Shown here: positions 1-43,117 of the stretch, piece after piece | Layout: the number at the start of each line of letters is the position of its first letter | Position numbering within the stretch: the stretch's first letter is position 1 | NCBI GenBank assembly: GCA_026397955.1 | Contig: JAPLTV010000120.1 | Location: 1 to 43,117, forward strand | Source of the DNA: Verrucomicrobiota bacterium | Lineage (GTDB): Bacteria; Verrucomicrobiota; Verrucomicrobiia; Opitutales; UBA953 | DNA: 43,117 bases | Direction of reading: 5' to 3' | The notes under the pieces: generated by a model | Seen by the model: the letters and a program-made list of their open reading frames with translations, nothing else | Told to the model about the DNA's origin: nothing | Database searches by the model: none | Program-made: the position numbers and the translations under genes

Positions 1-465
1 TGGCAGTCGCGTCAGTATCCCGGCCTCAGCTGGGACCTGCATGTCGGCGACTTCTGGCAGCTCGCGTGCAAGGTCTCCGCCGCGCCGGACATCATCTACT
101 ACGACTTCTTCTCGCAGAAGACCAATCCCGACGCCTGGGAACTTGAGTCGTTTGATAAGCTCTTCTCGTACTGCGATCCCAAGAAGTCGGCCCAGCTCTT
201 CACCTATTGCTCGTCGACGACCATGCGTGTCGCGTTGCTCAACTCAGGTTTCTATGTGGCGAACGGCGAGGGTACCGGCTCGAAGAAAGAAACGATTGTC
301 GCGCTCAGCCCTGGATTCCCGACCCCCTGCCCTTATCCGTTGGTCGGCCAGGAATGGCTCGAACGCTGGCGGAGGTCGTCGAAGAAATTCCCGGATGGCC
401 TGACGCCGGAGCAGCAGGCCGAGGTCGAGAAGAGGATTGAGGGACATAAGCAGTTTTTAGTGTGA
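1..465 (+). CDS. mnmD: MnmD-like tRNA 5-methylaminomethyl-2-thiouridine methyltransferase, 3' part
   Basis: The reading frame is open from base 1 and ends at TGA 463-465, so the gene begins outside the window; 154 codons are visible. The segment PDIIYYDFFSQKTNPDAWE followed by FDKLFSYC, then LFTYCSSTTMRVALLNSGF and GTGSKKETIVAL, matches the end of the DUF752/Methyltransf_30 domain of MnmC/MnmD (in MnmC: DAWFLDGF-x-PAKNPDMW ... LATFTSAGFVRRGLQEAGF ... GFGRKREM). Family members use S-adenosylmethionine to methylate the aminomethyl group of wobble uridine-34 in tRNA. The Asp of YYDFF is the expected active-site acid. There is no FAD oxidoreductase domain after it, so this is the stand-alone form rather than bifunctional MnmC. 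A 12-bp inverted repeat covers the stop codon. Confidence 0.62.
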   Translation, partial: WQSRQYPGLSWDLHVGDFWQLACKVSAAPDIIYYDFFSQKTNPDAWELESFDKLFSYCDPKKSAQLFTYCSSTTMRVALLNSGFYVANGEGTGSKKETIVALSPGFPTPCPYPLVGQEWLERWRRSSKKFPDGLTPEQQAEVEKRIEGHKQFLV

Positions 466-531
466 ACTAAAAACTGCGGGGGAACTGCTGGCATGGTGAA
501 CTGCTGCGAAGCAGTCGCGGCCAAGGCCGCG
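450..531 (+). repeat. Stop-codon hairpin plus repeat A, copy 1
   Basis: Perfect 12-bp inverted repeat: GCAGTTTTTAGT at 450-461 and its complement at 466-477, loop GTGA containing the TGA stop of the upstream gene. Repeat A starts at the next base (478) with GGGGGAACTGCTGG, then GCATGGTGAACTGC. It contains two small hairpins: CTGCT/AGCAG at 501-514 and CGCGGCC/GGCCGCG at 516-531. The hairpin may terminate transcription, but no T-run follows; the conserved G-run takes its place. Confidence 0.7.
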
Positions 532-663
532 CGGGGGCCTGCTGGCAGGCTGACATGCTGCGAAGAAGGCGCGGCGGAGCCGCTTGCTGGCATGGGTAAT
601 GGTGATCTGCTGCGAAGCAAATTGGTGGCAGGTGGCGGCCCCAGGTTGCGGGTGGCGGTAAGA

Positions 664-787
664 GGTAGGGACGTGATTGCCATCACGTCCGTTCGAGGAC
701 GGACATGGGTAATCATGGAACTAGCTAAGCGCCGGTGACTACGGCATGCGGGCTCGAACGGCGGCGATGGCAATCGCCGCCCTACCC
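664..787. mobile_element. MITE-like framed element, copy 1
   Basis: A 124-bp unit running GGTAG ... CTACCC. Its ends are terminal inverted repeats of about 33 bp, and each contains a perfect hairpin: arms GGACGTGAT/ATCACGTCC with loop TGCC (669-690) on the left, GGCGGCGAT/ATCGCCGCC with loop GGCA (760-781) on the right. Next to them lie GTTCGAG (691-697) and its complement CTCGAAC (753-759). The 55 bp between are unique. A second copy at 15386-15512 has the same ends and a different interior. No coding capacity and no visible target duplication. Confidence 0.6.
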
Positions 788-978
788 GATGCAATCTCCT
801 GCCACCTGAAACCTGGGGCTGTCACCCGTCACCTGAAGTTTAGAGCTACAGCACTGTCGTGACGCGGTTCCGACCTTACCCAGCGCGGCGGAGCCGCGAG
901 GGGGAAGCGGTTAGCGGTTGGCGGTTGGGAACACAGAGAGCGGCGGTAAGGGCATGACGTAGTCCTGCCCCTACCCTG

Positions 979-1054
979 CGGCCACCATGCGGCGGCCTCT
1001 GCTTCGCAGCTGTTCACCATGCCAGCAGTTCCCCCATGCGGCCGATGGCCGCAT
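979..1054 (-). repeat. Hairpin plus repeat A, copy 6 (reverse strand)
   Basis: Read on the minus strand, a perfect hairpin ATGCGGCC/GGCCGCAT (1036-1054, 3-nt loop) is followed at once by GGGGGAACTGCTGG and GCATGGTGAACAGC (1035 downward), then CTGCGAAGCAG. This is the only copy not at the end of a visible gene: on this strand the region upstream is the divergently transcribed vWA gene. It may be a displaced copy or mark a gene that has been lost. Confidence 0.65.
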
Positions 1055-1088
1055 GACTTAACCTTCCCTTAACGTCGGGGTTGATATA

Positions 1089-2360
1089 GTGATACGCCTT
1101 CCCCACGTGGATTCCACTCCGCCCAAGCCGCCCCGTCTGCGCTCCCGCGCGCCGACGCCCCCGCCGCCTCCGCCCCCACCGGCGGAGAGCGTGGCCGCGG
1201 CCGCGCCCGAGCCGGCGCCGGAACCGAAGCCTGAGGGGAAGTCTAATAAATCGATCTTCAGTCACCGCTTCTTCCGTTTTGGCGGCGAAGGCCTGGTTGT
1301 GTCGTTGATGATCCACGGCCTGCTATTGTTCCTGGCCACGGCCTGGGTGGTCTCGGTCTCCACCAATCAGAAGAAAGAGCCGAACAGCTTCGCGACCGGA
1401 GCCGGCGGTGGCAACGGCGGCGAGCGGGCGATCGCGCAGAAGACCAAGGCTAAGCCCAATTCGCCGAAGAGCCTGACCAAGAGCGCGTCCCGGATCACCT
1501 CCAAGAGCGCCAGCGCGCAGATCGCGCTACCGGACATGCCGGACATGAATCGTGTCGCGCTGGGAGCACTGGCTTCGTCCTCGAAGGGTTTCGGCGGCGG
1601 CGCGGGCGGCGGGATCGGTGGCGCGGGCGGCATCGGTAAGGGCGGTAAGAATTTCACCGGCCGTTCCGTCATGGGCATGAAGATCAGCGGCGCGCACATC
1701 GCGGTGTACTTCGACAACTCGCCCTCGATGGAACCGTATCTGTCCGGCGTCGAGAAGCAGATCAAGGAGCAGTTCCCGAACGCCGACGTGTTTCGCTATT
1801 TTGGCATCTTCAACCTGAATCAGGACGGCGAAGTCGTGGGCGGTAAGCCTAACCAGAAATACGCGGTCGAGACCGTCGAGCAGATCGCCTCGAACCGTGG
1901 CGGCGGCCGGAGGGCTGCGGCCAACGACCCCGGCAAGTTCAGCCCTGCTGGGCGCAATATGCTGGCCGCCAAGGATGCCCAATTCCGCGTCGGCGGGGTC
2001 GGCGCGTGGATCGACGTCATGCTCCAGCAGAAACAGTATGACGCCATCGTCATCTTCTCGGACTTCGAGGACGGCATCATGCAGTATCGCGCCAAGGGAG
2101 GGGACCGACCGCGACTCGTGTTCGACGCCGATCTCATTCCGCGCTCGGACGATCGTACCGCTGAGGAAAAGGCTTGGGAAGAGCGCTGGGTGCAGACCTT
2201 CGGGCTCGCGGCCGACCACAAGGCCCCGCGTCTGTATCTCTATTCCACATCCAAGGAGCCCCAGGAACTTTACCAACGCTGCGTCACCGCTTCCGGCGGG
2301 GAGTTTAAGATGGTGACCATGCAGCGAGGGGGGATGTTCCCGTCGCCTAAAAAGAAATAG
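1089..2360 (+). CDS. Membrane-anchored vWA-like protein with proline-rich N-terminus
   Basis: 423 codons from GTG 1089. An in-frame TAA at 1059-1061 and no other ATG/GTG/TTG in between fix this as the longest start, with GGGG eight bases upstream. Layout: proline-rich tail with eight consecutive Pro (residues 24-31) and PEPAPEPKPE; one membrane helix (about 68-90, GLVVSLMIHGLLLFLATAW); Lys/Ser-rich region; a glycine-rich linker near 165-185; and a C-terminal domain opening IAVYFDNSPSMEPYL (about 202-216). DNSPS resembles the DxSxS metal site of von Willebrand A domains, and a predicted strand DAIVIFSDFEDG follows later. The helix after a Pro-rich cytoplasmic tail recalls TonB-like or gliding-type architectures, but no TonB C-terminal domain is seen. 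Function unknown. An 8-bp inverted repeat flanks the stop. Confidence 0.72.
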   Translation: MIRLPHVDSTPPKPPRLRSRAPTPPPPPPPPAESVAAAAPEPAPEPKPEGKSNKSIFSHRFFRFGGEGLVVSLMIHGLLLFLATAWVVSVSTNQKKEPNSFATGAGGGNGGERAIAQKTKAKPNSPKSLTKSASRITSKSASAQIALPDMPDMNRVALGALASSSKGFGGGAGGGIGGAGGIGKGGKNFTGRSVMGMKISGAHIAVYFDNSPSMEPYLSGVEKQIKEQFPNADVFRYFGIFNLNQDGEVVGGKPNQKYAVETVEQIASNRGGGRRAAANDPGKFSPAGRNMLAAKDAQFRVGGVGAWIDVMLQQKQYDAIVIFSDFEDGIMQYRAKGGDRPRLVFDADLIPRSDDRTAEEKAWEERWVQTFGLAADHKAPRLYLYSTSKEPQELYQRCVTASGGEFKMVTMQRGGMFPSPKKK

Positions 2361-2413
2361 GCGACGGAGGGGGAACTGCTGGCATGGTGAACGGCTGCGA
2401 AGCAGTCGCGGCC
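2340..2413 (+). repeat. Stop-codon hairpin plus repeat A, copy 2
   Basis: CCGTCGCC at 2340-2347 (coding, just before the last codons) pairs perfectly with GGCGACGG at 2360-2367, with the TAG stop (2358-2360) at the loop/arm junction. After one base, repeat A begins: GGGGGAACTGCTGG at 2369, GCATGGTGAACGGC, CTGCGAAGCAG, then CGCGGCC/GGCCGC. It continues into module B (GTAAACTAGTTGACCGG, from about 2414), which also follows copy 3. Confidence 0.7.
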
Positions 2414-2522
2414 GAGGCCGCAGGTAAACTAGTTGACCGGTTGATCAGTTGGCCAGTTGGCAAGGGAGACAAGTTAGAGGCCCGGAGGCTCAGAGGCTCG
2501 GTTGACCAGAGAGCAACTCACC

Positions 2523-2570
2523 GTGCAAAGGTGCAACTGCGGCGGCGCCGCGTGCAAAAGTGCAAAGGTG
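2523..2570. repeat. Module C, copy 1
   Basis: GTGCAAAGGTGCAA, a hairpin GCGGC/GGC/GCCGC (2539-2551), then GTGCAAAAGTGCAAAGGTG. Four copies occur in the window (2523, 4299, 28819, 38523). The outer words are nearly constant while the hairpin stem alternates between GCGGC/GCCGC and GGAGC/GCTCC, so two base pairs change together. Confidence 0.65.
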
Positions 2571-2647
2571 AGAGACAGCGCTCAAGGGGAGACCGGAAAC
2601 CGGATGATTAGCTGGGGGCATACAAGGGCCGCCGCAGGGCGGCCGGA

Positions 2648-2710
2648 GGTAGGGGCGCGGCTTCGCCGCGCCCTCCACAAGAGGAGTGCACGATGAATCG
2701 TGCCCCTACC
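2648..2710. repeat. Twin-hairpin element (GGTAG...CTACC), GC-rich version
   Basis: GGTAG (2648-2652) is followed by GGGCGCGGC/TTC/GCCGCGCCC (2653-2673, perfect 9-bp arms) and a short spacer. Then comes GTGCACGAT/GA/ATCGTGCCC (2686-2705, one mismatch) and CTACC (2706-2710). The layout is the same as the 57-bp elements at 9347 and 18473, with entirely different hairpin sequence. Confidence 0.5.
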
Positions 2711-2750
2711 TTAGTTCGCCCTGCGGCGAACGGGTGGAGGGAGAGATCCG

Positions 2751-2803
2751 CGCAATGGGGTCAGACACGTTCAGCATTCCGAACGAAGTCAGACCCCATT
2801 GCG
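2751..2803. repeat. REP-like palindrome with GGGGTC/GACCCC stem, copy 1
   Basis: Perfect 12-bp arms CGCAATGGGGTC (2751-2762) and GACCCCATTGCG (2792-2803), with an inner GTTC/GAAC pairing (2769-2772 with 2781-2784). The AATGGGGTCAGA...GACCCCATT words resemble palindromes scattered in many bacterial genomes, some next to REP-associated tyrosine transposases (family knowledge). No such transposase lies in this window. A second copy is at 9628-9672. Confidence 0.55.
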
Positions 2804-2939
2804 AGGCGGGTTAGGGATAACCCGCCCTACCCAGGTAGAGAGACAGTAATGTCGTGACGCGGTCCCGACCCTACCCAAGGCAGAGGCAACGAGGACAGCA
2901 CGTGGTGCTGTCCCTACCTCGAGACATGGATCCGGTTCT

Positions 2940-2981
2940 TTCATCCTTTATCCCGCATCATTCATCCTGCATCTTGCCGTC
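2940..2981 (+). repeat. Six degenerate 7-bp tandem repeats in the dctA leader
   Basis: TTCATCC, TTTATCC, CGCATCA, TTCATCC, TGCATCT, TGCCGTC run head to tail and end six bases before the ATG of dctA. The run is pyrimidine-rich, so the leader is probably unstructured. A similar heptamer run lies directly before the gene at 26283. Confidence 0.55.
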
Positions 2982-2987
2982 ACCCCC

Positions 2988-4241
2988 ATGCGTTATCTGC
3001 GTCATCTGTATGTCCAGGTTTTGATCGGCATTCTGATCGGGGGAACGATCGGCTATGTCTGGCCCGGGTTCGGTGCGCAGCTCAAGCCGCTGGGGGATGC
3101 GTTCGTGAGCCTGATCAAGATGCTCATCGGACCGATCATCTTCACCACCGTCGTGGTTGGGATCGCCGGCATGGGCGACCTCAAGAAAGCCGGCAAGGTC
3201 GGCTTCAAGGCCTTCGTCTATTTCGAGGTCATCACCACCCTCGCGCTGCTCATCGGACTCGTCGTCGCCAACGTCTTTACGCCCGGCGCCGGCTTCCACG
3301 CGACACCCGCGTCGCTCGACGCCAAGGCCGTCGCGGGCTACGCCACCTCCGCGCAGGGGATGTCGGTCGTGGACACCCTGCTCCACATCATCCCAAAGAC
3401 CTTCGTGAGCGCCTTCGCCGAGGGAGAAATCCTGCAGGTGCTGCTGCTCGCCTTGCTGTTCGGCCTGGCGCTGGGACGCATCGGCGACCATGGCCGGCCC
3501 GTCATGAATCTTTTGCACGAGGTCGCGCGGGTGTTCTTCGGCATCGTCGAGATCGTGAGCAAGCTCGCGCCTATCGCCGCGGCGGGCGCCATGGCGTTCA
3601 CCATCGGCAAATACGGCATCGGCACCCTGTTCATCCTCGGGAAGCTCATGCTCTGCGTCTACCTGACCTGCGGCCTGTTTATCTTCCTGCTCCTCGGGGC
3701 GATCATGCGGGCCTGCGGTTTCAGCCTCTGGAAGATGCTCCGCTACATCAAGGAGGAGCTCTTCATCGTCGTCGGCACCTCGTCGTCCGAGACCGCCCTG
3801 CCCGGCCTCATGGACAAGATGGAGAAAGCCGGATGCGCCCGTCCCGTGGTCGGGATCGTCGTCCCCGCGGGGTATTCGTTCAACCTCGACGGCACCTGCA
3901 TCTACCTGACCATGGCCGCGCTATTCATCGCCCAGGCCACCGACACCCCCATGACCTTGACGCAGCAGCTGACGCTCATGGCCGTGCTACTCCTGACCTC
4001 GAAAGGCGCCGCCGGCGTGACCGGCAGTGGGTTCATCACCCTCGCCGCGACCTTGGCCACGACCGGCAGTATCCCCGTGGCCGGTATCGCGCTCATAATC
4101 GGCGTCGACCGCTTCATGTCGGAGGCCCGCGCCATCACCAATTTCATCGGCAACGCCGTCGCCACCCTCGTCATCGCCAAATGGAATGGGGATTATGATC
4201 CTGAAAAAGGCGCCACGACAGTGGCGAGAGAGGCACGATAG
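2988..4241 (+). CDS. dctA: DctA-type dicarboxylate:cation symporter
   Basis: 417 aa, the usual length of the dicarboxylate/amino acid:cation symporter (DAACS) family, starting at ATG 2988 after CACCCCC (no Shine-Dalgarno). It is an inner-membrane carrier that takes up C4-dicarboxylates such as succinate, fumarate and malate with H+ or Na+. Family landmarks are all present: N-terminal helix and [20 protein letters not shown] (about 43-62), the serine-rich re-entrant loop [12 protein letters not shown] (about 263-274), [19 protein letters not shown] in helix 7, the second hairpin [12 protein letters not shown], and [15 protein letters not shown] near the C-terminus. NLDGT and the NFIGN-type ending favour DctA over GltP glutamate carriers. 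Single-gene unit between repeat mosaics; a short CGCCAC/GTGGCG hairpin lies in the last codons. Confidence 0.9.
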
Positions 4242-4298
4242 CGCCTACGAGGTCACGAGGGCCGGAAGGCTCGAGGGCACGAGAGAGGCAAAGATACC

Positions 4299-4348
4299 GT
4301 GCAAAGGTGCAAATCGGAGCGGCGCTCCTGTGCAAAGGTGCAAAGGTG
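4299..4348. repeat. Module C, copy 2
   Basis: GTGCAAAGGTGCAAATC, hairpin GGAGC/GGC/GCTCC (4316-4328), then TGTGCAAAGGTGCAAAGGTG. Compared with copy 1 the stem differs at two positions in each arm and stays fully paired. Confidence 0.65.
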
Positions 4349-4463
4349 GCACACGAGAGTATCGAGTATGGAGGATTGAGTATAGGCGATGGTGAGGACA
4401 CGAGGGCTCGCGGACCGGAGGGCCGGAGAGAGACAACGTTTCGGATGGGCAAGGAATACAGAA

Positions 4464-4550
4464 CTCAAAGGGGGCAGCAGAGGGGAACCGGATAGTATGA
4501 TGGGAGCATATGACCGAAGCATTAATCCCGGTTTCCGGTTGCCCTTTGAG
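4464..4550. repeat. Element F, complete copy with terminal inverted repeats
   Basis: 87 bp bounded by CTCAAAGGG (4464-4472) and CCCTTTGAG (4542-4550), with an inner AACCGGAT / ATCCCGGTT pairing. A second near-complete copy at 4800-4886 has a degraded right end. A third (28879 to about 29026) is split by a CTACC hairpin unit. Left-end fragments occur near 2579, 18549 and 38431. No coding capacity. Confidence 0.55.
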
Positions 4551-4944
4551 CGCCTCCCTTCCTGCCACCGGCCACCTGGGGCTGCCACCCGCCACCTGAA
4601 ACGAATGCAACTAGGTCAGCACGCAGTGCTGACCCTACCTTGAGACAGGCGGACGCGTCGCCGACGCGTCCCTACCCAGCGCGGCGAAGCCGCGAGGGGG
4701 AAGCCGCGAGGGGGAAGCGGTTAGCGGTGGGCGGTCGGGAACACAAAGAGGCGGCGGCCGGCCAAGGATGGCCAGCCCTACCCAAGACAGAGTTAAGGAC
4801 TCAAAGGGGGCAGCATGGGGAGACCGGATGATTGGCTGGGGTCATATGACCGAAGCATTAATCCCGGTTTCCGGTTTCCGATTGAGTGGGTGATCGAGGC
4901 AACTAGGGCAGCACGCGGTGCTGCCCCTACCCGAGGCAGCGGGC

Positions 4945-4976
4945 AATAAAAAGGGTCGCCACCCCTGGCGACCCTT
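4945..4976 (-). terminator. Intrinsic terminator of the autotransporter gene
   Basis: Perfect 11-bp hairpin AAGGGTCGCCA (4951-4961) / TGGCGACCCTT (4966-4976), 4-nt loop. On the minus strand it lies about 43 bases after the stop codon of the 5020-7701 gene and is followed by TTTATT, so it acts in that direction. Confidence 0.8.
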
Positions 4977-5019
4977 CCGGCTGCGGACAGCCACCTATGC
5001 TATGAAGACCGACACCAAA

Positions 5020-7701
5020 TCAGAAGGACGAGGACAGGCTGAGGTTGAAGCGGTTTTCCTGATAACCGTTATCGCCCGAGCGGTATTCGTAGGAAGCCTC
5101 GGCGTTGAGTTCTCCGAGCTTCCAGCGCATGCCGAGGGTACCGACGGTGTAATCGCGATCCGCATTCGGGAGGGTCATCGCGACGCCGACCGAGCCGCCG
5201 TTGGTGGACACCGAGACGTTGGAAGTCTGGTCCGAGCCACCGAAGTCATGATCGAAGCCCACGCGGACGAAGGGCGTGTAGGTGCCGTTCGTGATCGCAA
5301 AGGCCTTGGCCAGTTCGACCGAGGCCGAGGCCGTGTTGGTCTTCAGGTGCTGGGTAGGATAGGTGATACCGCCAATGCCGGCTTCAGCATATCCGTCAAC
5401 TCGCGCGGAGGTATGCGACAGGCCCACCATCGGGACGACCGACCAGCCGCCGATTTCGGCGACCGTGGCGCCGAGGTTGAATTCAGCCGAGAGGGACTGG
5501 CCTTCGGTCGCACCGCTCGGAGTGGAGCCGTAAGCCCCGGCCGACTGGATCGAATTGAAATCCTGGGTACCGGCGGTCACCGTGAAACTGCCGAAGAAGA
5601 CGTCGCCACGGCCCAGAAGGTAGGAGGTCACGCTACGTCCGGTATAACCGATATGGGAACCATCGTTACCGTCGGACTTGCCATCCTGCATGCCGACGCC
5701 GATGCCGAAGACGAAGCCCGTGCCCACTTGCCACTCCAGGCCGACCGCGCCAGCGTTAGAACGGGAGTCGAGGGCGGGATTCGAGGAGCTGGCGTCTTCG
5801 GAGATATTACGGATGCTGCCATCGAACCACCAGCGGAGGCCGCCCTTGGTGCCATGGGTCTGGGGCATGCCGCTGGCGCAGAGATCGGAGGTCAACTCGG
5901 CAGCCTGCCAATCGAAATCAAGGGCCAACGGCGAGGCGGCCTTGGGGGCGGCGAGGCGCATGCTGCTCGAGAGGCGACCCTTCAGGATCGAGCCGAAGCT
6001 CGTGCCCATGAGCTGGGTGGAGCGGAGGGACTTGGAGGCCATGCCAGGAGCGCGGTTGGTGGCGGAGACAACCAGACCCGGGTCGACGTAGCCCGGGAGG
6101 GTCACGCGGTAGACCAAGATGCGATTGGGGCTATCGACGACTTCCTTGCTCGTGACCGAAGACAGGGCGTTGAACGTCGTGCCAAGCATTGTACCGGTCG
6201 GCGTGATAAAGTCATTATCGTTGCCGACCAGCAGGAAGTAGTCGTTCGGGTTGGCAGCATCCAAACAGGAAACCACCGAGAGGGCTTCCCATTTTTCGGA
6301 GAGAGAGTTAGTAGAAGCGGCGGTAATCGTGCGGCCGGCGAGAGCGGCGGTGGCGACACCCGAAGCACCGACCGTATTTAGGTTGAGGCCGAAACGGGCG
6401 AGCTGATTGACGTTGAGCAGGTTGACGAAGTCGGTGGTCGTCGCGGCGACGATACCGGCGACCGGGGCGAGCGTCGGGCCCGTGCCCGTGACGGTCGTGG
6501 TGTAACCCGTCTCGTAGACCGTGCCGGCGAGGTTCGTGGCGTTCGCGGTGCTCACCAAGGCGATGCTCTTAAAGACCATCGGAACATCAGCATATCCGAC
6601 GGCGCTAGAGCCCGAAGCGTAGGCTGCCTTGCCTGACCCGTTGCCACTGCCATCACGGGTCAGCACCATGAAGGTGCTGCTGCTGAGAGCCACGATTTCG
6701 GACTGAGCGGCGGTCTTATCTGCCGTGACGCCGATGCCCTTGGTATTCAGGGTCGGGAGCTCGACGAGGTAATGGCCGATCGGGGAGGAAGGCGTACCGG
6801 TCTTCGTGATATCATAGACGAAGAGGCGGGTATAAGCGCGATTGAAGTCGGAATTCGAAGGCGTGTCCTGGCGGGTGGCGCTTTGGAGCATGGCTACGAG
6901 ATACTTGCCGTCGGGAGTGATATCGACCGCTTCCATGCCCTGATTATCGCGGCGACCGCCAGTCTGAACACCAGTGGCAACCGCGGCGGATTCGGTGGTA
7001 AAGCCCGTGTAAGCCGAGTTGGAGAACTGAGGAATCAGCGCCTGGACCGGGGTGATGACACCGAGGAGTTTGCCGGTCTTGGAGACGTTGAGGATCGAGG
7101 CGCCGTATTCGTCGGAGATATAGAAGCTGCCGTCGGAGCGGATGGCTAGGCCTTCGGCGTCCAGCGACAGCTTACCGTTGGCGACCGGGACATTAGTGAG
7201 ACTACCGAGGGTCGAAGCCGTCGGGTTGACCGCCGTCGTCGCACTGCCGTTGAAGTCTGTGATCTTGATCGTGTTCTTGAACGTAAGCGTCACCTGCGTC
7301 TGGCCGACCGTGTTGGTCGTGTAGTCAGGCGTGAAGGCCAGGTCGAACTTCTGGATGCGCGCGGCGTAGTCGATCAGACCGGCCACATTGTAACCGCGAT
7401 CCGGAAGCGTGTAGAGCGAGCCAGCGTAGGAGCCGTCGGCGTTCTTACGCCAGGTAGTGGCATCAACCTTGAAGGAGGAGAACGAACCGAGCGTGTCGCC
7501 GAGTCCATCGATATTACCCGAGGCGTAAGTGCCTACGCCGACAAGGCCCTTGTTCAGGTAGGAAGCTCCGTTGAAGGAAACCGTCTTCGTCACGCCGACC
7601 GCGGTCGTGTCGAGATTCGGGGTCGTGTAGGTGATCGGACCGGCCGACAGGGAGATCGAGGCGGCGGCGGCGACAAGCAAGGAACGAGTGAGGGTGCGCA
7701 T
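5020..7701 (-). CDS. Phytase-like esterase domain fused to autotransporter beta-barrel
   Basis: 893 aa, ATG at 7701-7699. A signal peptide (about 1-20, MRTLTRSLLVAAAASISLSA) leads into a long region (about 90-550) with LPDRGYN, DAEGLAIRSDGSFYISDEYG and GMEAVDITPDGKYLVAMLQS. This pattern is typical of the 'esterase-like activity of phytase' family (Pfam 13449), a beta-propeller-like fold. From about residue 590 to the C-terminal Phe the sequence shows alternating strands and ends RFNLSLSSSF, as expected for an autotransporter barrel closing in the outer membrane. The passenger is thus likely displayed on, or released from, the cell surface and could act on phosphoesters. The domain calls are by motif; the substrate is unknown. 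It has its own intrinsic terminator and is divergent from the lipoprotein at 7934. Confidence 0.75.
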   Translation of the reverse strand: MRTLTRSLLVAAAASISLSAGPITYTTPNLDTTAVGVTKTVSFNGASYLNKGLVGVGTYASGNIDGLGDTLGSFSSFKVDATTWRKNADGSYAGSLYTLPDRGYNVAGLIDYAARIQKFDLAFTPDYTTNTVGQTQVTLTFKNTIKITDFNGSATTAVNPTASTLGSLTNVPVANGKLSLDAEGLAIRSDGSFYISDEYGASILNVSKTGKLLGVITPVQALIPQFSNSAYTGFTTESAAVATGVQTGGRRDNQGMEAVDITPDGKYLVAMLQSATRQDTPSNSDFNRAYTRLFVYDITKTGTPSSPIGHYLVELPTLNTKGIGVTADKTAAQSEIVALSSSTFMVLTRDGSGNGSGKAAYASGSSAVGYADVPMVFKSIALVSTANATNLAGTVYETGYTTTVTGTGPTLAPVAGIVAATTTDFVNLLNVNQLARFGLNLNTVGASGVATAALAGRTITAASTNSLSEKWEALSVVSCLDAANPNDYFLLVGNDNDFITPTGTMLGTTFNALSSVTSKEVVDSPNRILVYRVTLPGYVDPGLVVSATNRAPGMASKSLRSTQLMGTSFGSILKGRLSSSMRLAAPKAASPLALDFDWQAAELTSDLCASGMPQTHGTKGGLRWWFDGSIRNISEDASSSNPALDSRSNAGAVGLEWQVGTGFVFGIGVGMQDGKSDGNDGSHIGYTGRSVTSYLLGRGDVFFGSFTVTAGTQDFNSIQSAGAYGSTPSGATEGQSLSAEFNLGATVAEIGGWSVVPMVGLSHTSARVDGYAEAGIGGITYPTQHLKTNTASASVELAKAFAITNGTYTPFVRVGFDHDFGGSDQTSNVSVSTNGGSVGVAMTLPNADRDYTVGTLGMRWKLGELNAEASYEYRSGDNGYQENRFNLSLSSSF

Positions 7702-7933
7702 GTGGGTGTGCGGCTGATTCCGTCTCTAATCCGAACGACCACAAGATTGGCAATGTAAGGTATTCGCGGCGAAAATGACGGATATGACAGACGGCGAAGA
7801 ACTCGTCACCGAGCCGTCGTTAAAAGACGAAAAGCCGACACCCTGACAGCACTTCAGCCATAAAGCCGACACACCATCGCCATCTTCTGACTTTTCGGCT
7901 TGGGGGAGTGGGACGGGGAGTTATGAAACGGGT
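7702..7933. promoter_or_regulatory. Divergent promoter region with AAGCCGA repeats
   Basis: This 232-bp gap separates two divergent genes and has none of the repeat modules seen elsewhere. AAAGCCGACAC occurs at 7831-7841 and 7862-7872 (31 bp apart, three helical turns), and TCGGCTT, the inverted core, at 7895-7901 (32 bp further). Regular phasing suggests an operator for one or both genes, but no regulator is encoded nearby and no clear -35/-10 pair stands out. Confidence 0.3.
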
Positions 7934-9127
7934 ATGCGTTTATTGAGTCTAGCTCTTGGCCTCCTTTTCCTGAGTGGCTGCAAGCCAGAGAAACCGATGC
8001 CTGACAACGAGAATGCGGTGACGGCTTTCGCGCTGCAGCACTTCATCGACAGCGATGAGATCAGTGGAGCCGTGACTGCCGTGGTCGGCCCGGATGGCAT
8101 CATCGCGATCGAGGCCTTCGGTTTGGCGGACATCGCCAAGAAGCGCTCGATGGGCAAGGACTCGATGTTCTGGATCGCCTCGATGACCAAGCCCATGACC
8201 GCCATGGGCGTCATGATGCTCGTCGAAGAAGGCAAGGTGAAGCTCGACGACCCGCTCGAGAAATACGTCCCGGAATTCAAAGGCATCCAGGTGAAGACCC
8301 CGCAGGGACTCGTCGCCGCGACACGCCTCGTCACCGTCAAGGACCTCCTCACGCACACCAGCGGCGTCGACACCGGAGCCGTCACCCCGCCCGGTGCGGC
8401 GATTGACACCCTGCTCTTAGCAGCGATGGCCGCCGCTTACGCCAAGAAGCCGCTGACCGACCAGCCCGGGGCCAAGTGGAGCTATAACAATAACGCCATC
8501 AATCTGCTCGGACGCATCATCGAAGTGGCCAGCGGCAAGCCCTATGCCGATTTCATGGAAGAACGCCTGTTCGAGCCGCTCGGCATGACCAACACCACCT
8601 TCTGGCCGACGCCGGATCACTTGGACGTCGCCGCCCAGCCGTACAGCAAGAACAAGGAAACCGGCGCACTCGTCGAAGCCAAGAACAGCCGCTTCAGCGA
8701 ACCGCTCCACGACACCAAGCGCACCCCCTTCCCGGCTGGCGGCTTGTATTCGTGCGCCAAGGACCTCGGCAAGCTTTACCAGATGCTCCTCAACGACGGC
8801 GAACTGGGCGGTAAGCGTTACCTCAAGGCCGCGACCCTGAAGCAGATGACCAGCAACCAGCTCGGCGACCTGCCCAAGGTTAGCTTCGCGCCCGGCATGC
8901 ACATGGGCCTGGGTTTCCATATCGTGAACGCTCCCCAGGAAGTCACCGAAAGCCTGAGCATCGGAACGTTCGGCCACGGCGGGGCCTTCGGCACCCAGGC
9001 CTGGATTGATCCCGTCAAGAAGCGGGCCTACGTCCTACTCATCCAGCGCGTGGACCTCAAGAATTCGGACCAGAGCGATATCCGTCGCGAGTTCCAGAAG
9101 GCGGCGAAGGAAGCGTACGCGCGCTGA
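7934..9127 (+). CDS. Lipoprotein serine hydrolase, beta-lactamase/EstB-like
   Basis: 397 aa. The signal peptide ends in a lipobox LSGC (Cys16), so the mature protein is probably a lipoprotein. The three class C beta-lactamase/penicillin-binding-protein motifs are present: S83-M-T-K86 (SxxK, nucleophile Ser83), Y184-N-N (YxN), and H348-G-G in GTFGHGGAFG near the C-terminus. LTHTSGVD, NLLGRIIEVASGKPY and LFEPLGMTNTTF are typical of family members that are esterases or D-aminopeptidases rather than antibiotic-resistance enzymes. The substrate cannot be read from sequence. ATG 7934 is the only start that keeps the signal peptide intact; a nearby ATG at 7923 is out of frame. Single-gene unit. Confidence 0.85.
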   Translation: MRLLSLALGLLFLSGCKPEKPMPDNENAVTAFALQHFIDSDEISGAVTAVVGPDGIIAIEAFGLADIAKKRSMGKDSMFWIASMTKPMTAMGVMMLVEEGKVKLDDPLEKYVPEFKGIQVKTPQGLVAATRLVTVKDLLTHTSGVDTGAVTPPGAAIDTLLLAAMAAAYAKKPLTDQPGAKWSYNNNAINLLGRIIEVASGKPYADFMEERLFEPLGMTNTTFWPTPDHLDVAAQPYSKNKETGALVEAKNSRFSEPLHDTKRTPFPAGGLYSCAKDLGKLYQMLLNDGELGGKRYLKAATLKQMTSNQLGDLPKVSFAPGMHMGLGFHIVNAPQEVTESLSIGTFGHGGAFGTQAWIDPVKKRAYVLLIQRVDLKNSDQSDIRREFQKAAKEAYAR

Positions 9128-9196
9128 ACGAAGCTCAGCGCGGGGGGTCTGCTGGCATGGTGAACGGCTGCGAAGCAGTCGCGGCCGAGGCCGCAG
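9120..9196 (+). repeat. Stop-codon hairpin plus repeat A, copy 3
   Basis: CGCGCTGA (9120-9127, including the TGA stop 9125-9127) pairs perfectly with TCAGCGCG (9135-9142). A G-run follows directly, then TCTGCTGG, GCATGGTGAACGGC, CTGCGAAGCAG and CGCGGCC/GGCCGC. Module B follows from about 9197. Confidence 0.7.
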
Positions 9197-9346
9197 GTAA
9201 ACTAGTTGATCGGTTGACCAGTTGGCCGGTTGGCCAGATTCGAGGACACGAGGACAGGAGGGCCCGAGGGCAAGAGAAAGGCAGTGCTTCGGGTGGCAGG
9301 TGGCAGCCCCAGGGGCTCGGGAGGCGGGGATCATTCTCGGGTGGCA

Positions 9347-9403
9347 GGTAGGGCTGGCCATCCTTGGCCGGCCGCGGTCGAGCAGGGATGCTCGACCCTA
9401 CCC
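9347..9403. repeat. 57-bp twin-hairpin element, copy 1
   Basis: GGTAG, then GGCTGGCCA/TCCT/TGGCCGGCC (9352-9373, one mismatch), then GGTCGAGCA/GGGA/TGCTCGACC (9376-9397, perfect), then CTACCC. The copy at 18473-18529 has the same length; its second hairpin carries C:G where this one has T:A (9378 with 9395). Confidence 0.6.
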
Positions 9404-9627
9404 GATGCAGCGGACGCGATGGCAATCGCCGCCCTACCCCGCGCGGCGGAGCCGCGAGGTATTAGCGGTTAGCGGATGGCGGTTGGGAAGACAGAGAGGC
9501 AGCGGCCGGCCAAGGATGGCCAGCCCTACCCAAGACAGCGGCAACTATGTCGTGACGCGGTCCCGACCCTACCTCGAGACAACTAGGGCAGCACGCGGTG
9601 CTGCCCCTACCTTTGATACAGCGTAAT

Positions 9628-9672
9628 ATGGGGTCAGATACGTTCAGAATTCCCAACGAATTCAGACCCCAT
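9628..9672. repeat. REP-like palindrome, copy 2
   Basis: ATGGGGTC (9628-9635) pairs with GACCCCAT (9665-9672). The 29-base interior differs from the copy at 2751-2803 at only four positions. Confidence 0.55.
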
Positions 9673-9746
9673 TACAAGGCCCATTGACATTATCTTCACA
9701 TAACCGGAACTTTAGTCACTTACGGCGGTTACCCCTAAGTCCCCCT

Positions 9747-12700
9747 ATGAATTTCCTCTCCTTGGTCCTTCGTCGACCGGTCACCCTCGTCGTCGCAATC
9801 GTGGCCCTGGCGCTCACCGCACTCTTCGGGCTCAACCGCATGGCCAAGGACGTCTTCCCGCCCCTGAACGTCCCGACGATCTACGTCGCCCAGCCGTTCG
9901 GCGGCATGGAGGCCGGCCAGATGGAAGGCTTCCTAACGTATTATTACGAATACCACTTCCTGTACATCACCGGCATCGAGCACGTCGAATCCAAGAACAT
10001 CCAGGGAGCGGCGATCATGAAGCTCCAGTTCCATCCGGGTACGGACATGTCGCAGGCCATGAGCGAGACCGTCGGCTACGTGAACCGCGCCCGCGCCATG
10101 ATGCCGCCCGGCACCGTGCCGCCGTTCGTGATGCGTTTCGACGCCGGCAGCGTGCCGATCGGGCAGCTCGTCTTCGCCAGCGAGACCCGCACCGTCGCGC
10201 AGCTGCAGGATGCCGCGCTGAACACCGTCCGTCCGCTGTTCGCCACCCTCCCCGGCGTCTCCGCGCCTCCGCCCTTCGGCGGCAGCGCCCGCAGCATCCT
10301 CGTCAACCTCATCCCCGACCGCCTCCGGAGCACCGGCGTCACGCCGGAGGAAGTCGCCGCCGCCCTCGCCGGAGCGAACGTCATCACCCCAGCCGGCAAT
10401 CTCACGCTCGGCGACCAGAACCTGCTCGTCCCCGTCAACTCGACGGTCAAGAACATCAAGGACCTCGAGAACGTCCCGATCCGTCCCGGTCAGAACCCTG
10501 CGATCCTGATTCGCGACGTCGCCCAGGTCGTCGATGGCGCCGATGCCGTGACCAGCTATGCCTTAGTCGATGGTCGCCGCACCGTCTACATCCCGGTCAC
10601 CAAGCGTTCCGACGCCTCCACGCTTTCCGTGGTCGGCCTCGTGAAGGAAAACCTCAGCGTCTTCCAAGCCGCCGTGCCCGCCGACATCAAGGTCAGCTAC
10701 GAGATGGACCAGAGCCCCATCGTCAGCCGTGCCATCAACGACCTCTTCCTTGAAGCCCTGCTCGGCGCCGTGCTCACCGGCCTCATGGTCTTCGTCTTCC
10801 TGCGCGATGCGCGCAGCACGCTGGTCGTCGTCATCAACATCCCGCTCGCCTTGCTCATCGCCGTGCTCGGCCTCTGGCTCTGCGGGCAGACCATCAACCT
10901 CATGACCTTGGGCGGACTCGCCTTGGCCGTGGGCATCCTCGTCGACGAAGCCACCGTGGCCATCGAAGCCATCCAACAGGAACGTGAGAAAGGTCGACCC
11001 GTCGCCCTCGCCGTCCGCGACGCCATCCGTGCGACTGCCGGACCGCGTTTCCTCGCCATGGCTTGCGTCGTCGCTGTCTTCGTGCCCTCGCTATTCATGG
11101 AAGGCTCGGCCCGCGCGCTATTTCTCCCGCTCTCGCTCGCCGTCGGTTTCAGCATGATCGCCTCGTACGTGCTCTCTTCGACGCTGTTGCCCGTGCTCGC
11201 CATCTGGCTCCTCAAGGACGGCTCCACGCATCAGGTCAGTTTCTTCGACGGGCTCAAGGGCCGCTATGCCGCCCTGCTTGACGGCGTACTGGCGCGCAAG
11301 AAGACCATCGTCCTCGCCGGACTCATCGGCGGCCTCGGGCTCGTCGCCCTGCTCGGACCCAAGCTTGGCCGGGAAATCTTCCCGAGCGCGAATAATGGCC
11401 AGCTGCAGGTGCGCCTGCGTGCGCCCGCGGGCACCAAACTCGACAAGACCGAGCAGATCGCCCTTCAGGCCCTCGGCATCATCAAGGCCGAACTCGGCGC
11501 CGAAAACGTCGGCACCACCCTCGGGCTCGTCGGCGTCCATGCGCCCAACTACCCCGTCAACCTGATCCACGCTTGGAATAGCGGCACCGACGAAGCCACC
11601 TTGCAGGTCCAGCTTAAGGCCGGCGCCAAGGTCGACCTCGACGCCGCCAAGGAGAACCTCCGGCGTAAGCTTGGCATCGCCCTGCTTGACGTCCGTCTTT
11701 CATTCGAACCCGCCGACATCGTCAGCCGTGTCATGAGCTTCGGCGCCCCGACCCCGATCGAGATCGCCGTCAGCGGTCCCGCCTTGGCTGATAATCGCGC
11801 CCATGCCGAAGCCATCCGTGCCGAACTCGCCAAGATTCCCGAACTCCGCGACATCCAGTTCGCCCAGACCCTCGATGCGCCGGCGCTCGAGGTGAACATC
11901 AACCGTGAGAAAGCCGGACTCATGGGCATCAAGCTCAACGACGCCGCCCGTTCGGTCGTCGAAGCCACCGGTTCCAGCCGCTTCATCCTCGCGAACTACT
12001 GGGCCGACCCCAAGACCGGCGTCGCCTTCCAGGTCCAGGTGCAGATTCCAGGCGCCGCGACCAAGAGCATCGAAGACCTGCGGAACCTGCCCGTCGGTAA
12101 CTCTGGCCAGCAGCCGGTTCTCCTCCGTTCCATCGCGACGCTCAAGGAAGGCGTCACCGTCGCGCAGTATGACCGCTACAACATGCAGCGCCTCGCGACC
12201 CTGACCGCGAATTACGCCGGCACCGACCTCGGTCACCTCTCTACACGCATCGACGAAGCCATCGCCGCCGCCGGCAAACCACCCGCCAAGGTCAAGGTCG
12301 ACCAGCGCGGCCAGGTGACGCCTCTGCGTGAGCTCTTCGCAGGGCTCGGACGCGGACTCCTCATCGCGTTCGTCATCATCGCCCTCCTCCTTGCCGCCAA
12401 CTTCCAGAGCGTCCGCCTCGCCGGCACCGTCATCGCTGCCCTCCCGATCGTCCTCACCGGCGTCATCCTCGGACTCTTGGCCACCTTCTCGACGCTCAAC
12501 ATCGAAAGCTACATCGGCGCCATCATGGCCGTCGGCGTCGCCGTCGCTAATTCCATCCTCCTCATCACCGCCGCCGAACAAGCACGCCTCGCCGGGGCCG
12601 ATGCCGCGACCGCCGCCCGGCAGGCCGGCCAGACGCGCCTGCGCGCGATTCTCATGACTTCGTTCGCCATGCTCGCCGGCATGGTGCCCATGGCGCTCGG

Positions 12701-12899
12701 CTGGTCCGAAGCCGGCAGCCAGACCGCCCCGCTCGCCCGGGCGGTCATGGGCGGACTCATCTTCGGCACCGTCGCCACGCTCACCTTCATCCCGGCGCTG
12801 TACGCCTGGGTCATGGCCGGAGTCGGCCGCACCTCCCATTCCGTCGACCCCGACGACACCCAAAGCACCCATTACCATAAAGACCATGCCGTCTCCTAA
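9747..12899 (+). CDS. RND efflux transporter permease (inner-membrane pump)
   Basis: 1050 aa from ATG 9747, the standard RND permease length; an upstream in-frame TTG at 9684 would add 21 non-membrane residues and is not used here. The N-terminus MNFLSLVLRRPVTLVVAIV is the usual first helix. Two repeated halves each give one helix, a large periplasmic domain, then five helices. Helix 4 carries GILVDEATVAIEAI with the expected acidic proton-relay residue (Asp400, then Glu401). The second half ends with SYIGAIMAVGVAVANSILLI and TSFAMLAGMVPMALGW. The pump would use proton entry to drive substrates out through a TolC channel. The Asp pattern fits multidrug-type pumps better than heavy-metal pumps; the substrate is not predictable. 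It overlaps the adaptor gene by 14 bp. Confidence 0.92.
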   Translation: MNFLSLVLRRPVTLVVAIVALALTALFGLNRMAKDVFPPLNVPTIYVAQPFGGMEAGQMEGFLTYYYEYHFLYITGIEHVESKNIQGAAIMKLQFHPGTDMSQAMSETVGYVNRARAMMPPGTVPPFVMRFDAGSVPIGQLVFASETRTVAQLQDAALNTVRPLFATLPGVSAPPPFGGSARSILVNLIPDRLRSTGVTPEEVAAALAGANVITPAGNLTLGDQNLLVPVNSTVKNIKDLENVPIRPGQNPAILIRDVAQVVDGADAVTSYALVDGRRTVYIPVTKRSDASTLSVVGLVKENLSVFQAAVPADIKVSYEMDQSPIVSRAINDLFLEALLGAVLTGLMVFVFLRDARSTLVVVINIPLALLIAVLGLWLCGQTINLMTLGGLALAVGILVDEATVAIEAIQQEREKGRPVALAVRDAIRATAGPRFLAMACVVAVFVPSLFMEGSARALFLPLSLAVGFSMIASYVLSSTLLPVLAIWLLKDGSTHQVSFFDGLKGRYAALLDGVLARKKTIVLAGLIGGLGLVALLGPKLGREIFPSANNGQLQVRLRAPAGTKLDKTEQIALQALGIIKAELGAENVGTTLGLVGVHAPNYPVNLIHAWNSGTDEATLQVQLKAGAKVDLDAAKENLRRKLGIALLDVRLSFEPADIVSRVMSFGAPTPIEIAVSGPALADNRAHAEAIRAELAKIPELRDIQFAQTLDAPALEVNINREKAGLMGIKLNDAARSVVEATGSSRFILANYWADPKTGVAFQVQVQIPGAATKSIEDLRNLPVGNSGQQPVLLRSIATLKEGVTVAQYDRYNMQRLATLTANYAGTDLGHLSTRIDEAIAAAGKPPAKVKVDQRGQVTPLRELFAGLGRGLLIAFVIIALLLAANFQSVRLAGTVIAALPIVLTGVILGLLATFSTLNIESYIGAIMAVGVAVANSILLITAAEQARLAGADAATAARQAGQTRLRAILMTSFAMLAGMVPMALGWSEAGSQTAPLARAVMGGLIFGTVATLTFIPALYAWVMAGVGRTSHSVDPDDTQSTHYHKDHAVS

Positions 12900-13899
12900 G
12901 CTCCTCGCGCTCTTCCTGAGCGCCCTCACCGTGCAGGCCGCCGACCTCACCGTCGTCCGGCTCAAGACCGGCGACATCACGCGCAGCGTCCAGCTGCTCG
13001 GCGAAGTGCGCCCCAACCAGCAGGTCGCGCTCTACGCCAAGGTCGGCGGCTACGTGAAGGCCTTGCACGCCGACATCGGCGACCGCGTCGAAGCCGGCGC
13101 CGTGCTTGCCGAGCTCGAAGTCCCCGAGATCGTCGCCGACGAAGCGCGTACGCGCGCCGAGCTCGTACTCGCCGAACTCGAATTCAAACGCACCCAAGAT
13201 GCCTTCAAGCAGGCGCCGGACCTCATGCCGCGCCAAAACGTCGACAGCGCCCAGGCCAAGCTCGCCGTCGCCAAGGCCCAGCAGGAGCGCAACGCCACCC
13301 TGCTCGGCTTCGCCAAGATCAAGGCGCCCTTCGCCGGGACCGTCAGCCGCCGCTCCGTGGACAAAGGCGCGTTCGTGCCCGCCGCGACCGGCGGAGGCTC
13401 CGGCCAGGCTGCGCTGTTCGTGCTGACTGATGCCGCCACCGTGCGCATCCAGGCCGCGCTACCTGAGTCCGAAGCTGGCCTCGTCGCCGTCGGCCAGCCC
13501 GTCGCCGTGCTCGCCGAAGCCGCAGGTGCGAAGCCCTTCGAAGCCAAGCTCACGCGGGTCGCCGGAGTCCTCGACAATCCCAGCAAGACCATGCTGATCG
13601 AGGCCGAGCTCGCCAACGTGGGCGGCGTGCTCAAGCCCGGCATGTACGCCAACGTGAAACTCGGTATCGAGACGCACAAGGCGACCTCCCTGCTGCCCTT
13701 GACCGCCATCATCATGGAGAAGGCCGTCGCCACCGCTTACGTCAACGAAGGCGGCAAGGCCCGTCGTCGCGTGCTCAAGGCCGGCTTCAACGACGGCGTG
13801 AACCTCGAGGTCCTCGACGGTATCAAACCGAACGAAGACGTCCTCGTCGTCGGAACCGCCACCCTCACCGACGGACAGGCCGTCACCCTCGCCAAGTGA
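12886..13899 (+). CDS. Periplasmic adaptor subunit of the RND efflux pump (MFP family)
   Basis: 337 aa with a signal peptide (about 1-18, ending VQA). KVGGYVKALHADIGDRVEAGAVLAELEVPE (about 46-77, given here as the lipoyl-like half-motif) is followed by a short helical hairpin rich in Ala/Glu/Lys (about 80-140). The second lipoyl half AKIKAPFAGTVSRRSVDKGAFV follows, and then the beta-barrel and membrane-proximal domains ending GTATLTDGQAVTLAK. The role is to bridge the inner-membrane pump and the TolC channel. The start lies 14 bp inside the permease gene and its stop overlaps the TolC start as TGATG, so all three are probably translationally coupled. The helical hairpin is short for the family. 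Confidence 0.9.
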   Translation: MPSPKLLALFLSALTVQAADLTVVRLKTGDITRSVQLLGEVRPNQQVALYAKVGGYVKALHADIGDRVEAGAVLAELEVPEIVADEARTRAELVLAELEFKRTQDAFKQAPDLMPRQNVDSAQAKLAVAKAQQERNATLLGFAKIKAPFAGTVSRRSVDKGAFVPAATGGGSGQAALFVLTDAATVRIQAALPESEAGLVAVGQPVAVLAEAAGAKPFEAKLTRVAGVLDNPSKTMLIEAELANVGGVLKPGMYANVKLGIETHKATSLLPLTAIIMEKAVATAYVNEGGKARRRVLKAGFNDGVNLEVLDGIKPNEDVLVVGTATLTDGQAVTLAK

Positions 13900-15203
13900 T
13901 GCGCTCCCGCAGCCTACTGTTCGCCTTGGTGGCGACGACCTTAGCAGGCGTCGCGCAGGAAGCCATGCGTGGCGAACCCATCGATCTCCCCACCGTACTC
14001 AAGCTCGCCGGGGCGCAGGGCATCGACGTCGAGATCGCCGAAGCCAAGATGCGCGAGGCCCGCGCGGCCGCTGACGGCAGCACCTGGGCGCTCTTCCCGA
14101 CGATTTCTCCCGGTGTCGGCTATCGCAACCATACCGGCCAAGCGCAGAGCTTCGCCGGACCCGTCTCGGAGGTCGGCAAAGAATCCGTGACCGCAGGAGC
14201 TACCTTGTTCCTGTCGCTCGACCTCGGGGAAGCCGTATATCGACGCCTCGCCGCCAAGCAGACCGCCCAAGCAGCCGAACATGGGCTCGCCGCGCAGCGC
14301 CAGCAGACCGTATTGCAGGCCACCCTCACCTACTTCGATCTCACCAAGTCCCACCACGCCGTCTCCCTCCTCGAGGATTCCGTGAAGGCTTCGAAGGATT
14401 ACCATGCGCAGATCGGAAAAGCCGTGCAGCTCGGACTCGCCTTCAAGGGCGACGAGATCCGCGCGTTCGCTCAGGTCAGCCGACTCGAACTCCGGCTGCG
14501 TCAGGCGCAGGACCAGCGTCGCGCGGATGCCGCCCGACTGGCGCAACTGCTCCGCCTCAACATCACCGAAGGCCTCATGCCCGCGGACGACCGCCCGCTG
14601 CCTCTCACCTTGGTCGATGGTCGTCGCAAGTTGGATGAACTCGTGAAGGGTGCGCTCGCGAAGCGACCCGAGCTCATGGAAGCTGGCGCCTTGCACGACG
14701 CCGCGCAGCATCAGGATGATGCCGCCCGCTACGCACCCCTCTACCCCACCCTCGGCGCACAGGTGTTCGCCGGCGGCTTAGGTGGCAGCACCAGTTCAGC
14801 CCGACGTGATTTCGCGAACAGCACGGACACTTATGTCACCCTCAGCTGGAAGCTCGGCGCTGGCGGACTTTTCGACTCATCCCGGACGGCCGGAGCCGAA
14901 GCTCGTCTACGCCAGAGCCAATTGGTCGAGACAAAGACGCGCGACGAAGTCGTCCGTCAGGTCGTCGAAGCGCAGTCCCACGTCACCTACCTCGGCCAGC
15001 AGCTCAAGATCGCCGAAGAAGGTGTCCGTTCGGCCGAGCAAGGCTACAAGCTCTCGCTTGGCCGCCAGCAGTTTGCCGTCGGCATCGTCCTCGAAGCGCT
15101 CCAGTCGCAGCAGGACCTGATCCAGGCCCGACTCGATTACGCCGGTACGGTCGGTGAATTGAACAAGGCTCAGGTCAGACTGAAGACCGCGGCGGGAGAG
15201 TGA
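13899..15203 (+). CDS. TolC-family outer-membrane efflux protein
   Basis: 434 aa from ATG 13899, which overlaps the upstream TGA (TGATG); an in-frame GTG three bases earlier is less likely. A signal peptide covers about residues 1-22 (RSRSLLFALVATTLAGVAQ). Two long Ala/Gln/Glu-rich helical repeats (about 30-200 and 240-425) match the internal duplication of TolC monomers. They contain the typical LKLAGAQGIDVEIAEAKMREARAA near the N-terminus, GLAFKGDEIRAFAQVSRLELRLRQAQDQR, and QQDLIQARLDYAGTVGELNKAQVRLKTAAG at the end. It should form the trimeric outer-membrane exit duct for the pump encoded just upstream. Last gene of the operon; nested GC-rich hairpins cover and follow the stop codon (15189-15225). 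Confidence 0.88.
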   Translation: MRSRSLLFALVATTLAGVAQEAMRGEPIDLPTVLKLAGAQGIDVEIAEAKMREARAAADGSTWALFPTISPGVGYRNHTGQAQSFAGPVSEVGKESVTAGATLFLSLDLGEAVYRRLAAKQTAQAAEHGLAAQRQQTVLQATLTYFDLTKSHHAVSLLEDSVKASKDYHAQIGKAVQLGLAFKGDEIRAFAQVSRLELRLRQAQDQRRADAARLAQLLRLNITEGLMPADDRPLPLTLVDGRRKLDELVKGALAKRPELMEAGALHDAAQHQDDAARYAPLYPTLGAQVFAGGLGGSTSSARRDFANSTDTYVTLSWKLGAGGLFDSSRTAGAEARLRQSQLVETKTRDEVVRQVVEAQSHVTYLGQQLKIAEEGVRSAEQGYKLSLGRQQFAVGIVLEALQSQQDLIQARLDYAGTVGELNKAQVRLKTAAGE

Positions 15204-15225
15204 GCGCGCGGCCAAAGGCCGCCGC
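15189..15225 (+). terminator. Possible hairpin terminator at the end of the efflux operon
   Basis: GCGGCGG (15189-15195, coding) can pair with CCGCCGC (15219-15225) across the stop codon, and an inner hairpin GCGGCC/AAA/GGCCGC follows the stop. Only AAAAATG follows, without a T-run, so intrinsic termination is uncertain. It resembles the stop-codon hairpins found next to repeat A, but no repeat A is attached here. Confidence 0.35.
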
Positions 15226-15722
15226 AAAAATGAGAGGCCCGGAGGCTCAGAGGCTCGGTGGACCAGAGAGAGGCAGACTAGTTGATCGGTTGATCAGTGG
15301 GCCGGTTGGCCAGATTCGAGGACACGAGGACAGGAGGGCCCGTGGGCAAGAGAAAGGCAGTGCTTCGGGTGGCAGGTGATGGGGAGGTAGGGACGTGATT
15401 GCCATCACGTCCGTTCGCGACGGCACATCCGAATGTAAACCGAGCCAGACCAAGACCCGACGACTCCCGGCCTCGGGCTCGAACGGCGGCGATGGCAATC
15501 GCCGCCCTACCCAGAGCGTCGGAGCCGCGAGGTATTAGCGGTTAGCGGTTGGCGGCGGGGAAGACAGAGAGGCAGCGGCCGGCCAAGGATGGCCAGCCCT
15601 ACCCGAGGCAGAGGTAACTAGGACAGCACGTGGTGCTGTCCCTACCACGATACAGGGCGGACGCGTCGCCGACGCGTCCCTACCCTGCTTCGCAGCGGAT
15701 CCCCACGCGCCCAGCGGGCGCG
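15204..15722. repeat. Intergenic repeat mosaic between tolC and the porin
   Basis: No gene. It holds GAGGCCCGGAGGCTCAG words (15234-15272), module B (15277-15313), CGAGGACACGAGGACAGG words (15317-15352), a GGTGGCAGG module, and framed element copy 2 (15386-15512). Then come the GTTAGCGG module (15534-15556), GGCCGGCCA/AGGA/TGGCCAGCC (15577-15598) + CTACCC, GGACAGCAC/GTG/GTGCTGTCC (15621-15641) + CTACC, GGACGCGTC/GCC/GACGCGTCC (15659-15679) + CTACCC, and repeat A copy 7 on the minus strand. Confidence 0.7.
15386..15512. mobile_element. MITE-like framed element, copy 2
   Basis: Same ends as 664-787: GGTAG + GGACGTGAT/TGCC/ATCACGTCC (15391-15412) + GTTCG at left, CTCGAAC + GGCGGCGAT/GGCA/ATCGCCGCC (15485-15506) + CTACCC at right. 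The interior of roughly 60 bp shows no obvious similarity to that of copy 1, apart from a few bases next to the frame. Confidence 0.6.
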
Positions 15723-15723
15723 T
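15685..15723 (-). repeat. Hairpin plus repeat A, copy 7 (shortened, reverse strand)
   Basis: Directly after the porin's stop codon on the minus strand, ACGCGCCC/GCT/GGGCGCGT (15723 down to 15705, perfect 8-bp arms; its first A is the last base of the TAA stop) is followed by GGGG, ATC and CGCTGCGAAGCAG. The middle of repeat A (CTGGCATGGTGAA) is missing. Position and order match the full copies. Confidence 0.55.
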
Positions 15724-16853
15724 TACCAACTCACACGGAAGCCGCTGGTGAAGCCCCAGCCGGAGTAGGCGCCGCCGTCGGCCGCGGAGTCATGCATACG
15801 GGCATGTTCGACGGCGAGCATCCACTTGAGCTTATGGCCGTAGAAATAGCGGTTCACGCCGAGGTAGTATTCCTGGTAGCGATCGCCACGCTCCGGCGTG
15901 ACCCAGCTCTCGTAACGAATCGGGTAGATGCCGTTGGCGAGTTTGCTCTGCAGATAGGTGTAGCGAAAGACCAGCTGCCAGTCCTCGTTGAAGGTGTAGA
16001 TCGGCTCGAACTCGACACCCTTCAGGTCGGACTGCGTGCCGTTGCCTTCGGAGGCGGCGAGGTCGACGTTCAGGGTCCAAGGACCTTGGGTAAACTGCCC
16101 ACTGAGCGACAGCGCGTGGTCATGGTTACGGCTGAAGGATTGCGGCAGGCCCGTCGAGTTCTGCGGGTCATCAGATTGTTTGAGGAAATCCAGGCGCACG
16201 AAGGCCTTCTGCAAGCCCCACTGCTCGTCGAAATGCCAGCCCGTCGAGACGAAGCCGATTGTACCGGCGTCGAAGCGGCCGAAATAAGCATTCGCTGAAC
16301 CCGCCGTGAAGACACCCGCGCGATAGAACCACTTGCCGCGATCGCCCTCGAAGCTGATACCGGGGATCGATTCCTCGATCATCCCGATATTGTTCGAGAT
16401 CGCGCTACGGTCGATCGTCGGGAGCACCAGCGAAGACGTCGACCCATCGAGCGTGAAGCGGACGCCTTGGCGACCGACCGTCCAGGCCGCCTCGGGGCCC
16501 GGAGACCACTTCACATAGGCGTCGGTCACCTTGTTGAAGAGCGGGTGCGGTGCGCCGAGGTTAGAGTCGAATTCCGTGGAGAAATACCAATCCCGGAGAA
16601 ACTGCCCTTTCAGGCCGATACGCGAACGGCGATTGGCCCAGCCCGAGTCGGTCTTGTCACCATTACGGAAAGCGAACCAATCGAACTGCTCACGGCCGAT
16701 GAAGCGGAGTTCCTGGAAAGTGTCGGCGGACGTCCCCTTCAAGAGAACCGAATGATCCCAGAGCCGGTCGTAAGCCGACGGCTCAGGCGGGGCGGCGGTC
16801 GTGGCGAGCGGCAGCGAAGCGGCGAGCAGGAAGAAGGTGAGCTTTGAAGGCAT
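15723..16853 (-). CDS. Phosphate-selective porin O/P-like outer-membrane porin
   Basis: 376 aa from ATG 16853-16851, where a clean signal peptide begins (MPSKLTFFLLAASLPLATTA); a longer reading of 22 extra residues from 16919 lacks support. The rest alternates polar and aromatic residues as in a beta-barrel and ends with an aromatic residue (GFRVSW), the outer-membrane assembly signal. RRSRIGLKGQFLRDWYFSTEFD, DAYVKWSPGPEAAWTVGRQGVRFTLDG and VNRYFYGHKLKWMLAVEHAR follow the pattern of the OprO/OprP porin family (Pfam 07396). Family members pass phosphate or other anions; the real solute here is unknown. Divergent from the oxidoreductase at 16977 with a shared 123-bp upstream region. Confidence 0.78.
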   Translation of the reverse strand: MPSKLTFFLLAASLPLATTAAPPEPSAYDRLWDHSVLLKGTSADTFQELRFIGREQFDWFAFRNGDKTDSGWANRRSRIGLKGQFLRDWYFSTEFDSNLGAPHPLFNKVTDAYVKWSPGPEAAWTVGRQGVRFTLDGSTSSLVLPTIDRSAISNNIGMIEESIPGISFEGDRGKWFYRAGVFTAGSANAYFGRFDAGTIGFVSTGWHFDEQWGLQKAFVRLDFLKQSDDPQNSTGLPQSFSRNHDHALSLSGQFTQGPWTLNVDLAASEGNGTQSDLKGVEFEPIYTFNEDWQLVFRYTYLQSKLANGIYPIRYESWVTPERGDRYQEYYLGVNRYFYGHKLKWMLAVEHARMHDSAADGGAYSGWGFTSGFRVSW

Positions 16854-16976
16854 GAGCAGGCCCACAGAGAAAGCCGTGCGCCGGCTGAAAACGAGAATTA
16901 AAGAGTAGATATATGTCATAACCGCAGGTTGCTTCGGGGACGCCGAGTTTCTTAATCAGGACACCCCGCCCCAGCC

Positions 16977-18368
16977 ATGACCCTCTCTCGTCGAAACTTC
17001 CTGCGTACCGCCGCGCTCGCGACCCTCGCCTTTCCGGCGATCGTCCGGGCACGTAACCTGAACTCGCAGGTCCAGATCGCCGCGGTCGGCGTCGACGGCA
17101 AGGGCTTCTCCGATATCGCCGAATGCGCCTCCCACCCCAAGGCGCACTTCGTCGGCTTCTGCGATATCGACGCCAGCCGTTTCGCCCACATCGACAAGAA
17201 GCTTCCCGGCGTGACGCATTACAGCGATTGGAGAGAGATGTTCACCTGGCTCGGCGACGGCTTCGACGCCGTGACCGTCTCGACCCCCGACCACATGCAT
17301 GCGCTACCGACCATCATGGCCATGCGCCTGGGCAAGCACGTCTACTGTCAGAAGCCGCTCACCCACACCGTCTGGGAAGCACGCCAGCTGCGCCTCCAAG
17401 CCGCCAAATCGAAGGTCCGAACCCAGATGGGCAACCAGATCCATTCCGCCAAGGAATACCGCACCGGCGTGAAGCTCATCCAGTCCGGCCGCATCGGCAA
17501 GGTCCTCGCCGTGCACAGCTGGCACCCTAACACCGGCAACAAATACACCGGTATGACCGCCGCCCCCGCTTCCGGCCCCGTGCCCGCCGGCGTGAGCTGG
17601 GACCTCTGGCTCGGCACCGCGCCGAGCCGTGAGTTCGCGCCTGACGTCTATCATCCTTTCAAATGGCGCGACTGGGTGGATTTCGGTAGCGGCACCATGG
17701 GCGACTTCGGTTGCCACCTGCTCGACCCCGTCTTCACCGCGCTCAAGCTCGGTACGCCCCTCAGCGTCAAGGCGGACAGCGTCGGCGCCAATACGCAGAC
17801 CTGGTGCGCCCAGCAGACCATCGAGTGGGTCTTCCCCGGCACCGAGTTCACCAAAGGTAACACCCTCTCCGTCACCTGGTACGACGGCGGCCGCCTACCG
17901 GATGCCACGCTCGCACTACTTCCGCCCGGCAAGACCTTGTCCGCCGCTGGCTCGATCTTTATCGGCGAACACGGAGTCATGATGTTGCCGCACGTCGCCA
18001 TGCCGCAGCTCTTCCCCGAAGAGAAGTTCGGCAAGAACCTCAACCCGGGCGACCTCGCCCGACGTGCGCGCGCCCAGGTTAAGCCCACCGACAAAGTCGC
18101 CATCGATCTCCCGGATTTCGTCGAAGGCTCCAGCCATTATCATGCTTGGGTCGACGCGATCGCTGATGGCCACGAGACCACGGATAATTTCGCCTACGCC
18201 GGCCCGCTGACCGAAGCCGTGCAGCTCGGCAACGTCGCCTCGCGCTTCTCGGGCGTGAAGCTCGATTGGGATGCCGCCGCCATGAAGTTCCCGAACAAGC
18301 CCGAAGCCGAAGCGTTGTTGACGAAGAGTTATCGCAAGGGGTGGGAGCTCATTGCCGCTGACCGGTAA
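16977..18368 (+). CDS. Tat-exported Gfo/Idh/MocA family oxidoreductase
   Basis: 463 aa. It starts with a twin-arginine signal (SRRNFLRTAALATLAFPAIVRA, about 4-25), so the enzyme is likely folded with its nicotinamide cofactor in the cytoplasm and then exported. A Rossmann domain follows: VQIAAVGVDGKGF, FCDIDASRF, DAVTVSTPDHMHA. The catalytic-lysine motif, usually EKP, is here Q125-K126-P127 in VYCQKPLTHT. The C-terminal alpha/beta domain contains GSGTMGDFGCHLLDPV and WVDAIADGHETTDNFAYAGPLTEAV. Family members oxidise or reduce sugars, often at C3. In this context a role in making or reducing 3-keto sugars from polysaccharide fragments is plausible, not shown. A 9-bp inverted repeat spans its stop codon. 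Confidence 0.88.
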   Translation: MTLSRRNFLRTAALATLAFPAIVRARNLNSQVQIAAVGVDGKGFSDIAECASHPKAHFVGFCDIDASRFAHIDKKLPGVTHYSDWREMFTWLGDGFDAVTVSTPDHMHALPTIMAMRLGKHVYCQKPLTHTVWEARQLRLQAAKSKVRTQMGNQIHSAKEYRTGVKLIQSGRIGKVLAVHSWHPNTGNKYTGMTAAPASGPVPAGVSWDLWLGTAPSREFAPDVYHPFKWRDWVDFGSGTMGDFGCHLLDPVFTALKLGTPLSVKADSVGANTQTWCAQQTIEWVFPGTEFTKGNTLSVTWYDGGRLPDATLALLPPGKTLSAAGSIFIGEHGVMMLPHVAMPQLFPEEKFGKNLNPGDLARRARAQVKPTDKVAIDLPDFVEGSSHYHAWVDAIADGHETTDNFAYAGPLTEAVQLGNVASRFSGVKLDWDAAAMKFPNKPEAEALLTKSYRKGWELIAADR

Positions 18369-18434
18369 GGCGGTCAGCGCGGGGTTCTGCTGGCATGGTG
18401 AACTGCTGCGAAGCAGTCGCGGCCGATGGTCGCG
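18356..18434 (+). repeat. Stop-codon hairpin plus repeat A, copy 4
   Basis: CGCTGACCG (18356-18364, last coding bases) pairs perfectly with CGGTCAGCG (18371-18379); the TAA stop (18366-18368) is in the 6-nt loop. After one base, GGGGTTCTGCTGG, GCATGGTGAACTGC and CTGCGAAGCAG follow, then CGCGGCC/GAT/GGTCGCG (18419-18434, one G:T mismatch). The tail continues with CATGGGTATTGGTGATCT, also present after copy 1 (near 590-608). Confidence 0.7.
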
Positions 18435-18472
18435 TGGGGGCATGGGTATTGGTGATCTACTGCGAGGCAGCT

Positions 18473-18529
18473 GGTAGGGCTGGCCATCCTTGGCCGGCCG
18501 CGGCCGAGCAGGGATGCTCGGCCCTACCC
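18473..18529. repeat. 57-bp twin-hairpin element, copy 2
   Basis: GGTAG + GGCTGGCCA/TCCT/TGGCCGGCC (18478-18499) + GGCCGAGCA/GGGA/TGCTCGGCC (18502-18523, perfect) + CTACCC. Compared with 9347-9403, one pair of the second hairpin has changed on both sides (C:G at 18504/18521 for T:A). Confidence 0.6.
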
Positions 18530-18600
18530 GATGCAGAGAGGCCTAAGTCAAAGGGGGCAGCATAGGGGAACCGGATGATTGGCTGAGGGCATACATCTTC

Positions 18601-18737
18601 AGGTCTCGGGTCTCAGGTGATCGGGAGCCAGGTACGGGTTATCGGGTACGGGTGCGGATACGGGTTCGGGCCTGAACCTGTACCTGCACCAGAACACCTG
18701 AACCAGATACCTGATGGCCGAGACCTGGGACCTGAGA
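18601..18737. repeat. Long imperfect inverted repeat of hexamer-like words
   Basis: The left half (18602-18670) is made of degenerate GGTACGGGT/ATCGGGTACGGGT words, the right half (18671-18736) of CCTGAACCTGTACCTGCACC words. The reverse complement of the right half follows the same pattern as the left, so the transcript could fold into one long, mismatched hairpin. Single copy in the window. Confidence 0.4.
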
Positions 18738-18891
18738 GTGAGTTTGAGACAGCTATGTCGTGACGCGGTCCCGACCCTACCCAAGACAGGCCGCTGAGGT
18801 TGAAAAATCGGCATTCGGGAGGGCGGCGAAATGCCGAGACTTACAACCTTGCAACCTTGGGCACAAATAGGGGTTACTTGGTCAGATTCAT

Positions 18892-20658
18892 ATGAAATTG
18901 CCCCGTCTCCTGGCCTTCGGCCTCCTGCTCGCCACCGCGCTCCAAGCGGCCGACGCCAAGAAGCCCAACGTGCTCTTCATCGCGGTCGACGACCTGCGCC
19001 CCGAGCTCAGTTGCTACGGCAACACCGTCATCAAGACGCCGAACTTCGACCGTCTTGCCAAGCGCGGCATGGTCTTCAACCGCGCCTACTGCCAGCAGGC
19101 CGTGTGCAGCCCGTCGCGCGCCTCGATCATGACCGGCAAGCGCCCTGACGCCACCCGGGTTTGGGATCTCGAGACGCACTTCCGCGTCGCGCTCCCGAAC
19201 GTCAAGACCGTCGGCCAATACTTCAAGGAGCACGGCTACTTCTCCCAAGGCATGGGCAAGATCTTCCACGGCGGCTACGACGACGAGCCGACCTGGTCCA
19301 CGCCGTGGGTAACGCCCAAGGCGCCGACCTACGCCAAGGAACCGACCGCGGCCGACGTCGTGAAGGAAGACGCGAAGAACAAGGGCAAGGGAGTGGCCTT
19401 CGAAGCCGGCGACGTCGCCGATGATTTCTACACCGACGGCAAGACCTCGCGTCTCGCCGCCCAGACCATCGCTGAACTCAACAAGAAGGGACAGCCGTTC
19501 TTCCTCGCCGTCGGCCTTTCCAAGCCGCACCTCCCGTTCGTCTCCCCTAAGAAGTATTGGGACCTCTACGACCCGGCCAAGATTCCGGACACCGCCAGCC
19601 CCTTCCCCGTCGGCGCTCCGGCCTACGTCGGTGACGGCGACAGCGGCGAATTCCGAGCCTACACCAACGTCCCGCCCAAGGACAAGAAGCTCGCCCGCAC
19701 GCCTCTCCCCGCCGCTTTCGCCTCGCAGGTGCGCCACGGCTACTACGCCGCCGTCAGCTACACCGATGCCAACCTCGGCATCCTCCTCGACGCCCTCGAG
19801 AAGGAAGGCATCGCCGACAACACCGTCATCGTCCTCTGGGGCGACCACGGCTGGAAGCTCGGCGACCACGAAGAATGGGGCAAGCACACCAACTTCGAAG
19901 TCGATGCGCGCGTGCCGCTGATCTTCAGCTACCCCGGCCAGAAGACCGCCGGCCAGAAGAGCAATTCGCTCGTAGAGTTCGTCGACGTCTATCCGACCCT
20001 CGCCGACCTTTGCGGCCTGCCCAAGCCCGACGTCGATGGCCTCAGCCTCAAGCCTGTGCTCGAGAACCCTGCCGTGACCGTCAAGCCCGTCGCCATCAGC
20101 CAGTACCCGAAAGGAGCCGGCGTCGCCAAGAAGGAAGGCGCGAAGGGCGCCGCCAAGCGCGACGTCATGGGTTACAGCATCCGTGACGAACGCTGGCGCC
20201 TGACCCTCTGGCGCAGCCTGGCCGACAACACCATCGTCGACACCGAACTTTACGACGAGGTCAACGCCCCGACCGAACCGGAGAATCTCGCCAAGAAGCC
20301 GGAGAACCAGGAAGTCATCGCCCGCCTCAGCAAGTTCCTCCCCCCGCCCATTCCCGCCGCCGATCCGAACGCCAAGAAGATCGCCAAGGGCAAGAAGAAC
20401 ATCGTCGATATCGCCGCCAAGAAGAACGACGAAGACGCCACCGCCCCGAAGATCGCCGCGCCTGCGACCGCGGATGCCTCCAAGGACCGTGTCGGAATGT
20501 TCACGCGCCGCGACGTGAACAAGGACGGCAAGCTCTCCAAGGAAGAATACATGGACAAGCAGAAGGACCCGGCCCACGCCGCCGAGAACTACATCAAGTT
20601 CGACAAGGACAAGGACGGCTTCCTGACAAAGGAAGAGTTCGTCAAGATGGGCAAATAA
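18892..20658 (+). CDS. Iduronate-2-sulfatase-like sulfatase with C-terminal EF-hands
   Basis: 588 aa with a signal peptide (about 1-20). KKPNVLFIAVDDLRPELSC holds the metal-binding Asp pair. The sulfatase signature C72-S-P-S-R carries the cysteine that anaerobic or FGE-type maturases convert to formylglycine. GMGKIFHGG, SKPHLPFVSPKKYWDLY and VLWGDHGWKLGDHEEWGKHTNFE follow the iduronate-2-sulfatase-like subgroup (S1_7-like). After a low-complexity Lys/Ala linker, two EF-hand calcium loops lie at about 541-552 (DVNKDGKLSKEE) and 571-582 (DKDKDGFLTKEE). It should cleave 2-O-sulfate esters from uronic-acid-containing polysaccharide in the periplasm or outside. No maturase is in the window. The neighbouring GH79-like gene supports uronate chemistry. 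Confidence 0.88.
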   Translation: MKLPRLLAFGLLLATALQAADAKKPNVLFIAVDDLRPELSCYGNTVIKTPNFDRLAKRGMVFNRAYCQQAVCSPSRASIMTGKRPDATRVWDLETHFRVALPNVKTVGQYFKEHGYFSQGMGKIFHGGYDDEPTWSTPWVTPKAPTYAKEPTAADVVKEDAKNKGKGVAFEAGDVADDFYTDGKTSRLAAQTIAELNKKGQPFFLAVGLSKPHLPFVSPKKYWDLYDPAKIPDTASPFPVGAPAYVGDGDSGEFRAYTNVPPKDKKLARTPLPAAFASQVRHGYYAAVSYTDANLGILLDALEKEGIADNTVIVLWGDHGWKLGDHEEWGKHTNFEVDARVPLIFSYPGQKTAGQKSNSLVEFVDVYPTLADLCGLPKPDVDGLSLKPVLENPAVTVKPVAISQYPKGAGVAKKEGAKGAAKRDVMGYSIRDERWRLTLWRSLADNTIVDTELYDEVNAPTEPENLAKKPENQEVIARLSKFLPPPIPAADPNAKKIAKGKKNIVDIAAKKNDEDATAPKIAAPATADASKDRVGMFTRRDVNKDGKLSKEEYMDKQKDPAHAAENYIKFDKDKDGFLTKEEFVKMGK

Positions 20659-20680
20659 GCCCGCCCTCCCCCTTCCCCAC

Positions 20681-20710
20681 GAAAGGCGGTCCGCAAGGCC
20701 CGCCTTTCTT
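20681..20710 (+). terminator. Weak hairpin terminator after the sulfatase
   Basis: GAAAGGCGG (20681-20689) / CCGCCTTTC (20700-20708), perfect 9-bp stem, followed only by TTATGCC. Termination may be partial, allowing read-through into the GH79-like gene 45 bases later. Confidence 0.45.
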
Positions 20711-20753
20711 ATGCCTTCCTCCCGGCCGCATCTGCCCTAGCCTCTTCGCACCC

Positions 20754-22160
20754 ATGTCCGCCTTGTTCCGATCGATCGCCCTCTTCTGCGGCCTCACGCT
20801 GACCGCAGCCGAAAGCGTACCGGCGACCATCGTCGTCGAAGTATCCAAACCAGGACACACGATCCCCGCGGACTTCCTGGGTATCAGCTACGAAAAGAAC
20901 GCGCTCGTCGAACCGCACTTCAAACCCACTAACAGCGTCCTCATCCACCTGCATCGTAATCTTGGGGTGGGCACATTGCGCCTCGGCGGCAACAAGGTCG
21001 AACTCACGCGCTGGCAGCCAGAGGCGCCTGCGTCCTTGGACAAGGCGACCGGCCTCGCGGTGATCGGCCGCACCACGCTCGACGACCTTTACGGCTTCCT
21101 CAAGGCCACCGATTGGAAATGCCTACATGGCATCAACCTCGCCGGCAACCAGCCTGAAGCTTCTGCCGACGAAGCCGCCTATGCGCTCAAGATAGGCGCC
21201 GCGTCCGTGCTGGCCTTCGAAGTCGGCAACGAACCCAACCTCTACACCAACCACGACCTCCGGAAGAAAGGGTACGACTGCCCGACCTACCTCCCCGAGG
21301 CCACTGCGGCCATCAAGGTCATCCGCGGACGCAACCCCGGCATCCTCCTCGCCGGCCCGGCCACCGCGCGTCGCACCGACCACTGGTTCGAGGACGCCGT
21401 CGCCGGGCTCAAAGGCCAGCTTACGATCGGCACCTCGCACCTTTACGCCCTCTCCGGTGGCTCGACCAATCCCAAGTCGGCCAACTTCCCGAGCATCGAT
21501 AACCTCCTCCTCCCGGCCACCATGGCCAAGGATGTCGCGATGGTGGACGAGCACCTGGCAGCCGCGAAGGCTGCCGGCATGCGTTACCGTCTTGCCGAAT
21601 GTAACTCCGTGTCGAACGGAGGCCGCACGGGCGTGAGCGACACCTTCGTCTCCGCGCTCTGGGCGACCGACTTCCTCTTCGCCGTCGCCGAGCACGGTGC
21701 CGACGGCATCAACTTCCATTGCAACCTCAAGCCAGGCAGCTACTCGCCCATCTCGTGGTCGAAGACCGAGAGCCGCTACGTCGTACACCCCCTTTATTAC
21801 GCCATGCTCGCCTTCAAGGAAGCCGGCCACGGAAAGATCCTGCCGATCTCCGTGAAGTCGTCCGCGAATCTCACCGCTCACGCGACGCTTGGAGCGGACG
21901 GCAAGGTCCGCATCTTCCTCACGAATAAAGATCTGACGAAGGCCGTCATCGCGCATCTCGCGACCGGTCGCACCAAGGGCAGCGTCATGCGCCTGCTGGC
22001 CCCGGCGGCCGACGCCAAGAGCGGCATCACCTTCGCCGGAAGCGCCACCGGCGCCGACGGCAAGTGGGCCGCCAAGACGACCGAGACGATCACCGCCTCC
22101 GGCGCCGATCTCACGGTCGCCCTTCCGGCCGGCAGCGCCGCCGTGGTCACGCTCGACTAG
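20754..22160 (+). CDS. GH79-like glycoside hydrolase (beta-glucuronidase/heparanase family)
   Basis: 468 aa with a signal peptide (about 1-19). It has the clan GH-A TIM-barrel pattern of GH79: DFLGISYEKNAL near the N-terminus, LGVGTLRLGGN, then AFEVGNEPNLYTNH with the acid/base Glu160 in the N-E-P motif, and YRLAECNSVSNGG with the nucleophile Glu282 at the expected distance. From about residue 385 a beta-sandwich domain follows (KVRIFLTNKDLTKAVIAHL ... PAGSAAVVTLD), also typical of the family. GH79 enzymes remove glucuronic acid or cut heparan-type chains. Next to an iduronate-2-sulfatase-like gene this suggests sulfated uronate polysaccharide as substrate (inference). Its TAG stop shares bases with the stop of the convergent AraC gene. 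Confidence 0.72.
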   Translation: MSALFRSIALFCGLTLTAAESVPATIVVEVSKPGHTIPADFLGISYEKNALVEPHFKPTNSVLIHLHRNLGVGTLRLGGNKVELTRWQPEAPASLDKATGLAVIGRTTLDDLYGFLKATDWKCLHGINLAGNQPEASADEAAYALKIGAASVLAFEVGNEPNLYTNHDLRKKGYDCPTYLPEATAAIKVIRGRNPGILLAGPATARRTDHWFEDAVAGLKGQLTIGTSHLYALSGGSTNPKSANFPSIDNLLLPATMAKDVAMVDEHLAAAKAAGMRYRLAECNSVSNGGRTGVSDTFVSALWATDFLFAVAEHGADGINFHCNLKPGSYSPISWSKTESRYVVHPLYYAMLAFKEAGHGKILPISVKSSANLTAHATLGADGKVRIFLTNKDLTKAVIAHLATGRTKGSVMRLLAPAADAKSGITFAGSATGADGKWAAKTTETITASGADLTVALPAGSAAVVTLD

Positions 22161-23026
22161 ACCGAGCGAAGTCGATCGGTCTCGCGGGCACGGAACTGCG
22201 ACGGCGTGAAGCCCGTGTGCTTCTTAAAGTCCTTGCTGAAGAAGTAGCGGTCCGAATAGCCCACCTGTTCGGCGATTTCTTTAATATCATCGGCCGTGTC
22301 GGCGAGGCGACGCTTCGCCTGGCTGATGCGTTCGCGACGGAGCCAGTCGATCGGACTCGTGCCGAAGGAGGTCTTGAAGACGCGCGAGAAATGGGTCGGG
22401 CTCAGGCCCGCGAGACGCGCCAGCGACGGCACCGTGTGTTTCTTGAAATAGAAGAGCTTCATCTGCTCGACGCAGCGGGCAAGGGCCGGCGGGATCTTCG
22501 GCGCCAGTTCGCCGGACTGCTGGCGGGCGCAGTAGGCCTGAGCGACCAGCTCAGCCACCTGGGCATGGATCAATGCCGGTGACGATGGAGCGTCCTGCGG
22601 GATGAGCCGAAAGAGCTCCTTGAAGACCGGCGAGGCCTTGCGCAGGTCCATCCCGGAGATGATCGGAGTGTCGCGGACGCCGAGCAGATCGGACAACTGC
22701 GCCAGGCGAGGTCCTTCGGCACGGATCCAAAAGACCTCCCACGGATCGTCGGCCACCGCGCCATGTTCGTGCGGGTGATGGCAATTGATCCAGACCAAAT
22801 CGCCACGGCGGATCTGATGCGTGCGACCGGCGATACGCGTCCACCCCTTGCCGCGCAGGCAGAGGATGAGTTCATGCCCCGGGAAGTGGTCGCGCTTGAT
22901 ATGATGCTCTGTGCCGGCGAGGAGATGGCCCGCACGGGGCACGGTATAGAACACGTCTTGGTGGGACGGATTCGGGGTCGCGTAGAGCGAAACCGGGAAG
23001 CGGTTGGCGACGGGGGGCTGAGCCAT
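22157..23026 (-). CDS. AraC-family transcriptional regulator
   Basis: 289 aa from ATG 23026-23024; a TTG five codons upstream is less likely. The N-terminal cupin-like sensor domain shows GHELILCLRGKGWTRIAG, HQIRRGDLVWIN and CHHPHEHGA, the usual AraC sugar-binding pattern. The C-terminal 100 residues contain the double helix-turn-helix: VPSLARLAGLSPTHFSRVFK then DIKEIAEQVGYSDRYFFSKDFKKHTGFTPSQFR. It is convergent with the GH79-like gene and divergent from the PSD1 gene at 23100, so it is the natural candidate for controlling the polysaccharide genes on one or both sides, sensing a sugar released by them. The effector is unknown. Confidence 0.88.
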   Translation of the reverse strand: MAQPPVANRFPVSLYATPNPSHQDVFYTVPRAGHLLAGTEHHIKRDHFPGHELILCLRGKGWTRIAGRTHQIRRGDLVWINCHHPHEHGAVADDPWEVFWIRAEGPRLAQLSDLLGVRDTPIISGMDLRKASPVFKELFRLIPQDAPSSPALIHAQVAELVAQAYCARQQSGELAPKIPPALARCVEQMKLFYFKKHTVPSLARLAGLSPTHFSRVFKTSFGTSPIDWLRRERISQAKRRLADTADDIKEIAEQVGYSDRYFFSKDFKKHTGFTPSQFRARETDRLRSV

Positions 23027-23042
23027 GGTAGGATAATACAAC

Positions 23043-23090
23043 TTGCCGGTCGGGGCTTGCCATTTAAAACTGCCAGCTTCGGCGTAGAAT
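23043..23090 (+). promoter_or_regulatory. Candidate AraC binding repeats upstream of the PSD1 gene
   Basis: In the 73-bp divergent region the words CTTGCC (23043), CTTGCC (23056) and ACTGCC (23069) recur at exact 13-bp intervals, and TAGAAT (23085-23090) resembles a -10 box. Direct repeats are usual for AraC-type regulators, but the words are short. Confidence 0.25.
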
Positions 23091-23099
23091 AACCCCCAG

Positions 23100-26000
23100 A
23101 TGAATCAGCCGGCCCCGCTGCTCCTCGCCTTCATGGCGGCCCTCCTCCCCGCGCTCGCGGCGGAGCCGGTTCGTTTCAGCCACGACGTCCTGCCGATCCT
23201 TTCGGACAACTGCTTCGGATGCCACGGCCAGGACGAAGCGCACCGCAAGGGCAAGCTGCGGCTCGACGTCCGGGAAGCCGCCCTAGCCAAGGAGGCATTC
23301 GTCCCCGGCAAGCCCGACGTCAGCGAACTCATCAAGCGCATCGTCACCACCGACGAAGACGAGCTCATGCCTCCGCCCAAGTCGCACAAGGCACGGCTCA
23401 CTGCGGCGCAGACAGATATCCTGCGACGCTGGATCGCCGAAGGCGCCGTGTGGGGAAAGCACTGGGCGTTCGAACTGCCCGTCAAGGCCAGCGTCCAAGG
23501 TCACCCCGTCGACGGCTTCGTCGCCAAGAAGCTCGCAGCCGAAGGACTCACCCCGGCCAAGGAAGCGCCCAAGCACACCCTGCTCCGGCGCCTATCGTTC
23601 GACCTGACGGGGCTGCCGCCCACCGAAGCCGAGACCCAGGCTTTCCTCGCGGACACCTCGCCACAGGCCTACGAGCGGGCCGTCGACCGTCTCCTCGCGT
23701 CGCCGCACTACGGCGAACGCATGGCCATGTGGTGGCTGGATGCGGCGCGTTATGCGGACACCGACGGCTTCCAGTCGGACGCCACGCGCACCAACTGGCC
23801 GTGGCGCGACTGGGTCGTCGAGTCGTTTAACCGTAATATTCCTTACGACCAGTTCACCCTCGAGCAGTTCGCGGGAGACCTTCTCCCAAACGCCACGCCG
23901 GAGCAGAAGCTCGCGACCTGCTTCCAGCGCAACCACATGACCAACGGCGAAGGCGGCCGTGACCCCGAGGAATCCCGCGTCGACTACGTGCTCGATCGCG
24001 TGAACACCATGGGCACCACCTGGCTCGGCATGACGCTGGGCTGCGCGCAGTGCCATAGCCACAAGTTCGACCCCGTCACGCAGGCCGACTACTACGCCCT
24101 CTCGGCCTTCTTCAATAGCATCGACGAAGACGGTAAGGCCGGCGGCGCCGCCAAGCCCTTCCTCTCCTATCAGTCCAAGCACGCCACAAGGGCGATCGCG
24201 GAGGCCCAGCAGCTCGTCGACGCCACCAAGCCGGCCGAAGTCGCCGCGCGCATAGCGGCCGAGAAGCCCTTCACGCAGTGGCTCGACGAGCGCCGCCGCG
24301 TGACGAAACCCGACTGGCAGACCTGGAAGGTCATCAAAGCGGACTCCCTCGAGACCGCCGAAGGCACTATTCTTAAACAGGAAGCCGATGGCTCAGTGCA
24401 AGCCTCAGGACCGCACCCCAACCAGGATGAATACCGCATCGTCAGCCATGATCGCCTCGAGCGCATCACCGGCCTGCGCCTCGAAGTCCTGCCCCACCCC
24501 TCGCATACCAAGGGCGGACTCTCCCGCGGGAAAGACGGCGAGTTCAAGCTTACCGACCTTAAACTTCAGGTGCGCACGCGCGGCAACAACCAGATCAAGG
24601 ATATCCTCATGGCGAACGCCGTCGCCGACGTCATGGCCGACAAGAAGAAGCATGGTGGCTATGGCGACGTGAAGGACACCCTCGATGACGACCCGCGTAA
24701 CGGCTGGACCACCATTGGCTTCGACCAGACCAAGCCGCACGTGGCCATCTACGCGCTCGCCGAACCGCTCGTGCTCGGGCCGGACGACGAGCTCATGATC
24801 GAATTGCGCCAGCGTTCGACCTTGGGCGACGCCAACATCGGCCGCTTCCGCCTCGCCATCGCCGCCGAGCCCGGCGACGCCGTGAACAAGGTCGGCCGCA
24901 GCCCGCGCGAAGAACTCGCCGCCCTACCCGCCGGCCAGCCGGTCGACGCCAAGTTGCGCGAACGCCTCTTCGGCGAATTCCTCACGGACCATGCCCCTTA
25001 CCAGATTCCCCGACAGGCCATGGATCGTGCCCAGCGACAGCTTGCCGAGACCAAGGGTGCCTCCGGCAAACTCAACGTCATGGTCCTCGCCGAACGTAAG
25101 GAGCCGCGCGATACCTTCGTCCACATCCGTGGCGTCTGGGACAAGCATGGCGAAAAGGTCAGCCCCGACGTCCCCAAAGCGCTGGCCGCTTGGCCCACAG
25201 GCGAAGCCCGCACGCGGCTCGGCCTCGCCCACTGGCTGACCGACAAGGACAACCCCCTCACCGCCCGCGTGACCGTGAACCACCTCTGGCAGATGCTCTT
25301 CGGCCAGGGACTCGTGAAGACCACCGAAGACTTCGGACTGCAGGGCGAGCGTCCGATCCACCCTGAACTCCTTGACTGGCTCGCCGTTGATCTCGTCGAA
25401 CATAACTGGGACCTCAAGCGCACCCTCAAGCTCATCGTCCTCAGCGCGACGTATCGTCAGGACTCCTCCGTCACGCCCGCCCTGCTGGCCAAGGATCCGG
25501 AAAACCGCCTGCTCGCCCGCGGCGCCCGCTTCCGTCTGCCCAGCTGGATGATCCGCGACTCTGCACTGCGCGCCGCTGGCCTCTTCAACCCCGCGCTCGG
25601 CGGACCGCCCGTGCGCCCGTATCAACCCGACGGTGTGTGGGAAGAGCTCTTCATGGGCCGCTTCAAATATGAGCCCAGCGAAGGCGCCGCCCAGTATCGC
25701 CGGACCCTCTACGCCTTCTGGCGTCGCTCCATCGCGCCGACATTCCTCTTCGACTCCGCGCAGCGCCGCTCGTGCGAAGTACGCACCGGCCGAACCAACA
25801 CCCCGCTACAGGCGCTGACCTTGCAGAACGACCTCACCTACCTCGAATCCTCTCAAGCCATCGCCGCCGAGGTCCTCCGAGAAAGCGGCGACGCGGGGCG
25901 ACTCCAAAAACTCCTGCGCAAAGTACTCTCCCGCGAGGGCGACGACCGCGAAGCGGCGGCGCTGGGCAAGACGCTCGCCGAAGCCCGTGCCCACTACCGC

Positions 26001-26141
26001 AAGCATCCGGCCGACGCCGAGAAGTTCCTGCGCATCGGCCAACGCAAACCCGCCGCCGGCACCGACCTGCCCGAGCTCGCCGCCTGGACCGTCGTCGCGA
26101 GCCTCGCCCTCAACCTCGATGAGGCGATGACGCATGAGTGA
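23100..26141 (+). CDS. PSD1 protein: haem-binding PSCyt1 + DUF1549 + DUF1553 (copy 1)
   Basis: 1013 aa with a signal peptide (about 1-20). A c-type haem motif C38-F-G-C41-H42 sits in the planctomycete cytochrome domain (VLPILSDNCFGCHG ... KLRLDVREAAL ... MPPPKSHK). DUF1549 follows (HTLLRRLSFDLTGLPPTEAE ... YGERMAMWWLDAARYADTDGFQ ... CAQCHSHKFDPVTQADYYALSAFF), and DUF1553 fills the C-terminal third (RLGLAHWLTDKDNPLTARVTVNHLWQMLFGQGLVKTTEDFG ... RTNTPLQALTLQND). CAQCH is a second possible haem-type motif within DUF1549. A region of about 300 residues (about 410-640) between the two DUFs is absent from copy 2 and includes a discoidin-like stretch (ERITGLRLEVLPHPS). Biochemical function is not established; family genes usually sit beside a DUF1501 gene, as here. 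Confidence 0.88.
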   Translation: MNQPAPLLLAFMAALLPALAAEPVRFSHDVLPILSDNCFGCHGQDEAHRKGKLRLDVREAALAKEAFVPGKPDVSELIKRIVTTDEDELMPPPKSHKARLTAAQTDILRRWIAEGAVWGKHWAFELPVKASVQGHPVDGFVAKKLAAEGLTPAKEAPKHTLLRRLSFDLTGLPPTEAETQAFLADTSPQAYERAVDRLLASPHYGERMAMWWLDAARYADTDGFQSDATRTNWPWRDWVVESFNRNIPYDQFTLEQFAGDLLPNATPEQKLATCFQRNHMTNGEGGRDPEESRVDYVLDRVNTMGTTWLGMTLGCAQCHSHKFDPVTQADYYALSAFFNSIDEDGKAGGAAKPFLSYQSKHATRAIAEAQQLVDATKPAEVAARIAAEKPFTQWLDERRRVTKPDWQTWKVIKADSLETAEGTILKQEADGSVQASGPHPNQDEYRIVSHDRLERITGLRLEVLPHPSHTKGGLSRGKDGEFKLTDLKLQVRTRGNNQIKDILMANAVADVMADKKKHGGYGDVKDTLDDDPRNGWTTIGFDQTKPHVAIYALAEPLVLGPDDELMIELRQRSTLGDANIGRFRLAIAAEPGDAVNKVGRSPREELAALPAGQPVDAKLRERLFGEFLTDHAPYQIPRQAMDRAQRQLAETKGASGKLNVMVLAERKEPRDTFVHIRGVWDKHGEKVSPDVPKALAAWPTGEARTRLGLAHWLTDKDNPLTARVTVNHLWQMLFGQGLVKTTEDFGLQGERPIHPELLDWLAVDLVEHNWDLKRTLKLIVLSATYRQDSSVTPALLAKDPENRLLARGARFRLPSWMIRDSALRAAGLFNPALGGPPVRPYQPDGVWEELFMGRFKYEPSEGAAQYRRTLYAFWRRSIAPTFLFDSAQRRSCEVRTGRTNTPLQALTLQNDLTYLESSQAIAAEVLRESGDAGRLQKLLRKVLSREGDDREAAALGKTLAEARAHYRKHPADAEKFLRIGQRKPAAGTDLPELAAWTVVASLALNLDEAMTHE

Positions 26142-26282
26142 ACGAAATGCAAGGGGGCACGTGGGCACGTTGACACGGGGACACGAAAGCACCCTCAAAC
26201 AAAACTAAAATACGGATCAATAATCATCCATCCTTCATCGCCCTTCCGCCATCTGCCATCTGTCATCCGTCATCTTATCTTC
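26142..26282 (+). repeat. Short spacer with GGGCACGTGGGCACG module and 7-bp tandem repeats
   Basis: AAGGGGGCACGTGGGCACG and following words (26151-26186) recur as AGGGGGCAAGTGGGCACGG at 38386-38417. Four heptamers GCCATCT, GCCATCT, GTCATCC, GTCATCT run at 26248-26275 just before ATG 26283, matching the style of the dctA leader. Confidence 0.5.
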
Positions 26283-27347
26283 ATGTCCCCTCTCTCCCGT
26301 CGTTCCTTCCTTGCCAGCAGCATCGCTGCGATGGCGGCGCCGCGCTTGCTCGCCCAAGCCGGGGCCACCCCGGCGCACCACGGCGCAATCGTCGGCCATG
26401 GCGAGTTTCGCTATCGCGTGGATAAGCTCTGGTGCCAGGCCGACAAGGCCAAGCACCCCGTCAAGGATTGCCATGAGATGGTCCAGTCCGCGGACGGCCG
26501 CCTCTTCCTCATCACCAACCTCAAGCAGAACAACGTCCTCGTCTTCGACGTCGCCGGCAAGGTGCTCGACGCGTGGACGCTCGGCCTGAGCGCGGGCCAC
26601 GGCCTGACCTTGCACCGCGAAGCCGACGGCACCGAATACCTCTACCTCACCGACAACTCCGGCCGCGTCATCAAGGCCACCCTCGACGGCAAGGCCGTGC
26701 TCGAGCTTCCGCACGCGCAGAAGTGCGGGGCTTACTCGGATAAGGAACCCTACTCGCCGACCGAGACCGCCATCGCGCCCAACGGCGACATCTACGTCGC
26801 TGACGGCTACGGTTCGCAATATGTGCTCCACTTCGACAAGAGCGGAAAATACCTGAGCAAGTTCGGCGGCAAGAGCACCCAGCCCACGAATCCCGGGAAG
26901 TTTATGCAGGCACACGGCGTCGCGATCGACACCCGCGGCCCCGAGCCCTTACTCGTCTGCACCGAACGCGTGCGCAATGAGTTCAACTGGTTCACCCTCG
27001 AAGGAAAGCACGTACGGGGCGTCTACCTGCACGGCGCGTACGTCAGCCGACCCGTGATCGCGGGTAAGCACCTCTACTCCGGCGTCTGTTTCGGCGCCAA
27101 GCCTGACGACACCCGCATGTGGCAGGGTCGTGGCTTCGTCACCATCCTCGACGAGCATGACCGCGTCGTCTCCAATCCCGGCGGCCAGGAGCCCAAGTAC
27201 GTCGACGGACGCCTCCAGCTCATGCTGCAGGACCAGCCCGTCTTCAACAACTGCCACGACGTGTGCGTCGACACGCGCGGCGACCTTTACGTCTGCCAGT
27301 GGGCCAGCGGCAACGTGTACCCCTACAAACTTCACCGCCTCGCATGA
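26283..27347 (+). CDS. Tat-exported beta-propeller (NHL/peptidylglycine-lyase-like) protein
   Basis: 354 aa. The twin-arginine signal SRRSFLASSIAAMAAPRLLA (about 5-24) points to export in folded form. The body repeats blade-like units of about 45 residues: DCHEMVQSADGRLFLITNL, GHGLTLHREADGTEYLYLTDNSG, SPTETAIAPNGDIYVADGYGSQYVLHFDKSGKYLSKFGG, MQAHGVAIDTRGPEPLLVCTE, NNCHDVCVDTRGDLYVCQWASGNVYPYKL. This fits a six-bladed NHL-type propeller similar to peptidyl-alpha-hydroxyglycine amidating lyase relatives. The histidines at the start of several blades could bind metal. No enzymatic role can be assigned. It overlaps the following DUF1501 gene by four bases (ATGA), so the two are coupled. Confidence 0.75.
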   Translation: MSPLSRRSFLASSIAAMAAPRLLAQAGATPAHHGAIVGHGEFRYRVDKLWCQADKAKHPVKDCHEMVQSADGRLFLITNLKQNNVLVFDVAGKVLDAWTLGLSAGHGLTLHREADGTEYLYLTDNSGRVIKATLDGKAVLELPHAQKCGAYSDKEPYSPTETAIAPNGDIYVADGYGSQYVLHFDKSGKYLSKFGGKSTQPTNPGKFMQAHGVAIDTRGPEPLLVCTERVRNEFNWFTLEGKHVRGVYLHGAYVSRPVIAGKHLYSGVCFGAKPDDTRMWQGRGFVTILDEHDRVVSNPGGQEPKYVDGRLQLMLQDQPVFNNCHDVCVDTRGDLYVCQWASGNVYPYKLHRLA

Positions 27348-28786
27348 GTCCCGATCCCCTCGACCCTTCGCGGCGCTACTTCCTCGGCCAGTGCACCGGC
27401 CTTTCGCTCGGGGCCATGGCGCTCTCGACGCTCATCGGCCGCGCCCTCGCCGCCGACGGCGCCGGCAAACTCGGCCTGCCGAACCTCCCCCACTTCGCCG
27501 CCAAGGCCAAGCGCGTCATCTTCCTGACCCAGTCCGGCGGCCCCTCGCAGATCGAGCTCTTCGACGAGAAGCCCGGCCTCATGAAGCTCGCCGGCACCGA
27601 GCTGCCTGAGTCCGTCCGGCGCGGCCAGCGCCTGACCACCATGACTTCGGGCCAGAAGCAGCTCATCAAGCCCGCCGCCACGAAGTTCGAACGCTGCGGT
27701 AAGAGCGGCCAGAGCATCGGCGAATGGCTCCCGCATCTCAAGACCGTCGCCGACGATCTTTGTATCGTGCGCTCGATGCATACCGACCAGATCAACCATG
27801 CGCCCGCCATGACGCAGTTCCTGACCGGCAATCAGATCCCTGGACGCCCGAGCCTCGGCGCCTGGGCCAGCTACGGCCTCGGCAGCGAGAACCGCAACCT
27901 CCCCGACTATCTCGTCCTGCTCTCCAAGATGCAGCGACCGAGCGACCAGCCCTTGTATGATCATTATTGGGGCAGCGGGTTCCTGCCGTCGCGCTACCAA
28001 GGCGTCAAACTGCGCAGCGCCAAGGACCCCGTCCTCTACCTCCGCGACCCCGACGGCCTTCCACGCGAACTCCGTCGCGAGATGCTGGACGGACTCGGGG
28101 CCATGAACCAACGCGCGCTTGAGCGTAGCGGCGACCCTGAGATCTCCACGCGCATCCGCCAATATGAGATGGCCTACCGCATGCAGGCCAGCGTACCCGA
28201 GCTCACCGACCTCAGCGACGAGAAGGACGAAGTCTTCGAGCTCTACGGGCCCGATTCACGTCGCCCTGGCAGTTACGCCGCCAATTGCATCCTCGCGCGG
28301 CGCCTGATCGAGCGCGGCGTCCGCTTCGTACAGCTCTTCCATCCCGACTGGGATCATCACAGCCGCCTCACCTCCTGGTGCACCGCGCGTTGTCGCGACA
28401 CCGACCAGCCCAGCGCCGCGCTCATCAAGGACCTCAAGCGCCGCGGACTCCTCGAGGACACCCTCGTTGTCTGGGGCGGCGAATTCGGCCGCGGCGTCGC
28501 CGGTCAGGGCAAGTGGGACAGCCCCGAAGCCGGTCGCGACCACCACCCGCGTTGCTTCACCATGTGGATGGCCGGCGGAGGCAGCAAGGCCGGCACCAGC
28601 TACGGCGAGACCGACGACTTCAGTTACAACGTCGCCAAGGATCCCGTGCACGTGCACGACCTCCACGCCACCATCCTGCACCTCATGGGTATCGACCATG
28701 AGCGCTTCACCTATCGCCACCAGGGACTCGATTTCAGGCTGACGGGGGTCGAGCCGGCGAAGGTGGTCAAAGGATTATTGGGCTAG
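27344..28786 (+). CDS. DUF1501 protein with twin-arginine signal (copy 1)
   Basis: 480 aa from ATG 27344, in ATGA overlap with the propeller gene. The Tat-type signal PSRRYFLGQCTGLSLGAMALSTLI is followed by the alkaline-phosphatase/sulfatase-like fold of DUF1501: AKRVIFLTQSGGPSQIELFDEKPGL, RSMHTDQINHAPAMTQFLTGN, FLPSRYQGVKLRS, GVRFVQLFHPDWDHHSRL, DTLVVWGGEFGRGVAG, GRDHHPRCFTMWMAGGGSKAGTSYGETDDF, VHVHDLHATILHLMGID. The conserved His and Asp residues suggest a metal site, but no activity is established for the family. These genes nearly always pair with PSD1 genes; here the propeller gene lies between the two. Confidence 0.88.
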   Translation: MSPDPLDPSRRYFLGQCTGLSLGAMALSTLIGRALAADGAGKLGLPNLPHFAAKAKRVIFLTQSGGPSQIELFDEKPGLMKLAGTELPESVRRGQRLTTMTSGQKQLIKPAATKFERCGKSGQSIGEWLPHLKTVADDLCIVRSMHTDQINHAPAMTQFLTGNQIPGRPSLGAWASYGLGSENRNLPDYLVLLSKMQRPSDQPLYDHYWGSGFLPSRYQGVKLRSAKDPVLYLRDPDGLPRELRREMLDGLGAMNQRALERSGDPEISTRIRQYEMAYRMQASVPELTDLSDEKDEVFELYGPDSRRPGSYAANCILARRLIERGVRFVQLFHPDWDHHSRLTSWCTARCRDTDQPSAALIKDLKRRGLLEDTLVVWGGEFGRGVAGQGKWDSPEAGRDHHPRCFTMWMAGGGSKAGTSYGETDDFSYNVAKDPVHVHDLHATILHLMGIDHERFTYRHQGLDFRLTGVEPAKVVKGLLG

Positions 28787-28818
28787 GGCCAGGGCTGGGG
28801 CTAGACAAACGAGAGGCA

Positions 28819-28868
28819 GTGCAAAGGTGCAAATCGGAGCGGAGCTCCTGTGCAAAAGTGCAAAAGTG
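28819..28868. repeat. Module C, copy 3
   Basis: GTGCAAAGGTGCAAATC, hairpin GGAGC/GGA/GCTCC (28836-28848), then TGTGCAAAAGTGCAAAAGTG. Same stem as copy 2 with a different loop. Confidence 0.65.
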
Positions 28869-29060
28869 AGAGGACGGGCTCAAAGGGGGCAGCATAGGGA
28901 AACCGGATAGTTTGCGGGGGTGCATCTAAGGAAGGGGGCGTGCGGCCCGCGCGCCTACGGATGACCGGGCCGGTCATCCCTACCCATACCCACAGCAAAC
29001 ATCCCGGTCTCCGGTCTCCCTTTGCGCGAATTGAACGCTTCGGGTGGTGGGTTTTCGACT

Positions 29061-29151
29061 CTGCCATCGATTCAGTCATCTGCCATCGACGCAGTAATCT
29101 ATCCAGCCCTCCATTCAGTCCTCTATTCTGTCCTCTATTCAGACCTCCACA
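29061..29151 (+). repeat. 19-bp and 12-bp tandem repeats in the DUF1080-fusion leader
   Basis: CTGCCATCGATTCAGTCAT and CTGCCATCGACGCAGTAAT lie head to tail (29061-29079, 29080-29098). Four 12-mers follow: CAGCCCTCCATT, CAGTCCTCTATT, CTGTCCTCTATT, CAGACCTCCACA (29104-29151). The same 12-mers occur before the genes at 32971 and 38784. Confidence 0.55.
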
Positions 29152-29272
29152 TTGTAGCGGGCTAACCGCCAACCGCTAACCGCTAGCCGCCGTAACCGAA
29201 TACACTCCATTTCCCGCCATTTGAACAAGTGGCGTTGACGGGTGTCCAAGGGGCATAGACAAACATTGACCC

Positions 29273-32200
29273 ATGAGAAACCCCCTCTCTGCGCTGCTGG
29301 CTTTCCTGCTGGTCGCCCTCGCCCCTCTTTCCGCCCAGGACGGCTTCAAGCCGATCTTCGACGGCAAGTCCCTCGCCGGCTGGGACGGCAACCCTGACCT
29401 CTGGTCCGTCGAGGACGGCTGCCTCACCGGGAAGACCAAGGGCCCGGACCATCTCGCTTATAATCAGTTCCTCGTCTGGCGCGGCGGCGTGCTCAAGAAC
29501 TTCGAGCTGCGCGCCAAGATCAAGTGCTCCGCCAGCAACTCCGGCATCCAGTATCGCAGCAAGGAGCTCGCCGAGGTCGGCAAGTGGGTCATCGGTGGCT
29601 ACCAGTGCGACGTCCATCCTTCGGCCGCCTATAACGGCATGATCTACGAAGAGCGCGCCCGCGGCATCCTCGTGCAGAATGGCCAGAGCGTCATCGTGGA
29701 TGAAAAGGGGGGCAAGTGGCTCGCCGCCGAGCATGAGCCCGTGAAGGTCAACTATTCGGAGTGGCACGAATACGCCGTCATCGCCAACGGAAACCACATC
29801 ATCCAGAAGGTCGACGGCAAGGTCACCATCGACCTCGTCGATCATGATGAGAAAGCCCGTTCGCTCGAAGGCCTGCTCGCCTTCCAGGTGCACCGCGGTC
29901 CGGCCATGATCGTCCAGATCAAGGACGTCATGCTCAAGGAACTCCCTGCAGGCGGCCTCCTGTCCCAGGAGAAGAACCCGATTCCGAGCGACGCGCAGAA
30001 AATCGAGAAGCCCGCGCCCAAAGCCAAGAAAGCTCCGGCCAAGAAGGCTGAGCCGATCGTGAAGCCCGCCACCAAGGCCTTCCTCCAGCTTGCCGCCGAC
30101 GCCCCGAAGGCGAAGGCCAAGGCTAAGGCTCCCGCCAAGAAGACGCCGGCCGACGCCAACACCGGCAAGGCCATCGGCGAGAACAAGGCCACGCCGGTCG
30201 ACCGCATCAAAGCCCCCGAAGGCTTCAAGGTCGAGCTCCTCTACTCCGTCCCCGGCGACGTCCAAGGCTCCTGGGTCGCGCTCTGCGCCGACGACAAAGG
30301 CCGCATCTATGCCAGCGACCAGTACGGCGACCTCTATCGTTTTCCCGCGCCCGCCCCAGGCCAGCCGCTCAAGGCCGACGACGTAAAGAAGATGCCCGTC
30401 AACATCCGCGCGATCAACGGCATGGTGTGGGCCTTCGGCGCCCTCTACGCCGGCGTCAACGATTACGAGAAGAAGATCCCCAGCGGCTTCTATCGCCTCA
30501 GCGACAGCAAGGGCGACGACCAGATCGACAAGGTCGAACTCCTTCGCGCGATCGAATCCGGCGGCGACCATGGCGTCCACAAGGTCGTCGTGACGCCTGA
30601 CCAAAACGGCTTCTACCTCATCTGCGGCAACAACGCCGTGAAGACCGAGACCCCCGCCACCTCCCCGGTCGCGCCGCTCTGGGGTGACGACCATCTCCTG
30701 CCCCGCATGCCAGACGGCCGCGGCCACAACCGCCACGTCCTCGCTCCAGGTGGTATCGTCTACCGTATCAGCAAGGACGGCAAGACCTTCGAGACCTTCG
30801 CCAGCGGCTTCCGCAACATCTACGGTGGCGCCGTCAACCGCGCCGGCGACCTGTTCACGTATGACGCCGACATGGAGTACGACTTCAACACCTCTTGGTA
30901 TCGCCCGACCCGCGTGAACCACGTCGTCAGCGGCGGTGAATACGGCTGGCGCAACGGCGCCGGCAAGTATCCCGAGTTCTACCCCGACTCCCTGCCCGCT
31001 ACGGTGAACATCGGCCCTGGTTCGCCCACCGGCATCGCGTTCGGCTACGGCGCCAAGTTCCCCGCCAAGTATCAGGAATCGCTCTTCATCCTCGATTGGA
31101 GCTGGGGCAAAATCTACGCCATCGACCTCAAGGCCAAGGGCGCCAGCTACGCCGGCACCAAGACCGACTTCATCGGCGGTTCGCCGTTGCCCGTCACCGA
31201 CCTCCTCATCCACCCGCAGGACGGCGCGATGTATTTCGCCATCGGCGGCCGCAAGGTGCAGTCGGGCCTCTACCGCGTGACCTATGTCGGCAAGGAATCC
31301 ACGGACACGATCAAGTATCAGCCGGAAGCCCCTTCCGCCGAAGTCCTCGCCCGCAAGGCCCTCGAGCAGTTCCACGGCAAGCAGGACCCCAAGGCCGCGG
31401 ACGCCGCCTGGCCTTACCTGTCCTCGCCTGACCGCTGGCTGCGTTTCTCCGCCCGCGTCGTGCTCGAGCACCAGCCCTACGCCGGCTGGAGCGAACGCGC
31501 CTTTGCCGAGAAGAATACCACCGCTCGCCTCGAAGCGCTCCTCGCGCTGGCCCGCCAGGCCGCCAAGTGCCCTTACCACACCGACAAGGCCGCCAAGCCT
31601 GATCCGCGCACCGGCATCGCGCCGACGACCGCCGAGCCCACCGCCGCGGAAGCCGTGCTGCGTGATCGCCTACTCGCCTCCCTGCGTGCCGACGATTTCA
31701 GCCAGCTCACCCTGGAACAGAAGCGCCTGCATGTACGCCTGACCGAGATCATCCTGCACCGTTACGGCAACCCTGACGCCACCGGCGTCGCCGCGATCAT
31801 CGCCCAGTATGACGCCGCCTATCCTACGGCCGACTTCGGCCTCAATTGGATGCTGACCGAGACCCTCGGCCACCTGCAATCGCCGACGCTCGCCGCCAAG
31901 GCCATGGCGCTCGTCGCCAACGCCGGAAGCCAAGAGCCTGAACTCGAGATCATGCGCAGCGTGCGCATGCTCAAGGCCGGTTGGACGCCCGCCCTGCGCG
32001 AGGCCCAGCTTAACTGGTTCGTCAAGGCTGCTAGCTACCGCGGCGGCTCCAGCTTCGGCAAGTTCGTCGAGTTCATCCGGAACGACAGCCTCGCGACCTT
32101 CACGCCCGAGGAGCTCGGCCGTCACGACAAGCTCATCGCGCTCGCCAAGAACCCGCCCGTGAAGTCGGCGTACGAGAACGTCGGCGCCATGTTCGCCGGC

Positions 32201-32713
32201 CGCACGCCCAAGAGCTGGACGCTCGAGGAGCTCAGCGCCGCGACCAAGACCGGCCTGAAGAACCGGGATTTCGACCAGGGTCGTAAGGTCTTCAGCGCCG
32301 CGGCCTGCTTCGCCTGCCACCGCTTCGGTAATGCCGGCGGCATGACCGGCCCCGACCTCACCCTCGCCGGCGGCCGCTACAGCCCGCACGACTTCCTCGA
32401 CCAGATCATCAACCCGAGCAAGGTGATCAACGAGCAGTTCGCGCCGGTCATCGTCACCAAGAACAACGGCGAGACCTTCAGCGGCGTCGTCGTCAACCTC
32501 AACGGCGACCGTGTCAGCATCAACACCGACCTCTCCGACCCCTCCCAGCAGGTCTCCATCGACCGCAAGGAAGTAAAGAGCATCGAGCTGAGCACCATCT
32601 CGCCCATGCCGCCCATGCTCCTGAGCATGCTCACGCAGCAGGAGATTCTCGATCTCGTGGCCTACGTCCTGAGCGGCGGAGACAAGGAGAACGGCTTCTT
32701 CCAGAAGAAGTAA
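29273..32713 (+). CDS. DUF1080 domain fused to PVC-type haem-binding dehydrogenase
   Basis: 1146 aa with a signal peptide (about 1-22). Domain 1 (about 25-225) is DUF1080, the 3-keto-disaccharide hydrolase family: [81 protein letters not shown]. A Lys/Ala/Pro-rich linker (about 240-305) leads to a beta-propeller resembling PVC membrane-bound dehydrogenases ([24 protein letters not shown] ... [26 protein letters not shown]). Then comes an alpha-helical HEAT-like region, then a cytochrome c domain with C1012-F-A-C1015-H1016 and [17 protein letters not shown]-type ending. DUF1080 enzymes cleave 3-keto glycosides by elimination. Joining one to a haem domain suggests that oxidation and cleavage occur on one exported protein (inference). 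Confidence 0.85.
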   Translation: [1146 protein letters not shown]

Positions 32714-32970
32714 GCGCGGCGGAGCCGCCACACTAGAGGCTCCGAGGCCCAGAGGCCCGGAGGACCAGAAGTAAGACTCATAACAGACCGGGACCGAAAG
32801 GTACCCGGTCTCTTTGTTTTGGGTAGGAAAGTTTCGGGTGGCGGGTGGCGGCCCCGGGTGGCGGGTGGCGGGCTAATCTATTCTGCCCTCGATTCAGCCC
32901 TCCATTCTTCAATACCCCCCTTCCCCTCCTTGCCTCCTGTCAGCTGGCCCACTAATCCTACCGCATCCCC
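32714..32970. repeat. Spacer with terminator, GGTGGC module and 12-mer leader
   Basis: GCGGC/GGA/GCCGC (32716-32728) right after the stop codon, then GAGGCTCCGAGGCCCAG words (32735-32770), the intrinsic terminator (32785-32820), GGGTGGCGGGTGGCGG twice (32837-32872), 12-mers CTATTCTGCCCT, CGATTCAGCCCT, CCATTCTTCAAT (32878-32913), and a 50-bp leader (32921-32970) shared with the gene at 38784 (41 of 50 positions identical by my count). No gene. Confidence 0.65.
32785..32820 (+). terminator. Intrinsic terminator after the DUF1080 fusion gene
   Basis: AGACCGGG (32785-32792) and CCCGGTCT (32804-32811) enclose a second stem ACC/GGT with a GAAA tetraloop, followed by CTTTGTTTT. The stem, tetraloop and T-rich tail make this the clearest plus-strand terminator in the window. 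Confidence 0.85.
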
Positions 32971-35490
32971 ATGAGCGCCCGCTTCGCCCTTGTCACCCTA
33001 TGTCTGGCCGTCTCGTCGGCGTCCGCCGCCGACCCGGTGGAATTCAACCGCGACATCCGTCCGATCCTTTCCGACAACTGCTTCTATTGCCACGGCAACG
33101 ATGCGAGCCATCGCAAGGCTAAGCTCCGCTTGGATATCCGCGAGGAAGCACTGAAAAAAGAAGCCTTCGTACCGGGCAAGGCCGACGCCAGCGAACTCGT
33201 GAAGCGACTCTTCCTCACCGATCCGGATGAGATGATGCCTCCGCCCGACTCGCATAAGAAGCTGACGCCGGAACAGAAGGAACTCCTCAAGCGCTGGGTC
33301 GCCGAAGGCGCGAAATACCAGAACCACTGGTCGTACGAAGCTCCGAGCAAAGCTGCCGTCCCGTCGACGGAGAAGGCGATCGATTCGCTCATTGCCGCCC
33401 GCCTCAAGACCAAGGGCGTCGCGCCCTCCGCCGAAGCGGATCGTCGCACCCTCGCCCGCCGCCTCCATTCCGACCTACTGGGCCTGCCGCCCACGCCTGA
33501 GGAAGTCGACGCCTTCGTGAAGGACACGTCACCCGACGCCTACGCCCAGCTCGTCGACCGCCTGCTGGCTTCGCCGCATTACGGCGAACGCATGGCCACC
33601 GCCTGGCTCGATGTCGTCCGCTTCGCCGACACGATCGGCTACCACAGCGACGCCCCGCGCAATGTCTGGCCCTACCGCGACTACGTCATCCGCAGCTTCA
33701 ACCAGAACAAACCCTTCGATCGCTTCACCCTCGAGCAGGTCGCCGGCGACCTGTTGCCGGACTCCGATCAGGAGGCCAAGATCGGCTCCGGTTTCAACCG
33801 CCTGCTCCTGACCACCGAAGAAGGCGGTGCCCAGGCTAAGGACTACCAGCAGCGCATGCTGAACGACCGCGTCCGTGCGGTCGGCGCCGCCTGGCTCGGC
33901 CAGACCACCGGCTGCGCCCAGTGCCATGACCACAAGTTTGACCCGTTCACCCAGCGCGACTTCTTTACCCTCGGAGCGTTCTTCGCCGATATCAACGAAC
34001 CCGATATCGGTCGCCGCGAGGAAGGCATGCTGCTCTCGACTCCGGACGAGGCGAAGCGCCTCACCGAACTCGCGGGCGAAGTGGCTAAGGCAAAGAAAGC
34101 CCTGGATGTCGCCACACCTTCCCTCGCTGAAGCCATCGCCGCCTGGGAACAGGAACTCGCCGAAGAAGGCAAACCCGCGCCCGCCGCCAAGAAGACCAAG
34201 GCGAAGGCCAAGCGCAAAGACCCCGACGCCAAGCTCGCCGCCCAAGCGACGCCGATCCTGAAGAAGCCGGCCGCGAAGCGTTCCGCCGCCGAGAAGACGA
34301 TTATCCGCGACTACTACCTCTCACTGCACCCCGAAGCCCTCAAGGCCGAGCGCGAGGCGCTTGCCCAGGCTCAGAAGACCCATGACACCTTCCGCGCCGC
34401 CATCCCGAAGTCGCTCGTCACGACCAAGGCCGCCGTCGTCCGCACCGTCCGCATCCTGCCCCGCGGCAATTGGATGGATGAGTCCGGCGAAGTCGTGAAG
34501 GCCGCCCTGCCCCACTACCTACCTCAGCCCAAATTCGAAGGCCGCGTGCCGGACCGTCTCGACCTCGCCAAGTGGCTCGTCGCCCGCGAGAACCCGCTCA
34601 CCGCCCGCGTCGTCATGAACCGCCTTTGGGCACAGTTCTTCGGCACCGCGCTGAGCAAGAACCCTGGAGACCTCGGCGCCCAAGGTGAACTCCCGCCCAA
34701 CCAGGCGTTGCTCGATTGGCTCGCCGTCGAGTTCGTGGACGCCAAGTGGGACATGAAGCACATGGTGCGCCTCATCGTGACCAGCGAAGCCTATCGTCGT
34801 AGCTCCGTGGCGACACCCGCGCAGACCGCCGCCGATCCCTACAACCGCGAACTCGCCCGCCAGAGCCCTTATCGCCTCGATGCGGAACTCGTCCGCGACA
34901 ACGCCCTCGCCATCGCGGGCCTACTCGCCCCCAAGATCGGCGGACCCAGCGTGAAGCCCTATCAACCGGACCGCTACTGGGAGAACCTCAACTTCCCCGT
35001 GCGCGAGTACATGGCTGACAAGGATGAGTCGCAGTATCGCCGCGGTCTCTACGTCTGGTGGCAGCGCAGCTTCCTGCATCCGAGCATGCTCGCCTTCGAC
35101 GCTCCCAGCCGTGAGGAATCCTGTACCGACCGCACCCGCTCGAACATCCCGCAGCAGGCGCTCGTGATGCTCAACGACCCGACCTACGTCGAAGCCTCCC
35201 GTGCTTTTGCAGTCCGCACGCTTGCCGAGAAGGGCGACGACGACCATCGCCTCACCTGGGCTTGGCGCCGCGCCCTGCAGCGCGATCCGGACGCCAAGGA
35301 ACTCGGGACGCTCCGCAAGGTGCTCACTGAACGCCGTGCCGCATACAAGGCCGACCCTGCTGCCGCCAAGGAGCTCTTGAAAGTCGGCCTCACGCCTCCG
35401 CCAGCACAGGCCGACCCCTCCGAACTCGCCGCCTGGACGCACGTCACCCGCGTCGTCCTGAATCTGCACGAAACCCTGACCCGCGACTGA
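32971..35490 (+). CDS. PSD1 protein: haem-binding PSCyt1 + DUF1549 + DUF1553 (copy 2)
   Basis: 839 aa with a signal peptide (about 1-19). Same architecture as the protein at 23100 but shorter: haem motif C37-F-Y-C40-H41, KLRLDIREEALKKEAFVPGKADASELVKRLF, MPPPDSHKKL, then DUF1549 (RTLARRLHSDLLGLPPTPEEV ... YGERMATAWLDVVRFADTIGYHSDAPRNVWPYRDYVIRSFNQNKPFDRFTLEQVAGDLLP, shown only in part in family terms ... CAQCHDHKFDPF). An Ala/Lys-rich segment near 395-435 and DUF1553 follow (DRLDLAKWLVARENPLTARVVMNRLWAQFFG ... RSNIPQQALVMLND). The stop TGA overlaps the ATG of the DUF1501 gene by one base, so they are coupled. An exported haem protein of unknown reaction, probably working with the DUF1501 partners. 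Confidence 0.88.
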   Translation: MSARFALVTLCLAVSSASAADPVEFNRDIRPILSDNCFYCHGNDASHRKAKLRLDIREEALKKEAFVPGKADASELVKRLFLTDPDEMMPPPDSHKKLTPEQKELLKRWVAEGAKYQNHWSYEAPSKAAVPSTEKAIDSLIAARLKTKGVAPSAEADRRTLARRLHSDLLGLPPTPEEVDAFVKDTSPDAYAQLVDRLLASPHYGERMATAWLDVVRFADTIGYHSDAPRNVWPYRDYVIRSFNQNKPFDRFTLEQVAGDLLPDSDQEAKIGSGFNRLLLTTEEGGAQAKDYQQRMLNDRVRAVGAAWLGQTTGCAQCHDHKFDPFTQRDFFTLGAFFADINEPDIGRREEGMLLSTPDEAKRLTELAGEVAKAKKALDVATPSLAEAIAAWEQELAEEGKPAPAAKKTKAKAKRKDPDAKLAAQATPILKKPAAKRSAAEKTIIRDYYLSLHPEALKAEREALAQAQKTHDTFRAAIPKSLVTTKAAVVRTVRILPRGNWMDESGEVVKAALPHYLPQPKFEGRVPDRLDLAKWLVARENPLTARVVMNRLWAQFFGTALSKNPGDLGAQGELPPNQALLDWLAVEFVDAKWDMKHMVRLIVTSEAYRRSSVATPAQTAADPYNRELARQSPYRLDAELVRDNALAIAGLLAPKIGGPSVKPYQPDRYWENLNFPVREYMADKDESQYRRGLYVWWQRSFLHPSMLAFDAPSREESCTDRTRSNIPQQALVMLNDPTYVEASRAFAVRTLAEKGDDDHRLTWAWRRALQRDPDAKELGTLRKVLTERRAAYKADPAAAKELLKVGLTPPPAQADPSELAAWTHVTRVVLNLHETLTRD

Positions 35491-36902
35491 TGTTGCCGCC
35501 CGAACTGCGAGCCGCGCTCACGCGCCGTGCCTTCCTCGGCAAGACCGCCCAAGGCGTCGGCGGCGTCGCACTCGCTTCGTTGCTCGGCCCGGCCGCCATG
35601 GCCTCGCCCGGAGTGCTCTCGAGACTGCCGCTCCCCCAGAAGGCTAGGCGGGTGATCTGGCTGAGCATGGCCGGTGGCCCTTCACACCTGGAGACCTTCG
35701 ACCCCAAGCCCAAGCTCGCCGAGATGCATGGCCAGCCCATGCCCGAGAGTTTCACCAAGGGCCAGCAGCTCGCCCAGCTCCAAGGCCAGAAACTCACGTG
35801 CTTCGGCCCGCAGCATAAGTTCGCCAAGTTCGGCCGCAACCAGACTGAGATCTGCGAACTCTTCCCGCAGATCGGCTCCGTCATAGATGATGTCTGCCTC
35901 ATCCGCTCGATGACCACGGACGCGATCAACCACGATCCGGCTCACATGTTCATGAACACCGGCTCCCAGATCGCCGGCCGGCCGAGCATGGGCTCATGGG
36001 TGACCTACGGCCTCGGCGTCGAATCCGAGGACCTGCCGGGCTTCGTCGTCTTGACCTCGCTCGGTAAGGGCGGCCAGAACCAGCCCATCGCCGCGCGCCA
36101 ATGGAGCAGCGGCTTCCTCCCCTCTAAGCATCAAGGCGTTCAGTTACGCTCCAAGGGAGACCCCGTGATGTACCTCACCAATCCGCCCGGTGTCTCGCGC
36201 GATACCCAAGGTGGTGACGTCGACGCCATCGCAGCCCTTAATCTCCATCGCGACAAGGTCGTCGCCGATCCTGAGGTCGCCACGCGTATCGCCCAATATG
36301 AGATGGCCTTCAAGATGCAGGCCAGCGTGCCCAAGCTCATGGACGTCACGGCTGAAGACCCCAAGACCCTCGCCCTCTACGGTTGCGTGCCCGGTGACGG
36401 CTCTTTCGCCGCCAACTGCCTGCTCGCCCGGCGCCTCGCCGAACGCGGTGTGCGCTTCATCCAGCTCTACCACAAGGACTGGGACCACCATGGCGGCATC
36501 AAGGATGGCATCGCGCTCAAGGCCGCCGAGATCGACCGTGCCTGCATGGCGCTCATCACCGACCTCAAGCAGCGCGGCATGCTCGAAGACACCCTCATCG
36601 TGTGGGCCGGCGAATTCGGCCGCACCCCGATGTCGCAAGGCGGCAGCGGCCGCGATCACCACAGCAAGGCCATGACCGTCTGGATGGCCGGGGCCGGCAT
36701 CAAGGGTGGCATCGTCCACGGCCAGACCGACGAACTCGGCTACGCCGCCGTCGACAAGGTGACCACCGTGCACGACCTGCACGCCACCATGCTGCACCAG
36801 CTCGGCATCAACCACGAAGCGTTCTCGATCAAATTCCAGGGCCTCGACGCCAAGCTCACCGGTGTCGAACCCAGCAAACCCATCAAAGAGATTATCGCCT
36901 AA
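35490..36902 (+). CDS. DUF1501 protein (copy 2, first of a tandem pair)
   Basis: 470 aa starting in TGATG overlap with the PSD1 gene. Tat-type signal LTRRAFLGKTAQGVGGVALASLLG, then ARRVIWLSMAGGPSHLETFDPKPKL, RSMTTDAINHDPAHMFMNTGSQ, IAGRPSMGSWVTYGLG, FLPSKHQGVQLRSKGDPVMYL, GVRFIQLYHKDWDHHGGI, LIVWAGEFGRTPMSQGGSGRDHH, TVHDLHATMLHQLGINHEAFSIKFQGLDAKLTG. The C-terminal FQGLDAKLTGVEP-type ending is shared with the next gene. The two proteins are alike over their whole length (several runs of 15 or more identical residues), so they arose by tandem duplication. Activity unknown; the HDLHAT and GRDHH residues probably bind metal. Confidence 0.88.
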   Translation: MLPPELRAALTRRAFLGKTAQGVGGVALASLLGPAAMASPGVLSRLPLPQKARRVIWLSMAGGPSHLETFDPKPKLAEMHGQPMPESFTKGQQLAQLQGQKLTCFGPQHKFAKFGRNQTEICELFPQIGSVIDDVCLIRSMTTDAINHDPAHMFMNTGSQIAGRPSMGSWVTYGLGVESEDLPGFVVLTSLGKGGQNQPIAARQWSSGFLPSKHQGVQLRSKGDPVMYLTNPPGVSRDTQGGDVDAIAALNLHRDKVVADPEVATRIAQYEMAFKMQASVPKLMDVTAEDPKTLALYGCVPGDGSFAANCLLARRLAERGVRFIQLYHKDWDHHGGIKDGIALKAAEIDRACMALITDLKQRGMLEDTLIVWAGEFGRTPMSQGGSGRDHHSKAMTVWMAGAGIKGGIVHGQTDELGYAAVDKVTTVHDLHATMLHQLGINHEAFSIKFQGLDAKLTGVEPSKPIKEIIA

Positions 36903-38320
36903 TGTTTCCTGACCTTCGCCAGATCCATCGCCGTTCCTTCATCGGCAACACCAGCCGCGGCCTCGGTGCCGTCGCGCTGGCCTCGCTCCTCGGTCGCACT
37001 GGGCTGGAAGCGGCCCCCGGCGTACTCTCTAAGCTCCCCCTACCCCAGAAGGCCAAGCGCGTCATCTGGCTGACCATGGCCGGTGGTCCTTCCCAACTCG
37101 AGCTCTTCGACCACAAACCGAAGCTCGCCGAGATGGACGGTAAGGGTATGCCCGAAAGCTTCACCACCGGCCAGCAACTCGCGCAGCTCCAAGGCCAGAA
37201 GCTCATCTGCCAAGGGCCGCAGTTCAAATTCTCGAAGCACGGCAAAAACGGCACCGAACTGTCGGAGCTCCTGCCGCACCTCGGCTCGGTCGCCGACGAC
37301 ATCTGCGTCATCCGCTCGATGACCACGGACGCGATTAACCATGATCCGGCCCACATGTTCATGAACACCGGCTCGCAGATCGCCGGCCGTCCGAGCATGG
37401 GCTCCTGGGTCACTTACGGGCTGGGTTCCGAAGCCGAAGACCTCCCGGGCTTCGTCGTGCTGGTCTCCACCGGCAAGGGCCGCTCGCCCCAACCCATCGC
37501 TGCACGCCAATGGAGTAGCGGCTTCCTCCCCTCCAAGCACCAAGGCGTGCAACTCCGTTCCAAGGGCGACCCAGTCCTCTACCTCAACAATCCGCCTGGC
37601 ATTTCACGTGCCTCGCAGCAGGGCGACGTCGAGGCGATCAACAGCCTCAACCAAGTCCGTGCCGGCGAAGTCAGCGACACCGAGGTCGCCACACGCATCG
37701 CGCAATATGAGATGGCATTCCGGATGCAGGCCAGCGTGCCCGGCCTCATGGATGTCACCGGCGAATCCGCCAAGACCCTCGAGCTCTACGGCTGCCAGCC
37801 CGGCGACGGCTCGTTCGCTTCCAACTGCATCCTGGCACGCCGTCTCGCTGAACGCGGGAGCCGCTTCATCCAGCTCTACCATCGCGATTGGGATCACCAC
37901 AGCCTTCTCAAGGAAGAGCTCCCCCTCCGCGCCAAGGAAGTCGACCGTGCCTGTATGGCGCTCATCACCGACCTCAAGCAGCGTGGGATGTTCGAAGACA
38001 CGCTTATCGTTTGGAGCGGCGAATTCGGCCGCACGCCGATGAAGCAGGGCGACAAAGGTCCGGTCGGCCGTGACCACCATAACAAGGCGATGTCCATGTG
38101 GCTCGCCGGCGCCGGCGTCAAAGGCGGCCTGACCCATGGCGCCACCGACGAACTCGGCTACGCCGCGATGGACAAAGTCTGCACCGTCCACGACCTGCAC
38201 GCCACCATGCTCCACCAGCTCGGCATTAAACACGACGCCTTCACGATCAAGTTCCAGGGCCTCGACGCCAAACTCACCGGCGTCGAACCCAGTAAGGTGA
38301 TTAGGGAGATTTTGAGCTAG
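36902..38320 (+). CDS. DUF1501 protein (copy 3, second of a tandem pair)
   Basis: 472 aa from ATG 36902, which shares its A with the TAA stop of copy 2 (TAATG); an upstream extension of the frame lies inside copy 2 and is not coding. Tat-type signal IHRRSFIGNTSRGLGAVALASLLG, then the same motifs as copy 2 (AKRVIWLTMAGGPSQLELFDHKPKL, TTDAINHDPAHMFMNTGSQ, GRDHHNKAMSMWLAGAGVKGG, FQGLDAKLTGVEPSKVIREILS). Differences cluster in short patches, as expected after duplication with selection on both copies. PSD1 + DUF1501 + DUF1501 in one overlapping unit suggests that the two DUF1501 proteins work together or on related substrates. A 7-bp inverted repeat spans its stop. Confidence 0.88.
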   Translation: MFPDLRQIHRRSFIGNTSRGLGAVALASLLGRTGLEAAPGVLSKLPLPQKAKRVIWLTMAGGPSQLELFDHKPKLAEMDGKGMPESFTTGQQLAQLQGQKLICQGPQFKFSKHGKNGTELSELLPHLGSVADDICVIRSMTTDAINHDPAHMFMNTGSQIAGRPSMGSWVTYGLGSEAEDLPGFVVLVSTGKGRSPQPIAARQWSSGFLPSKHQGVQLRSKGDPVLYLNNPPGISRASQQGDVEAINSLNQVRAGEVSDTEVATRIAQYEMAFRMQASVPGLMDVTGESAKTLELYGCQPGDGSFASNCILARRLAERGSRFIQLYHRDWDHHSLLKEELPLRAKEVDRACMALITDLKQRGMFEDTLIVWSGEFGRTPMKQGDKGPVGRDHHNKAMSMWLAGAGVKGGLTHGATDELGYAAMDKVCTVHDLHATMLHQLGIKHDAFTIKFQGLDAKLTGVEPSKVIREILS

Positions 38321-38370
38321 GGCTTAGCCTAGCTGGGGGAACTGCTGGCATGGTGAACGGCTGCGAAGCA
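38315..38370 (+). repeat. Stop-codon hairpin plus repeat A, copy 5
   Basis: AGCTAGG (38315-38321, including the TAG stop 38318-38320) pairs perfectly with CCTAGCT (38328-38334). GGGGGAACTGCTGG starts at the next base (38335), then GCATGGTGAACGGC and CTGCGAAGCA, where this copy breaks off. Confidence 0.7.
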
Positions 38371-38522
38371 AAGGCACCATAACAGAGGGGGCAAGTGGGC
38401 ACGGTGACACGTGGACAAGGAATACAGAACTCAAAGGGGGCAGCGTAGGGAAACCGGATGATTGGCTGGGGGCGTGATTCGAGGACACGAGGCCTGGAGG
38501 GCCCGAGGACCAGAAAGAGGCA

Positions 38523-38570
38523 GTGCAAAGGTGCAACTGCGGCGGTGCCGCGTGCAAAAGTGCAAAGGTG
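38523..38570. repeat. Module C, copy 4
   Basis: GTGCAAAGGTGCAACT, hairpin GCGGC/GGT/GCCGC (38539-38551), then GTGCAAAAGTGCAAAGGTG. Same stem as copy 1 with a different loop base. Confidence 0.65.
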
Positions 38571-38675
38571 AAGACCGAGGCAGGGCTCGGGCCAGGGCTG
38601 GGGCCAGTTGTCTGATTCCAAGACACCACTTCGGATGGCGGGTGGCAGCCCCGGTTGGCGGGTGACGGGCTAAAT

Positions 38676-38783
38676 CCATTCAGTCCTCCATTCAGCCCTC
38701 AACGCAGTCATCAACTCAGTCCTCAATTCTGCCTTCCCCTCCTTGCCTCCTGTCCTCCGGCCCTCTAATCCTCGGGTAACCCC
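38676..38783 (+). repeat. Five 12-bp tandem repeats and shared leader
   Basis: CCATTCAGTCCT, CCATTCAGCCCT, CAACGCAGTCAT, CAACTCAGTCCT, CAATTCTGCCTT run without gaps from 38676 to 38735. The next 50 bases up to the ATG match the leader of the PSD1 gene at 32971 in 41 positions, starting TTCCCCTCCTTGCC and ending CCCC before ATG. Confidence 0.6.
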
Positions 38784-39674
38784 ATGCGCCTTACCCTCGC
38801 CCTGCTCTCCCTGTTCGTTGCGCTGACCGCGGGCGCCCAGGAAAAAGCCGCCAAGAAGAAAGCCGGCGGCTACCCGCCCGTCATCGAAGGCACGAAGTCC
38901 GAGACGTATCGCAAGGTCGGCGATACCGACCTGAAGGTCTGGATCTTCGACCCCGCGCAGAAGTCCGCGAAGCCGCTCCCGGCGATCGTCTTCTTCTTCG
39001 GGGGCGGCTGGACCGGAGGCACGCCCACCCAGTTTGAACCTCAGAGCCGACACCTCGCCGCCCGCGGCATGATCGCCATCGTCGCCGACTATCGCGTGAA
39101 GACGCGACAGGACGCTAAGCCGGCCGATTGCGTATCCGACGCCAAAGCCTGCGTCCGCTGGGTACGCGCCAACGCCGCGCGCCTCGGCATCGACCCCCAG
39201 CGCATCGCCGTCGGCGGGGGTTCAGCTGGCGGTCACCTCGCGGCCGCAGTCGCGACCTTACCCGGACTCGACACCGCCAAGGATGACAAGTCGGTCTCCT
39301 GCCTGCCTAACGCGCTCGTGCTCTTTAATCCGGGCACCGTGATGGCCCCCTTCCCCGGCCTGGACCTCAAAGGCTTCGGCGCCGGCCTCGACAAAGAGAA
39401 GTTCGGTTGCGAGCCGACCGAGATTTCCCCGCTCCATCACGTCAAGAAAGGCGTGCCGCCGACGATCATCTTCCATGGCAAGGCCGACACCACGGTTCCT
39501 TACACCACCGTGGAGAAGTTCGCCGAGGTCATGAAGGCAGCCGGCAATCGCTGCGACCTCATCGGCTACGAAGGCGAAAAACACAGCTTCTTCAACAAGT
39601 CGAAGTACGCCGAGACCCTCGCGGCCGCCGACGATTTCCTCGTCTCTCTCGGCTACTTGCCGGCCAAGAAATAA
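38784..39674 (+). CDS. Exported alpha/beta hydrolase (esterase/BD-FAE-like)
   Basis: 296 aa with a signal peptide (about 1-19, ending TAGA). It has an esterase/lipase alpha/beta-hydrolase fold: oxyanion loop FFFGGGWTGG (about 71-80, with Phe where HGGG is usual), nucleophile elbow GGGSAGG with Ser147, acid Asp235 in FHGKADTTVPY, and His267 in YEGEKHSFFN. The fold and length resemble bacterial feruloyl or acetyl xylan esterase-like proteins that remove ester groups from polysaccharides. It lies three bases before the sulfatase gene, so an operon is very likely: ester removal and desulfation would act on the same polymer (inference). Confidence 0.85.
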   Translation: MRLTLALLSLFVALTAGAQEKAAKKKAGGYPPVIEGTKSETYRKVGDTDLKVWIFDPAQKSAKPLPAIVFFFGGGWTGGTPTQFEPQSRHLAARGMIAIVADYRVKTRQDAKPADCVSDAKACVRWVRANAARLGIDPQRIAVGGGSAGGHLAAAVATLPGLDTAKDDKSVSCLPNALVLFNPGTVMAPFPGLDLKGFGAGLDKEKFGCEPTEISPLHHVKKGVPPTIIFHGKADTTVPYTTVEKFAEVMKAAGNRCDLIGYEGEKHSFFNKSKYAETLAAADDFLVSLGYLPAKK

Positions 39675-39677
39675 CCC

Positions 39678-41471
39678 ATGCGCCACTTTCTCACCTGCCT
39701 GCTCCTCATCGTCACTCGGGTCACCGCCGCGACGCAGCCCAACGTGGTCGTGCTGCTCGCCGACGACGCCGGCTGGGGCGATTATTCCTTCAACGGCAAC
39801 CACCAGCTCGCGACCCCGAACATCGACGCGCTCGCCAAAGCCGGCGCGCACTTTGATCGCTTCTTCGTGCAGCCGGTCTGCTCCCCTACCCGCTCCGAAT
39901 TCCTCACCGGCCGCTACCACCGTCGCCTTGGCGTGTACGGTGTCTCCACCGGCCAGGAGCGTATGAACCTGGACGAAAAAACCTTCGCCGACTCCTTCAA
40001 GGCCGCCGGTTACGTGACGGGGATTTTTGGAAAGTGGCATAATGGCAGCCAGTGGCCCTACCATCCGCTGGCCCGCGGCTTCGACACCTTCTGGGGCTAC
40101 ACCTCCGGACACTGGGGCGAATACTTCGATGCTCCGCTCGAGCACAACGGCGTCATGAAGTCCTCCAAGGGCTACATCGTCGACGTCCTCACCGAGAAGG
40201 CCCTGCAGTTCATCGACCGCAACAAGGCCAAGCCCTTCCTGTGCTACGTGCCGTTCACCACGCCGCACTCGCCGTTTTCCGTGCCGCCGGAAGACTGGAA
40301 CCGCTTCAAGGATAAACCCATCACCCAGACCGCGACTAATCCGAAGGACGAAGAGGCCGACGCGACCCGCTGCGTCTGGGCCATGCTCGAGAACCAGGAC
40401 CGCAACGTCGGCCGCATCCTCGCCAAGCTCAAGGAACTGAACCTCGAGAACGACACCATCGTTGTCTACTTCTCCGACAACGGCCCAAACACCTCGCGCT
40501 GGACCGGTGGCATGAAAGGCAAGAAGGCCATGACCGATGAAGGCGGCGTCCGCTCTCCGCTCTTTATCCGTTGGCCCGGCAAGATCGCCGCTGGCTCCCA
40601 GGTGAAGCCCATCGCCGGCGCCATCGACCTCAACCCGACGCTCCACACGCTCGCCGGCGTGAAGCGAGTCGGCGACAAACCGCTAGACGGTCGCGACCTG
40701 ACGCCGCTTCTGCGCACGGGCTTAGACGCCGATTGGGCGCCGCGTACTATTTTCAACTCCTGGGCCAACAACGTCAGCGTGCGCACGCAGACGCACCGAC
40801 TCGACAATGCTGGCAACCTCTTCGACATGGTCGCCGACCCGGGCCAGACCACCCCGATCCAGGCGAAGCAGCCCGAGCTCGCCAAGGAGCTGACCGCCGC
40901 GGTCGCCGCCTGGCGCAAGGAACTCAGCATCGCGACCCCTGCGGGCGGTAAAGGCAAGGGCAAGGCCGCCAACGGCCCCGGGAGCGGCGTCGACCCGCGA
41001 CCCCTCGCGATCGGCTATCGGGAATTCCCGATCACGATGCTCCCCGCCCGCGACGGCGAACCGCGCGGCGAGATGCGCCGCAGCGGCAAAGCGCCCAACT
41101 CTTCCTACTTCGTGAACTGGACGAAGCCGACCGACTCCGCCGTGTGGAATATCGAAGTCGTCACCGCCGGAACCTATGTCGTGACCCTCGACTACACCTG
41201 CCCGCAGGCCGACGTCGGCTCGAAACTCGAACTCTCCTTCGAAGGCACGATTCTAAAGGGTAAGGTCGCCGACGACTGGGATCCGCCCCTGATCACAGAT
41301 CAGGACGTCGTACCGCGCGGCACCGGCGAGTCCCTGATGAAGCCTTTCCACACGATGATTCTCGGCGAAGTCCGCCTCGAGCCTGGCAAAGGCGAGTTGC
41401 GACTACGTGCCACCGACATCCCCGGAAAAAGTGTCATGGAACTTCGGCGCGTGACGATGACTCTCAAGTGA
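39678..41471 (+). CDS. Arylsulfatase-like sulfatase with C-terminal beta-sandwich
   Basis: 597 aa with a short signal peptide (about 1-18). QPNVVVLLADDAGWGDYSFNG holds the metal Asp pair, and C68-S-P-T-R is the formylglycine site. GIFGKWHNGSQWPYHPLARGFDTFWGY, YVPFTTPHSPFSVP and VYFSDNGPNTSRWTGGMKGKK are typical of arylsulfatase A-like (family S1) enzymes. After a Gly/Lys linker (about 420-435), a C-terminal region (about 440-597) with NWTKPTDSAVWNIEVVTAGTYVVTLDYTCP and LEPGKGELRLRATDIPG looks like a carbohydrate-binding beta-sandwich. It would desulfate a polysaccharide to which the sandwich binds. The next gene starts two bases after the stop. Confidence 0.85.
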   Translation: MRHFLTCLLLIVTRVTAATQPNVVVLLADDAGWGDYSFNGNHQLATPNIDALAKAGAHFDRFFVQPVCSPTRSEFLTGRYHRRLGVYGVSTGQERMNLDEKTFADSFKAAGYVTGIFGKWHNGSQWPYHPLARGFDTFWGYTSGHWGEYFDAPLEHNGVMKSSKGYIVDVLTEKALQFIDRNKAKPFLCYVPFTTPHSPFSVPPEDWNRFKDKPITQTATNPKDEEADATRCVWAMLENQDRNVGRILAKLKELNLENDTIVVYFSDNGPNTSRWTGGMKGKKAMTDEGGVRSPLFIRWPGKIAAGSQVKPIAGAIDLNPTLHTLAGVKRVGDKPLDGRDLTPLLRTGLDADWAPRTIFNSWANNVSVRTQTHRLDNAGNLFDMVADPGQTTPIQAKQPELAKELTAAVAAWRKELSIATPAGGKGKGKAANGPGSGVDPRPLAIGYREFPITMLPARDGEPRGEMRRSGKAPNSSYFVNWTKPTDSAVWNIEVVTAGTYVVTLDYTCPQADVGSKLELSFEGTILKGKVADDWDPPLITDQDVVPRGTGESLMKPFHTMILGEVRLEPGKGELRLRATDIPGKSVMELRRVTMTLK

Positions 41472-41473
41472 GC

Positions 41474-43117
41474 ATGCGTCCCTCGGCCTTAGTCCTGCTG
41501 CTCTCCGCTGGCCTCATAGCCGCGGACGCCCCCCAAGCGGGCAACGAACAAGTCGAACAGGTCATGAAGACCTTCAAAGGCCGCGGCGTGATGGCCGATG
41601 ACACTCCGGCTTCGAAGCCGGCGGAGGCCTTGAAGAAATTCACCACCCGACCTGACCTCGCGATCGACCTCATGGCCGCGGAGCCCTCGGTCGCGCAGCC
41701 CATCTACGGCAGCTGGGATTCGCAAGGGCGCTTCTGGGTCACCCAATATCTCCAATACCCTTTCCCCGCCGGACTCAAGGTCGTCAGCTACGACGAGCAC
41801 ATCCGCGCCAAGTTCGACAAAGTCCCCCTGCCTCCGCCCCGCGGCGAAAAAGGGGCCGACATCATCACCGTCTTCGAAGACACGCAAGGTACCGGCACGT
41901 TCGATAAGCATACCGACGTCCTGAAAGGCCTCAACATCACCACCGCCGCCTTGCCGGGCATGGGTCGCGTCTGGGTGCTGAATCCCCCTTATCTCCTCAG
42001 CTACGACACCCAAGGCGGACTCCCGGTCGGCGATCCTGAAGTCGAGCTCAGCGGCTTCGGCCTCGAAGACACGCACAGCACCGCGACCAGCCTCAAGTGG
42101 GGCATGGACGGCTGGATCTACGGTGCGAACGGCAGCACGACCACGGGCAACGTCAGCAGCCGGAGCAGTAAGAACATTCGCTGGGAAGGTCAGTGCATCT
42201 GGCGCTTCCACCCGCTCCGCAAAGTCTTCGAAATCTACGCCGAAGGTGGCGGCAATACCTATAGCCTCGAGATCGATAGCAAAGGCCGCGTCTTCTCCGG
42301 AACGAACTACGGCGCGACCCGCGGGATGCACTACGAGCAAGGTAGCTTCGGCATCAAAGGCTGGGGCAAGCATGGCCCGCTCACCAACGCCTACGCTTTC
42401 GGCTGGTTCGAACACATGAAGAGCGAAGGCGAGACCCGCCGCTTCCCGCAGGCTTTCGCCATCTACGAAGGCGGCTTGCTCAGTAAGGAATATGACGGCC
42501 AGATCATCGCCCCCAACTCCCTTGCCAACAAAGTCTACGTCAGCACGCGCATTCCCGAAGGCTCCACCTTCCGTACGCATGACGAAGCCGACCTGATCGC
42601 CAGTTCGGATCGCTGGTTCCGGCCCGTCTGGACCGGGGTCGGCCCGGATGGCGCAATCTACCTGGCCGATTGGTACGACACCCGCCTCAGCCACGTGAAG
42701 CCGGTGGACGACTGGGACAAGGAACGCGGACGACTCTATCGTGTGCGCCCGGCCGGCGAAGCGCCAAAGCTCAAGCCTTTCGACCTGCACACCTGCCCTC
42801 CGGCCGAGCTGCTTGGCTACCTCGGTCACCGCAACGTCTGGTTCCGCAAACAAGCCGTCCTCGAGATCGGCTGGCGCAACCTGCAAGAACTCGCGCCGGA
42901 ACTCCGCCAGAGACTCGCTTCGCCGAACGCCCTCGAAGCCCTCTGGGCACTCGACGCGCTCGGCCAGGCCAAAGCGGTGCCGCTCAATCACGCGGATCCC
43001 TATGTGCGACGCTGGTCGGTCAAGATCATGGGCGAACGCAATGACACGCCCGATGCCACCCTCCTGAAGTTAGCGAAGACCGAAACGCAGATCGAAGTCT
43101 GCGCGCAGATTTTGGCC
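41474..43117 (+). CDS. PVC-type membrane-bound dehydrogenase, 5' part
   Basis: The frame opens at ATG 41474 (two bases after the sulfatase stop) and runs without a stop to the window edge: 548 codons. A signal peptide (MRPSALVLLLSAGLIAADA) is followed by FTTRPDLAIDLMAAEPSVAQPIYGSWD and GRFWVTQYLQYPFPAGLKVV. Propeller segments follow (DVLKGLNITTAALPGMGRVWVLNPPYLL, TSLKWGMDGWIYGANGSTTTGN, IWRFHPLRKVFEIYAEGGGNTYSLEIDSKGRVFSGTNYG, VWTGVGPDGAIYLADWYDTRLSH). This is the standard order of PVC haem-binding membrane-bound dehydrogenases. HEAT-like helices begin near residue 440 (PAELLGYLGHRNVWFRKQAVLEI). The cytochrome c domain expected at the C-terminus would lie beyond the window. Likely the electron-transfer member of the hydrolase-sulfatase operon. 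Confidence 0.82.
   Translation, partial: MRPSALVLLLSAGLIAADAPQAGNEQVEQVMKTFKGRGVMADDTPASKPAEALKKFTTRPDLAIDLMAAEPSVAQPIYGSWDSQGRFWVTQYLQYPFPAGLKVVSYDEHIRAKFDKVPLPPPRGEKGADIITVFEDTQGTGTFDKHTDVLKGLNITTAALPGMGRVWVLNPPYLLSYDTQGGLPVGDPEVELSGFGLEDTHSTATSLKWGMDGWIYGANGSTTTGNVSSRSSKNIRWEGQCIWRFHPLRKVFEIYAEGGGNTYSLEIDSKGRVFSGTNYGATRGMHYEQGSFGIKGWGKHGPLTNAYAFGWFEHMKSEGETRRFPQAFAIYEGGLLSKEYDGQIIAPNSLANKVYVSTRIPEGSTFRTHDEADLIASSDRWFRPVWTGVGPDGAIYLADWYDTRLSHVKPVDDWDKERGRLYRVRPAGEAPKLKPFDLHTCPPAELLGYLGHRNVWFRKQAVLEIGWRNLQELAPELRQRLASPNALEALWALDALGQAKAVPLNHADPYVRRWSVKIMGERNDTPDATLLKLAKTETQIEVCAQILA

Follow-up and report, generated by a model that had tools for sequence, protein, structure and literature searches.

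Hairpins heading REP-like repeats behind stop codons in a Verrucomicrobiota genus are probably re-made inverted copies of the host gene end

The window, that is, the whole analysed stretch of 43,117 nucleotides from a Verrucomicrobiota bacterium (contig JAPLTV010000120.1), carries seven copies of one repeat, Repeat A, starting at 478, 2369, 9142, 18381 and 38335 on the forward strand and at 1035 and 15704 on the reverse strand, the last one degenerate (Table 1). As the first-pass annotation had described, a perfect inverted repeat lies 0-1 base before Repeat A in all seven; its arms are GCAGTTTTTAGT (12 bp), CCGTCGCC(TA) (8-10), CGCGCTGA (8), CGCTGACCG (9), AGCTAGG (7), (C)ATGCGGCC (8-9) and ACGCGCCC (8). 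The same annotation was right that the stop codon lies within the arm or loop at five of the seven copies and that the hairpin of a sixth (15704) begins with the final base of the stop. The copy at 1035 does not face a stop but a gene start.

Table 1. Repeat A copies and their hairpins in the window
Feature	Position	Strand	Remarks
Gene-end hairpin GCAGTTTTTAGT-gtga-ACTAAAAACTGC	450..477	+	Loop holds stop TGA 463-465
Repeat A core	478..515	+	E 3e-14
Repeat A core, reverse	998..1035	-	Inverted partner of the 478 copy
Hairpin CATGCGGCC-atc-GGCCGCATG (- strand reading)	1035..1055	-	No stop codon here
Gene-end hairpin CCGTCGCCTA-aaaagaaa-TAGGCGACGG	2340..2367	+	Right arm holds stop TAG 2358-2360
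Repeat A core	2369..2406	+	
Gene-end hairpin CGCGCTGA-acgaagc-TCAGCGCG	9120..9142	+	Left arm holds stop TGA; orthologs compared
Repeat A core	9142..9179	+	
Degenerate Repeat A core, internal deletion (GGGGATCCGCTGCGAAGCAG)	15685..15705	-	E 0.07
Hairpin ACGCGCCC-gct-GGGCGCGT (- strand reading)	15705..15723	-	First base is last base of TAA of gene 15723-16919 (-)
Gene-end hairpin CGCTGACCG-gtaagg-CGGTCAGCG	18356..18379	+	Loop holds stop TAA; orthologs compared
Repeat A core	18381..18417	+	
Gene-end hairpin AGCTAGG-gcttag-CCTAGCT	38315..38334	+	Left arm holds stop TAG 38318-38320; orthologs in G041 (L166), G013 (L193)
Repeat A core	38335..38372	+	

On our best reading, Repeat A belongs to a family of REP-like intergenic repeats that are headed by a hairpin and mostly sit directly behind stop codons, in a genus known mainly from environmental DNA. 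The head comprises a hairpin, a foot that is often CGN and a G-run of 4-6; the body is TGCTGGCATGGTGAACTGCTGCGAAGCAG or, in siblings, a sequence such as CACGTGGGCAAGGTGACACGG. A hairpin preceded 58 of 88 cores and 14 of 23 and 1 of 2 copies of sibling GGGG-headed repeats, compared with 0/26, 0/6, 0/8, 1/15, 3/109 and 1/2 for other repeats and 17/232 for other GGGG runs. The siblings share the behaviour of the core, which is rare among other gene-end repeats; the rule first tied to Repeat A holds for it and extends beyond it to these siblings. The stem sequence is not common to the gene-end copies, whose arms differ; a standard GC hairpin is shared by many units that do not lie at stops, especially siblings (judged by eye on a sample). 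Many copies are single and others form inverted pairs about 137-653 bp apart.

The hairpin excess was evaluated within the genome and across the genus. In the genome itself, a perfect arm of at least 6 was found at 20 of the 30 copies taken as loci. Across the genus, 166 copies were scored and 137 with a PWM score of at least 45 were kept (29 dropped); these are the top scorers among the copies fetched and, since some are orthologous, they are not independent. An arm of at least 7 ending no more than 3 nt before the G-run was present at 76 of the 137; the corresponding control rates were 2.6% (shuffles), 2.9% (random positions) and 2.6% (sequence before other GGGG runs). The comparison with shuffled controls proposed in the first-pass annotation therefore shows the excess, and hairpins are not as frequent at random positions or at ordinary stops. 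Among ordinary stops without the core, a stop-overlapping hairpin with an arm of at least 8 occurred at 6 of 276 in G000, 4 of 244 in G041 and 0 of 216 in five congeners without the core; a G-run repeat followed 7 of 10 example hairpins from this ordinary-stop survey. In unbiased stretches, a stop-overlapping hairpin with an arm of at least 7 occurred at just 1 of 12 core-bearing stops, and some nearby arm of at least 8 at half (G000) and three quarters (G041) of them.

Comparison of six ortholog sets disclosed that the palindrome accompanies the repeat. Of 53 ends where a repeat head is recognisable, 41 have a stop-overlapping palindrome (arm at least 7) and the other 12 lack a perfect one; of the 81 ends where no head is recognisable, 16 have such a palindrome. 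Seven of these 16 retain a G-run and a degenerate head, one adjoins an AGGGAC array (G019), four are long-looped and may be chance, and about four look real (G034 TonB, G042 TonB, G024 gene X and G034 SNF2). The ACT-domain gene of G024 and G047 (98% identical protein) has neither repeat head nor stop-reaching palindrome, and a 16-bp palindrome was found ahead of a GAGTAT array. Some hairpins have decayed, for example that of the G000 ACT gene. Others survive truncation of the core (G016, G007, G041 and G038), a persistence that selection would explain too.

Orthologous gene ends show that the left arm consists of the end of the coding sequence itself and that the right arm, an inverted copy of it, changes between species in step with synonymous codons and with the stop (TAG/CTA, TAA/TTA, TGA/TCA). 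At the ACT gene, stops and right arms pair as TAG/CCTATCGG, TAA/GCTTAGCG and TGA/GCTCAGCG; the TonB-receptor end reads ACGAGGCGCTTC-TGA-GAAGCGCCTCGT in G004 and ACGCGTCGCTTC-TGA-GAAGCGACGCGT in G015. At two loci, arms paired at 7.75 and 8.0 of 8 positions with their own partner and at 4.0 and 2.6 across species (permutation p=0.008 at each locus, about the minimum possible from five combinations). The palindrome of one gene end can lie in different registers in different species. Interspecies recombination that carried gene end and hairpin together could be behind part of this tracking; between G004 and G013, identity is 91% in the DUF3472 gene and 64% in the neighbouring TonB gene.

The stems themselves are mostly perfect and close with short, DNA-like turns. 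Perfect stems made up 68 of 80 distinct stems, a set biased to perfect ones because the stem finder penalises mismatches, and 3-nt loops were found in 50 of the 80, compared with 12 of 52 T-tract terminators of the genus (p=1.4e-5). Allowing G.U raised 48 copies and allowing A.C 43; a stem score of at least 7 was reached by 78 with Watson-Crick pairs, 90 with G.U and 82 with A.C. The G.U excess over the A.C control is at most slight. Nearly all-Watson-Crick stems with mostly 3-nt loops speak for copying at the DNA level by template switching more than for selection on RNA alone.

A left arm made of the coding end, a palindrome associated with the repeat and a right arm that tracks the coding arm together argue for a repeatedly rewritten copy of the gene end and against an insertion target. 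We consider it somewhat better than an even chance (about 0.55) that these are REP-like stop-codon repeats whose hairpins are repeatedly re-made at the DNA level as inverted copies of the host gene end. From extant sequences we infer both fold-back template switching and its direction: a DNA strand would double back through a short turn immediately after the stop, take about 7-16 nt of its own gene end as template and, at the foot, go back to its regular template; brief template switches of this type perfect quasipalindromes. Such copying would recur, and the right arm would therefore still follow the coding arm as species diverge. It appears quite unlikely that a dedicated process writes the inverted copy of the gene 3' end, stop included, each time a repeat with a GGGG head is set in place or refreshed, with the element inheriting a shape and not a sequence; at its most daring, the idea would have a self-primed enzyme, either a polymerase or a reverse transcriptase, add the G-rich tract to the folded-back gene end.

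Compensatory change in hairpins is usually taken as RNA selection, and the structures could be RNA hairpins selected at mRNA 3' ends as terminators or exonuclease blocks, with compensatory mutations keeping the arms paired. The gathering of hairpins on stop sides (66 of 95 copies, versus 8 of 24 facing gene starts; arm at least 6), their retention beside truncated cores, the slight G.U excess and the palindromes that stand without the repeat agree with such selection. Against it are the perfect stems, 3-nt and not 4-nt loops, the small G.U preference and the wholesale arm differences between sister species, and we hold it to be rather unlikely. A G-run and no T-tract follows the hairpin, and a T-tract terminator already lies just downstream at 4 of the 30 copies (L009, L024, L027 and L030). 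The intrinsic terminator, which shares a hairpin near the stop codon, was rejected on the absent T-tract and the different loops; overlap with coding sequence is a further difference.

Two explanations had been offered in the first-pass annotation. Group IIC introns insert next to hairpins or terminators, and a mobile repeat might likewise choose such targets, as its position beside a hairpin and the four real-looking palindromes without a repeat would allow, if these pre-exist and are not leftovers after repeat loss. Orthologous ends, proposed earlier for judging whether the hairpin pre-exists, had no stop-reaching palindrome (arm at least 7) at 65 of 81 headless sites, close orthologs included; the empty sites thus differ from those expected of IIC-like insertion, and apart from about four exceptions entry beside existing hairpins was not supported. 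T-tract terminators, moreover, sit downstream of several copies and are not the hairpin itself, whose loop statistics are unlike theirs, and target choice is in our view very improbable. The other proposal, in which an inverted copy of the gene end arises on insertion, was supported at its core because the right arm is such a copy. In its one-time form, the gene strand, its 3' end freed, would snap back, be extended and then join the 5' GGGG end of the inserted repeat, and later diversity would come from repeated insertions and interspecies recombination. Inverted pairs with outward GGGG tips and a hairpin on each flank (for example 478/1035; C10 3920/4573) fit this scheme, as do the different registers at one gene end, which imply separate events, and a TonB-site tree that needs three label changes (hand labels). 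A single copying is nevertheless insufficient, because G013, G015 and G030 match downstream of the core at the ACT gene and differ in their matched arms, and at the TonB site the arms match within each member of the sister-species pairs G015/G012 and G054/G016 but differ between the sisters. The many off-stop units that, by eye in a sample, carry a standard GC hairpin do not copy their flank either, and one-time copying is, overall, improbable.

An assembly artefact is unlikely because many separate assemblies show the pattern, as does a 481-kb contig of G016. A RAYT/Y1 transposase was dropped as mobiliser, as domain PF01797 (E<=1e-5) is not associated with the repeat, occurring in 9 of 29 core-bearing genomes and in 8 of 26 that lack the core. 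A known RNA family was dropped with no Rfam 15 match at gathering score within the window, and viral carriage with no exact match of one 34-base repeat pattern in viral contigs.

Reverse-complement copying that creates and perfects hairpins and yields simultaneous compensatory changes is described in sections of PMC8794818; PMC7202029 deals with quasipalindrome mutations in E. coli. The present right arm is likewise a reverse-complement copy, mostly missing from repeat-free orthologs; the cases in those sections of PMC8794818 concern microRNA and rRNA genes, whereas here codons and stops are copied at gene ends beside a repeat family. Within one genus, codons and stops are mirrored at dozens of natural sites by stems that covary, are mostly perfect and show little RNA-like wobble. 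They offer a countable natural series on how template switching may create and maintain bacterial hairpins, and caution against inferring function from covariation alone. A literature search, with most subscription journals outside its coverage, returned no description of such gene-end mirror hairpins; they would represent a repeat family defined by structure, its stem sequence lent by the host gene.

Parts of PMC3733652 describe GTAG-/CGTC-tagged palindromic repeats (REP) as abundant in Opitutus terrae, with GTAG termini that often provide the stop TAG. Both kinds are short, multicopy and intergenic and combine a hairpin with an invariant tag. They differ in that the REP families, as characterised in those parts, are defined by stem sequence types, while the gene-end stem here derives from the host gene, and in that the Y1 domain does not track the present repeat. 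The REP tag given there is GTAG or CGTC; here the foot is mostly CGN-GGGG. An earlier microhomology test of the outermost CG only gave no signal (9/50), and in the wider test that came afterwards a CGN foot was found in 34 of 51 gene-overlapping palindromes against a 30% background (p=7e-8, post hoc).

All seven copies of the repeat core proposed in the first-pass annotation were found, each with a perfect inverted repeat immediately 5' of its G-run. These hairpins had been said usually to cover a stop codon, which held at five copies; at 15704 the hairpin begins on the final base of the stop, and the copy at 1035 is not at a stop. A sequence-only model of the core gave 59 matches at E ≤ 1 in the genome (2.45 Mb, 126 contigs, one of them the window) and, at E ≤ 0.01, detected the core in 30 of 95 genomes searched, its own included. 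Twenty-nine of these 30 belong to the window's genus, for which 55 genomes were searched, with 0 to 55 matches per genome. A protein search in named genomes returned 17 loci, mainly MAGs with the titles Opitutae, Opitutia, Opitutales, Opitutus or Verrucomicrobia; a further one was titled Akkermansia muciniphila and another was the record Opitutae bacterium BS6.

The comparison with controls suggested in the first-pass annotation confirmed that hairpins precede the core. Among 137 copies with a score of at least 45 (from 166 scored in the fetched loci), 76 had a perfect arm of at least 7 whose end lay no more than 3 nt from the G-run; the corresponding figures were 2.6% for shuffled flanks, 2.9% for random positions and 2.6% for other GGGG runs. 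Arms of at least 6 occurred on the stop side in 66/95 copies and on the start side in 8/24, as well as far from genes (7/13), inside called genes (2/2) and without a neighbour (1/3). Stop-overlapping hairpins with arms of at least 8 occurred at 6/276 and 4/244 ordinary core-free stops of two genomes (G000 and G041), and at 0/216 stops of five congeners without the core; by eye, seven of those ten precede a sibling (another GGGG-headed repeat of the family) or a truncated repeat starting in a G-run. In the same unbiased stretches, a small sample, a hairpin with an arm of at least 7 overlapped just 1 of 12 core-bearing stops, so stop overlap is commoner in the selected set, at 53 of 107 core-bearing stops.

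We surveyed 1163 distinct stops for anchored palindromes with arms of at least 7, leaving unscored the 652 without any listed repeat. Palindromes preceded 58/88 cores, 14/23 and 1/2 siblings, and 17/232 other GGGG runs, several of which are same-family variants. Counts for other repeats were 0/26 (GTTGATCR arrays), 1/2 (AGGGAC arrays), 1/15 (GAGTAT arrays, the one being 16 bp), 0/6 (GTGCAAA), 0/8 (GAGGACAC) and 3/109 (GGTAGGG hairpins, 109 of the 1163 stops having this as their first listed repeat). Away from stops, 15/49 cores had arms of at least 6, as did 17/35 and 6/14 units of the siblings, and in an inspected sample many siblings carried CGCGGC-GGA-GCCGCG-A-GGGG. The foot, the bases before the G-run, read CGN in 34/51 gene-overlapping palindromes compared with 30% of within-arm 3-mers (p = 7e-8, post hoc), in 23/24 hairpins just behind stops and in 30/59 stop-side copies without a palindrome; an earlier, narrower test of the foot was negative. 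By eye, the core can be read as the 8-mers GGGGAACT GCTGGCAT GGTGAACT GCTGCGAA.

Comparison of six orthologous gene ends revealed that the right arm, beside the repeat, follows the gene's own coding end. In a gene that we take to be DUF3472-like, the last bases CGAAG and the stop were present with and without the repeat, while GCTTACTTCG[T/C] was confined to ends that carry the repeat or else a degenerate head. In a presumed BtuB-like TonB receptor, the loop is the stop codon itself in several species (ACGAGGCGCTTC-TGA-GAAGCGCCTCGT in G004, ACGCGTCGCTTC-TGA-GAAGCGACGCGT in G015); G024, G011 and G028 possess the coding end and lack the copy, and G034 and G042, which also lack the repeat, show a palindrome of 7 bp at their stop. 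In the putative ACT-domain gene, the right arm tracks the stop codon (TAG to CTA, TAA to TTA, TGA to TCA), and G013, G015 and G030 share one sequence downstream of the core despite this; G024 and G047, whose protein is 98% identical, lack the copy. Two window genes ended in matched palindromes, whose register at a given gene end differed among species and which were mostly followed by the core or a sibling; at the gene at 7934-9127, a 12-bp palindrome precedes GGTCTAGAGCC in G024, and imperfect ones precede GAGAGGACC in G037 and GAGGAGGACC in G002. A gene presumably encoding an SNF2-type helicase displayed, by eye, inverted copies of about 14–20 nt in five species, with asymmetries of one base; that of G034 is without a recognisable core.

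Own-arm pairing exceeded cross-species pairing at the two sites tested, TonB and ACT (permutation p = 0.008 each, about the lowest value that five combinations permit), and hand-labelled hairpin states required three and four changes, respectively, on the gene trees. Between the sister species G015/G012 and G054/G016, the TonB arms differ and each is internally matched. On contig G004:C137 (L218, L234), adjacent convergent genes diverge unequally from G013, the DUF3472-like product being 91% and the TonB receptor 64% identical; the disparity suggests between-species exchange across such a junction. On G038:C99 (L202/L232), two gene-end hairpins around GGGGGAACTTCCCCC are all that is left between convergent genes, so both outlast the repeat bodies.

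The stems themselves favour copying at the DNA level over RNA selection alone, because 68 of 80 distinct stems were perfect (with a finder that penalises mismatches), scoring G.U as paired raised 48 copies and scoring A.C so, the mirror-strand control, raised 43 (78 scored at least 7 by Watson–Crick pairs, 90 with G.U, 82 with A.C), and loops were of 3 nt in 50/80 stems compared with 12/52 T-tract terminators of the genus (p = 1.4e-5). These loops were GNA or its complement TNC in 26/50, GNA turns being especially stable in DNA, and 58/80 stems had a C-G closing pair. Under DNA-level copying, the unit would have arrived with hairpin and foot, and at gene ends a template switch would swap the right arm for a copy of the gene end, returning at the foot. 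Template switching is known elsewhere to generate hairpins and keep them intact (PMC8794818), and quasipalindrome mutation is documented in E. coli (PMC7202029). Selection on an RNA hairpin is nevertheless the main rival; hairpins persist where cores are truncated, and such selection may act alongside copying. The second rival is one fold-back event during insertion, with later between-species recombination.

That the repeat targets pre-existing hairpins, as the first-pass annotation had offered, fits poorly. Across the six sets (134 gene ends, the repeat head assigned by our own pattern), a palindrome with an arm of at least 7 ran into the stop at 41 of 53 ends with the head and 16 of 81 without it. 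The 65 headless ends lacking one speak against targeting, which is kept alive by a few repeat-free palindromes. Among the 16, four look real without a head, seven retain a G-run and degenerate head, one lies in front of an AGGGAC array, and the remaining four, with loops of 10–23 nt, may be chance. Under a stricter criterion (perfect arm of at least 6, then GGG within 3 nt), 12/30 TonB, 8/22 DUF3472, 11/30 ACT and 1/14 SNF2 ends qualified, the remaining ends not all being repeat-free. Palindromes with no recognisable repeat behind stand at L211 and L227 (TonB, G034 and G042), L418 (gene X, G024) and L294 (SNF2, G034), either remnants after repeat loss or hairpins made without a repeat. 

According to PMC3733652, GTAG-tagged REP elements are abundant in Opitutus terrae and often provide a stop codon. 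Repeat A works alike but differs from them in tag, shared stem and transposase, and for these reasons we did not class it as a REP; among genomes with and without the core, a REP-type transposase domain does not follow the repeat. The many GGTAGGG...CCCTACC hairpin units in intergenic regions of the window are probably GTAG-type REPs like those of O. terrae (PMC3733652).

Positions of repeats and genes in the window
Feature	Position	Strand
Core copy not at a stop codon	1035	-
Degenerate core with internal deletion	15704	
Genes with matched palindromes	7934-9127, 16977-18368	
GGTAGGG...CCCTACC units (examples)	660-700, 2640-2710, 9348-9410, 18470-18530	
Degenerate arrays, period about 8 or 12 nt (GTTGATCG GTTGACCA..., TCCATTCAGTCC...)	2426-2468, 9205-9237, 29086-29160, 32865-32917, 38663-38750	
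Long imperfect palindromes TGGGGTCAGA...TCAGACCCCATT	about 2757-2802, 9629-9666	
Gene cluster	27344-38320	
Tandem gene copies in the cluster	35490, 36902	

The long imperfect palindromes are another repeat family. The clustered genes are presumably DUF1501-like and PSD1/cytochrome-type, judging by their sequences, and the tandem copies among them are about 75–81% alike.
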